DNA of 64,000 bases from Mytilus galloprovincialis (taxonomy: Eukaryota > Mollusca > Bivalvia > Mytilida > Mytilidae). The notes below the pieces were generated by a model, which was not told the DNA's origin, ran no database searches, and saw only the letters and a program-made list of their open reading frames with translations. The stretch is taken from positions 76,129,497-76,193,496 of the forward strand of contig NC_134844.1 of assembly GCF_965363235.1 (NCBI RefSeq). The letters run 5' to 3'. Shown here in pieces: positions 1-64,000 of the stretch; positions within the stretch are counted from its first letter, which is position 1, and each line of letters opens with the position of its first letter. The position numbers and the translations under genes were made by a program.

Positions 1-935
1 TTACCCCAAGTCTGCTTCACAGGCCATTTTTATCACATATTACTTTTGTTGTTTGGAATTTTTTTACATGATTATGAATTGTAAAAAGATGCAAGGTTAG
101 CCTTATTGCGCCTGACAGTTCCTTATTTGTTTAACTCATTGTATAAGTATATGTCCTAAATAAACTCATCATAGATAAGCCAGAGTATGTTATTCGTTGT
201 TTGTCGTTGATTTCCGTTTTTCGTTAATTTCCGTTTGTCGTTGGTTTCCATTTGTCGTTGGTTTCCATTTGTCGTTGGTTTTCGTTTGTCGTTGATTTCC
301 GTTTGTCGAATATGATTTTCCTCATTTTTTTCATAGATCATGTTGTTTGATTTTTATTCGCTTGAATTGACAAAAAACAAAATATATTGTAAGTGTTATT
401 TTGGAATATTCGAACTTTGAAAAAAGACCAGCTTTGCAGAATTTCCTTTCAAAGTATCATTTTAACAGCCAAGTATCACACACAACTATCAAACGCTCTA
501 ATATCTTATAAGTATATTACACTCTTTCGATTAAATACTATTTTTCTTACAATAAATTAATTTAAATTTGATTTAGGGATACAACATTTTTTTTCCATAA
601 TTGTGTAATGGTTCGTGTTCAATGTTCTAAAATCCCATATATAAATGTATAGAATCTTTATTAACTGGTCATACGGCCAAACTTATATAATATCGATAAA
701 ACCCGTCATTAACTTCCTTATCTCAAATAGCATGAATAGAATGTTCATTTAATTTATTATGTTTATAGTCAGTTTAAAGATAAATATGTGTCGGGGTAAC
801 ATTTGCATTTTCTTTTAAAGAAATATAAAAGGAAACATGATCAGTCATTTATACATGATCTGTATAAAATGACATAAAATCCGTAAGAAAATCGTTTGTC
901 GTGTATAAATTTTAAGTTTCGGCGCTCTTTATAAT
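1..935. repeat. Segmental duplicate of 34975-35870 (TLR downstream flank)
   Basis: Non-coding AT-rich DNA that aligns by eye almost throughout with 34975-35870. Shared landmarks are the start 'CAGGCCATTTTTATCACA', the 17-bp minisatellite, and 'GGGATACAA' followed by T-runs. Similarity ends near 935, where the two copies diverge into unrelated sequence. Both copies lie downstream (minus-strand sense) of a TLR locus, so the block probably travelled with TLR duplications. No gene is supported. Confidence 0.75.
199..308. repeat. 17-bp minisatellite, about 6.5 units
   Basis: Tandem units of 'GTTTGTCGTTGGTTTCC' with point variants run from 199 to 308. The duplicate block carries only about 3.5 units at 35182-35240, so copy number changed after duplication. 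A 61-codon open frame on the minus strand is a by-product of the repeat, not a gene. Confidence 0.85.
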
Positions 936-1868
936 AGAAATTTTATTGAATGCCTTTTTATTATTGAACTAAGGAACGTTAACATGTTAACATAAACAGT
1001 TCTATGTTTCATTGGTTTAACAAGTCATTCTTTAAATGCGTGTCCAAAGTCAAGAGCCTGTAATTGGATATGGTTGTTGTCTGATACATACGTTTTCTAT
1101 TGATTGTTTTAGAATTTACAGCAAAGCCGTTGGTTTACTTGTAATTAATTATTTCTCATTTATCATGACGGAACCTTTTCAAATGTACCTTATGGTATTG
1201 ATTTTGTTAATTTTTAAAAGCCAGTCAGTGATGTAAAGATGATTTAACCTACGTTCCTTGTTTTTTTTTTCAATTGTTCTCATATTGCCAATCATCAGTG
1301 CAAATTTAAATTTAGATAATCTTAAAACAATTCATCAGTGTAGATTATTTTCATGAAAGGATGCGGTTAGTTGAATTACTATTCATTTCATAATGTGAAT
1401 GCATTGTTGAATTTAACTGAAATATCTGCATGTGACAAAACAATAATAAAGTCCGTATTCTAGATATAATTTGTGTTTAAGTCGTGTTGTTTTTATTTTT
1501 TCCTTTTTCTATGGGGAGGGGGATTAATTTTTAAATTTTAAACCGTGTTCATTTAGTTTTCCACCCAGGTTCAACCCACAATTTTCAAAAAAAAAAAAAA
1601 AACATTCAAAACCTTGTAAAAGTGAAAAGACGATTGTTTTTCGTTCATTAATATAGTGGAGCGTCGAATTTGTTAGATTTTGTAGACTTCTCCTATTTTG
1701 AATTTACCTTCAAGTTGACAATCTGAATTTTTGTTAATATTTTTCAATCATTTGCAGGGTTTTAAGTCCATTTCCTTTGTTTTTGTTTACTTTTTAATCA
1801 ATCACAATTATGTTTTAAAACGTGTTTGTAGTCACAATTTGTTGTTGGTTTCTCAGATATCCTGTTTC

Positions 1869-2172
1869 CATAATAATATAAAAAAGAAGATGTTGTATGA
1901 TTGCCAATGAGACAACTATCCACAAAAGATGATAATAGAATAAGTAGACAGCTCTCTCACAACCAAAAACCCCTAACTGTAAAAATATAAGGGCATACAC
2001 TACAAGCACGGGGACACATTCTACTGAATCCACACAGCACGAGTAACAAACCCTGCAGAAAATATAAAAAAGAAGATGTGGTATGATTGCCAATGAGACA
2101 ACTATCCACAAAAGATGATAATAGAATAAGTAGACAGCTCTCTCACAAGCAAAAAACCCCTAACTGTAAAAA
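1869..2172 (-). repeat. Two tandem copies of a bivalve interspersed-repeat tail
   Basis: A stretch of about 115 bp with 'GATTGCCAATGAGACAACT' and 'GATAATAGAATAAGTAGACA' occurs at about 1870-1988 and again at 2056-2172. In reverse complement it ends in the '...CAATCATACCACATCTTC' tail also seen at 41772-41812, 45672-45715 and 14660-14685. Such tails are very abundant in mussel DNA; I cannot assign the parent family. The 98-codon open frame over it is not a gene. Confidence 0.7.
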
Positions 2173-2794
2173 TAACCCCATTTTACCTAACATTAGAAAT
2201 CTGTTATTAATAATCATGCAATCTCAATCAGCAAAAATAGCCTAAACAGAGTTTTGAGATTAAAAAGAAAAAATATATCTGTATGATTTGGATCATTGAA
2301 AATCAAACCTATATATTGAATACAGGTCCGTGTTACACATTTAAGCATGAATGTGTATATCTCACCTGTTATTACTATTGATTAGATTCGTTGTAAACTG
2401 CCTTATTCATTTGTTATTTTACATTCGGGATAAAGACGTCGTTCATATTCAATTACAAGTTATCCATTTTGCATTGTAACTATTTTTCTTCTATAATTAC
2501 AGGAAAAAAACATATTTTATGACAAGAGATACAATAATATCTGTTAAATCCTTAACCTTGGGTCAGTTGTAAAACGGTTTTAAGTCATGCGTTAAATCGA
2601 TATTTAAATCTAATATATATTACCTGTTCAAGGACGAAGTGTAAAGTCATTTCGTAATCAATTGTTTGCACATCAATGGATTTTTACACATGTTTTTATA
2701 ATATCAAAAGAATGTAAATCTTAATCACAACATGCACGAACGTCTAGCTAGGTTTTCCTCATTCATGCCTTATGTATTTTATAACCCGGTTTCT

Positions 2795-2838
2795 CTGATA
2801 TATCTTTTAATGGTGCTTACCATTAAAAGATATATCAG
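2795..2838. repeat. Perfect 19-bp inverted repeat at a deletion junction
   Basis: The left arm 2795-2813 is the exact reverse complement of the right arm 2820-2838, with loop TGCTTA. The right arm and what follows match block B at about 28630. The left arm is absent there. The block B sequence between 27420 and 28630 is missing here. Confidence 0.9.
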
Positions 2839-3980
2839 ATACTTTGCAAATGCACGACCAACTTCGATTCTCGAACATAAACTATCACGTAAAACATGTT
2901 GGTGTTTAGTACAGACACAGACACATCGTATCGGTCACCATAATATCTAAAGTATCTATTTCAGCCGTTCATCGTTAAAAAATCTTTTGAATCAGTATGT
3001 GTGTCACACGCGAATTCTGGATTTCTTTTTTGTTGATACAAATTGATGTGGATTATGGAATGATTGTTATTTCGTGGATATGTGATACAAGTCTATAAAA
3101 TTATATGTCGTTGATTATTTAATTCAATGTAAACTTAAACCCACAAATCTATGAATATCGTTATCAAAAATAAAAAAAAAATGTTTTATTTTTGCCAAGG
3201 CACTGTAAATTTCTTTTCCACTTATGAGTTTGAAAATTCTCTTGGCTTCTTATTCTGCGGTTTATATGTTTTAAATGGACTAGTATATTATTAATATATG
3301 CGTTTCGCTGTGATTTTTCGTCAACTAAAAATATCGCTCTAAACTGACAATCTACAAAATGGATATACATGCTTTGATACAAAATGATCGATTGCTATTC
3401 AACTTCATTATCTTTGAACCTCGTTGGCATGTCCATATTCCGCCCTGGCATTAGTGTGCATTTACCCATCTACTTCAGCTACTGAGAACGATCAATATAA
3501 CAATACCAATAAAGGTCCTTATCTAATTTATTGTCAAAAGTTAGTAGGTGTAGATTTAACTAGTTTGTATCATAACAGGCTACCAACGGGATATAAATCT
3601 CGTTCGAATATCTGCCTAATAGTTTTGAACAAATGAAGATCATCTTAACTTATCAACATAAATGATGGGGAAAAAAACCAAATGTTTGCTAATCTTTTAT
3701 TCAAATTTAAACTCTTTAAAGCACGGTATGTATTTAGTTTTATATACATGTATATGGTTAGTATGGCAAAATTATCACACAAATGGTTTACTGACATGAA
3801 AAGAAAATTAAGTATTTATATTTGCTAAAGCAATAGTTTATCTTTATAAGACGAAGTAATAATATTTACATATTGTCTCTTAACAAAACATCTAATTAAA
3901 CACAAATAAAAACCCAAATGCATACCGGAATTCCTTGTACATAATTAACGATACATGGTGTTAAATAGAGGACATATTCA

Positions 3981-6547
3981 CTAATAAGATTTGATTGCCC
4001 TTATAAGCTGTTCCCAAAAGACAACGTCACCGTACTCATCATTTGGATACTCAATATATGATTGACAATGAACCAGTTCCAGTATTTGAAGTGGAAGATC
4101 GCAAGCAGAGATTTGCTCGTAAAATACTAGGAAAAGAATGTTCTCACAATTGCGTTCATAGATACTCTCCATTTTAGCCATATTATATTCGAACATACAC
4201 CAGTACGAAGCTAAATATTTTGAAGACATTAAGACAATTGTTTTTCGGCTGTTATGAATTGCGGATGTAATGTTCGTGGCGATAACATTACCAGGAAGGA
4301 AATTACGCCTATGCAAGCACAATTGAACCCCACCGTTTTTTCTCTAATTTGTGAAGAAGTGTTTTGTGGACAAATGTATGATCTTCGTTGGCATATGGCA
4401 CGAAAGCATCATACATATATAGTCTTTCATCTTTGTTGACGGATTTAGGTTCGGGGTCATGCCATTTGACTTTGACCATGTAGTAAAAATAGCGTAGTTT
4501 CCATCTATATCTGTAAACAATACCACCACAAAGTATAAAAATAAACATTAAAATTCCTGTCGCTACTCCAGTTATTAAACCTTCATATGACATACATTCT
4601 TTTTGTATTGTTTCGTAAAATTCGCTGGGGTTTCGTAGAAAACTGATTGTGTTTTGTGATGTCTTACATTCATATTCTTCACGATTATGAAGATAAGTAG
4701 GTGTGTCAATTATCCATTTGACAAAAGACAGAGAATCACAATTACATACAAGATTATTACCACTAAGATCAACGATTAGATTTGTGTCCAATCCGTTGAT
4801 GGCATATTTACTCAGCATAGATATTCTATTTTTTCTTAAATTCAAAAACATGAGCTTTTTCATATGAGAAATTTTAAAGTTAATATCATCAATAATATTT
4901 TCACTGAGGTCTAATTTTTCTAGATGTTCTTGCTTTTTAAATAACATATTTGGTATATTTGATATTTTATTTTTCGAGAGATTAATGTGAACTACGTTCT
5001 GAAGATTCTGAAATATTTCTCCATCGACATCCATTGGTAGAATGAGTCCCAACAGATTATTTTGTAGTAGTAAATATCTTAAGTTGATAAAGTCTTCGCT
5101 GAAAAATATCTTTGAAACATTAGAACAAAAGTTTGACGATAAGTCTAAAACTGTCATGTTATTTACATTAGTTATAGGGCCTGTCCATGTGTGAAAGATA
5201 TTGTCACTAAAATTAAGATTTGTTAATTCATTTGTGATGAATCCGAATTTTGGTATTTCAAATTTCATTTTGCTTGACGTAAGTGATATTTTTCTTAGTT
5301 TTCTTGGTACTGGCAGTCGGGCAACAAAATGATCAAACTTCTTTATCTGGAAATCAAAGCGTGAACGTAAATTAGACAACCAGTTATTTTCAGAATTCAT
5401 TGTAAAAGTATCTGTTTGAGAATCACATGTCTCTATGTAGCTTGTGAGAACATAATGTGAAGAGGAAATTTTGAAATATCTAAAGATGTTATTGGTAATC
5501 TAACTAAATCAAAGAGATATTTGCCGAAGGAAAAAGCGTTGTCCCTTACAATCACACTTTCAAATGATTTCGGAAAGTACTGCACGGCCCCATATTTTAC
5601 TCTTTGAATACGGTTTCCAGCGGCTTCAAATCTAACAAGAGATGTGTTTCTTAAATTTCGAATGTGGGAAGTCTTCAGTAGTGTGCTCATTTCGAAAGTA
5701 CTATGAATGTAGTTTACTTTAAGAATTTTGATTGCGGTATATTGTAAATCTGTGGTTATATTTTCAAGCCCCGCGAACCTCAAACAAGTATTTAAAGAGA
5801 CATCAAGCTCCGAAATATTTTTCAAACTTTCAAAAGTTCCTTTGTAGATTTATTGTATTTTGCATTTAGACAGATTGATATGGGTTAATTGAGAAAGAGG
5901 CAATAATGTTGCCTCTGTAAGTGTGTTCATTGTGCAATTACCAGTAGAACCGTATAGATCTAAGCTTCTTAGGTGTTTCAAATGTATAAAATTGTCAGTA
6001 AGAACTGCAATTTTGTCCGATACATAATCTATTGACAGTGATTCTAATGTCCGAAGTCTCCATAAATCTGGCAAGAATGAAGTGTGGAAATTATTTTTCA
6101 TATTCAAAATCTTCAAGTTCTCCAAAAAATGAAAGGCAGAACTTTCAAATGACATGTTTTCATATTTCAAATTGTTGGCTATGAGATCTAACGAAAGTAA
6201 ATTATTGAGTCCTTTGAACGTGTTTTTGCGTATTTTACTTATTCTATTGAAAGACAGATCCAAAAACTTCAATAAATAATTTCCTTCGAAAATCCCATCT
6301 TGTATTGTATTGATTGCATTATTTTGCAGCGATAAATCTTGAAGATTGTTTTGTAATCTAGGTATAAGAAGTAGATTCTTGTTGGAACAATCCGCTAGAA
6401 GTTCATTTGAATCATGAATATTTTTGCAAATACAGGAACTAGCGAACTGACATTCTGTCCATTCCTTCATCACATGGACTCTGTTGTTGTCACAACTAGC
6501 TTGAAGTATAAAAGCAGCAACCAGGAAATAAGAACGTTTGATGGTAC
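3981..6547 (-). pseudogene. TLR-1: decayed Toll-like receptor, main exon
   Basis: This is a type I membrane pattern-recognition receptor of the single-cysteine-cluster TLR type. Read on the minus strand, it has a hydrophobic signal segment (about 6545-6485), an LRR N-terminal cap with CQFASSCIC, many LRRs of the LxxLxLxxNxI type, an LRR C-terminal cap (NNLVCNCDSLSF...), a membrane segment (about 4600-4510) and a TIR with FVPYA, HRRNFLPGN and FW boxes. Three breaks are visible against its paralogues: a TAA at 5850-5852 where TLR-3 has TAT, a one-base deletion near 5470, and a one-base insertion in an A/T run near 4338. The main exon starts at an acceptor at 6547/6548. No matching initiator exon was found upstream, so it may also lack its 5' end. 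None of the breaks is shared with TLR-3, its closest relative. Confidence 0.9.
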
Positions 6548-6719
6548 CTATGAAGAAGATATGCATACTTATGATTTTGAATTGTCTTAGATAGATGTGA
6601 TGTTAATAATTAAAAAAACTAATATGCGTTACCAATGGTTACGAAGGAAAAAAAGCTAGAAAAAATAATTGAATGCAAATTTTTAGGCTAAACTAGTTTA
6701 TTTAAACATGCAAACCATA

Positions 6720-6885
6720 TAGTTTTGATGTTGATCGAGCGATATGACGTTTTGGCGTATATCCTTTCGGATTTGGGTTCTCAATACTTTACAACTTCGT
6801 GCTTTTTTAGCCTTACAATTTTATTACATTTTATTCTTTATTCACGCGTGACTTATGGGTTGTTGATTGTACAAATACATAATTG
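6720..6885 (-). repeat. Old copy of the CGTCTGGCG-type bivalve repeat
   Basis: Diverged match to the element seen twice at 23.9-24.4 kb, with 'GGGTTCTCAATACTTTACAACTTCGTGC', a T-rich stretch, then a short 'GCGTGACTTATG' segment. The same insertion is present in block B at about 32565-32720, so it predates the duplication. Confidence 0.5.
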
Positions 6886-7329
6886 AGTTTTTTGTAAATA
6901 TCGTTAGCCTTTTGTGTAATATGCCTACTGAGCTTTATGTATATTCTCGAATATTTTTAAAGATTACTTTCCATCTCGCTTTTGTAATTCATCTTTTTTT
7001 AATCAAAATTGCTCATCGAATATTCAAGCCTATCTCAGCGAAAGTTTCCTATATTTCATAAATGGAACTCGAAAGAAATCAGTTGAAAGGTTAAATCAAA
7101 TATGAGCTAAAGAACATTCAATTAAAAGATTTCTAAATACTTTTGGATTATATAGCTAATATAGAAAAGAAGAGGTGGTCTGATTACCAATGATACAACT
7201 CTTCAAAAGAGACTGAATAACACAAAAATTATCAACATCTCAAACATCTATAGGTCACCGTTCGGCATTCAACAATGAACAAAAGCAAACTATGAATCAT
7301 TTTATAAAGACCATAGTGGTTCCATCTAT

Positions 7330-7707
7330 TGGAAATTAGATACTCACAAAATTCACAGAACAATTATTGTATCCTTCAAATTTAATGTCAATGCAAGCGC
7401 TTATTATTTTGCCATGATACTGTCTGGAACGAACATTCAGCAGCATTGGAATATAATCAGGAATAATATGAGATAGATTCGGTATGATTTTTATTGGACC
7501 AATTTTCCAGCAGTCAGCAACTGATATAGCATTAAAGCAAGTATAGGTCAACGTATGTGATAAGGAGCAAAACCCATACTGGCTAGCGAAGCTATACAAC
7601 ATTCGAGATGACAAAAGTAAAACAATTCAAACTAACATAATTAAATAACAAAATAACATTCATTAGATTGTTTCTCCCCCGCCCCCTTTTGTTTACAATG
7701 ACTTAAT
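7330..7707 (-). repeat. Exon-like flank module S, copy 1 of 4
   Basis: About 300-370 bp is repeated at 8226-8602, 10406-10715 and 33165-33465. On the minus strand this copy is open for 92 codons (7614 to 7336; ...YHGKIISACIDIKF...) and ends at a donor-like AATTTT|GTGAGT kept in all four copies. The other three copies carry a stop (TTTTAAGG where this one has TTTGAAGG), so either this copy preserves an old exon or its openness is chance. The peptide has four cysteines; I do not recognise it. Confidence 0.45.
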
Positions 7708-8225
7708 AGTGAAGGTGACGGTAGTATCCTTTATCTCTAGCTCGATGGGATAGATGGGTTGCACATAGTCAACAAATTTTGAATGATTTAGTGAAAGAAC
7801 ATCATCTATATAGCGGAAAGTAGAGTTAAAGGATATTGCTAACTTCTTATCTTTCTTCCTAAGAAGTTCCTGCATGAAGTCAGCGTCATAGTAATAAAGA
7901 AACAAGTCGGCAAGTAGAGGGACACAGTTTGTTCCCATTGGAATACCGACAGTCTGTTGAAAAACACGTCCTCCGAACGTAACAAATATGTTGTCAATCA
8001 AGAAAGCAAGCATCTTGATAATATCAGTTTCAGAGAATTTTTTGTTTGAATCAGAGTGATCCTTTATAAAGTAGGATTTATCCCTCCCTACGACAAGATA
8101 CTTATATCTACGTTGGCCATTCTTTTTTATGAAGCAAAGCTATACCAACTCTTTTAATTTGTCTCTTAGTTTGGAATGTGGAATACTAGTGTAAAGATTA
8201 GAAAAGTCAAATGTTTTAATACTGT
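7708..8225 (-). mobile_element. Penelope-like retroelement, reverse-transcriptase fragment
   Basis: A fossil piece of a reverse transcriptase read on the minus strand. Recognisable parts in order are KTFDFSNLYTSIPHSKLRDKL, the core with VGIPMGTN and the catalytic-type FRYIDDVLSL, and ELEIKDTT, where the similarity stops. These belong to an RT family widespread in molluscs and cnidarians that I take to be Penelope-like. The fragment is broken and bounded on both sides by module S. Confidence 0.75.
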
Positions 8226-8602
8226 TAGATACTCACGAAATTCACAGAACAATTATTGTATCCTTAAAATTTAATGTCAATACAAGTGCTTATTATTTGG
8301 CCATGATACTGTCTGGAACGAACATTCAGCAGCATTGGAATATAATCAGGAATTATATGAGATAGATTCGGCATGATTGTTATTGGAAGCAGTCAGCAAC
8401 TGATATAAAATTAAGCAACTATAGGTCAACGTACGTTATCATAAGCAAAACCTATACTGGTTAGCGAAGCTATACAAAATTCGAGATGACAAAAGTAAAA
8501 CAATTCAAACTAACATAATTAAATAACAAAATAACATTCATTAGATTGTTTCTCCCCCGCCCCCTTTTGTTTACAATGACTTAATAGTGAAGGTGACGGT
8601 AA
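8226..8602 (-). repeat. Module S, copy 2 of 4
   Basis: Matches 7330-7707 closely through 'GATTGTTTCTCCCCCGCC' and 'GAAGGTGACGGTA', then departs into 'AAGTTTTACC' where copy 1 runs into RT sequence. It keeps the donor-like GTGAGT (minus strand) and carries the TAA seen in copies 3 and 4. Confidence 0.7.
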
Positions 8603-10085
8603 AGTTTTACCTATCTGGTGATCCTCCTCTTGTTCTTGGTCTACTTTTCTGTAAAATATAGTTATCAAATCTATAAGTAACCAAGCATCAAACAAACTAA
8701 AATGTTATCAAAAGTTCACAATCTTATTGCAAATACATTTGACTTGTGTCATGTACAAAGCAATTAACAAAGAACAATCTTGATACACAACAACAAGCAA
8801 ATAACCACGGACTTGTGATAGGCGTGTACAGGATGTTATAATGTCAAAAATGTTTGCGGTTACCCATCAAATGCAAAACCTTGGACACCATACACGAGCA
8901 CACCATACACATCGGTTGAATTGGGTCCAACTCCTCAAATCGATAATTTTAAGATTAGACAAGAATTACTGATATCAGTGTAAACGTAGTTACAAACTTT
9001 AGTTGATGTGCCTGTTCAGCATAGTGTTTATGACAGATCTTTATTATTTTCTGTTTAATTTATTCCCACTCTTTTTCTTGTTCCGAGCCATTAAGAGCAT
9101 GTCTTAAACATAGACACTTCTCTAATGTCTTCTGCTGTTAACGTTGATACATTACGACTGTTTTGTATGGCAATATGAATCGCTGTACTGCTAGTACCCA
9201 GGCTTTATCTGGTTTAATTGCCAAAACCTGAATGTTTCACTGATCAATGAATTCACTGCTATGTAAATATGACCTGTACGGATTAAGTAGACAATTGTAG
9301 TTATCTTATTGAAGCCAGAAAAGGAGGAGGGGCAATAAGACTCTAGTATAAGCGTAGATCACACATATAGACATAAAGGTTCAATGTATTCTTAAATAAC
9401 AAATATCATTTTTAAGGATATCCAAACTTTTTCAAGATTGTATATAAGTCTTTTGTATTTTCCTTATTTTACATCCCTTTTAAGCATATGTTAGAATGAA
9501 CAGTTGGATTATTTCTATGGTTAAAACAAAGCTTCTTTAAACTTTGTTGTTGTTTTCTATATTTTCATGAAATACATACATATTGGGACTCTGTTTTGAC
9601 ATCCTTACATTACTAATCGTATGTTGTTCATTGATATATTTCTTTGGGCAATACCGATCCATAAATACACCTATAGTGCAAAAAAGTATGAATGAAATGG
9701 AAATTTTAAATTATATAAAAAAAAAGTTTAGTAATAAATGTTTAACAGACCCATTTAATCGTAATATGGACGTATGCTATAGGTTTTGACTACAGAAAGG
9801 GTCCGTTTGTCCGACAGCCGAATATTTAAATAATTCATTGTTTAATTGTTTATCAAGAAGTTTTTATTATTGCTCGTCCTAAGCAAAGCTCTTGTAATTC
9901 AGAGACTGTGTACGGTTGTTTTCAGTCATATTGTTTTCTGTTTATTGTTAATGAATTTACAGTAAAGGCCATTGGTTTACTTGTGATAATTGTTTTACAA
10001 TTATTATTATAACATTTTCACTGGTTTTAAAGTGATAACCGTAACTGGAATTACGACTATCCCAATATGGAGTGTGCAGATATAG

Positions 10086-10405
10086 GTAAAATCGGCAAGT
10101 AGAGGGGCATAGTTTGTTCCCATTGGAATACCGACAATCTGTTGAAAAACACGTCCTCCGAACGTAACAAATATGTTGTTAATCAAGAAATCAAGCATCT
10201 TGATAATATCAGTTTCAGAGAATTTTTTGTTTGAATCAGGGTGATCCTTTACAAAGTAGGATTTATCCCTCCCTACGGCAAGATACTTGTATCTACGTTG
10301 ACCATTCTTTTTTATGAAGTAAAGCTATACCAACTCTTTTAATTTGTCTCTTAGTTAGGAATGTGGAATAATAGTGTAAAGAGCAGAAAAGTCAAATGTT
10401 TTAAT
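10086..10405 (-). mobile_element. Second Penelope-like RT fragment (duplicate)
   Basis: Copy of the 7907-8225 RT piece, with VGIPMGTN and GGRVFQQ recognisable on the minus strand. It was carried by the 2.18-kb tandem duplication and is truncated by the duplication junction at its low-coordinate end. A fossil. Confidence 0.75.
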
Positions 10406-10715
10406 ACTGTTAGATACTCACGAAATTCACAGAACAATTATTGTATCCTTAAAATTTAATGTCAATGCAAGTGCTTAATATTTTGCCATGATACTGTCTG
10501 GAACGAACATTCATCAGCATTGGAATATAATCAGGAATAATATGAGATAGATTCAGCAAGATATTTATTGGAACAACATTCCAGCAGTCAGCAACTGATA
10601 TAAAAGTAAGAAACTATAGGTCAACGTACGTTATCATGAGCAAAACCCATACTGGTTAGCGAAGCTATACAAAATTCGAGATGACAAAAGTAAAACAGTT
10701 CAAACTAACATAATT
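10406..10715 (-). repeat. Module S, copy 3 of 4
   Basis: Third copy of the module, followed directly by 'ATTTCGACTTGTGTCATG' as in the block B copy (33165-33465). That is probably the ancestral arrangement, before extra sequence entered copies 1 and 2. Confidence 0.7.
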
Positions 10716-12042
10716 TCGACTTGTGTCATGTACAAAACAATTAACAAAGAACAATCTTGATACACAGCAACAAGCAAATAACCACAGACTTAGGACAGGC
10801 GTGTACAGGATGTTATAATGTCATAAATGTTTGCGGTTACCCATCAAATGCCTAACCTTGGACATCATAAATGAGCACACCATTCCCATCGGTTGAATTG
10901 GGTCCAACTCCTCAAATCGATAATTTAAAGGTAAGACATGAATTACTGATATCAGTGTCAAAGTAGTTACAAAATTTAGTTGATATGCCTGTTCAGCATA
11001 GTGTTTATGACAAGTCTTTATTATTCTCTGTTTAATTTATCCCCACTCTTTTTTCTTGTTCCGTGCCATTTAGAGCATGTCTTAAACATAGACACTTCTT
11101 TAATTTGTTGTACACATTTGACTTCTAATGTCTTCTCCTGTTAACGCTGATACATTACGACTGTTTTGTATGGCAATATGAATCGCTGTACTGCTAGTAC
11201 CCAGTCTTTATCTGATTTAGTTGCCAAAACCTGAATGTTTCACTGATCAATGAATTCACTGCTATGTAAATATGACCTGTACAGATTAAGTAGACAATTG
11301 TATTTATCATTATTGAAGCCAGGAAAAGAGAAGGGGCAATAAGACTCTAGTATAAGCGTAGATCACACATTTAGACATAAAGGTGTAATGTTTTCTTAAA
11401 TAACAAATATAATTGTTAAGGATATCCAAACTTTTTCTAGATTTTATATCATATAAGTCTTTTTGTATTTTCCTTATTTTACATCATTTTAAGCATATGT
11501 TAGAATGAACAGTTGGATTATTTCTATGGTGAAAGCAAAGCTTCTTTAAACTTTGTTGTTGTTTTCTATATTTTCATGAAATACATACATATTGGGACTC
11601 TGTTTTGACATCCTTACATTACTCATCGTATGTTGTTCATTGATATATTTCTTTGAGCAATACCGATCCATAAATACACCTATAGTGCAAAAAAGTATGA
11701 ATGAAATGGAAATTTTAAATTATATAAAAAAAGTTTAGTAATAAATGTTTAACAGAACCATTCAATCGTAATATGGACGTATGCTATAGGTTTTGACTAC
11801 AGAAAGGGTCCGTTTGTCCGACAGCCGAATATTTAAACAATTCATTGTTTAATTATTCATCAAGAAGTTTTTATTATTGCTCGTCCTAAGCAAAGCTCTT
11901 GTAATTCAGAGACTGTGTACGGTTGTTTTCAGTCATATTGTTTTCTGTTTATTGTTAATGAATTTACAGTAAAGGCCATTTGTTTACTTGTGATAATTGT
12001 TTTACAATTATTATTATAACAGAATATTTTCACTGGTTTTAA

Positions 12043-12387
12043 AGTGATAACCGTAACCACAATTACGACTACCCCAATATGGCATGTGCAGATACAGACA
12101 TTTTTCTCAAATGTGGCAGGTTCTCATTCTGAAATACCATAATTACGATTCACTTTTTTCCGAGTTACGACTATCATCCCGAACTTTTCAACGGCAATTT
12201 TCAAAGCGCTTAGACAATTCCAGTGCACCGTTACGATTCAAATATGATGTAATGGTATATAAAAACATTGCAGCTAAGTAACTATTGACAAAAACATGCT
12301 ACATTTGAGAAAAATGACTGTACAGATTATACCTCTATCTGCCGTCGTCATATTGGGATAGTCGTTAATCCATTTACGGTTATCACT
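12043..12387. mobile_element. MITE-like inverted-repeat element with TTAA flanks
   Basis: Terminal inverted repeats begin AGTGATAACCGTAA on the left (12043) and end TTACGGTTATCACT on the right (12387). Similarity continues inward for about 70 bp, including 'CCCAATATG' paired with 'CATATTGGG' and a pair of 'TTTGAGAAA'-type segments. TTAA sits on both sides (12039-12042, 12388-12391), as expected for a piggyBac-type target duplication, although it could be part of the repeat. The element is 345 bp and non-coding. A 5' stub of another copy lies at about 10027-10083. Confidence 0.7.
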
Positions 12388-12539
12388 TTAATATCAGTGA
12401 TTTAAGAGTAAGGTTACATATGTTTTTTCTAAAGCCATATGGTTATGTAAAATGGTTACGCCTACGGCTCTTGGTATTTTTTTTTATAAAGTTGTCATAT
12501 CGCCGATGAACTATATAATTTAAAAAATTTAAAAACAAA

Positions 12540-14070
12540 TTATAATGTGTCAATGTAGGCTTATTTTATGCAAAGAATGCAGTAAGTTGAATTATAATTC
12601 ATTTAAAAATGTGAAGGCTTTGTTTAATTTAAATGGAAGAATAACAAAATGGGATGCACGGTACAACGCAATCTTTTCAATTGATAACTTTTTATGTTTT
12701 GAAGCGCGTTTATTCACTCGTTATATCGGTATTCAGATCTTATATTTATAACCTGTTCAAGGACAAAGTTTAAAGTCATTTTGTAATCATTTCTGTTTTC
12801 ACATTAAAGTGATGTATAAGTGGCTTTAAAAATATTTATGATACATAAAGAATAGAAATTTGAATCAGTATATGCACTCGAGCATTTTGATGATTTTTAC
12901 TCATTATTGCCAAAAGCATTTTATTTTATAATGCTTTAAACACAAACATAGGGTGGAGTTCTTTAATTCTATTGAAATCTATTGATAACTGATGAGTGGA
13001 CTGCCCATACTGAATGAAAAACAAACAAGAAAATTTATAAAAAACATTATTTGAAATACATTTTTTAATACCTATTGATTAAATTAGGAAATTGCCGACA
13101 ATTTTCACATCATGAAATATGTGCTCAAATTCGGTGAAAAATTGATCACTAAAAATAATTTCACGATACATTTTAGGAAATGATTCATCCATTTTGCATC
13201 ATTTTTTTTATTGCTGAGCGGCCTCAAACTCTAACTCAAAGACCTTTTCTCTATCTAGATAGAAAATTTAAAATTGCATTAACCAACAGATTTAATTTGT
13301 TAGCATTTTCATTTCTGAGTTCATTTTATAATAATTTCATTGAAATATTGGTATAGTGCTAGATGGCAATAACAAAATGAACCGGTGTACTAACATTTGT
13401 TCAAATTATTTATGAGGTTCTTTTTTGCATTCGGTTCTGTCCTAATTTACACAACATACTATAACTACTTGGCATTGCATTTTTAAATTTCAGAAATGTC
13501 ACATGTGTGTGAAATTTTTGACTCTCGCCACATTACATCAGTTGTTTGGGGTCACGAATGTGACGATAAATAAATTTATCATAGATCCCGGATTCAATTT
13601 TGTATTGACCTATCAATTCCACCCGAATCAAAAATAGTTAAAAAGGCCAAAAAAAGTACGAAGTTGAAGTGCATTAAGGACCAAAATTCCAAAAAGGTTT
13701 GGCAAATACAACTAAGTTAATCTATGTCTGAGGTAGAAAAGCCTTAGTATTTCAAACATTTAAAAGTTATGTTGACTGCAGAAAGCATCACAAATAATGA
13801 AGAGAGCACAAAACTGAACTAAATGCTGAATATAAGAAATCACATGGAAAGGATTTTAAATGAGCAAAAATTTGAGGTAACCAATAGAATATATATCAGG
13901 TAATTTGAAAATACATTAACAACCCTGATTCTAGTATATACGGACCAACAAATGTGAAGACATATCTTTGATGAGTTAGGACAAAGACATATCGTCTCGG
14001 TCAATCAATTCATGATGATGATCATAATGTCTACAGTATCGATTTCAGCCGTACACTTCTCTTAATGAAG
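12540..14070. repeat. Third copy of the TLR downstream flank (no TLR attached)
   Basis: Diverged but collinear with 2610-2975 and 27250-28790. Shared points are 'ACCTGTTCAAGGAC' (12750), the 'GGAGTTCTTTAATT' area, 'AGAAATGTCACATGTGTG' (13493) and the 'CAGTATCGATTTCAGCCGT' stretch (14035). It holds the region missing from block A, showing that region is ancestral. It probably belongs to TLR-2, pushed 5 kb away by repeat insertions. No gene is seen. Confidence 0.65.
13600..13760 (+). repeat. CGTCTGGCG-type bivalve repeat, partial
   Basis: Contains 'GTACGAAGTTGAAG', 'AAAATTCCAAAAAGG' and 'CTATGTCTGAGGTAGAA', matching the reverse complement of 23884-24000. It is a partial copy without the CGCCAGACGCG end. 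Confidence 0.6.
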
Positions 14071-14359
14071 TCTGTATAGCACTCCATCTTTATTTTCCTC
14101 TCTTGTATTTCATGTCTATTTTCTACACTGATTTCATTTATTATGTTGACACCGCTTTTTGCGGATTATGGAGATATTGCAATTTTGTGAATATTCTAAC
14201 AAGTCTATAAAACTATAGTTCGTTGATCATTTGAATGCAATGTTAACTTAAAGATGTACTTCGTTGAAATTAAAATTAATATTATAAGTTGAAAGAGCAC
14301 TAGTTAAGGTACAAACTAAAATACAAATAGTGATATGTTATTGAGCTTCTTTTTGAGAT

Positions 14360-14692
14360 ATTTGATTTTTTTTTATTAATTACAGGAACATGATAACTCG
14401 AACTCTTTTCCAAGTCAGGAACTGATGTTCAGTCGTTGTCGTTTGTTGATGTGTTTCATAAGAGTTTCTCGTTTCTCGTTTTGTTATATAGATTAGAGTG
14501 TTAGTTTTCTCATTTGAATGGTTTTACACTGTCTAGTGGTTTTTTAGGCCCTTTAGGGCTTGCTGTTTGGTATGAGCTCCGTGTTAAAGACCGTAACTTG
14601 ACCTATAATGGTTTATTTTACTTTTATAAATTGTGACTTGGACTGAGAGCTGTCTTATTAACACTCATACCACATCTTCCTATATTTATTTA
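14360..14692 (+). repeat. Bivalve interspersed repeat with CATACCACATCTTC tail
   Basis: A non-coding element with 'CCAAGTCAGGAACTGATGTTCAG', 'TTTTCTCATTTGAATGGTTTTACA', 'GACCGTAACTTGACCTATAATGG' and the tail 'CATACCACATCTTCC'. The layout resembles 41464-41815 and 45535-45716, but this is a distinct subfamily. Confidence 0.65.
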
Positions 14693-16237
14693 ACCTTATA
14701 TTTGCATTGGAATTATTATCGCATCAAATCGAAACAAAATACATTAAGAACTCGCTTTATTGTTGGTAAATTACCATTTATGAGTTATTGATGTCTTATA
14801 TAAAGAGAAAATGGTCCAAAAAGCTTATCCTGTATTAATGAACAAAACACAAGGAGTCCAAACCTCTGACACATTGCTTAAAACTCACTTATGTACATCC
14901 TTAAAACCAACACATTATTTCCTTTCTTTTTTACCTGGGCACTGTCGATTTAAGCATTCACATAACCTCTTTGTCTCCTCTCTCTTTTGTGTTTTTATTT
15001 AACTTAAAGGAGAGCTAAAGGTTAAAACTGGCGAATGAAGTATAAGAAGCATTGCTACTGACGACACAAGAAATTGGTTGAACCATTTTATATATCTAAA
15101 TCTGTGAAGCTAGCATAAAATAACCGATGAGGCATTGTTTCATACTAACTTCCTTAACACATGAGATCCCCCAGGCCGATGTCTAAAGGGGGTTCGTCTT
15201 GCTCAGTCCTTATATTTCTACGTTGTGCACTGTAGTTTGTCGTTTGGTCTTTTTCTTCTTCACGATGGCGATGTCAGTCTGTTTTTGATTTGTTAGTTCG
15301 AAAAAATATCCCTTTGGTATCATCTGCTTCTCTTTTATTCCCTTTAAGTCGTGGTATTGAATAAATAGACAAGCTTGATACATTTAAAAACAATTGCAAA
15401 TCCATATTTTTGTTTCGTCGATATGTATAGCATTCTTCAAAAATTTTGGCACGGTTCAATAAATTGTTTTTTTTTCTGAATTTTGAAATATACCGTAGAT
15501 AATTCAAATAGAACAGATATTAAAATCATTCCTGCATTTTACGAAAAAGTGGCGAATGATACCAGAAGAATAGTCAAATTAACCATCGCTTATATGTATT
15601 TAATACTTGGCTTTCGATTTTACTTATCCACGCGTACCGGAGGATATTTGCGTACAAAAGGATATTTGCGATAACGCGCACAAAATCATATTTGCAACAG
15701 TTTGTTACAGTTTAACGGAAGTCAAGTTTACAACACAATACATATCTCAATTCAAACAATACATATACAGAAAATCTCAGTAAATGGGTAGCATTATAAA
15801 AGCAATGAAAGAATTTAACCCGCTTAAGTGTTACATTGCTTTTAAATTTAGGCAATGTGGTGAGATAGTAAAAGTCTCGATGTCAAACATAAACACTAGA
15901 CTCATGCGTTTATAAATGGGTTAAAGACTAACAATAACAAGATTTTGAGGAACAAAATGTGACGTTTTTGATTTTATTTCTTGAGAAATTACATACCAGA
16001 AACATTTGGATATTAAAATGATGGCTTCTCTATCTTACCGACGTATATAACGTGCACTCTAACTCTTCAAAATATTTACCAACGTCCAATAAAAATTATG
16101 CCTCCAAACTAATTCCATTAGAATGTCATGATTTATTACTTCGACATCATCAACACTAGACTATAACTTCCTCCATTAGTGATATATGTAATGATAGATG
16201 GAAAATAGATTATCGATAATATAAATTAAATGCAGTA
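14693..16237. other. Intergenic spacer, no gene seen
   Basis: AT-rich DNA with short, unsupported open frames. A fragment 'CACGATGGCGATGTCAGTCTG' near 15261-15285 resembles the family at 63543-63785. No splice-bounded exon or RNA gene could be supported. Confidence 0.5.
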
Positions 16238-16430
16238 TTGTTTTACTTTATTTGCGCATCTTTAATCTACTCTGAATATACAAAGCTCCTAGTGTGGGAT
16301 TGTTTTCGTTTTTTTGAAGACCCTTTGGTGGCCTCGGGTTGTTTTCTTCTGTTTGGTCGGGTTGTTATCTCTTTTGCACACACCCCGTTTCCATTCTCAA
16401 ATTTACTTCTTACTCATTCTACTGCTTTAT
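16238..16430 (+). repeat. Bivalve interspersed repeat (TTTGCACACACCCCGTTTCC type)
   Basis: Carries 'GAAGACCCTTTGGTGGCC', 'TCTGTTTGGTCGGGTTGTTA' and 'CCGTTTCCATTCTCAA'. Further copies lie at 17585-17692 and 56630-56692. A non-coding mussel repeat; the 88-codon frame here is incidental. Confidence 0.65.
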
Positions 16431-16544
16431 TTGGAAAAGTTTCGTTAATAGGCTTGCTTCCATTCAAGAATAACTTTCATGGTTTAGTGTGCTTACACGT
16501 ATAAATGCAATATAAAGTTAAAAATATAATGTTAAAGACATGGC

Positions 16545-16775
16545 AGTTGTTGTCTTATAGTTCGTTTCTGTGTGTGTTACATTATCATTTTGTGTTTTTG
16601 TTGCACTTCAGTGTTTCTATTGTATCGTTGTTTTCTATTATATTAGTTAAGGTTTTCTTCAGTTTTAGTTTGTAACCCGGATTTGTTTTTCGCAAGAAAG
16701 ATTTATGACTTTCGAACAGCGGTATACTACTGTTACCCTTAATTGTAGTTCCCATTACTTAGACCTTCGGCATTC
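16545..16775 (+). repeat. Bivalve interspersed repeat (GAACAGCGGTATACTACTGTT type)
   Basis: 'ATAGTTCGTTTCTGTGTGTG', 'TCAGTTTTAGTTTGTAACCC' and 'CGAACAGCGGTATACTACTG' recur in the same order at 55590-55920. A non-coding family member. Confidence 0.65.
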
Positions 16776-16879
16776 AAGATTTAGACCTTTGACATTGAGT
16801 ATTTCGTTAATTTTACATGGTGTTTTTTTCAAATCATGTTTTTTTTCTAGTTTTTGCATCTCTTGTGGCGATCCATCAA

Positions 16880-17190
16880 ATAAGCCAAATTGTTAATATG
16901 AAAATTAGAAAATGTTGTATGATTGGCAATGGGACGCATATTCAACAAAGTTCAAATGAAGTCGATGTAGTAATAGTTATCAAAGGTACCAGGATTATAA
17001 TTTAGTACGCCAGACGCGCGTTTCGTCTACATAAGACTCATCAGTGACGCTCATATCAAAATATTTATAAAGCCAAACAAGTACAAAGTTGAAGAGCATT
17101 AGGATTCAAAATTCTAAAAAGTTATGCCAAGTAATGCTAAGGTAATCTATGCCTGGGATAAGCAAATCCTTAGTAAGCAATTATTTGTAA
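16880..17190 (+). repeat. CGTCTGGCG-type bivalve repeat plus tail fragment
   Basis: Begins with a tail-like 'GTTGTATGATTGGCAATGGG' segment, then 'TACCAGGATTATAATTTAGTA', 'CGCCAGACGCGCG', 'ACTCATCAGTGACGCTCA' and 'GTACAAAGTTGAAGAGCATT'. It is the plus-oriented counterpart of the pair at 23784-24450. Confidence 0.75.
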
Positions 17191-17584
17191 AACCCCATAA
17201 CGCGAAGTCGGTTATAAAAGGCCCAAACATGAGAAATATCAAAAATTCAGTTGAGAAATCTCACAATTTTATTCAAAATAAAGCAAGTTTTCCTTGAAGG
17301 AAGATACACCGCACCGTTGAAAAAAGAAGGTATGAAAATCAAACGAAAACACAAATGTATGTTATATTCTATGAGCACACATGATAAAAAGATAATATTA
17401 CAGATATATATATATAATATGAATTTGTTCAAAATGTTTTTTTTAACATGTCTAACATTAGGAAATATGAAAAACTGTTTTTAACAGTTTGGCTAGCAGA
17501 ATGCCTTAACATTTTATGTTATCTAGTTATCTAGTTTTGTTGAACCCAATAAGAAAATGCAAGGCATTTGAAATAACTTATAGT

Positions 17585-17692
17585 CTAATTGAAGACCTGT
17601 TGGTGACCTTCTGCTGTTGTCTGCTATGTGGTTGGGCTGTTGTCTCTTTTGCACATTCCCCATTTCCATTTTCAATTTTATGTTATCTAGTT
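17585..17692 (+). repeat. Bivalve interspersed repeat, copy of the 16238 family
   Basis: 'GAAGACCTGTTGGTGACC', 'TTGTCTGCTATGTGGTTGGG' and 'CCCCATTTCCATTTTCAATT' match 16311-16415. Directly flanked by a short repeat 'TTATCTAGTTATCTAGTTTTG' on either side (17519 and 17680), consistent with an insertion. Confidence 0.6.
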
Positions 17693-17699
17693 ATATAGT

Positions 17700-19250
17700 T
17701 TTGTTGAACCCCAATAAGAAAATACAATGAAATAACTTATAGTATAAGTAGCATAGGAGTACTACCTATTAAACAAAGAATATAAAAAAATATGATAAAC
17801 ACCATCTATTCTAAATAAAGATATCGACAATTCTAGGTTATTTGGGTATTGAGTTAAAGTATACAGCTTTGGATATTTAAAGACAACGGAAATGAATAGT
17901 ATAGGTGTCTTCCTAATCCACTTGCATACATTTCAAACATTACTGAATATGTTATATGAAAAATATTTTCCATTGTATAACCCTATCATAAGTGGCAAAA
18001 AATCTCAAAAATTTTTAAAGTGACGCCTCCACTTTTTATTTCTATTATCCTACTAATTTTAAATTTAAACTTGATATTTTATCTTTTTCGAAAACAATTG
18101 TTATTGCTATAATATGACAAAGTAAGACAAAATATATTAGATTATCCCATTATCGATTAACATGTTAACTAACAATTGTTCCATTATTCGTCGGATTAAA
18201 TACGCATTACAATTATTCCTTTGTTACTTAAAAAGATCCTTTGTATTGGTATCGTATTACTTTTTTTTTATTCTATACTTGAATTAAACTAAAGAAATAG
18301 TTATAAGTTAGATGTTTAACAAAACGGCTTTTGGTAAATGATCATAAAACAAAACAAAAACACATCTATACATGGTCATTCATACCTTCTACAGTATATG
18401 CGCATCTGGTGCAAGAAAATTAGTACCGTTAATTTTATTATAGCTGATGGCAATTGTTTTCAAAACTGGTAACATATCTTTAAAGGAAAACGTAACAACT
18501 TTTAACCGCTGACTTACTTTAGTCAGGTGTAACGCATTTTGCTGGTTAAAGGTAAAAGAACTAATTAAAATTTACCACACTGTGTTTTTTTTTTTATAAT
18601 AAAATCGCTCCCAACGGAAAATCTAAAATAGGGATATCTGTGATACAAAACGATTTAACGATACTGGTACAGCAATACAATATTTTGTTTCTTCACATAT
18701 TAAATCATAAAGTTCTGCTGTCTAAGAAAAGTAAATGTATTTAAGTAAAAGTGTTGGTTTTCATAATATTTTCAACATAAAAATAGTGAACGTGTTTTAT
18801 ACTTCAATTGTAAGAAAATACTAATGTTTTTTTACAATGTCACATTTTAGACAAAATAAGACGATAAAAAAAACAATAAAAACAAAACAAATCTTTGCAT
18901 TGGTACCTATTTCAAACATCATTGGAGCCAGAAAGAAATGAAACAATCAAGACAATAAACGATTCAAAAAAATTAAAACAAAAGTATGCTAAAATTAGAA
19001 TTACAAATTCTTAAAAATACGCTTTTCCTTTTATAATATCATCATTTAACATGTTTAACGCATAGCTCTATTTAATAATTAAAAATTCATACTATTTTCC
19101 CCAAATTTTCAAAGACCAGTTCTATAAGATTTATCTAACGTGAAGAGTGCTAGTCAACTGTTATTGCACTCTAGGCATAGGATGGTATGTCCATATTTCG
19201 ACCGGACATTAATATATATTTATACATCATACATTGATATAAAACATAAT
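17700..19250. other. AT-rich spacer, no gene seen
   Basis: No coding exon, RNA gene or recognised element. From about 19250 to 19760 the sequence becomes a diverged copy of the immediate TLR downstream flank (compare 'GAACAAATGAA' and 'AACATATATGATGG' with 3630-3670). Confidence 0.5.
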
Positions 19251-19761
19251 CAATAAAACAATACAATAAAAGTACATTCAGAATTTGTAATCAAGCGTCA
19301 GTAGGTCATAATGTAAGTATCTTGTTACTATACTAAGATTCATCTAGTATATAGCACAGCAGGTGCTTCACGTGATATACAAACTTATTTTAATATCTGC
19401 CTAATTGTTTTGAACAAATGAAATCATCATATATAACCAACATATATGATGGAGAAAAAACGAAAGTTTGGTTACTCTCTGATTCTAATTTAAACTCTAC
19501 GCGGTTCTCTAGAGCACTCTGTATATTACGTTTTATAAACATATATTTGGTTAATTATAACACAAACGGTTAACTTTCTAGACAAGGAAATCCGTGATTC
19601 ATATTTGCTAAAGCAATAATAGTTGATCTATTTCAGAAGAACCTATATTACATATTGTTGACAAAACATCTAATGTAACACACTTAATAAGCCAAATGCA
19701 TGCCGGAAGTCCTTGTATATAATTAACGATAAGTAGCGTCAAATAGAGGACATATTTACAT

Positions 19762-22331
19762 TTAGGATTTGATTGCCTTTTGAAGCTGTTCCCAAAAGAC
19801 AACATCCCCGTACTCATCATTTGGATACTCAATATATGATTGACAATGAACCAGTTCCAGTATTTTAAGTGGAAGATCGCAAGCAGACATTTGCTCGTAA
19901 AATACCAGGAAAAGGATGTTCTCACAATTGCGTTCATAGATACTCTCCATTTTAGCCATATTATATTCGAACATACACCAGTACGAAGCTAAATAATTTG
20001 CAGACATTATGACAATAGTTTTCCGGCTGTTATGAATTGCGGATGTGATATTAGTAGCGATGTCATTTCCGGGTAGGAAATTCCGCCTATGCAAGCACAA
20101 CTGAATTCCACCGTTTTTCTCTAGATTATTGAGAAGTTTATGGTGGACAAAGGTGTCATCCTCATTTGCATATGACACGAAAGCATCATACATGTATAGT
20201 CGTTCATCTTTGTTGTCTGATTTATGTTCGGGATCATGCCATTTGACCTTGACCATGTAGTAAAGATAGCGTAGTTTCCATCTGTATCTGTAAACCATAC
20301 CGCCACAAAGAATAAAAATAAACATCAATATTCCGGTCGTTACTCCAATTATTAAACCTTCATATGACATACATTCCTTTTGTATGGTTTCGTAAACTTC
20401 TCTAGGATTTCGAAAAAGACTTATGGTGTTTTTTGATGTTTTACATTCGTATTTTTCCAAACGGAGAAAATTAGTTGGTGTGTTTATTATCCATTTGACG
20501 AAAGACAGAGAATCACAATTGCAAACAAGATTATTTCCACTAAGATCAATAGTGAGATTGTTATTCTCTTTGGCAACCGAGTCCAACTCATTCATGGCAT
20601 ACTTACTCAGAATTGATATTCTATTATTCTTTACATTCAAAAACATGAGCTTTCTCATATGAGATATTTTAAAGTTGATGTCATCAATCATATTTTCACT
20701 GAGGTCTAATCTTTCCAAATTGTGTTGCTCTTTAAATAAAAGTTTTGGTATATTTGCTATTTTATTTTTTGAAAGATTAATGTACTCGACATTATAGAGG
20801 TTCTGAAATAATTCTCCGTCGATATCCGTAGGTAGAACGAGACCTAATAGATTGTTTTGAAGCAGTAAGCATCTTAAATTAATGAAATCTTGATTGAAAA
20901 AATTCTTTGAAATATTAGAACAAAAGTTTGCTGAAAGGTCTAAATCAGTCAATTTTCTTATATTCGTTACTGGACCTGTCCATGTATGCAAGACATTATC
21001 ACTTAGACTTAAATAGTTTAACTCATTTGCCTTGAAACCTATGTTGGGTATTTCAGAGTTCAGGTAGTTAGACTTACATATAAATTTTTTCAGCTTTTCG
21101 GGCACAGGAAAAAATGTAGATTTCTTTTTCCACTTTTCAAAAAATGGACGTTCATAAAAAAACAAGTTGTTAATTGAATTAATTGTAACAGTCTCTTCTG
21201 TAAGAGGACATTCCTCTATATAAGAGTTAAACACATTATGAGGAGAAAAATTATCCGAAATTTCTAGTGATGTAATTGGCAGATCCTTCAATTCAATCAC
21301 ATATTCTCCAAAAGAAAACATGTTGTCGCCTAAATCCGCACTTGTTAAGGACGGAGGCAAATATTTTACTGTACCGGATTCTATTCTCTGAATACGGTTT
21401 CCAGTGGCCTCAAATCTAACAAGTGATGTGTTTTTTAAACTCCAAATATGTGAAGTATTCAGTACTGTAGGCATTCCGAAAATACTATGAATATTGTTTA
21501 CTTTAAGGATTTTAACTGCCGAGTGTTGCAAATCAGTGGTTATATTTTCAAGCGTTTCGAATCTCAAACATGTATTTAAAGACACATCAAGTTCGGATAT
21601 ATTTCTTAATATCTTAAACGTTCCTTTAAAAATATGTTGTATTTTGCATTTGGATATATTTAAATGAGTTATTTGAGGCAAGAACAAAAATGTTTTCTCT
21701 GTTAATATAGGCATTTTGCAATTTCCTGTAATACCAGATAGATCTATACCTGTTAGTCTTTTTAAATTTGAAAATTTCTCATCGAGAATTGCAATTTTGT
21801 CTGCAATATAATCTATTGACAGTAATTCGAGGGACCGAAGTTTCCATAAGTCTGGCACAAATGAGGTGATGACATTTCTTTTTATATTCAAGCTTTTCAA
21901 GTTCTCCAGAAAATAAAAAGCTGAAAGTTCAAACGACTTGTTTTCATATTTCAAATCATTGTTGCCTAGATTCAACGAAATCAAATTTTGGAGTCCTTTG
22001 AACGAGGTCTTTCTTAAATAGCTTATTCTATTAAAAGACAAATCCAAAGTCTTTAGTTTAGAACTGTTTTTGAAAATCCCATCTTCAATTCTACTGATAT
22101 TATTGTTTTGGAGAAACAAATTTTGAAGATTGTGTGGTAGCTTAGGTATACGAAGTAGATCTTTTCCTGAACAATCTGCTATTATATTTTGTGAACGAGG
22201 AACGTTTTGGCATCGACAAGAACTAGCGAAGTGACATGCTTTCCATTCCTGTATCTCATGGGGTATTACATGTTTGCACCTAGTTAGTAATACAAAGACA
22301 GGAACTAGGATGTAAGGAAGGTTGATGTTCC
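19762..22331 (-). CDS. TLR-2: Toll-like receptor, main exon (only intact copy)
   Basis: Single-cysteine-cluster TLR, a surface or endosomal receptor that senses microbial ligands through its LRR ectodomain and signals through TIR-TIR contacts with MyD88-type adaptors (family knowledge). The exon is open from the acceptor at 22331/22332 to TAA at 19762. The frame has no ATG near its 5' end; joined to the upstream ATGT exon at 24709 it gives 857 residues starting MWNINLPYILVPVFVLLTRC. Visible parts are a signal peptide (about 1-20), an LRR N-cap (C34, C40, C42, C55), LRRs to about 600, an LRR C-cap (about 601-654), a membrane segment (about 661-682) and a TIR (712-857) with YDAFVSYA, HRRNFLPG and FW at 847-848. 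There is no second cysteine cluster. The protein ends nine residues after FW. It is the only one of five cluster members without a break. Confidence 0.93.
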
Positions 22332-22689
22332 CTGCAGAGAAAATATACAGTTATTATATTTCAGACTTACTTAGAAATGAAATGCAATTGGCCGTTTCAG
22401 ATTATAATGGACTATGGGTACTATCATTGTTCGTACCCCAAAATAAAAATAACGTCACGACATTGGTTGAATTGTTTGTACGTTTTCAGCCAATTACGAC
22501 GTAGTGGTGTACATTTTTGAAAATATTACTACGTATGCATTAGATTCTGAAATGGCGCATTGCTCAATGATGGGAAATAATCTGAAAACTAATTCAATGA
22601 AAAAAGGAAGATAAACTAAATCGTTCATAGAATTTGTGCTAATTAGATAATTTTCCACCTTGCTGTTTTTGGATTATGTATTATTTCAG

Positions 22690-22840
22690 TTAATATACCT
22701 CATTAAAGATACAAGGCTTATAATTGGTTACCAGAGACGTGCGGTTCGTCTGTATAACCTCATTGGTAGCAAAATCGGATACAAAGTTGAAGAGCACAAG
22801 AAATCAAAATTTCGAAAAGTTGTGCCTTATACGAATATAG
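22690..22840 (+). repeat. Old CGTCTGGCG-type repeat copy
   Basis: Diverged version with 'ACCAGAGACGTGCGGTTCGTC', 'GGATACAAAGTTGAAGAGCA' and 'CGAAAAGTTGTGCC'. It lies in the TLR-2 intron and underlies most of a 115-codon open frame (22660-23007), which is therefore not called as a gene. Confidence 0.6.
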
Positions 22841-23240
22841 AAATATATGAAAGTGTTAGAATACATTGTATCCACATATTTAGAAAAATTCGACATTTTT
22901 TAAACTCTAGACTTAAAGAAAAAGAACACACTAATGATATTTCAAATAAATTAAGTGTTGACAACTTGGCAGATGGCGAGGAAACGTTCACCAGAAGTGA
23001 TATCTAACCAATTTCGTTCTGAAGTGTTTTTGATCTATGTCCTAGAACATTGTCTGTTGCTTTCAGATCTTAAATAGGCGACGTCAATTTTATTCTAATC
23101 TTTTTTCTAGAGTCGGTGCCATTTACAGCTTGATCAACTGTACAGTTACTTGTATGTCATTTGTTGACCTCTAGATGTCCTTTGTCATTGGGTTGCTGTC
23201 TCAAGGTTACACTTCATTTGCATCCATTTAGTAGATGTCG

Positions 23241-23466
23241 ACATGCCATCTTTAATTGCAGTTGTCAAAACTTAATAAAACGGGTCTATACAGTTGTAAA
23301 CCAATGTTACAACTATAATGTCAAAACCAACTATAATTCTTATTTGGTCATGCCGCCTTTAATTGTTGTTGTCAAAACTTAATAGCGCGGGTTTATACAG
23401 TTGTAAACCAATTTTACAAAGACAACTTAAATGTCAAAACCAAATTAATTAAATTCGTATTTGGAC
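23241..23466. repeat. 108-bp tandem duplication
   Basis: Two units, 23241-23348 and 23349-23466, share 'GTTGTCAAAACTTAATA', 'TATACAGTTGTAAACCAAT' and 'ATGTCAAAACCAA'. Related single copies occur upstream of other TLR loci near 25510-25560 and 34770-34850, so the unit is part of the TLR upstream flank. Confidence 0.75.
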
Positions 23467-23783
23467 AATACAAATAATATTTAGAACCGACAGTCATTGA
23501 CAAGGTATCAAACTACAAAAGACACAAACATTCATTTCAAAATTAGATTAAATGTGTTTTGTGAGTATTGCACTGTACCTTTTTTTGTGGCCGAGCACAT
23601 TTGATTTTACTAGCTCCTGCATAACCGAGTATCTTTGTGCTTCGTTATTATCGTTGTGTCCAGTTAAATAGTTTTTTGGGTATTAACCTTTACCAAATTG
23701 TTTTGTGTGTTTCTTTGATGCGGAGTTAAACTAATTATGAAAGTTCTCACCTGAATCTGAGTGTATGAAAGTTCTAACGAGGG

Positions 23784-24450
23784 TATCACCAGCCCAGTAG
23801 TCAGCACTTTTGTGCTGACATGAATTATCATTGATATGGTAATATTCATAAATTAACTGTTTACAAAACTTTAAATTTTTCAAATACTAATAAAGGCTGT
23901 TCTACCTCAGGCATAAATTACCTTAGCTGTATTTGGAAAAACCTTTAGGAATTTTGGTCCTCAATGCTCTTCAACTTCGTACTTTATTTGGCATTTTTAA
24001 CATTTTGGATTCGAGCGTCACTTATAAGTCTTTTGTAGACGAAACGCACGTCTGGCGTATATACAAAATTGAGTCCTAGTATCTATGATGAGTTTATTTA
24101 CTACCACTGGGTCGATGCCACTGCTGGAGGAGATTTATTTCCCTAAGGGTATCACCAGCCCAGTAGTCATCACTTTTGTGCTGACATGAATTATCATTGA
24201 TATGGTTATATTCATTAATTAACTGTTTACAAAATTTTAAATTTTTCAAATACTAAGGCTGTTCTACCTCAGGCATAGATTACCATAACTGTATTTGGCA
24301 AAACTTTTAGGTGTTTTGGTCCTCAATGCTCTTCAACTTCGTACTTTGGCATTTTTAACCTTTTTTGGATTCGAGCGTCACTGATAAGTCTTTTGTAGAC
24401 CAAACGCGCGTCTGGCGTATATACAAAATTAAGTCCTGGTATCTATGATC
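23784..24450 (-). repeat. Two tandem CGTCTGGCG-type bivalve repeats
   Basis: Unit starts 'GGTATCACCAGCCCAGTAGTC' at 23784 and 24149, a period near 366 bp. Each unit contains 'CTACCTCAGGCAT', 'GGTCCTCAATGCTCTTCAAC', 'GGATTCGAGCGTCACT' and the 'CGTCTGGCGTATATACAAA' end. Between them is 'CCACTGGGTCGATGCCACTG', a familiar companion of this repeat in mussels. It sits in the TLR-2 intron. Confidence 0.8.
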
Positions 24451-24800
24451 AGTTTAATTGTATTTGAGTGTATTTAAGTACTCACTTGTACCTAAGTGTA
24501 TGAAGGTACTCACCTGTATCTGAGAGTATGACAGTACTCATTTGTATCTGAATGCTACTTGAGTATTCCGTTTTAAATATTGATCTCAGTTTAATAAAGT
24601 TGCAGCATTGCATACCAGCATAAGGAAGATTTAATTGTTTCATACAAAATTAGTTATGTCTTTCTCCCCATGATACGATTTTCTGAAAATAAACAAATAA
24701 ATACTTACACATGATACCAGTATCCAAAGAATAACAAAATAACACGCACACTTCTATAGTAATATAAAGTTACCAAACCCGGAACAAGATGTTTAACTTG

Positions 24801-24837
24801 ATATATTATATAAAATGATTGGTCGTAAATTTTCCCC
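24801..24837 (-). promoter_or_regulatory. Possible TLR-2 core promoter (TATA-like)
   Basis: About 90-100 bp upstream of the initiator codon, the minus strand reads ATTTTATATAATATAT (24816-24801), preceded by CCAATCA and, at 24837-24827, GGGGAAAATTT, which only loosely resembles a kappa-B site. Position fits a TATA box, but in DNA this AT-rich such matches are common. Confidence 0.25.
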
Positions 24838-25229
24838 AGTTTAAAGTTCACAAACGCTGTTAAATAATGCGTATTTAAAACGTTATTTATAATCTATAAA
24901 TAAATTTAGATTGTAGTCTTCTCATATCAAAGTGGCGTTAGTTGTGACTATTTGAGATGACTGCATCTGATTTACAGAGAAGTAATAAACAATTAATTAT
25001 CTTTTTTCTTGTTCTAAACAGAACAATTGTTATTCAAAAATAGAAATAGTGTCATTATCTCAAATTTCATTATGGAGTAACACCATCAGAACATGTTTTA
25101 TTGCTATGGATTAGGAGCGCAATCTTAATTGTGTCTATTTTATTGGCAAATTGATAAATGACCACTGCTTTGTATAGCAATATGAATCGCTGTAACACTA
25201 GTAGCCTGTCTTTATCAGGTGAAAAAAGG

Positions 25230-25340
25230 TCATCAAAGGTTCCAGGAGTATAATTTAATACGCCAGACGCGCGTGTCGTCTACATTAGACTCATCAGTGA
25301 CGCTCAGATCAAAAGAGTTATAAAGCCAAATGTTTTCCTG
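25230..25340 (+). repeat. CGTCTGGCG-type bivalve repeat, partial
   Basis: 'CCAGGAGTATAATTTAATACG', 'CCAGACGCGCGTGTCGTCTAC' and 'ACTCATCAGTGACGCTCAG' match 17001-17055. Inserted within TLR upstream-type flank: the sequence on both sides resembles 9157-9310. Confidence 0.7.
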
Positions 25341-27859
25341 ATATATCATAACACATCTATGCAAATATGAACTATACAAAGTTAGTAGACAATTGTCTTT
25401 ATCTTATTGAAGACAGTATATTTACCTTTAGATGTATTTTGTCGTTCGATTGCTGTATCAGGTACGCATACCATCATTTTAAGTCACATATATAGAAATC
25501 AATTTGTCGCCTCAATTCGTAGTTGTCGAAATTGAATCACTCGGGTTTAGACAGTTGTGAATTTTTTACAAAATCTAGAAAAATTACGTCGTCATTATCA
25601 AGTACCCAGTAATAAAAAAGCATTTATAAACAACAACTGACAAGCATAACTCATTTTAAAAGAAGTCAATCGGCTGCATCGTGAACTATGCACATCTCGA
25701 TATTCATTTCTCTCCAGGTTAACTTCTGCTTGAACAAAAGATAAGAAGTCAGAATGTATATAAAAAAAGGAAAAATTTGTACAAAATATGGTTTAGTCAG
25801 GTAAAGGGCGTGTGAACGTGAACTGCTTTATAAATTCTGGCCATTAGGAGAACGTCATGTTTATATAACCGTCAAAGTATTTCCCAAAAATTTGTATTTC
25901 TAGAGCAAAAAATGGCCCTTAAATACCCCTGTCTTACGGTTTAAAAATGTAAATGCACTGGGAATTTCAAATAAAAAAAAGAAAGTTTACCAGGGCCATT
26001 TCATTTTATATATTATTTACATGGTTGTTATGGTTATTGATTTTGATTACAGCTGAAAAGGCGTACAGAATGGGTCAATTAGTCCGACAACAAAATAGTA
26101 CAACAGTTCTTTGTTTCATTGGTTTAACAAGTCATTCTATAAATGCGTTTCCAATGTCAAGAGCCTATAATTGGGTATGGTTGTTGTCTGATACAGACGT
26201 TTCCTGTTGTTATTGTTTTTGAATTTACAGCAAAGCCGTTGGTTTACTTGTTATAATTGTTTTCACAATTATTATGATGGAACTTTTTAAAGTGTACCGT
26301 ATGGTATTGATCTTTTTAATTTGTAAAGGCCAGTCAGTGATGTAAAGATGATTTTACCTACGTTCCTTGTTTTTTTTTCAATTGTTCTCATATTGTTTAA
26401 GTCGTATTGTTTGAGTTTTTTTTCTTTTTCTCTGGGGAGGAGGATTGATTTATAAATTTTTAACGGCGTTCATTTAGTTTTCAATCCAGGTTCAACCCAC
26501 TATTTCCAAAAAAAATTCAATACCTTGTTAAAGTGAAAAGACGATTGTTCTTCATTCGTGTCGTTCGTTAATATAGTGGAGCGTCGAACTTATTAGATTT
26601 TGTGGACTTCTTTTTTTGAATTTACCTTGACGATCTAAATTTTTGTTAATACTTTTCAATCATTTGCAGGGTTTTAAGTCCATTTCCTTTGTTTTTGTTT
26701 ACTTTTCAATTAATCACATTTATGTTTTTAAACGTGTTTGTAGTCACAATTTGTCATTGGTTTCTCAGATGCGCAGCAAAGTCATCCTGTTTCCATAATA
26801 AACCCATTTTTACCTAACATTAGAGATCTGTAATTAATAATCATGCAATCTAATTCAGCAAAAAAAAGCCTAAACGGAGTTTTGAGATTAAAAAAGAAAA
26901 AAAATCTGTATGATTTGAATCATTGAAAATCAAACCTATATATTGAATACAGGTCCGTATTACACATTTAAGCATATATTTGTATATCTCACCTGTTATT
27001 ACTATTGATTAAATTGGTTGTAAACTGCCTTATTCATTTGTTATTTTACATTCGGGATAAAGACGTCGTTCATATTCAAATACAAGTTAACCACGTGCTT
27101 TGTAACTATATTTCTTTTATAACCACAGAAGATAAAAACATATTTAATGACAAAAGATACAATGATATCTGTTAAATCACCAACCTTGGGTCTCTTGTAA
27201 AACGGTTTTTAGTCATGCGTTAAATCAATATTTAAATCTAATATATATTACCTCTTCAAGGACGAAGTGTAAGGTCATTTCGTAATCAATTGTTGTTTCC
27301 ACATCAATGGATTTTTATATATATTTATGATATCTAAAGTACAGAAATCTTAATCATAACATGCACGAACGTCTGGATAGGTTTTTCTCATTCATGCCTT
27401 ATGTATTTTATAACCCGATTTTTCTTCGTTCTTTATTTCTTTGCACATTGCCAATTTTTGTCATTTCTTTATTATTTTTTTTGTTTTGTTTTATATCGTT
27501 ACTATTTATTCTCAATTATTTCAAATCCGTCAAATCATTATTCCTTTAGTAGCATGCACAAATAGTTTTGCTTTAATAAAACACATAAATGGGGCGGAGT
27601 TATATAGTTTAATTTAAGGTATAAGTCACAGTTGGGTATTTGCAAACAATTTACACATTGTGAAATAGGTGCTTAGATTCGGTGTGTAAATAATAACTAC
27701 AAACAGATTCCCGAAACAAAAATAGACAAATAAGAAAAAGAATTCCATTCATTGATGGTTACATTTCGGGAAAGGGTTTAATACTTTCATTGAAACGTTG
27801 GTATACTGGTGGACGAAGATAACAAAATAACCCGGTCTACCAACATTCTTCCAATATTT

Positions 27860-28340
27860 GATTGGTTGTTGGTTGCTAAACTTCCAGTGGCAATAAGTTT
27901 ATGCATATTCAGGACGAGAACAAATTGAGAATAAATATAATAGGTAAGTACTGTTATAGAGGCGTCCAGGATAAGGTTCGAAGAAATATAGTATGAGTAG
28001 AAATGAGGGTATATTGGATAGAGACAGAAATGTAGCCTTGCAACTGGTTACCAACGGACCCACAAAGAGTTGTTGAAAGGGTTCTTAACGTGAAAAGAGT
28101 GAGGCACTTTCTTTACAAAAGGCATCGGATTGAACATACCCGTTCTGGCAGTAAGTGGCTGCACATTTGTACATCCCGCACGGCCAATCTGACGCCCCAC
28201 TTTGGCGAAGGTTTTACTGCTGTTTGGGGGGGGGAGATCAATGGGGACCATACTTCTATTCATCAGTCACCCTTAGGGAGTCGATATTTGTGTATCAGTT
28301 TGGAACGTACCAGTCGACTATAATACATGTGTCAACAATT
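27860..28340 (+). mobile_element. Inserted GC-richer bivalve repeat of unknown class
   Basis: About 480 bp inserted relative to the third flank copy (compare 13385-13430). It has 'CTAAACTTCCAGTGGCAATA', 'GCATATTCAGGACGAGAACA', 'GAGACAGAAATGTAGCCTTG', 'GGCATCGGATTGAACATACC' and 'CATCCCGCACGGCCAATCTG'. I recognise these as a recurrent mussel repeat. Both strands have 70-83 codon open frames here, simply because the segment is less AT-rich. No protein family is recognised. Confidence 0.6.
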
Positions 28341-29828
28341 ATTTTTTATACGATACCTTTTTTTGGCATTCTGTTCTGTACCAATTTATACAACATACCT
28401 ACATGACATTGAAGTTTTAAATTTCAGAAATGTCACATCTGTGTACAATTTGTGACCTTCGCCACATTAAATAGTCAGCAGTGGTTTGGTGTTTAAGATT
28501 TGACGAAATATTTTGTGTTAACTGCAGAGAACACCACTATTAATCAAAAGGTACCAGAAAGCACAAAATTAAACCAACTGTTGATTATTAGAAATCACCT
28601 TGATAAGATTTCATTAGGCCAAATTTGTGCTTACCATTAAAAGATATATCAGATACTGTGCAAATGCACGACCAACTTCGATTCTAGAACATAAATTTCA
28701 ACTACCGCGAACACATGTTGGTTCTTAATACAGACACATCGTATCGGTCACCATAATATCTAAAGTATCGATTTCAGCCGTTCATCGTTAACAAATCTTT
28801 TGAATCATTATTTGTGTCACACACGCAGAGTGCGCGGATAATAGTAATGAAGTATTGAAGACTGTATAGCGCACAGTCTTCAGTCTCTTTTGTAGCGTTG
28901 TTTTTTTACTCTGGATTCATTTTTTTTGTGGATACAAATTGATGTGGATTATGGAATAATTTTTACTTCGTGGATATGTGATACAAGTCTATAAAAATTA
29001 TATGTCGTTGATTATTTAATTCAATGTTAACTTAACCCAACACATCCATGAATATCGTTATCAAAAATAAAGTTGTTTTTCTATTTTTTGCCAAGGCTCT
29101 GTAAATTTCTTTTCCATGAGTTTGAATATTCTCTTGGCTTCTTATTCTGCGGTTTATATGTTTTAAATGGACTATTATATTATTCATTCATCCGTATCTC
29201 TGTGATTTTTCGTCAGCTAAAATTATCGATCGCTATTCAACTTCATTATTTATTTGATCTTTGAACCTCGATGGCATGTCCATATTCCGACCTGGCATTA
29301 CTGTGCACTTACACATGATCTCCAGCTACTGAGAACGATCAATATAACAATACCAATAAAGGTCCTTATCTAATTTATTGTCAAAAGTTAGAAGGTGTAG
29401 ATTTAACTAGTTTGTATCATAACAGGCTACCAACGGAATAGAAATCTCGTCCGAATATCTGCCTAGTAGTTTTGAACAAATGAAGATCATCTTAACTTAC
29501 TAACATAAATGATGGGAAAAAAACCCAAAATATTTGTTAATTTTTTATTCAAATGTAAACTCTTTAAAGCACGTTATGTATTTAGTTTTATATACATGTA
29601 TGTATTTAGTATGACAAAATTGTAACACAAATGGTTTACTGACATGAAAAGGAAATCAAGTATTTATATTTGCTAAAGCAATAGTTTATCTTTATCAGAC
29701 GAAGTAATAATATTTACATTTTGTCTCTAAATAAAACATCTAACCTAACACAAATATAAACCCTAATGCATACCGGGAATCCTTGTACATAATAAACGAT
29801 ACATGGCGTTAAATAGAGGACATATTCA

Positions 29829-32391
29829 CTAGTAAGATTTGATATCCCTTATAAGCTGTTCCCAAAAGACAACGTCACCGTACTCATCATTTGGATACTC
29901 AATATATAATTGACACTTAACCATTTCCAGTATTTGAAGTGGAAGATCGCAAGCAGAAATTTGCTTGTAAAATACCAGGAAAAGAATGTTCTCACAATTG
30001 CGTTCATATATACTCTCCATTTTAGCCATATTATATTCGAACATACACCAGTACGAAGCTAAATAATTTGAAGACATTATGACAATTGTTTTCCAGCTGT
30101 AATGAATTGCAGATGTAATATTCGACGCCTATGCAAGCACAATTGAACCCCACCATTTTTCTCTAATTTGTGAAGAAGTGTTTTGTGGACAAATGTATGA
30201 TCTTCGTTGGCATATAACACGAAAGCATCGTGCATATATAGTCTGTCATCCTTGTTGACGGATTTAGGTTCGGGGTCATGCCATTTGATTTGACCATGTA
30301 GTAAAGAAAGCGCAGTTTCCATCTATATCTGTAAACAATACCACCACAAAGTATAACAATAAATATAAAAATTCCTGTAGTTACTCCAATTATTAAACCT
30401 TCATATGACATACATTCCTTTTGTATTGTTTCGTAAACTTCGCTAGGGTTTCGAAGAAGACTGACTGCGTTTTGTGATGTCTTACATTCGTATTATTCAC
30501 GAATCTTAAGTTCACGAATCTGAAGATACGTAGTGGTGTCAATTATCTAATTGACAAAAGACAGAGAACCACAATTACATACAAGATTATTTCCACTAAG
30601 ATCGACGGTTAGATTTGTGTTCATTTTGGCTATTAAGTCCAATCCGTTGATGGCATATTTACTCAGCATAGATATTCTATTTTTTCTTAAATTCAAAAAC
30701 ATGAGCTTTTTCATATGAGAAACTTTAAAGTTGATATCATCAATAATATTTTCACTGAGGTCTAATCTTTCTAGATGTTCTTGTTTTTTAAATAACATTT
30801 TTGGTATATTTGATATTTTTTTTTCGAGAGATTAATGTGAACTACGTTCTGAAGATTCTGAAATATTTCTCCATCGACATCCAATGGTAGAATGAGTCCC
30901 AACAGATTATTTTGTAGTAGTAAATATCTTAAGTTGATAAAGTCTTCACTGAAAAATATCTTTGAAACATTAGAACAAAAGTTCGAAGATAAGTCTAAAA
31001 CTGTCATGTTATTTACATTAGTTATAGGGCTGTCCATGTGTGCAAGATATTGTCACTAAAATTAAGATTTGTTATTTCATTTGTGATGAATCCGAATTTG
31101 GTATTTCAAATTTCATTTTGCTTGACGTAAGTGATATTTTTCTTAGTTTTCTTGGTACTGGCAGTCGGGCAACAAATGATCAAACTTCTTTATCTGGAAA
31201 TCAAAGCGTGAATGTAAATCAGACAACAAGTTATTTTCAGAATTCATTGTAAAAGTATCTGATTGAGAATCACATGTCTCTATGTAGCTTGTGGGAACAT
31301 TATGTGAAGAGGAAATTTCTGAAATATCTAAAGATTTTATTGGTAGTCTAACTAAACCAAAGAGATATTTGCCGAAGGAAAAAGCGTTGTCCCTTACATT
31401 CACACTTTCAAATGATTTCGGAAAGTACTTCGCGGCCCCATATTCTACTCTTGGAATACGGTTTCCAGCGGCTTCAAATCTAGCAAGAGATGTGTTTCTT
31501 AAATTCCGAATGTGGGATTTCTTCAGTAGTGTGCTCATTTCGAAAGTACAATGAATGTAGTTTACTTTCAGGATTTTGACTGCTGTGTATTGTAAATCTG
31601 CGGCTATATTTTCAAGCCATGCGAATCTCAAACAACTATTAAAAGACACATCTCCGAAATATTTTTCATACTTTCAAATGTTCCTTTGTAGATATAATGT
31701 ATTCTGCATTTAGACAGATTGATATGGGTTAATTGAGAAAGAGACAAGAATGTTGCCTCTGTAAGTATGTTCATTGTGCAATTACCAGTAGAACCGGATA
31801 GATCTAAACTTCTTAGGTGTTTCAAGTGTATAAAATTGTCAGTAAGAACTGCAATTTTGTCCGATACCCAATCTATCGACAGTGATTCTAGTGTCCGAAG
31901 TCTTTATAAATCTGGCAAGAACGAAGTGTGGAAATTATTTTTAATATTCAAAATCTTCAAGTTCTCCAAAAAATGAAAGGCAGAACTTTCAAACGACATG
32001 TTTTCATTTTTCAAATTGTTGGCGCTGAGATCTAACGAAAGTAAATTTTTGAGTCCTTTGAACGTGTTTTTGCGTATTTTACTTATTCTATTGAAAGACA
32101 GATCCAAAAACTTCAATAAATGATTTCCTTCGAAGATTCCATCTTGTATTGAACTGATAGTATTATTTTGTAGCGATAAATCTTGAGGATTCTTTTGTAA
32201 TCTAGGTATATGAAGCACATTTTTGTTTGAACAATCTGCTTGAACTTCTTCTGAATCAAGAATGTTTGTGCAAATACAGGAACTAGCGAACTGACATTCT
32301 GTCCATTCCTTCATCTCATGTTCTCTGTTGTAGTCACAACTAGCGTGAAGTATAAAAGCAGCAACCAGGAAATACGAACGTTTAATGGTCC
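29829..32391 (-). pseudogene. TLR-3: heavily decayed Toll-like receptor, main exon
   Basis: Closest relative of TLR-1, with the same domain order: signal segment, LRR N-cap (CQFASSCIC), LRRs, C-cap (NNLVCNCGSLSF), membrane segment and TIR remnants (MHDAFVLYA, HRR, FW). About ten breaks are visible: TAA for Trp near 31904, TAG for Trp near 30548, a 4-nt loss near 31650, single-base losses near 31170, 31100, 31030, 30820 and 30290, a small insertion near 30495, and a 28-nt deletion near 30126 that removes the BB loop (FLPGN). The acceptor TGCAG|GG at 32391/32392 is intact and an initiator exon is present at 34095. It cannot make a TIR receptor. Confidence 0.92.
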
Positions 32392-33464
32392 CTGCATAGA
32401 AAATATGCATAATTACGATTTTATTTGTCTTAGATAGATGTGATGGTAATAATAAATGAAATTAATATATGTTACGAAGGAAAAAAAAGCTAGAAAAAAT
32501 AATTAAATGGAAATTTTAAAGCTAAACTAGTTTTTTTAAACATGCAAACCATATAGTTTTGATGTTTGTCAAGCGATATGACGTTTGTACATATATCCTT
32601 TTGGATTTGGGTTCTCAATTCTTTACAACTTTGTGCTTTTTTTTTTTGCCTTACAATTTTTTTATATTATTCTTAATTCAAGCGTGACTTATGCGTTTCT
32701 GATTGTACAAATACAAAATTGAGTTTTTCGTAAATATCGTTAGCCTTTTGTGTAATATGCCTACTGAGCTTTATGTATATTCTCGAATATTTTTAAAGAT
32801 TACTTTCCATCTTGAGTTTGTAATTCATCTTTTTTAATCAAAATTGCTCATCGAATATTAAAGCCTAGCTCAGCGAAAGTTTCCTTTATATCATAAATGG
32901 AACTCGAAAGAAATCAGTTGAAAGGTTAAATCAAATATGAGCTAAAGAACATTCAATTAAAAGATTTCTAAATACTTTTGGATTATATAGCTAATATGGA
33001 AAAGAAGAGGTGGTACCAATGTTAAAACTCTTCAAAAGAGACTGAATAACACAAAAATTATAAACATCTCAAACATCTATAGGTCACCGTTCGGCATTCA
33101 ATAATGAGAAAAAACAAACTATGAATTATTTTATAAAGACCATAGTGGTTCAATCTATTGGAAGTTAGATACTCACAAAATTCACAGAAGAATTATTGTA
33201 TCCTTAAAATTTAATGTCAATACAAGTGCTTATTATTTGGCCATTATTCTGTCTGGAACGAACATTCAGCAGCATTGGAATATAATTAGGAATAATATTA
33301 GATAGATTCGGCATAATTGTTATTGGAACAACTTTCCAGCAGTCAGCAACTGATATAAAATTAAGCAACTATAGGTCAACGTACGTTATCATGAGCAAAA
33401 CCCATACTGGTTAGCGAAGCTATACAAAATTCGAGATGACAAAAGTAAAACAGTTCAAACTAAA

Positions 33465-33900
33465 ATGATTTCGACTTGTGTCATGTACAAAGCAATTAAC
33501 AAAGCACAAGCAAATAACCACGGACTTGGGACAGGCGTATACAGGATGTTATAATGTCAAAAATGTTTGCGGGTACCCATCAAATGCCTAACCTTGGACA
33601 GCATACATGAGCACACCATACACATCGGTTGAATTGGGTCAAACTCCTCAAATCGATAATTTTAAGATAAGACAAAAATTACTGATATCAGTGTAAACGT
33701 AGTTACAAAATTTAGTTTATGTGCCTGTTCAGCATAGTGTTTATGACAGATCTTTACTATTTTCTCTTTAATTTATTCCCACTCTTTTTCTTGTTCCGTG
33801 CGATTTAGAGCATGTCTTAAACATAGACACTTCTTTAATTTGTTGCAATATTTGACTTCTAATGTCTTCTCCTATTAACGTTTCTGTCTCAGAAACATAT
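33465..33900. repeat. TLR upstream flank shared with 10.7-11.15 kb
   Basis: Matches 10715-11150 ('CTTGTGTCATGTACAAA', 'GGTTGAATTGGGT', 'GCCTGTTCAGCATAGTGTTTA') up to about 33880, where the TLR-3 initiator exon region begins and the TLR-1 side has been rearranged. Confidence 0.7.
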
Positions 33901-34094
33901 TTCCCTTAGCCAATTTCATCGTAGTTGTCGAGATTAAGACAGTTATGAATGAATCTTTCCGTTACAATTTAATGTGATTCAAACGTGCATTTGATTTTTT
34001 ACAGAGTTATCTCCGTGTAGTGTTGTCTACCTCCATCATTTAGGTTGGCATCATATGAGGTTTTTTTTAATCAGATAGCATATTTTGTACTTAC

Positions 34095-34098
34095 ACAT
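34095..34098 (-). other. TLR-3 initiator exon end with donor
   Basis: The minus strand reads ATG T|GTAAGT (ATG 34098-34096, donor from 34094). Joined to the acceptor at 32391 (1703-bp intron) it gives Met-Trp-Thr-Ile-Lys-Arg in the main frame. This is the same phase and layout as TLR-2. Confidence 0.75.
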
Positions 34099-34109
34099 TG
34101 TCAGGTTTA

Positions 34110-34600
34110 CTGAAGATACCAACAAGAAATAAAATTCAACACACGATTCTGTGGAAAGAATAAAGCGACTGCAGTCGGTAGTACAAATCCATATAAAAAT
34201 AAATTGGTTGAAAATTCCAACATTGTAAGGGTTAGAATATCGAATACACAAAGAAAGTGTTTACAAAAGGAGTAGGACTATTTATAACATGAAATAAAAT
34301 GCAGCACACGATTCTATAGAAATTGAGACTACACCCGGAAGAATATAAAACTTCAATTAAAAAACCCAAAATTGTAGGAGTTAAAATGTTGCATACAAAG
34401 GAAATGTAAATAAGAGAAGTATGATTAAAAAGACTACAAATAACAGAAATGAATTCCAACACGGGATTCTATACAAAGTTTAACATTGTGTAAAACGTAT
34501 AAACCCCGGTGAAAATATTGACTTAGACACCAAATCAATTAATAATCACAAAATAGGAGGACTAACACTTCCGAATATGCAGAAAATGGCGTACAAAAAT
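34110..34600. repeat. Diverged tandem repeat, period about 160 bp, three units
   Basis: 'AATAAAATTCAACACACGATT' (34131), 'AATAAAATGCAGCACACGATT' (34296) and 'AATGAATTCCAACACGGGATT' (34448) start equivalent units. Each is followed about 100 bp later by a 'GTAAGGGTTAGAAT'-type segment. The array begins right beside the TLR-3 initiator exon. Old and non-coding. Confidence 0.65.
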
Positions 34601-34974
34601 GATGAATCAACAAGTTGTTAATGATTAAAAAAGGACGAAATGTACACTTGAACTATATAATGACAAGTTAACAGTTTGTTGACCTCTAGATGTATTTTAT
34701 CGTTAGGATACCTTTTCAGTTCGACCAATTATCTGTATCATTTAAGTCATATAGACAGAAGTCAATTTGCCTGCTCCAATCGTAGTTGTAGAGATTAAAT
34801 TGCTTAGGTTTAAATACTTGTAAACAAATTTTACAATGACAATACAAAACAAATGATTCAACAAAAACTTTCTTACCATGGCAACACTGGTTTTTCTGTT
34901 TCAAAACATAGAAATAAAAAAAGTATCAAATAGAATAGCTCTGGTTAGCCAAACTGTCATATGTTATAATGTGT

Positions 34975-35870
34975 CATACTTTCACGACGTATTGTCTATA
35001 TAAAAGGGAAATAATATTAAACCTTGACAGGCCATTTTTATCACATATTACTTGTTTTGTTTGGGATCTTATTAGATGATTATGAATTGTAAAAAAGATG
35101 CTTAGTTGAGTTTTATTGAGTTCGTTATTTGTTAAAATCATTGTATAAGTATATGTCCTAAACCAGAGTATGTCTTTCGTTGTTTGTCGTCGGTTACCGT
35201 TTGTCGTTGGTTTCCGTTTGTCGTTGCTTTCCGTTGGTCGTATATAATTTTCCTCAATTATATTATAGATCATGCTGTTAAATCTTTAATCGCTTGAGTT
35301 GGCACGAAACAAAAAATTGTAAGTGTTATTGTGTAATATCAGAGGTTTGAAAATAGATCAGCCTAGCAGGATTTACTTTCAAAGTATCACTTAAACAGCC
35401 AAGTATCGCACAAAATGATCAATCGCTATAACATCTTATTAGTATATTACGCTCTTTCGATTAGATACTATTTTTCTTACAATAGATTAATTTTAATTTG
35501 ATTTAGGGATACAAGATTTTTTTCCACATTTGTGTAATGGTTCGTGTTCGATGTTACAATATTCCCATACATACATGTATAGAAAAATATATCAACTGGT
35601 CATACGCACAAAACTATATAATATCGATAAAACCCTTCATTAACTTCCTTATCTGATATAGCATGAATACAGGATAATGTGTTCAATAATAGTCAGTTTA
35701 AAAATAAATATGTTTCGGGGTAATATTTGAATTTTCTTTTAAAGAAATACGAATGAAACATGATCAGTCATTTATACATGATCTGTATAAAATAACATTA
35801 AATCCGTAAGAAAATCACCTGTCTTGTATAATTTTTAAGTTTTGGCGCTCTTTTCAATACAAATTATACA
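34975..35870. repeat. Segmental duplicate of 1-935
   Basis: Partner of the first block of the window, with a shorter 17-bp minisatellite at 35182-35240. It lies downstream of TLR-4 in transcription sense. A 99-codon minus-strand open frame over the minisatellite is not a gene. Confidence 0.75.
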
Positions 35871-36162
35871 TTTCGTGACTTTAATTAATTACCTATTCAA
35901 GGATGAAGTTGACAGCAATAATTAAATTGTTGTTAATAGTTTTGGTGTCATGGTGTTATAGAACATATATCTATATAATAGATTTTTACAATTCTCATCA
36001 TTTATTCTGATGATATATGAATTTATTAGAAGCAGAAACTTTGGAATAAAAACATACATGAGGGTATAAATGGGCGGAGGGGATGGGTCTATTTAAATTA
36101 GCATGATTACACTTACAACGTTGCATTTTGTCAAACCGTTTTCTATGATTTCTGCATATATA

Positions 36163-37337
36163 CTGAGTGCCAATGAAAACGCAACACTTGGTTTTTCAAA
36201 AATAAAATTTATACTAGAAATGATAATCTTTCAAAATAATTTTAACAATAGATCGATATCACACAGAAACTGTTTCCTTGTCATCTTTCGTGCGCAATAG
36301 GTAAACGAAACATCCAATGTAGAATCATCAACTCACAGTCCTAACACAAAATGTTACAACCCCGTGGTGCAGTGCAATATCCACAGCTCCGTGGAGTTGA
36401 TCATCCCGGACGTTTAATGTGATCCCGTGGAATTTTATTCCACTTGTCCCGCAAAGCAAACTCAAGCTGACTTTATGATATTGGTGGTGGTTTTCATCGT
36501 CTAAACCTTGTTAAATCTGTTGCAAAATTTGCTCGTTTGGACCAAAATCCGGCGAAAAGCAAGACTTTTGGCCAAGGTGCGTGCCAAATGTCTATGTAAC
36601 CACCACTGATGTTTTTTGGTACATAATGAATGTTTGTTGGTCTACAGAATTCGATGTTTACGCCAGACGGCCGTTTAGATGTCACTAAGGAAAGACTGTG
36701 GTGCTCTTTAACAATTTCTGCGCAAATGGTGCTTTACTGAAATTGCTCCAAAGGTTCTAACGTGACCACCATTGAACTCTCGTGACCTTTGAACAGCCAC
36801 CAGAGTCGATATTGGATGTGTTAACGACCAAATGTATCGGTCTTGCTGAGCGTTTCTTGCTTTTTGTATCCCGGGATGTGGCTTATCATTGAATGATTCA
36901 TTTTGGTTGAATTTGTGGATGATTTGGGTTATTGTAGAGGCTACAACTTCAGTCTTCTCGTAATTGTATACTGTGAAAGGCTTCATTGGATCATGCCCAA
37001 AACTGCATGTAGCTGGTTGTCAGAAAGTCCTGGCTTTTACTCAGATGTTTATTGCAGTTTGTTAACAATAAGGGCGGGAAAATTCATGACATTAGCCAAG
37101 CTTTAAATGACAAAATCGTGAAAATGGTGGGTACGTTGAAAATCGGTGAACTCGGTTTATGTCCGTTCAAAATAACCCTTACTTCGCATTTGTTCCAAAA
37201 ATCACTCAACCGTAAAATTGTCGACAATTGTCTTAAAAGTCATTTTCAACCAACTATACAAAGTTCTAATATAAATAAAATAAAAATTATAAGTTTTTTT
37301 TGAAAAACAAAAGTGTTGCGTTTTCATTGGCACTCAG
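36163..37337 (-). mobile_element. Tc1/mariner transposon with both ends, transposase decayed
   Basis: Inverted ends start CTGAGTGCCAATGAAAACG on both sides (left 36163; right arm ends 37337), the first 26 bp or so identical, with TA on each side (36161-36162, 37338-37339) as expected of the superfamily. On the minus strand, transposase pieces read IIHKFNQNESF...GIQKARNAQQDRYIWS (paired-type DNA-binding domain, about 36986-36708) and ALRDKWNKIPRDHI (C-terminus, about 36465-36425). At 1175 bp it is shorter than a full Tc1 (about 1.6 kb). The middle with the catalytic DDE core is mostly gone and several stops are present. It can no longer encode its own transposase but might still have served as substrate. 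Confidence 0.88.
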
Positions 37338-37339
37338 TA

Positions 37340-38799
37340 TAATTTGATACAAGCAAATATGGCTAAGTCTAGTTTTTGCATTAAAGCCATCAACATAACT
37401 ATATTCAAAACACAAAATATCAGATGCACATCTTCAGGTTCTATAAAAGTAATTTTGCAAGATATATTCAATCTGAGACAGCCGTCTAGAAACAGAAAAA
37501 AAATAGAACGACCAAATTCACTCACGCTCAGAACATTTTAAGCTAAATGTTTTAATAAATGATACTTTAATAGAACGGTACAAACACAAACTTTTCAAAA
37601 TTAATTACGTAAAAGTTAAAATAGATAAAATAGATAAACAAGTACTATTTCTGTATCATAAGTGTTTCATGAAGAGTTTAATTTTCCATTAAACATATGA
37701 ATTGCGGACATCCGGTTTATTTATAAATCTCTAAAATTGACATTTTAACCTCACATTTCTCGTGTGATAAAAGTCGACAAATATAAATTGTTTTACAGAA
37801 AAATCCAGAAGGCATGTAAAAGTATGACATTTTTGTTATTGGAAGATATTATTGCATCTCTAATTTTCAAAATTCAAAACAATATAAGGGAAATTTTTCA
37901 ATAATTTACAAATAAAGACCCTCATCTACACCCACTTTTTTTCTGCTTAATTCAGATATGTTTAGTTTAACCTTGTGTCATAAAGCTTGACCGAACAGTT
38001 GCATGTCCTTTGCTCACCGAGTTGTCCATGATAGGTTGGTCAAAATAGAAAAGTGGCTGAATAATTTCATGTAAAAAATCTATCAGAATCATTTTATTTT
38101 TTAATTTGCATGTGAGAAAACTCTATCATTTTGATAGATTAAATTGCAAATTACTGTGTTTTTTACCAGCCGATAAACAGTTTAGAATATTTGCATACAA
38201 GTTTTAATCGAAAAGACCCTCATTTCTCAGGGATATACACAGAAAGGTTAGCATAGTTAAAATAAGGCCTTTTTATTATTGAAATTTGGGGCCTTTAACA
38301 TGCTATAAGAGACAAGTGTGTGTGTGCTGCTAATAAAGTCACAACAGTTTAATTTCCTACACTTCTTACCGGAATAACTATCCTCTTGTTTAGATTATTA
38401 GAAGAAACTAAATGCACTGAACAAATTGCGAATTCAATTTGTCAGAGACTGATTTTTTTCCCCATTCTGTTTTATAATTAAAAATTTATAAAATTAATAA
38501 CTTTAAACGAGCATCATTTTAAAATGCAAATCTACTTGTGAAGCTTTAACAGACACAGTCTACAGAAAACAGAGGGAAGAACAAAAGACAAACATTTAAA
38601 ACAGCAAGTTATTCAAATACAATTTCACATGTACATTCTGAAGTTGCATAACAGATGGTTTGAAACAATACTAACTGGCGTCCTTTAAATGCAGTTGGCC
38701 TATACCCGAAGTAACAATATACGAATACATGCATTGGTAAACACAAATGTATTCTTCTCACGTTAACAAGTTTGTTGCGTCAAATCCAAAACGGAGACA
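37340..38799. other. Spacer downstream of TLR-4, no gene seen
   Basis: AT-rich DNA. No exon with supporting splice sites, RNA gene or recognised repeat apart from short inverted stretches near 38070-38150. Confidence 0.45.
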
Positions 38800-41341
38800 T
38801 TAGCAGGATTGAATAGTCCTTTTAAGCTGTTCCCAAAAGACAACATCTCCGTACTCATCATTTGGGTACTCAATGTAAGATTGACAGTGAACCAGTTCGA
38901 GTATTTGAAGTGGCAGATCGCAAGTAGAAATTTGCTTGTAAAGTACTAGAAAAAGGATGTTTTCACAATCGCGCTCATATATACCCTCCATCCTAGCCAT
39001 ATTATATTCAAACATACACCAGTATGAAGCTAAATAATATGGAGACATTATGACCATTGTTTTACGGCTATTGTGAATTGCGGATGTGATATTTGTGGCG
39101 ATATCATTCCCAGGTAAGAAGTTCCGCTTGTGCAAACATAACTGAATTCCACCATCTTTCTCTAATTTATGAAGAAGTGTATTATGGACAAATGTTTGAT
39201 CTTCGTCAGCATATGAAACGAAAACATCATACATATACATTCTCTGATCTTTATTGTCCGATTCATTATCAGTTTGATGCCATTTGACCTTGACTATGTA
39301 GTATAAATAACGTAGTTTCCATCTAAATCTGTAGCTGATTCCACCAAAAAGAATAGAAATGAAAATCAATATTCCTGTCGTAATTCCAATTATTATCCCG
39401 TCATATGACATACATTCCTTTTGAAGCGTTTTAAATATTTCTGTAGGGTTGTGAAGAATGATTGTATCATTTGACATTTTACATTCATATGTGTTTCGTC
39501 GATAAAGATGTGTAGGTGTGGTTACCATCCATTTGACGAAAGATAATGAATCGCAGTTACATACAAGATTATTGCTACCAAGATCAACGGTGAAATTTGC
39601 ATTACTTTTGGCGACTAAGTCAAACTCTTTCATGGCAAATTGACCCAGTTTAAATATCTTATTATTCTTAACATTAACAAACATAAGCTTTTTCATATGC
39701 GAAACTTGAAAGTTGATATCTTCGATCAGGTTTTCACTCAGGTCTAATCTTTTTAAATTCTGTTGATTTCTAAAAAACATTTTTGGTATATTTGCTATTC
39801 TGATTTTCGAAAGATTAATGTAATCAACGCTATGAAGATTTCTCAAAATTTCACCGTTGGTGTCTTTTGGTAAAACGAGTCCTAAGAGGTTGTCTCGAAG
39901 AATTATCTTTTTCAAATTTTTGAAATCTTCACTGAAAAATCTCTTTGAAACATTAGAACAAAAGTTCGAAGAAAGATCTAAAGAGATAAGATTTTCAACA
40001 TTCTTAACCGGTCCTGTCCATGTATGCAAGACATTGTCACTGAAACTAGCTCTTTTAATGTTATTTTTCTTAAAACCGAAACTTGGTATTTCATAATTCA
40101 GTGCACTTGATCTCAATATAAATGTATTGAGTTTTTCTGGAACCTGAACTTTGAAATTATTTTGATAGGGGTTCCATTGCCTGTAGGCGGACATGATTGA
40201 AAATAACCAATTGTCATCGTAAATCAGTGTTTCAGTGTCTTTTCGAGGTATGCATTCCTCTAAGTAGCCAGTGAGCACACTGTGGGCAGAAAAAGAATCA
40301 GAAACATCAAGAAATGTTATATTTAGACCAAATACATCAAGCATATATTTGCCAATAGAAAAAATGTTGTCTCTAAAAGAAGCACTTCTGGCGGACTTTG
40401 GAAAATATTTTAATGCGCCATATTCTATTCTCTGAATACGATTTCCATCGGCTTCGAATCTCTTTAGAGATGTATTTCTCAAATTGGATATATGAGAAGT
40501 TTTTAGTATTGTACTCATTTCGAACAAACCATGAATATAGTTTACTTTTAGGATTTTAATTTCTGAATGTTGTAAATCCGCAGTGATATTTTCAAGCACT
40601 TTGAATCTCAAACATGTGTTAAAGGAAATGTCGAGCTCGGATAGATTTCTCATATTCTTAAAAGTTCCGTTGTATATAAATTGTATATGGCACTTAGATA
40701 AAGTTAAATTTGTTATTTGAGGTAAAAATGAAAAAGTCTCCGGTGTAAGTATATTCATCTTGCAATTACCAGTATGACCAGAAAGTGTTTTAAATATGCA
40801 AAATGTTTACCAAGATCTGCAAATGTGTCAGAAACAAAATCCATGGACAGCGATTCCAAAAATAAAAGTTCAGATAAATCTGGCATAAATGAAGTGTTGA
40901 AATTCTTTTTCAAATACAAATTCTTTAAGTTTTTCAGATAATAAAAAGTTGAAGAGCCAAACCTGTCTTCGTGTTTCAAATCGTTGTGGCTGAGATTTAG
41001 GGAAACTAAATTGTTTAATCCTTTGAACGAGTTTTTTCTTAGTTGTTTGATTCTATTAAAAGACAAATCCAAGGACTCCAATAAAATACTTTTTTCGAAA
41101 ATCCCATCTTCTATCATAATTATATTGTTATTTCGGAGAGATAAATCCTGAAGATTATTCGTCAGCCTAGATATATTGGTCAGACCTTTATCAGAACAAT
41201 CTGCTTTAAAAAGTCCTGAACTGGGAACTCTACTGCATTTACAATAATTCGAAAACTGGCATGCTTCCTGCTGGAGGAATTTATAATTTTCGCAACAAAC
41301 TTGTCTCATAAAGGCAACAACAAGGCTGTAATAAATGATCC
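38800..41341 (-). pseudogene. TLR-4: Toll-like receptor with one 16-nt deletion
   Basis: Same TLR architecture as TLR-2. The 3' part (40758-38800, 652 codons) covers most LRRs, the C-cap, the membrane segment and a complete TIR (YDVFVSYA, HKRNFLPG, FW). The 5' part (41341-40755) has the signal segment, N-cap (CQFSNYCKC) and first LRRs. Near 40785, where relatives have 18 bases between LKH and SG.TGNC, only TT remains: a net loss of 16 bases that shifts frame. It is otherwise clean, so the break is young. The acceptor CTCTGCAG|GG is at 41341/41342 and an initiator exon at 42518. A segregating null allele or an assembly fault cannot be excluded. It groups with TLR-5 (HKRNFLPG, HQTDN after the membrane segment). 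Confidence 0.88.
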
Positions 41342-41463
41342 CTGCAGAGAAAATATTCGAATGTTTATCTTTACAAACAAAAATAATTAAGCTACATGAT
41401 TAAAGTCCGTGTTTGACTGTAACAAATTGAAGAGTTCGTTCTTATGTTGTACTGTTATACCGC

Positions 41464-41815
41464 TGTCCCAGGTTAGGGGAGGGTTGGGATCCCGCTAACA
41501 TGTTCAACCCCGCCACATTATTTATGTATGTGCCTGTCCCAATTCAGGAGCCTGAAATTCAGTGGTGGTCGGTTGTTCATGTGTTACATTTTTGTTTTTC
41601 GTTAATTTTTTTTTTTACATAAATAAGGCCGTTAGTTTTCTCGTGCGAATTGTTTTACATTGTCTTATCTGGACATTTTATAGCTGACTATGCGGTATTT
41701 GTTCATTGTTGAAGGCCGTACGGTGACCTATAGTTGTTAATGTCTGTGTCATTTTGGTCTTTTGTGGATAGTTGTCTCATCGGCAATCATACCACATCTT
41801 CTTTTTTATATGAAA
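41464..41815 (+). repeat. Full-length-looking bivalve interspersed repeat in TLR-4 intron
   Basis: Starts 'GTCCCAGGTTAGGGGAGG', then 'GGGATCCCGCTAACATG', 'AACCCCGCCACATTATTTATG', 'AAGGCCGTTAGTTTTCTCG', 'ATAGCTGACTATGCGGTA', 'AGGCCGTACGGTGACCTATAG' and ends 'CAATCATACCACATCTTC' plus a T-rich tail. I recognise it as one of the commonest mussel repeats. It is non-coding and its class (SINE or retroelement tail) is uncertain. It lies within the TLR-4 intron, antisense to the gene. Confidence 0.8.
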
Positions 41816-41983
41816 AATATTTTTTTATTTTAATCTTTGAAATTTCCATTGAGACATGTCAAGGAAATATCTCAAAAGACCTTAAATTTTGCGATGTCTA
41901 TACGATAAAAAAAATCTAAGTCAGTCCCTTATTATTCCCAAGTACATAAAGTAAATACTTCATACAAATTTGATTTTGCCAAG

Positions 41984-42080
41984 ATGTGGATTGTTTGCCT
42001 TCTTGTATTTTACTTTTTACCACAAAAATCAGATGTGAAGAATAAAAAGGACGAAAACATAAGTGATATTCAAAGAGAAG
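41984..42080 (+). CDS. Candidate first exon of a small secreted protein
   Basis: ATG at 41984 opens MWIVCLLVFYFLPQKSDVKN, a short hydrophobic signal-like segment followed by a charged tail. It ends at a donor-like GAAG|GTACAC at 42080/42081. It lies inside the TLR-4 intron on the opposite strand. Its phase (1) does not match the exon at 43214; a possible 36-nt exon at 42283-42318 with good splice sites stays open in phase 1 but does not resolve the mismatch. No family recognised. Could be chance. Confidence 0.2.
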
Positions 42081-42517
42081 GTACACCATCTAATTTGCAT
42101 CTTCTTTTTTTTTTCTTCATTTTTTTCAAAATCATTTGAGCTTAACATGGCAACTTTTCCAAATCTTTTTGAAAATTCCAGCACCCTCAATGTCATTCAA
42201 ATATAAGACAGATTTGATATCCCATTAACGAGATTGCTATTTTTATCAGAAAGAGGTTAATTTTGTTTTCATTTTAATTAGATTACTCAAATATCAGAAA
42301 TAATAACAGAAAGAAAAGTATAAAAATTAATTGCAATGGCGGCCACTACAAATGTTATCAATAAAAAAAGTTACGCATTATCTTTTAACATATATCTATA
42401 ATTATCTATTATGATAATAGTGTCTTAGTGTCAGAAAGATACACAAACAGCACATTTGAATTTTTTTTAATACCTGGGAATGTTGTTAAAAAAAAACAAA
42501 ATGAAAATCATACTTAC

Positions 42518-42521
42518 ACAT
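42518..42521 (-). other. TLR-4 initiator exon end with donor
   Basis: The minus strand reads GG ATG T|GTAAGT (ATG 42521-42519, donor from 42517). It is joined across a 1176-bp intron to 41341, giving Met-Trp-Ile-Ile-Tyr-Tyr in the signal-peptide frame. A TATA-like stretch (TATAAAAAATAC, minus strand) lies about 50 bp upstream near 42568-42580. Confidence 0.75.
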
Positions 42522-43213
42522 CCTAAAGGCAATGTTGCAAACTGATAGGAATTAACATTAAGTTGTATTTTTTATATTGTGAATGAGACAGCAAGTAATA
42601 ACTCACCAAATCGCCGGAACATTGATCTAAAAATAATACGTGTGAAATATTCATGCCATGAAAGTGTGAGAACAGAACTGCAAGATTTAATTTATTTTAA
42701 TTTATTTTAATTTATTTTATGGCTACAATACTTTTTGCGATTTTTTAAAAGCTGTTAAAACATTTGGATTACTGCATTTGATTGTGCCGATTTGGGTGGT
42801 ATATAAAAGACAAATGAAAAAATACGATTTTGAAGTGTTCGGTCAGAAAAAAAAGTTCTGCTTTTTTTGTCATCCCTTCGCTTTATTAAAACAGCATACT
42901 TTATCGGCTTTATTTTTTTTGTCTCCTTCTCCTGTTTGTTAATATGAATAAAAAACGGAAGTTTTCGCAACAAAAGCACATCACTTCCAAACAAAGAAAA
43001 TTGTTAACGGAAACCGCATTTAAACTTGAAAAGCTATTATGAACCAAATGTTTACTTTATAATGTTGGCCTTGAATATGATGTATTCAAATTTCGCTACT
43101 GAATTTAAAGTAAACGAATAGCGCAAGTTCCGTACCAAATTATAATCATAATAAAGAAAAAATAATAATTTTTGTAAAAACAGAAAACGAAATCTCACAC
43201 ATCTTTTTCACAG

Positions 43214-43569
43214 CTGTAACATTATAATGGTTGTTTGGGAACATATTTTTGATGCGCTTAAAAAATATAATGTACTTAATAACACAGAACATACTCCAAT
43301 GAGAGAAGAACTTATCATACTAGGAATGTATAATTACAACAAAAAGTACAATGTCATCAACTAATACGATTATGAATACAGTTAAATGGATTATTTTGGA
43401 ATGTAGGAATATTATCTAATATCAGTCTAAAAGTTTTATTTCCAGTCAATTGATATTATATGCAAAACGGGAACTGGGCAGTTTAATTGAATCTATGGAT
43501 AAATCATTATCTTCCAAAAAAGAAAATATTGCAGATGAAATAAAACTTATAATAAATCTTATACATTAG
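43214..43569 (+). CDS. Candidate two-exon small gene, 100-bp intron
   Basis: Acceptor TCTTTTTCACAG precedes 43214. The exon stays open to AAAAA|GTACAA at 43345. A 100-bp intron ends TTTTATTTCCAG at 43445, and the next exon continues in the same frame (MREELIILGMYNYNK then N-QLILYAKRELGSLIESMD) to TAG at 43567-43569. Starting at the first internal Met (MVVWEHIFDALKKY) the product would be about 80 residues, helical and lysine/glutamate-rich. The in-frame join supports a gene, but the region is AT-rich and I recognise no family. Confidence 0.25.
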
Positions 43570-45160
43570 TAAGTGACTTATCAATTTTGTATCTCCTTTC
43601 TTTTCCTTTTTAGAACATTATACATCCAACAATAGAAATAAAGAATACACGCATTTACAATGTCAAGCATGTGACCTATAAAATCACTGACCGACACATT
43701 ACAATGTAATCCAGGTGTTAAAAGTACAAACAATAAAATGTCAACTATAGGTAAAGGTATATATTGTGTAAATTGTAGTGCGTCTCTTTTGGGGACTTGT
43801 GGTTATTTTATTTAATGCAGAATGTTATAAATCTTTTATACGCAAACTCTGGCTGGGTAATTAATATGAATGTATAACTTACAAAAAATATAGAAAAGAT
43901 TTTTTTTTTTTATAATAGAGTCAACCGTTTACCCTGGACGATTAATCATTGTAAACACAGGGCCCCTTGTGTATACTTCCCTGGGTTATACAAGGTATAT
44001 TATATTCAGGTGATATTCAGTAAATGTATTTCAAGTCTTAAAAAAAAGTTAAAATCAGAAAAAAAAAGAAAAAAATAATCCGGGTATCTTTATGAGTACT
44101 TTCCGACTCACTTAGGAAAGGTTGACCTTAAATTAATTTGGCTAGTTTCTTTTGGTCCCTTTTTATGTTGCTCTTAACGTCTCCGCGTTTTATGGACATC
44201 CATGACTTTAAAATCTTACATGTTTCAGGATTCCCAGTGAAAGTGAATCAAGAAATGGGTTTGGAAAGAAATTAAGATATTTTTAACATTTGTTAAGTTT
44301 TATTTCGCCGTTAATGTACATTCTATTCATTTACAATCAATTTTCTAACGATTAAATTGATTGAATATCAATGTTTGAATATCATGATGCAGGTCGAAGT
44401 GTTTTAGTTTAAACATATTTATTTATTGCGGATTTAGAAAAAAATTATTGCAAATTATATTAGTCCCTTTCAGATTTGTGGGTGCGAATGCTGCCTGTTC
44501 TTTTTCGAAATCTACAAGGGTGTCTTATTCGTGCAATAAATATGGTTCTCTCTTGACACGGGTCAGCCATTTGTCGTTGTTTTTAAGTTGAAGATAATTA
44601 TATAGCAGAATATGAAAACATTTTTACAACAAGAATTTACATAACACAACTACCCAAAATATATAATCAGTTATTGCATCCATTGAACAATAATTCTCTA
44701 AATTAATTCAATGTGTGGTTTACACATCGAAACTTACAAAAATAGATCTAAAATAAATAGCAACGATTTTCCATCCTACATTTTATACGTCATTTTCACA
44801 AGGGAAACGCTTTACAAAAGTGTAACTCAGACAAACTTAGCACTCGCAGTTTTGACGTTAATGTTCATTTGGTGCGCAAAGTATATAAATATTTCCAACT
44901 CGTACTAAAGTTGCGTGTCTTTGGATTTCAATGAATGTGAAATATGTAATGCTAGTTATGAAAACATAATACTGTCAGTAATATTAACTTATATATTGGC
45001 ATTGACTGTAAAGGGCCACGCCTCACATACTGTTTACGACTGTTTATGGGTGTATCAATTGGAACTTAAGTTTATGAAAACATGACAAATTTTAGTTGTC
45101 CTTTAATTAATCGTTCATTAACTGTCGTTGGTTACTGTATGTGACATTACGTTGAAAATA
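43570..45160. other. Spacer, no gene seen
   Basis: AT-rich DNA with homopolymer runs. Short open frames only; no recognised repeat except weak T-rich tracts. Confidence 0.4.
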
Positions 45161-45162
45161 TA

Positions 45163-45716
45163 ATGAAATTTAATACAAGTGAGAGGTTTAGCGCTTTAAA
45201 ACCAGGTTCAATCCACCATTTTCTTCATTGCCTGTACCAAGTCAGGAATATGATAGTTGTTTTCCATTGTTTAATATGTTTTATCTTTTGGTTTTGCCGT
45301 TTGATTAGGGACTTTCCGTTTCGAATTTTCCTAGGAAATCGGTATTTTTGTGATTTTTCTTTTTTGCTTATCGTTAAATATTTTTTTATTAGTCAGACAA
45401 ATGTTTTTTTCTCATTTGAAATGTTTTACATTTTAACTTTAACTGACTTAACGATATAGCTTTTATTTATTGCTGAGTGCCGTGCAGTTACCTTTTAATA
45501 CATTGAAAGTCAGGCCAGTCATCCTTTCATCAAGACTTCTCGTTTGAATTGTTTTACATTGTCTTATTGGGGCCTTTTATAGCTGACTATGCGGTATGGG
45601 ATTTGCTCATTGTTGAAGGCCGTACGATGACCTATAGTTGTTAATGTCTGTGTCATTTTGGTCTTTTGTGGATAGTTGTCTCATTGGCAATCATACCACA
45701 TCTTCTTTTTTATATT
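45163..45716 (+). repeat. Two adjoining bivalve interspersed repeats
   Basis: The first part (about 45180-45450) has 'AAACCAGGTTCAATCCACC' and 'GTACCAAGTCAGGAATATG', matching 55520-55585. The second (about 45535-45716) repeats the 3' half of the 41464 element from 'GAATTGTTTTACATTGTC' to 'CAATCATACCACATCTTC'. A 98-codon open frame in the first part is incidental. Confidence 0.7.
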
Positions 45717-45719
45717 ATA

Positions 45720-47957
45720 TACTTAGGGCAACCGCTGTAGATGTTCCTTAGTTTAAATAAGCATATCATTAACAGTGGTAAACGTTGTCGTTATTTGAAA
45801 ACATAGAACGTCAATATTATAAATGACAGAAAAGAGCTAGAGGACAAAGGTACCACCAAAGGGATATTCAAGTTCACGTGTCGACAATAAACTGACAACG
45901 TCACGGCTAATATATCAAGACCAACAGAAAATTAATAGTGCACAAAACACAACATAGAAAAATAGAGACTATAAAGCAACACGAACTCCTTTTAAAAAAC
46001 TGTTGGTGATCTCAAAAGCCAGGTCAGCCTGAGATATCAGAATTCTGAGTGTTTCCATTATTATAACATTATTCATAAAATTGATTCAAACTTCTTCTGG
46101 AGTATTTAAGTTCATTCCCTGTTTTTGATAGGTTTCAGTCATCTTAACTATATCCATACAGTCTTCATTGGTCCTTTCGGGTTTTTTTCTAGCTCATTTG
46201 TCAGTTGTGAATATCATTATATCAATGAATACAGTAGTTGTTGACAGCAAGAGCTGGTCATGTTCAATTCCTCTGCTACTGGACGTACGATCATCTCAGA
46301 TGTCAGTACTTCAGATCTGGCATGAAAATCTGGATATTGTTTGATTGATACTTCGTGTTATAAAATTTAGAAAAAAAATCCTTTCAAGCAAAACGCCGAT
46401 TCCGTGTCTGGATTTGTATTCTTCTACTGTTGTATTAGGTTTAAGATCTAAAATTTAGTTGACTCTTGCTTGTTGAAGATACAATTATTCTCGCATCTCG
46501 TTGTATACACTGGTTACGCTATTGTATAAATTATATCTAACTTTGAGAACATTGGTCAATTTTTAGATACACTTTTCTAACTCAATAACCATATAATCAT
46601 GCTGTTTTAAGAGATGATGCACATAGTATTTGCCAGTGCATATTAAGCACCCATATATATTTTTTGGCCTATTGAGAGAGACACTTGTTTCTGTTATTGC
46701 AACATAAATTAACAACAGTCGTGACAATATTGGTTTTATTTTACAAAAAGAATTTAGAATGAATGATTAAAACGTTGATGTCAGGATGTAATACATATGT
46801 ACAAATATCCTATTTCAATACAAGGACAACATAATTTTAATGTTCCCCAATAATCAAGGCATGGTTACATGTATCTAGTTAAGATTATTAGTACCATGTT
46901 TAGGCGCCAATATCAAATATATTTTGGCGTAATTGCCAATGAAACAAGTATCAAATATATTTTGGCGTAATTGCCAATGAGACAAGTATCCAAGTATCCA
47001 AAGGTCAAATGAAGTTAATGTAGTATAAGTGATATACCGACTATTAAATATACAATGTATCATATTATTGATGATATCATTCTGTTATTAACTTAACACC
47101 GAAAAATCAACAGCAATCACCAATTATTACATCTGGTTCTAGAAAGTTTAGAACAAAATATGAGTTCTTTCAATTAGAAAAACACCACCTTTTGCTATAA
47201 TATTTAATGCTACTAGCTAGAAATATTCATCTAAGTAGTGTAGATTAATTTAAACGTTTGCATTGATATCATGCGTCTAGTATCAATTGAAAGATTTAAT
47301 TGTTATCAAATATCGTTCTCAAATATTATATCGTATCCCTCAATGAAGTTAAAACAAACATTTAAAGTTAACAATGTATTACATTAAAGTTTGTAAACAG
47401 ATTTTGAACCAAACTAAATAACATGTTTGTGGCCATACATTGCCATCGTGTTTGATGAATAGAAGAGAACTCTTTCTTTGTGAATAAACAATTCCGGACC
47501 CCGCTAATATTCGTTAAAATTGTAAGTTAACTTAAAGAGAGTGTCGTAGCAAACTCCTCGCGCGGAATTCAATTAAACGTCTCTACACCGACCAGACGAG
47601 GCTGTGCCTCTTCACATAGCACATAGCTATACGGAAGCCTAACTGTTAGCAGGGTTGTACAGACGAACTGGAGCATTGTTGAGAGTCGAAAAGGTATACA
47701 TGTGTTATGCCCAAATTGTTTTGGTATGGACATCAAAGAAATTTTATAACTCATTAAGTGTGGATTTTGTATTCAAAAACAAGGCAGACAAATCTAACAT
47801 TCTATATACTTGAACAGTATGAAGAAAGTTTAAATCTAAAACCCCATATCCTTCTATTATATTGTAAGAACAGCTAATCTTTAAATACAAAAACAAGAAG
47901 TCCAATGCAAGAAAAAAGTAATGGTATATGGCAAGCCAAGCCGACAACGGATCATCG
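45720..47957. other. Spacer downstream of TLR-5, no gene seen
   Basis: Contains a 38-bp tandem pair at 46911-46986 ('TTTTGGCGTAATTGCCAATG') related to the GATTGCCAATGAGACAA tails. Nothing else supportable. Confidence 0.45.
46911..46986. repeat. 38-bp tandem pair
   Basis: Units 46911-46948 and 46949-46986 differ only at GAAACAAG versus GAGACAAG. Confidence 0.85.
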
Positions 47958-50520
47958 TTATGATTTACCTGCCATTTGAAGCTGTTCCCAAAAGACAACA
48001 TCGCCATGCTCATCATTTGGATACTCAATGTAAGATTGACAGTGAACCAGTTCGAGTATTTGAAGTGGAAGATTGCAGGCAGAAATATGCTCGTAAAATA
48101 TCAGGAAAAGGATGTTCTCACAATTGCGCTCATATATACTCTCCATTCTAGCCATATTATATTCAAACATACACCAGTACGACGCTAAATAATTTGACGA
48201 CATTATAACAATTGTCTTTCGACTATTGTAAATTGCAGAAGTGATATTAGTGGCGATGTCATTTCCGGGTAGGAAATTCCGCTTGTGCAAGCACAACTGA
48301 ATTCCTCCAATTTTCTCTAATTTATGAAGAAGAATATTGTGGACAAATGTTTGATCGTCGTCGGCATATGAAACGAAAGCATCATACATATATAGTCTTT
48401 CATCGATGTTGTCTGAATCATTATCGGTTTGATGACATTTGACCTTGACCATGTAGTATATATAGCGTAGTTTCCACCTATACCTGTAGCTGATTCCGCC
48501 AAGAAGAATGAATATAAACATTAATATTCCTGAAGTTAATCCAAAGATTATACCTGCATAGGACATACATTCCTTTTTTAGGGTTTCGTAAACTTCTTTT
48601 GGATTGCGAAGGAATATTATTGTATCATTTGATAGTTTGCATTTATATTTCTTTCTCCGATTAAGACGTGTAGGAGTCTCTATCATCCATTGAATGAAAG
48701 ACAGGGAATCACAATTGCATACAAGATTATTGCCACCCAAATCAATAGTTAGATTCGTGTTTGTTTTTGCAACCGAGTCCAATGCGTCCATTGCAAACTT
48801 ACTGAGTTTAGATATTCTATTATTTCGTAGATTCAAAACCATCAACTTTTTCATATGAGAAACTGTAAAGTTGATATCATCGATCATGTTTTCACTAAGG
48901 TCTAAATTTTCTAAACCGTATTGTTTTTTAAAAAACAGATTTGGTATATTCGTTATTTTATTATTTGAAAGATTGACTGTGCCGACGTTGTGTAGATTCT
49001 GAAATATATCTCCGCCACTATCTGTCGGCATCACGAGTCCTAGAAGATTGTTTTCGGTTGTAAGTTATCTAAATTTATAAAATCTTTACTAAAAAATGAT
49101 TTTGAAACATTGGAACAATAGTTCGATGATAAATCTAAAAAGGTCAGGGTTTTCACATTGGTTACTGGTCCTGTCCATGTATACAAGACGTTGTTGCTGA
49201 AACTAAGACTGTTTAATTCATTTTCAGTAAAACTGATTTTTGATATTTCATATTTCAGTGTACTTGATGACATCAAAAATGTTTTTAGTTTGTTTGGAAC
49301 TGGAATAATGAAATCCGAATCCTTAGATTTTGTTTTCACGTAAAGAGACACTTCGTCAATCCAGTTGTTTTCGGACTTCATTCTAACAGTATCTTCTGAA
49401 GCAATACATTCCTCTATGTAGGATGTAAAAATATTGTGAGAGGAAAACGATTCAGAAACATCAAGGAACGTGATACACATATTCATTAAATCAAACAGAT
49501 ATTCCCAAATAGAAAAAACGTTGTCCCTAAAATTACCACTTTTGAAGGAGTCTGGAAAATATTCTAACGCACCAGATTCTATCCTCTGAATACGGTTTCC
49601 TGCGGCTTCGATTCTAACCAGTGATGTTTTATTTAGATACCAAATGTGAGAAGTCTTCAGTATTGTGCTCATTGCAAAAATACCATGAATATAATTTACT
49701 TTCAGGATCTTTATTGCCGAATACTGCAAATCTGTGGTTATATTTTCAAGTGCATCAAATCCCAAACATGTATTGAGGGAAACGTCTAGCTCGTAAATAT
49801 TTTTCATATTTGTAAAGGTTCCAATGTAAATATATTGTATTTGGCATTTTGATATGTTTAAATGAGTTATTTGAGGCAAGAATAAGAATGTCTCCGATGT
49901 TAGTATATTCAATTTGCAATTACCAGTAAAACCTGATAGATCTATAATTGATAGGTTTTTACAATACACAAATTTTTCATCAAGAATTGCAGTTTTGTCC
50001 GAAATGAAATCCATTGACAACGTTTCAAGGGATTTTAGTTTCGATAAGTCTGGTACGAATGGAGTGTTGGAATTATTTTTCAAATTCAAGCTTTTCAAGT
50101 TTTCCAAGAAATAAAAGGATGCAGAATCAAACGATATGTTTTCATAATTCAAATTGTTGTTACTGAGATCTAAATGGACTAAATTGTGTAGTTCTTTAAA
50201 TGATTGGTTTCTTATTTGTTTTATTCTATTAAAAGACAAATCCAAGGACTTCAGCAAATTGTTTTCCTCGAAAATACCATCTTCTATTATACTGATATAA
50301 TTCTTTTGGAGATATAAATCTTGAACAAAGTTCGGCATCCTTGGAACACGGAATAGGTTTCTGCCGTCACAATTTGCTACAAGTAACTCTGAACCGGGAA
50401 CTGTTTTGCAGACACAAAATCTAGCAAATTGACATGCCTTCTGCGCATGGACTCCTGGATTTCCACAACATACTAGTAACACAAAAACAAGAACAAGGTG
50501 GTTGATAAGATTTATTTTCG
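47958..50520 (-). pseudogene. TLR-5: Toll-like receptor with a single-base frameshift
   Basis: Complete TLR layout: signal segment (INHLVLVFVLLVCC), N-cap (CQFARFCVC), LRRs, C-cap (NNLVCNCDSLSFIQW), membrane segment (about 48545-48480) and TIR (YDAFVSYA, HKRNFLPG, FW) ending TAA at 47958. The only visible fault is near 49040-49060. Relatives have 12 bases coding LLQN after FINLR.L; here there are 11 (CAACCGAAAAC), which shifts frame into a stop at 49040. The acceptor TTTTTGCAG|CG is at 50520/50521 and an initiator exon at 51945. With just one base missing, this may be a very recent null, a polymorphism or a consensus error; if an error, the locus is a second working receptor. Confidence 0.88.
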
Positions 50521-50599
50521 CTGCAAAAAGAAACACATTTATTTACAACAAAAATCTGGTATATTGGGATTGTTCCTTGTTTGGTGTTGTAAATTAACT

Positions 50600-50828
50600 G
50601 TTTACAAAACATTAAATGTTGCCAATAAAATAAGTAGTCTTTACCTCAGGAATAGATAACCGAAGCTATATTTTTTTTAAACTTTGAATTTCGTGTGTCC
50701 TCAATTCTCATGATTCTTTTATACTTCGTACTCTATTATTTTTTTTAATTTTTTTTTTAAAGATATTTGATCGTCATTGATAAGCAGTTTTGCTCGTCTG
50801 GTATACAAAATATTCCTTGTATCTATAA
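50600..50828 (-). repeat. Degenerate CGTCTGGCG-type repeat
   Basis: 'CTTTACCTCAGGAATAGATAA', 'GTGTCCTCAATTCTC', 'ACTTCGTACT' and 'GTCATTGATAAGC...CGTCTGGTATACAAAAT' align with 23890-24440. The minisatellite begins exactly where this repeat ends ('TATCTATAATGACTTTATATG'). Confidence 0.6.
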
Positions 50829-51574
50829 TGACTTTATATGTTATCCTACTATATGATCACTTGTCATTGTTTTATGACTTAATATGTTATCCTACTATAT
50901 GATCATAGGTCATTGTTTTATGACTTAATATTTTATCCTACTATATGATCATATGTCATTGTTTTATGACTTAATATGTTATCCTACTATATGATCATAT
51001 GTCATTGTTTTATGACTTAATATGTTATCCTACTATATGATCACTTGTCATTGTTTTATGAATTAATATGTTATCCTACTATATGATCATAGGTCATTGT
51101 TTTATGAATTAATATGTTATCCTACTATATGATCATATGTCATTGTTTTATGACTTAATATGTTATCCTACTATATGATCATATGTCATTGGTTTATGAC
51201 TTAATATGTTATCCTACTATATGATCATATTTCATTGGTTTATGACTTAATATGTTATCCTACTATATGATCATATGTCATTGGTTTATGACTTAATATG
51301 TTATCCTACTATATGATCATATGTCATTGGTTTATGACTTAATATGTTATCCTACTATATGATCATATGTCATTGGTTTATGACTTAATATGTTATCCTA
51401 CTATATGATCATATGTCATTGGTTTATGACTTAATATGTTATCCTACTATATGATCATATGTCATTGGTTTATGACTTAATATGTTATCCTACTATATGA
51501 TCATATGTCATTGGTTTATGACTTAATATGTTATCCTACTATATGATCATATGTCATTGGTTTATGACTTTTCC
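50829..51574. repeat. 46-bp minisatellite, 16 units, with a 4-unit higher-order pattern
   Basis: The unit core 'TTATCCTACTATATGATCAT' recurs every 46 bp from 50845 to 51535. Units 1-4 and 5-8 repeat the variant order ACTTG, ATAGG, ATATG, ATATG after GATC, and units 5-6 also share TATGAATT. From unit 8 on, GTCATTGGTTT replaces GTCATTGTTTT and units are nearly identical. ATATGATCATAT inside each unit is a perfect palindrome. It lies in the TLR-5 intron. Confidence 0.95.
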
Positions 51575-51944
51575 TATCTTATTGGTTTGTGCACGTGAGT
51601 ATTCCACACTTTCTCTTTAACACGAGTGAAATTCTTTTGTTGATTGAAGATCAGACCCGTTAGTAACTGTTGTCTTCATGCCAAGTTAAGAAAATTGCTT
51701 TTCACAGTACTAATTCATCTCAGTTTTGTTTGCAGCTGGGTTTTTTTTTTTGCAAGACGGAGACAGGTTGTTTTGGGGTACAATCAAGATCAAGAGTATT
51801 CATATAAGTTTCGATTAATTTGAATAGCATTGCGAAACAAATGTTGAAAAAAATCGTAAATGACCGGAAGAAATGTTACAGTATTGACAGAAGATCAACA
51901 TACAGCATTTCATATTTGTTAATTTTGAAACAAATAATACTCAC

Positions 51945-51948
51945 ACAT
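51945..51948 (-). other. TLR-5 initiator exon end with donor
   Basis: The minus strand reads ATGATG T|GTGAGT (second ATG 51948-51946, donor from 51944). Joined to 50520 across a 1424-bp intron that contains the 46-bp minisatellite, it gives Met-Ser-Lys-Ile-Asn-Leu in the main frame. Two consecutive in-frame ATGs are available. Confidence 0.72.
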
Positions 51949-52463
51949 CATGAAGTCAATCGTATCAAATAACTACAACTAGAGTAAAGCGTGTGTCATT
52001 TAATCGTGAGTGAATTGGAAAGGACAGAGTTTTCAACAAAAAATGACTTATTAATATGTTTACAAAAAGTTCAAAAATGAATGAAACGGAAAAGACAAAG
52101 TTTTTGAAATGGAATGACATGTTGTAATAGGAACGAAATCAAAGGTCTAAAATTTAACATAAAGAAATAAGCTCAAAATTTGCATAAACGGAAGGAAATG
52201 ATAGCACGGTATGATTAATAAATGAAAATTTGTGTATATAATATTAAATAAATTATGAAATAAAATTATTCAAATACAAAATGATTTGTATAAAACAGAA
52301 GCAAAAGGTTGTATGTGAGGTTAGCGGCCGGTTCGTTATTCAATATTCAATATCCAATCTGCTGTTAGTTTGATGTTGATTTTGAATAAATTTAGTTGGA
52401 AGCAATACAATTTAGATGTTCGATAACATTAATACTAAGGCACATGTAGCATGATAGTAATAT

Positions 52464-53780
52464 ACAGTCCGCCAAATGTTAAGCACCACCTTTTTATATT
52501 GCATCGATTTTTTTAATTTAAAAGTTCAGTTTATCCTAAAAAAAGAGAAAATATTCATGTAGCAATTTTGCTAACATAAACCATAAACAAACCATAAACT
52601 TAAGTTTATTCACTTATGCAGGTTCTATGCAAATGAATTTTACGTTCCTCGAAATTGTGAAAATCACTCAAATCAGAAACGGAATTTAAGTTTCACTTTG
52701 ATTTTATTTTTTTACAACAATTAATCGCCCAATATCATTAAAAGTCTCTACAAATAATGTTTTGTTTGTTCGGCAAATTTAATGTCAATAGGATGTGTGA
52801 ACACCTCATTTCCGGTACAGTTCCATAACACAGCGTCTTATACTCTGTACAAGCCTTCTGAACTTTAGTTGAGCAAATTTATTCCATTCACCAACCATTG
52901 GCCCTTTTAAATCGTCAAGATTTTGTAAACTTCAGGTTGATCTATGAGATTGATATTTCTGCCAATGGCATCCCAAACATGTTCGAAAATGTTCATGACT
53001 GGAGACATGGAAGGCCAAAAGATAGTGTCAATGGCTACTTACTCTTTGTACTCGGTTACGATCATTGTCCTGTGTGGTCTAGCGTTGTCGTTCATGTACA
53101 AGGATCTTGACGCAAGTGTAGGATTATTAAAATGAGGGACTTCTATGTTTCTACGCACCAAATCTCCGTATGTCAGTCTGTTCATGTTACCCTGATCAAT
53201 ATGCATACCCATCTAACAACAGTATGAGAAGAAACCCCTTACTGTAACACCATGCATGCATCAGCAACGACTGCAGACGTTGGACAAATCTTGTGATGGC
53301 TATGGGCAGTATTATTTTCCCGCCAAACTCGTATTCTGCCGTATATTGGTCGTAACAGAAACCGAGTCTTATCTGATTATTGAATATTTTGCCAGCTTCT
53401 CATGTTCCAGTTTCGTTGGTCATTGGCCCTTTGAAACCTGATTATACGGTGCCTGACTGTTAGGGCAGGTCATTTGACAACGCGACATGCTCTTAGCTAG
53501 CTCTCAGAAGTTGACGGACCAATGCTCGAACACTAACACAACCACCTTGTGTATAAGCTGTAGGGCAGGAGTAAATGTGTTAGCTTTAGCACGACCAAAA
53601 AGCAATTTGTTATCGCGATAGTTACCTAAACGGGTTCTTCCTAAAATTGGTCTATCATTTTAAGTTCCTGTGTCAACATGACTGTGTACAAATCTAACAA
53701 AAACGGTGCGATTAACAATGACATGGCTACCTATGCTCCTAGTGCACCTACCGGCATTTGACATGTTAATAACTTGCCAA
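52464..53780 (-). mobile_element. Second Tc1/mariner-like element, decayed transposase
   Basis: The low-coordinate end looks like a terminus ('ACAGTCCGCCAAATGTTAAG'). On the minus strand, catalytic-domain pieces are clear: YMNDNARPHRTMIVTEYKE (second acidic residue context) and WPSMSPVMNIFEHVWDAIG (third acidic residue context), with upstream fragments RPILGRTRLGNYRDNKL. Several stops interrupt the frame. I could not find the matching far end before 54 kb, so the element is probably truncated there. Its termini differ from the 36163 element, so it is a separate family. Confidence 0.8.
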
Positions 53781-54049
53781 CTTAAGTCACAGATAACTTA
53801 CGCCTATAATTGTCATACTTCACAGTGACTTGGTGAATATCAGGTTTTAAAGATATATCTTTGATCGGTAATAATCTATGTTTCAAAAAAGGGAAATATT
53901 TGTACTTAACGGTTATAATTTGTGGATAACTAGTACTTGAAGGGGTCAAAAAAAGATATCTGGCATTTTTTTTTAACTATTTTAAACTAGGGCTATCATG
54001 CACGCTTTAAAAGTTATCAAAAGATAAGATTTATATTACCTTAACTTCT

Positions 54050-55460
54050 CCGTGAACAGAAAGAGGACTACTGGATTCGACATGTAGGAACTGCAACACC
54101 ATATGGTTGCAATGACAACATTGCTGGAATTGTTATTCTATCTTGTCCTTCTTGTAGCTCGGGCAATGTGATGAATATTTCTGTGCTCGACAAAGACGCA
54201 GTCATGGTCATCGTCATTATACATTACCAACTCTACATGATGTCACTATTAATGACTTCCTGTCATTTATACAAAAACGACTGTTACAAAGCTTCATTCA
54301 AACCAATAAAAAGTTACAGCTAGCATTTCGGATATTGCTAGTCACAGAGTTTTCAGACTAGTTTGGATTGGAAAAGATGAAAAAGAGAAACAATTTCCTT
54401 TGCCAAGAAAGGTCTCACTGGCGTCAACTTGGGCAATATCCTTCATCATAAATGAGTTCAATCGAAAATACATCCCTATCTTAAATTTCAGTCTGTACCA
54501 ACCATTTCGTATACCTATACCAAACCTATTGCAACTTCATTTTCAACAACAAACCCCTTTTGCAGGATCTCAATATTGAAGACTTCAAGTCTAAACCTAC
54601 TGATTGAACATGTGCTAGTTCCCAATTCCCATATGATCCGACTTGACAGTAACAAAAGAGGAAATCCTGGATAATCACATGTCTGTTCTATTTTTTTGGA
54701 ATTTCAACCAAAGGTGAAGAACTGGATCATCCATCACTGTATTGGGTACCTAAACTACAGAAGTGTCCTTACAAACAACGGTTTACTCAGTGTTGCTGGG
54801 TCTTCCTAGTGCTCCTTGACGCCCCTTTCTTTAATTTTAACATCAATAGTATTAGCAAAGCCGGTTTCAAAGTTATTATGAAATTGTCTATTCTAGAGAT
54901 GATGTGAATTAGATGTGGATACTTAAAAATTCCAGAGACATTTTTAAAGTACATACCATCATCTTTTTCATCTTGTAATAGAATATCAAAACATTTGACT
55001 TTTCTTCACTTTACACAAGTATTCCCCATTCCATACTAAAACACAAATTGAACAAGTGAAACTGCGAGCTGTTGTTCGCTGATGGTACCCCTGACCAAAC
55101 AGTTCGGTCCTGACAAAAATGTGACGAAAATTTCAACTTGGCTATCAAGTGAAAAAAATTATACAAGTGTTTGATAAACAGGAAGAGCGCATCACACGGT
55201 ATAGCTGAATTATATAAATCCCGAAATATCAAATTTCAGAAATCCTTGTATTGTAGTTTCTGAGAAAATGGTATTGTTTTGTTTCATCAAAAAGAATGGC
55301 CAACGTAGATACAAGTATCTTGTCCTAGGGAGGGATAAATCCTACTTTGTAAAGAATCACTCTGTTTCGAACAAAAAAATCTGAAACTGTCCTTATCAAG
55401 ATGCTTTATTTCTTGATTGACAACATATTTGATACATTTGGAGGTGTATTGTAGTCCTGT
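54050..55460 (+). mobile_element. Degraded Penelope-like retroelement
   Basis: Pieces in order on the plus strand: REQKEDYWIRHVGTATPYG (which I take as part of an N-terminal nuclease-like region), SFIQTNKKLQLAF, QDLNIEDFKSKPTD, NNGLLSV, and the RT approach KEWP.RRYKYLVLGRDKSYF leading into the GG motif region at about 55440, where it stops. It is the same family as the fragments at 7708 and 10086, in opposite orientation, and preserves a part they lack. Broken many times; an old fossil. Confidence 0.7.
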
Positions 55461-55469
55461 GTTGTCATT

Positions 55470-56170
55470 TTGATGTTATATTTCACATGGCCATAAAAGT
55501 GCGAGGTTTGGCATGCCACAAAACCAGGTTCAACCCGACATTTTTTCCTTTAAAAATGCCCTGTACCAAGTCAGGAATATGGTCATTGTTATATTATAGT
55601 TCGTTTCTGTGTGTATTACATTATAACGTTGTGTCGTTTGTTTTCTCTTATTTTTGAGTTTAAATTCACATTGCGATAAGACGTGTCACGGTACTTGTCT
55701 ATCCCAAATTCATGTATTTGGTTTTGATGTTATATATATATGTTATATTTGTTATTCTCGTGGGATTTTGTCTATGTGTGTTACATTTTAGTGTTATGTC
55801 GTTGTTCTCCTCTTATATTTAATGCGTTTCCTTCGGTTTTAGTTTGTTATCCCGATTTTGTTTTTTGTCCATGGATTTATGAGTTTTGAACAGCGGTATA
55901 CTACTGTTGCCTCTATTTCAACAAATTGTCAGCATATACATGGGAACCAATTGTGTCCTACTGTTATCAACGTTTCCGGCCTTTTTATTTCACGTGTTTT
56001 CGTGTTTTGTTGTTTTATTTCTCGTTTTCCGTGTTTGGTTCGATGTGCGTGCTTCGTATTTCCCCTTATTTATTTTCCGTGTTTCGTGTCGGTGCTCTTA
56101 ATTTCTCGTTCTTGCATTGTTCCGCATTTGATAAAAAAAGTAAATTGGAACTAACTCTAAGTCAGTGAGT
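55470..56170 (+). repeat. Chain of bivalve interspersed repeats
   Basis: 'AAGTGCGAGGTTTGGCATGCC' and 'AAACCAGGTTCAACCC' (55497-55545), then the family of 16545-16775 from 'ATAGTTCGTTTCTGTGTGTA' to 'GAACAGCGGTATACTACTGTT' (55595-55915), then T/G-rich 'TTTCACGTGTTTTCGTG' sequence to about 56110. Overlapping open frames of 71-98 codons in all three phases reflect composition, not genes. Confidence 0.7.
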
Positions 56171-56379
56171 TAAAGTACCTTTTGAAATTTGTATAAGATA
56201 AAAGAAATTGATGTGTATTGTTCCCATTCTACTTTCTATTGTATATGTATGATATACATGTAATTAAGTCCATCATAATAATATTTTTTCAAATCGGATG
56301 CAAGTAGCAGACCTAAAAGGTGACCACAAAGTCTTTATGTCCATTAACAATGTCTACATGATCTCCAAGAACGGCTGAG

Positions 56380-56692
56380 TTATAACTGCTGGTAATTTTT
56401 TCTTAATATTTACGATTTTATTTTTCGTGCTACGTTTCTGCGATTTTTATTTCACGTGTTTCCGTGTTCAGTACCCCCCTTTAGCACCCTCTTATATGTT
56501 TTGGAGTTTGGTATGACGTTCATTTACAATAGACTAGTACACATTTTTTTCAAGAGGCAAGCTAAAGCCCAACTCCTGGTGTAGTTTTTTTTCTCTCTGT
56601 GTAGAACACCCAGTGGTATCCAGTTTTGCTGTCATTTGGAGTCGGTTTATTGTCTCTTTGGCACACTCTCCATTTCCATTTTTAATTTTATC
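56380..56692 (+). repeat. Bivalve repeat fragments
   Basis: 'TTATTTCACGTGTTTCCGTGTTCAG' (56449-56473) echoes 55985-56005. 'TTATTGTCTCTTTGGCACACTC' with 'CCATTTCCATTTTTAATTTTA' (56648-56692) is another end of the 16238 family. Confidence 0.55.
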
Positions 56693-57100
56693 TGTATACA
56701 GGCACTGCTGGGATGCTCAAGCTATTCAAGTTCTTAAAGAGATAACAGTTTGCAGATCCAAACAATAGGTGTTCGTGGAATACTGACCAACAGACAAACT
56801 ACAGTTAAAATATAAATGATGGCTAGCACTTTTAGTTAGGTGATATTCTTTTGGCTTCGAGTTGAAGTCCTCACTGTGAAGAGTAGCAAAAAAGCAGTTT
56901 GTTTTAGGTTACCCAATATTCCATTTTTTCTATTTTATATTAAGGTTTGACAAAACGAATATGTTGAGATAATAAACAATTAAAATGACACATTGATTGC
57001 ATTCAGCCTGTTCTCCTTAAGTACAGTTTGTTCCTTCTTAGAGTGAAACAAATATTCTTGTGATAGCAATTAGATAGACAAAAATCATGCAGAAATTTGT

Positions 57101-57106
57101 TTTATT
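57101..57106 (-). terminator. Possible polyadenylation signal of the TRIM-like gene
   Basis: AATAAA on the minus strand, about 205 bases past the stop codon. Plausible spacing, but the hexamer is frequent in AT-rich DNA. Confidence 0.4.
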
Positions 57107-57309
57107 TTATATAACATAAGAATACATGATAATGAGATATCCTTTACAAATATAAATGTCTGGATGGAATAAGAAGTTAATGAAATAAATGTACAAATAT
57201 CCTATTTACAATAGTAACAACAATGTTGACTGATACAACCCCATTTTTGACATTTTTACATATTCATTTTGCTGTTATGTTTGTGATGACAACAGTTAAT
57301 TTATACCTT

Positions 57310-59028
57310 TTACAAATATGAAATATCAAAGAGAAAAGCGGTGGTTGAGCTTTCTGTCACGAGAAGCTGATTCCTTTGCTTGTCGACGAAAACTGCACAT
57401 GGATCATACGGGCCATTTTCCTCGTTTAGTATTTGCTTGCATTGTTTACCATCAGAAGATATGACGATAACATTGCCTGAAATACAACCAGCGACAAAAA
57501 TATTCCCCCTGCTGTCGGAACTAATACCACATGGCGTCCTTAAAATGTTATCAGTAAAATTCCATACGGGTGTTCCATCAAATAGACAGCAATATATTTT
57601 GTTTTCCTTTGGACTAGTGTAAAAAATCTTCTTGACATATGTCGAGACATACGAAGACTCAGTTAATACCGTGTTTGGAATTGTTGTAATTCTGTAGTCT
57701 GTACATGATATAACATGTATCTCTTTGTCTTGTACACAGCAGATCAATGATATACCGTTAGACGTAATGCCAAAGGGATATCCAGGTAACTCAATAAATT
57801 GTGTTACTCTTCCCTTGATTAGGTCAACAATACAGATACCTGCTTCGTGTTGTTGTCCTACATCTGCTGGACAGCCAGTGGTTACAGCTACCGTGTTATC
57901 ATCGATACATACTATATCAAAAGCGCTGTGGGGTGTTACAAGGTGGTATACTTTTTTCGTTTTACCTTGAACATTCAATTTTACTATGCTCACGTTCATA
58001 TCCCCATAATCTGTTAATAGATACTCCCCTGCTCGTGTTTGTGTACATCCCGTAGACCTCAAACATTTTGTGTCTAACATCTGTTTGAAATCGACTGAAA
58101 TGGTATTTATTGGTTGCATTCTGATAGGTACTGATATCTGAGCTTGCCTAGACTTTTTTATAGCAATATCTGTGCAAGCAGATAGGTTTTCCTTAATTAT
58201 AATTGAACCAAATTTAGCCATCGATGTAAGTATCTCCTGTATCTTTTTATCGATTGCCAGCTGTATTTCAACATTATGTAAACTTTTGTTTCTATTCATT
58301 GAACTGAGACGCTTTTCGTTATCGGTCACCTTTGACTGAATTTCCCTCATACCAAGAAAAGTTTGGAGATCGGAAGCGTATTTCGTTATGTTCTCGAATT
58401 CTGTACTGCAATGTTTAATCTCTTGCTCTTGATTTTGTAGAGAAGAAATAATTGATTCAATGCGAAAGTTATGTTTATGGTATGTTTGTTCCAGTTCCTT
58501 CATAATAGATTCTTTCAGTTTGTCAAGATGTTGTATAATCTGCGTTTTGATGTTATCAATTTTAATAGTAATGTTCTTCTTCTGAGTTTTAATCGACCGA
58601 ACGTTATTCTCTCTATCTTCACGAATTCGCTTGATGTTTCCAAGTACATCTTTTAAACTTTGTTCTAAATCTAGAAAAAGCTCTGAACTTTTGATTTCTC
58701 CGATAACGTCTTCAAGAGGAATGACATCAGTGCATTTTCCATGCTCCTTTATGCACTTGTAACAGATTGGACACTCGTGTTTCATACAAGATTGTTGGTA
58801 CTTTTCATTATGGTATATGCAGAATTGTTGTATATCTGTAACAAAGGTTGGTAAGGATTGATATTGTGCTATAGGTATGGTTCTGTGACTTCGTGTTCCT
58901 TTTGATAAACTATGATGTTCACTACATTCAGTACACAACGCTTCCTCACATTCCGGACACCAGTGCATGGACTGTGATGTGACATGCCGGAGATCACATA
59001 TAGCGCAAACTGACGTATTTGTGGCCAT
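57310..59028 (-). CDS. TRIM-like protein: two B-boxes, coiled coil, beta-propeller
   Basis: A 572-residue intact frame from ATG at 59028 to TAA at 57310, whole in one exon. N-terminal zinc-binding B-box 1 has C8, C11, C24, C27, C32, C35, H39 and H48. B-box 2 has C70, H73, C81, C89, C92 and H96. A long charged coiled coil spans about 110-270, and the C-terminal third carries NHL-like repeats (GISSDSRGNIFVAGC, DPCAVFVDKQRNQLLVTE). There is no RING before the B-boxes, so it is TRIM-like rather than a proven ubiquitin ligase. Such genes are greatly expanded in bivalves and some act in antiviral or innate signalling (family knowledge). ATG at 59028 is preferred: the frame extends only nine codons further, across a splice acceptor (TTTTTACAG at 59044), implying an upstream untranslated exon. 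Confidence 0.9.
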   Translation of the reverse strand: MATNTSVCAICDLRHVTSQSMHWCPECEEALCTECSEHHSLSKGTRSHRTIPIAQYQSLPTFVTDIQQFCIYHNEKYQQSCMKHECPICYKCIKEHGKCTDVIPLEDVIGEIKSSELFLDLEQSLKDVLGNIKRIREDRENNVRSIKTQKKNITIKIDNIKTQIIQHLDKLKESIMKELEQTYHKHNFRIESIISSLQNQEQEIKHCSTEFENITKYASDLQTFLGMREIQSKVTDNEKRLSSMNRNKSLHNVEIQLAIDKKIQEILTSMAKFGSIIIKENLSACTDIAIKKSRQAQISVPIRMQPINTISVDFKQMLDTKCLRSTGCTQTRAGEYLLTDYGDMNVSIVKLNVQGKTKKVYHLVTPHSAFDIVCIDDNTVAVTTGCPADVGQQHEAGICIVDLIKGRVTQFIELPGYPFGITSNGISLICCVQDKEIHVISCTDYRITTIPNTVLTESSYVSTYVKKIFYTSPKENKIYCCLFDGTPVWNFTDNILRTPCGISSDSRGNIFVAGCISGNVIVISSDGKQCKQILNEENGPYDPCAVFVDKQRNQLLVTESSTTAFLFDISYL

Positions 59029-59043
59029 TGAAGATAATCGAAA

Positions 59044-59688
59044 CTGTAAAAACAACAGAAATAAACATCACTTTTTCATTTTTTCATGGTGGTAAAAAAT
59101 AAATGAATTCGAAAATATTGCAAATTCTACTTAAACAGAAAGGAACAATTTCCTCTGAATTATTTATTTAACGTTTTTCACGACAAATATTCAAAGTGCT
59201 TAACAAGTTGTTTTTCAAGAACTTCCTCAAAAAGGATTGTTCAAACAATTCCTTACAATTTTAATGGTCAAAATGTCAAAGCTGTAGAATCTCGGTCTTT
59301 TGAAGAAAAAAATGGAATGCATTGCTTGTTCATTTAAAAGGTATTTGTGTGAATTCAAAAATAAAATTTAAGTTTAAGGTAAAATAAAACAAACACATAA
59401 TGAGTAAACTCAGGTCAATGTCAGATGCAGATACAAGATATCGTTAGATTGTTTTTTGTACAATTGTTTTAAACTGTGATTCATAGATACTATTTTATGC
59501 TTTAAATTTGAATGCTAAATGTTTTATTTGCTTAATAAGACTCAAAGGATCTCATTGGGAATAAGCGTGTGCTGCTTTCATGTGTTATCTTTGGGATTTG
59601 CTTTTTAAGGCATTAGGGGTTTCTTAAGTCATAATCATTGCTTTCTTCTAATTATATCTTTGTATAAATTGCCTTTATCTGAATTAAT
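59044..59688. other. Upstream intron or flank of the TRIM-like gene
   Basis: The polypyrimidine tract and acceptor at 59044 mark an intron. I could not place the 5' exon. No other feature. Confidence 0.4.
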
Positions 59689-59691
59689 ATG

Positions 59692-61510
<1,819 letters not shown>

Positions 61511-61559
61511 ACTATAAAAATAAAACCAAACAACTATTTGCATTTGGTATTAAATAAAG

Positions 61560-61785
61560 AGAAGAATTTGAAGTCCAGCCAAATGCTCGTCTACTTTCTG
61601 AAAACATACAATGATCAATCGTTTTCTTTCTAAGTTGGTAGCTTGGTAATAGCAGCATATATAAGCATTCTTTTGTTCTTCCCTGGCCGGCATTTGAATT
61701 CATGCTACTGAGATATCGTGCAACAAAATCGCCTTGCCCTATGCCCGACGCGCTAGACCACTTGACCATAAAGGCTTTCATAGCA
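61560..61785 (-). mobile_element. tRNA-derived SINE
   Basis: Read on the minus strand, a Pol III A-box region TGGTCTAGCGCGTCGG (61760-61745) is followed by a degenerate B box GAATTCAAATGCC (61701-61689), then 'GGGAAGAACAAAAGAATGC', a family-specific body and 'AGACGAGCATTTGGCTGGAC'. The A box to B box spacing fits a tRNA head with a long variable arm. The 97-codon open frame over it is not a gene. A plus-strand B-box-like 'GAGTTCGAATCCCGGCC' at 61789-61805 directly adjoins it, perhaps from a second tRNA-like piece. Confidence 0.75.
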
Positions 61786-61809
61786 TGAGTTCGAATCCCG
61801 GCCACAGAT

Positions 61810-62480
61810 GATTGAACAATTTCTATATATTTTTATTTATCTTATAATTTTCTTAAATTGATTGAAAACATGTAAGAAAAGGTAACTATCAAGGGTTTTT
61901 ACAGTGAACAAGACCTTGAATGTCACGATTCTTTATGGATGAAAAGTGGATGCGTACTGTACATAACTGCATAATTTAGACGGCTGAATACGGTTCCTAT
62001 TGTTGTAGATTTAATAATTTGCTTATATGCAAATGGTTTCAATTTGGACAGCAAAATAATAATAAAAAATACAATTCATTGTACCTGCTTATCCTAAAAG
62101 AAATTTGTAGAATAAATACAGATCTTCGAACCTGCAAATAATTTTAAAAACGGTATATAGACCCCTTAATTATGAATAGCTATAATGACATGCATATACA
62201 ACATTTGTTTTGTTCACTAAATTTTAACCCGAACAAAAATAATGATTTTAAATTGTTTCCTATTTATTCCATATAAAGATATATAAAGATGAGATATGAG
62301 TGCTTTTGAAAGGAAACCATTATATGTCAAAGTACAGTTTTCAACACGGAACCTTTGTTCACACCGAACACGAAGTTACAAATGGCTCCGATAATGACTA
62401 ATGTAATACCATCCGAACAGTTAAACCAATGATCTTATCTATATGAATACGATAAGGCTCAATTTGTATTTTTTTTATAG
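61810..62480. other. Spacer, no gene seen
   Basis: AT-rich; nothing recognised. Confidence 0.4.
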
Positions 62481-62499
62481 GAAATGGTTTGGTGCCATT

Positions 62500-62850
62500 A
62501 AAAAGAATGTAATCCCGCCAAATTATGTAAGTGACTGCCCCAAACCAGGATTCAATAATTCACTTATTGTTGTTTGTTGTGGTAAATCATATTTATTTAT
62601 TTATTGTTTATTTATTGATTGTTCATAAATCAGACAGCTAGTTTTCCTGTTAGTATTTTACATTTCTCATTTCGGAGATTTTTTTATTCAACAATAATGT
62701 TGCATATGCACAGGACTTGTTATTTCTTGTAGGTATGGGTATTGCTAATTGAGGAAGACCGAACAGTGACACATACATACTAAAGTTGTTGACTTTTACG
62801 TCATTTGGTCTCAGGTAAACAGGTTTCTCATAGGCAATCATATCACATCT
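62500..62850 (+). repeat. Diverged bivalve repeat with CAATCATATCACATCTT tail
   Basis: 'AATCCCGCCAAATTATGTAAG', 'CCCCAAACCAGGATTCAATAA', 'GAAGACCGAACAGTGACACA' and 'GGCAATCATATCACATCTT' keep the order of the 41464 element with many substitutions, so this is an older copy. Confidence 0.6.
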
Positions 62851-63539
62851 TTTAATCATTATATGTATATTTGTTTATTAAAATAACAATAGTATCATGT
62901 TTACTTGCAATGATTACAACAATGAAGATTATTAACTTGTTCTTGAAGTATCAATAAATATCATAAAATGTACAAACCTTCAACGAAACAAGGAAGTTTG
63001 TAAGCGATATTGATCAGTCACATTACTGACGTAGTCACAGTTATAATAATAAAAACAACTGTTAGCTTTTTCAAAAAGCTTGTCATGGTTATTAAAGTTT
63101 AAAGGATAATATCAATGGTATGCAAAACTATAAGTATGCATCTTTTTATACAAATCCCATTGAGTGTGTAAACTGATGATTTCAGAACAATAAAAAAGTA
63201 ACCTTTTTCTTAGGTTTGATACAAAACATAAATTTTACAAATTATTTAGGGAACTTTACTCCGACGTACAGTTGCAATTTATTATCCATGATATTTCATG
63301 TATTTCAAATGTATCTTATTGTCTTTTTGTGTTAATATGTTCTAGTCAAACTATGAAATATAATTGTTCACAAAATTCATTTATTTGTTTAAAGCTTTTA
63401 CTTTATTTTCAAATAACTTATTAGATTAAGCAGTCTAGATTTGTGTTCATACATGATGGTCTTTTCGAAGCATTCGCCTCAAAGGTATCCATCGTAATAA
63501 GGTCTGTATGAACGAACATATGTAATATTTTATTAAATC

Positions 63540-63790
63540 TAAATGGCATACTTTTATATCTATATATTTGGGTTCATGTTGTTTTCTTTGGTTTTCTATG
63601 TTGTGTCATGTGTACTATTGTTTGTTTGTTTGTCTTTTTCATTTTTAGCCATGGCGTTGTCAGTTTATTTTCGATTTATGAGTTTGACTGTCCCTCTGGT
63701 TTCTTTCGTCCCTCTTTTGATTTTGCTCACATTTTTTCCCCTTAACTTCTCTGAAATTGAATTAAAAGATGTTACAGAGAACTAAGAGTC
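63540..63790 (+). repeat. Bivalve interspersed repeat (GCCATGGCGTTGTCAG type)
   Basis: 'TTGGGTTCATGTTGTTTTC', 'TAGCCATGGCGTTGTCAG', 'TTTCGATTTATGAGTTTGAC' and 'TCTTTCGTCCCTCTTTTG' are hallmarks of a common mussel repeat tail. The 80-codon open frame is incidental. Confidence 0.7.
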
Positions 63791-64000
63791 CTGTCGACAA
63801 ATTTGAAAGGTATAACTTCATTTCTTAAAGAAATTGAGTCAATTTAAACAAGCAGGATAAAATCAATATTTTATATCTGAATGCCTAAAATATAGATAAT
63901 ATGTTATATAAGAATTGGTTCTAACAACTGACTGCGACAAACATTCACCAGTGATTTTTACTTTTAAGATTATATTAAAAGCAGACGTTTCCCGAAATCA

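Follow-up and report, generated by a model that had tools for sequence, protein, structure and literature searches.

A TLR reading frame without its own start

The five TLR copies in the window (the whole stretch of DNA analysed, 64,000 nucleotides, C7:76129497-76193496) include only one unbroken main exon, that of TLR-2, and this exon raises the question of where translation of the receptor begins. The TLR-2 main exon (19762..22331, minus strand) runs unbroken to its stop and encodes a putative signal peptide, LRRs, a hydrophobic segment and a TIR domain. Its frame extends back to a stop in the intron with no ATG on the way, and therefore the AUG must come from another exon. An in-phase AUG is provided by the sequence ATGT at 24712-24709. 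Joined to these four bases, hereafter the tip, TLR-2 reads as 857 residues without internal stop, with a methionine at residue 1 and the next at residue 208. The preliminary description of the locus had likewise noted the lack of an early methionine, and its warning that gene finders would miss the start is sound for this gene. The predicted protein possesses an LRR ectodomain (LRR_8, 3.9e-33, four stretches) and a cytoplasmic TIR domain (TIR, 3.5e-19, residues 721-820), and the best-scoring solved chains by sequence (PDB) were TLR7 (6.7e-33) and TLR3 (3.8e-32). The hydrophobic stretch after the tip is a putative signal peptide, and the hydrophobic run recognised by eye before the TIR domain is a putative transmembrane segment.

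Our main reading, to which we give a probability of about 0.85, is that TLR-2 belongs to a clade, located in a tandem cluster, in which exon 1 ends in ATGT and is followed by one phase-1 intron and a large exon, and that this arrangement arose once, was inherited and has been kept. The observations that carry it are the anatomy, frame, phase and distribution of the tips and the single group formed by their genes in a tree; from these we infer splicing and use of the tip ATG. The receptor would be encoded by two exons, the first ending in ATGT and the second, a large one, holding all the rest. Removal of the phase-1 intron would bring ATGT against the large exon, which starts with GG in most copies and with CG in TLR-5, so that the joined codons would read Met-Trp or Met-Ser, followed by the signal peptide, and translation would begin at the tip ATG.

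Tips, introns and main exons in the window

At four loci of the window, all on the minus strand, the preliminary description had placed ATGT directly at a consensus donor, and all four sites were present at those positions. The TLR-2 tip forms the 3' end of exon 1 (24709..24712; donor GTAAGT at 24708-24703) and is followed by a phase-1 intron of 2377 bp (22332..24708). In TLR-3, the tip (34095..34098; donor GTAAGT) precedes an intron of 1703 bp (32392..34094) and a broken main exon (29835..32391) with five matching pieces and 9 stops, which is a pseudogene as assembled. The TLR-4 tip (42518..42521; donor GTAAGT) is followed by an intron of 1176 bp (41342..42517) and a main exon (38800..41341) with one frame break near 40.78 kb. 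The TLR-5 tip (51945..51948; donor GTGAGT), preceded by another in-frame ATG, is followed by an intron of 1424 bp (50521..51944) and a main exon (47958..50520) with one frame break near 49.07 kb, at the same place as the only stop in the matched piece. TLR-1 has a broken main exon (3987..6547, minus strand) that retains a phase-1 acceptor. The window copies other than TLR-2 are pseudogenes or mis-assembled.

The four intron lengths given earlier were thus reproduced from the sequence, and the proposed phase-1 joins, with first exon bases at 22331, 32391, 41341 and 50520, were confirmed at 4/4 window junctions. Spliced in this way, the predicted N-termini (MWNINLPYILVPVFVLL, MWTIKRSYFLVAAFIL, MWIIYYSLVVAFM and MSKINLINHLVLVFVLL) all consist of a methionine followed by a hydrophobic stretch; the signal peptide that splicing was said to restore agrees with this pattern and is best called putative. 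The central claim of the preliminary description, that the TLR start codon occupies a 4-nt tip on a separate exon, has good support from the sequence, with splicing as its predicted step.

Elsewhere in the window, a 585-aa open frame (57310-59067, minus strand) with weak B-box matches (E ~0.0008, below curated cut-offs) is possibly a TRIM-like gene. Scanned against Rfam at gathering thresholds, the window gave 0 matches.

The tandem TLR cluster on C7

The window is part of a tandem TLR cluster with 11 close members at C7 76.11-76.47 Mb. The search with TLR-2 of the mussel's own genome, which comprises 1.385 Gb in 331 contigs, yielded 60 match pieces; as 53 of 1031 first-look candidates were scored, the TLR counts given here are lower bounds. 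Five members lie in the window (J, TLR-1; A, TLR-2; K, TLR-3; E, TLR-4; I, TLR-5) and six outside it (B, C, D, F, G, H). The upstream DNA read came to about 5.4 kb in eight of the members (with 1.3 kb of the G stretch unread), and was longer for J (13.0 kb) and shorter for C (4.2 kb) and F (4.6 kb). At another location (C4:52623400-52625499), a foot-protein-like frame of 770-786 aa made of decapeptide repeats was observed. A repeated foot-protein decapeptide matched one locus of the genome with 100% identity over 60 residues, in support of the genus Mytilus.

The tip was present in nine of the 11 cluster members, including 4/5 in the window and 5/6 outside. Within the stretch searched, each of these nine loci had exactly one sense ATGT/GTRAGT (tip/donor), with introns of 778 to 2653 bp, and a phase-1 acceptor was found at the same protein position in 11/11 members. 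The spliced N-terminus was open in 8/9 tip-bearing members. The broken copy G kept the tip and its donor (L026 51-54), and its codon 2 at the junction is TGA, where most copies have TGG. Main exons were unbroken in three of the 11 copies (A, B, D) and broken or interrupted in the other eight. In C, about 590 bp lie between two main-exon matching halves in different frames (L003 913-1504), representing an insertion or a second intron.

No tip was found in the ~13 kb upstream of TLR-1 or in the 5.4 kb upstream of H. Two near matches were considered and are not claimed as tips: ATGA/GTAAGA at 16417 for TLR-1, which is at chance level by a hand estimate, and ATGG/GTATGT for H, which is weak. Upstream of TLR-1, homology to the TLR-3 intron ends 218 bp short of the expected place of the tip, and the stretch expected to hold it is lost or replaced. 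Parts of the TLR-3 intron occur there, upstream of the acceptor (window 6056-11146, minus strand), in two to three copies that are about 90-93% identical.

Conservation of the tips and recent copying

As the search pattern itself fixed 10 of the conserved positions, only two positions outside it are free of this bias, and both were invariant: an A at -3 in 9/9 tips and an A after GTRAGT in 9/9, counted over related cluster copies that are not independent of each other. Upstream of the tip ATG, an in-frame stop occurred in 9/9 members, 6 to 165 bases away, and a second in-frame ATG was present in C, G and I (3 bases upstream) and in F (36 bases upstream).

Among the alternatives to an inherited and retained tip, the one that survives best, itself unlikely, holds that one locus was copied recently and that this alone accounts for the tips, with no constraint upon them. 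The tip flanks of A (TLR-2), B and C, which are 84-88% identical, are what such copying would leave, and the broken copies G and K still possess tips. The lack of any BLAST alignment between the tip flanks of E, I or K and those of another cluster member tells against it. So does the depth of the divergence, with dS of 0.8-1.2 between D, E (TLR-4), I (TLR-5) and the A/B/C/F group, a depth at which an unconstrained 10-mer would seldom be expected to persist in every lineage. These values come from a seven-row table of A, B, D and, through the longest open piece of each, C, E, F and I (with J, K, G and H outside it), in which the unbroken A, B and D had pairwise dN/dS of 0.22-0.30 at dS of 0.48-1.03. 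Because the tips lasted through dS of ~1, the retention of tip and donor suggests selection or constraint. The preliminary description had argued that the shared junction was not just recent duplication; the deep dS and the diverged flanks bear this out, and the qualification needed is that the junction was shared by descent through duplications of different ages.

Possible starts within the intron

According to a second and somewhat less probable alternative, initiation takes place at an in-frame ATG within the supposed intron, from a promoter near the main exon, and the tips are fossils. Such an ATG was indeed found just before the acceptor in J, K and D (19 bases) and in H (25 bases), and D is unbroken; in these four genes it could serve as a possible alternative start. 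However, an in-frame intronic ATG is lacking in seven of the 11 members, the unbroken A and B among them; A would be left without an AUG before residue 208, and unused tips would not be expected to last through dS of ~1. The intronic ATGs that the preliminary description had listed for TLR-1, TLR-3 and TLR-5 are in frame in the first two, 19 bases before the exon, but the suggested intronic start is wrong for TLR-5, because that ATG is out of frame. Methionines inside the signal-like stretch were observed in B, D and E (spliced residues 9, 15 and 13, respectively).

Chance expectation

The motif ATGTGTRAGT occurs at 5 sites in the window, all on the minus strand, whereas 100 dinucleotide shuffles gave a mean of 0.41 and a maximum of 2 over both strands. 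In the antisense direction, ATGT/GTRAGT was found 0 times in 68,253 positions upstream of the cluster genes, a count that includes 1,262 unread ones. On the basis of the shuffles and the antisense control, a chance origin of the tips was rejected. The least probable alternative, in which coding would begin in some other, undetected upstream exon and the ATGT sites would be accidental or a meaningless inheritance, can draw on the unplaced 5' end of exon 1 and on a decoy showing that chance matches occur, but it is hard to reconcile with five motifs against 0.41 expected on both strands, with one tip per locus and an A at -3 in all nine loci, and with a phase that fits in 9/9 and an N-terminus open in 8/9 (G has a stop).

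The decoy, ATGT/GTAAGT at 29313..29316 (minus strand), was considered as a fifth tip and rejected; it lies downstream of TLR-3 and is not judged a TLR first exon, because a 94% identical stretch downstream of TLR-1 is without the motif. This stretch of at least 213 bp (window 29304-29516 downstream of TLR-3 and 3457-3669 downstream of TLR-1, minus strand), a 62-base piece of which also occurs near 19.4 kb, downstream of TLR-2, is perhaps a 3' flank that the duplicated genes have in common.

Other mussel TLRs and the origin of the arrangement

The position of the start codon was compared with that in 31 other mussel TLRs, whose initiators, the in-exon ATG ahead of the signal-peptide-like stretch, were chosen by eye (the cluster, L029 with its broken frame and unfetched match pieces were left out). 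By a strict rule, an acceptor lay within 60 nt before the in-exon ATG in 24/31 of these genes, compared to 2474/12400 random points (20%). Among the seven failures, L011, L017, L019, L025 and L039 have an acceptor-like sequence by eye, and L009 and L013 do not. L012 passes the rule, but with a site 46 nt upstream, which is doubtful. In the trio L009, L012 and L013 (C7 29.36-29.38 Mb), no convincing acceptor closely precedes the ATG, which sets it apart from nearly all others examined. In the near relatives L007 and L008 the distance from acceptor to ATG is 7 nt. The distance from the start to the first LRRNT cysteine is 28-33 residues in the cluster (10/11 measured, J and H among them with an assumed tip) and 21-34 residues in the other TLRs (29/31 measured).

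In a tree of 27 rows, representing 27 of 30 loci (L026, L028 and L029 left out; J and K without their own locus in the set; L036-L046 too short), the seven cluster rows formed one side of a 100/100 branch, needing a single change on this unrooted topology. The inherited arrangement would accordingly be placed ahead of the cluster duplications, having originated once and then been passed on and retained, and shared descent is the ordinary cause that explains the distribution of the tips.

As the other TLRs mostly have an in-exon ATG shortly past an acceptor, the ATG of the cluster clade lies on the opposite side of the first intron. The simplest reading of these sequences would be a single first intron common to the family, with the start codon downstream of it in most genes and upstream of it in the cluster clade; both the homology of the cluster and other TLR first introns and the direction of the change are what we infer from this pattern. 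The likely history is that the start codon moved across the first intron, from its 3' edge to its 5' edge, because in the rest of the family the intron in most cases appears to stop a few bases short of the in-exon ATG. More tentatively, at somewhat less than even odds, there may have been a single side-switch in which the in-exon ATG decayed and was superseded by a new one, four bases ahead of the donor, so that receptor synthesis would now require removal of the first intron; the layout resembling that of TLR7/TLR9 would then possibly be independent. Codon 4 is ATC, ATT or ATA in 7/11 cluster genes, a weak hint that it is the decayed old ATG, isoleucine being common in such stretches.

These results likely supply the N-terminus for a clade of mussel TLRs whose start gene finders would cut off or misplace, and they suggest that members of a single invertebrate TLR family may carry the start codon on either side of the first intron. 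The mussel TLRs thereby offer a natural series for the study of start codons moving across introns, as well as a comparison with the similar layout of vertebrate TLR7/TLR9. No new mechanism is revealed; the observation is a correct and useful one on gene structure, and its explanation is ordinary, namely that a first intron adjoining the start codon was inherited.

Comparison with known systems

In vertebrate TLR7 and TLR9, an intron breaks the gene directly after the ATG, in phase 0. The mussel layout is of the same kind, with the break one base later (phase 1) if that vertebrate phase is right. In the passages available, the ATG of TLR7 is described as separate from the leader-peptide exon (PMC3192768) and the intron of mammalian TLR9 is said to lie in the start codon (PMC4425437). 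The vertebrate layout is not uniform, because human TLR6 and TLR9 are called intronless in the corresponding passage (PMC2702086) and intron number is described as varying in fish tlr9 and tlr22.

Tandem expansion of TLRs is common to the mussel and the oyster, where 83 TLRs include 57 in tandem arrays, in passages that are silent on start-codon position and TLR introns (PMC4346834). Among the open-licence papers listed on the gene structure of mussel or bivalve TLRs, no title or opening of an abstract concerned a start-codon exon, which is weak evidence of absence, and the passages of the M. chilensis genome paper (PMC10137854) do not touch on one.

Start-codon introns, which immediately follow the initiating ATG, form a recognised class found in vertebrates, arthropods, fungi and plants (Nielsen and Wernersson 2006; PMC1626468), and the passages of that study describe them as phase 0, with a peak in proteins without signal peptides. 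The mussel TLR intron differs from the class so described in its phase 1, with a break after the fourth base rather than directly after the ATG, and in the presence of a putative signal peptide. It resembles the class in having the initiator ATG on an otherwise untranslated exon, judged by anatomy from the upstream in-frame stop in 9/9 members and the 4 coding bases. Overall, start-codon introns were already known, including those of vertebrate TLR7/TLR9, and the mussel case represents the same kind of layout in an invertebrate TLR clade.
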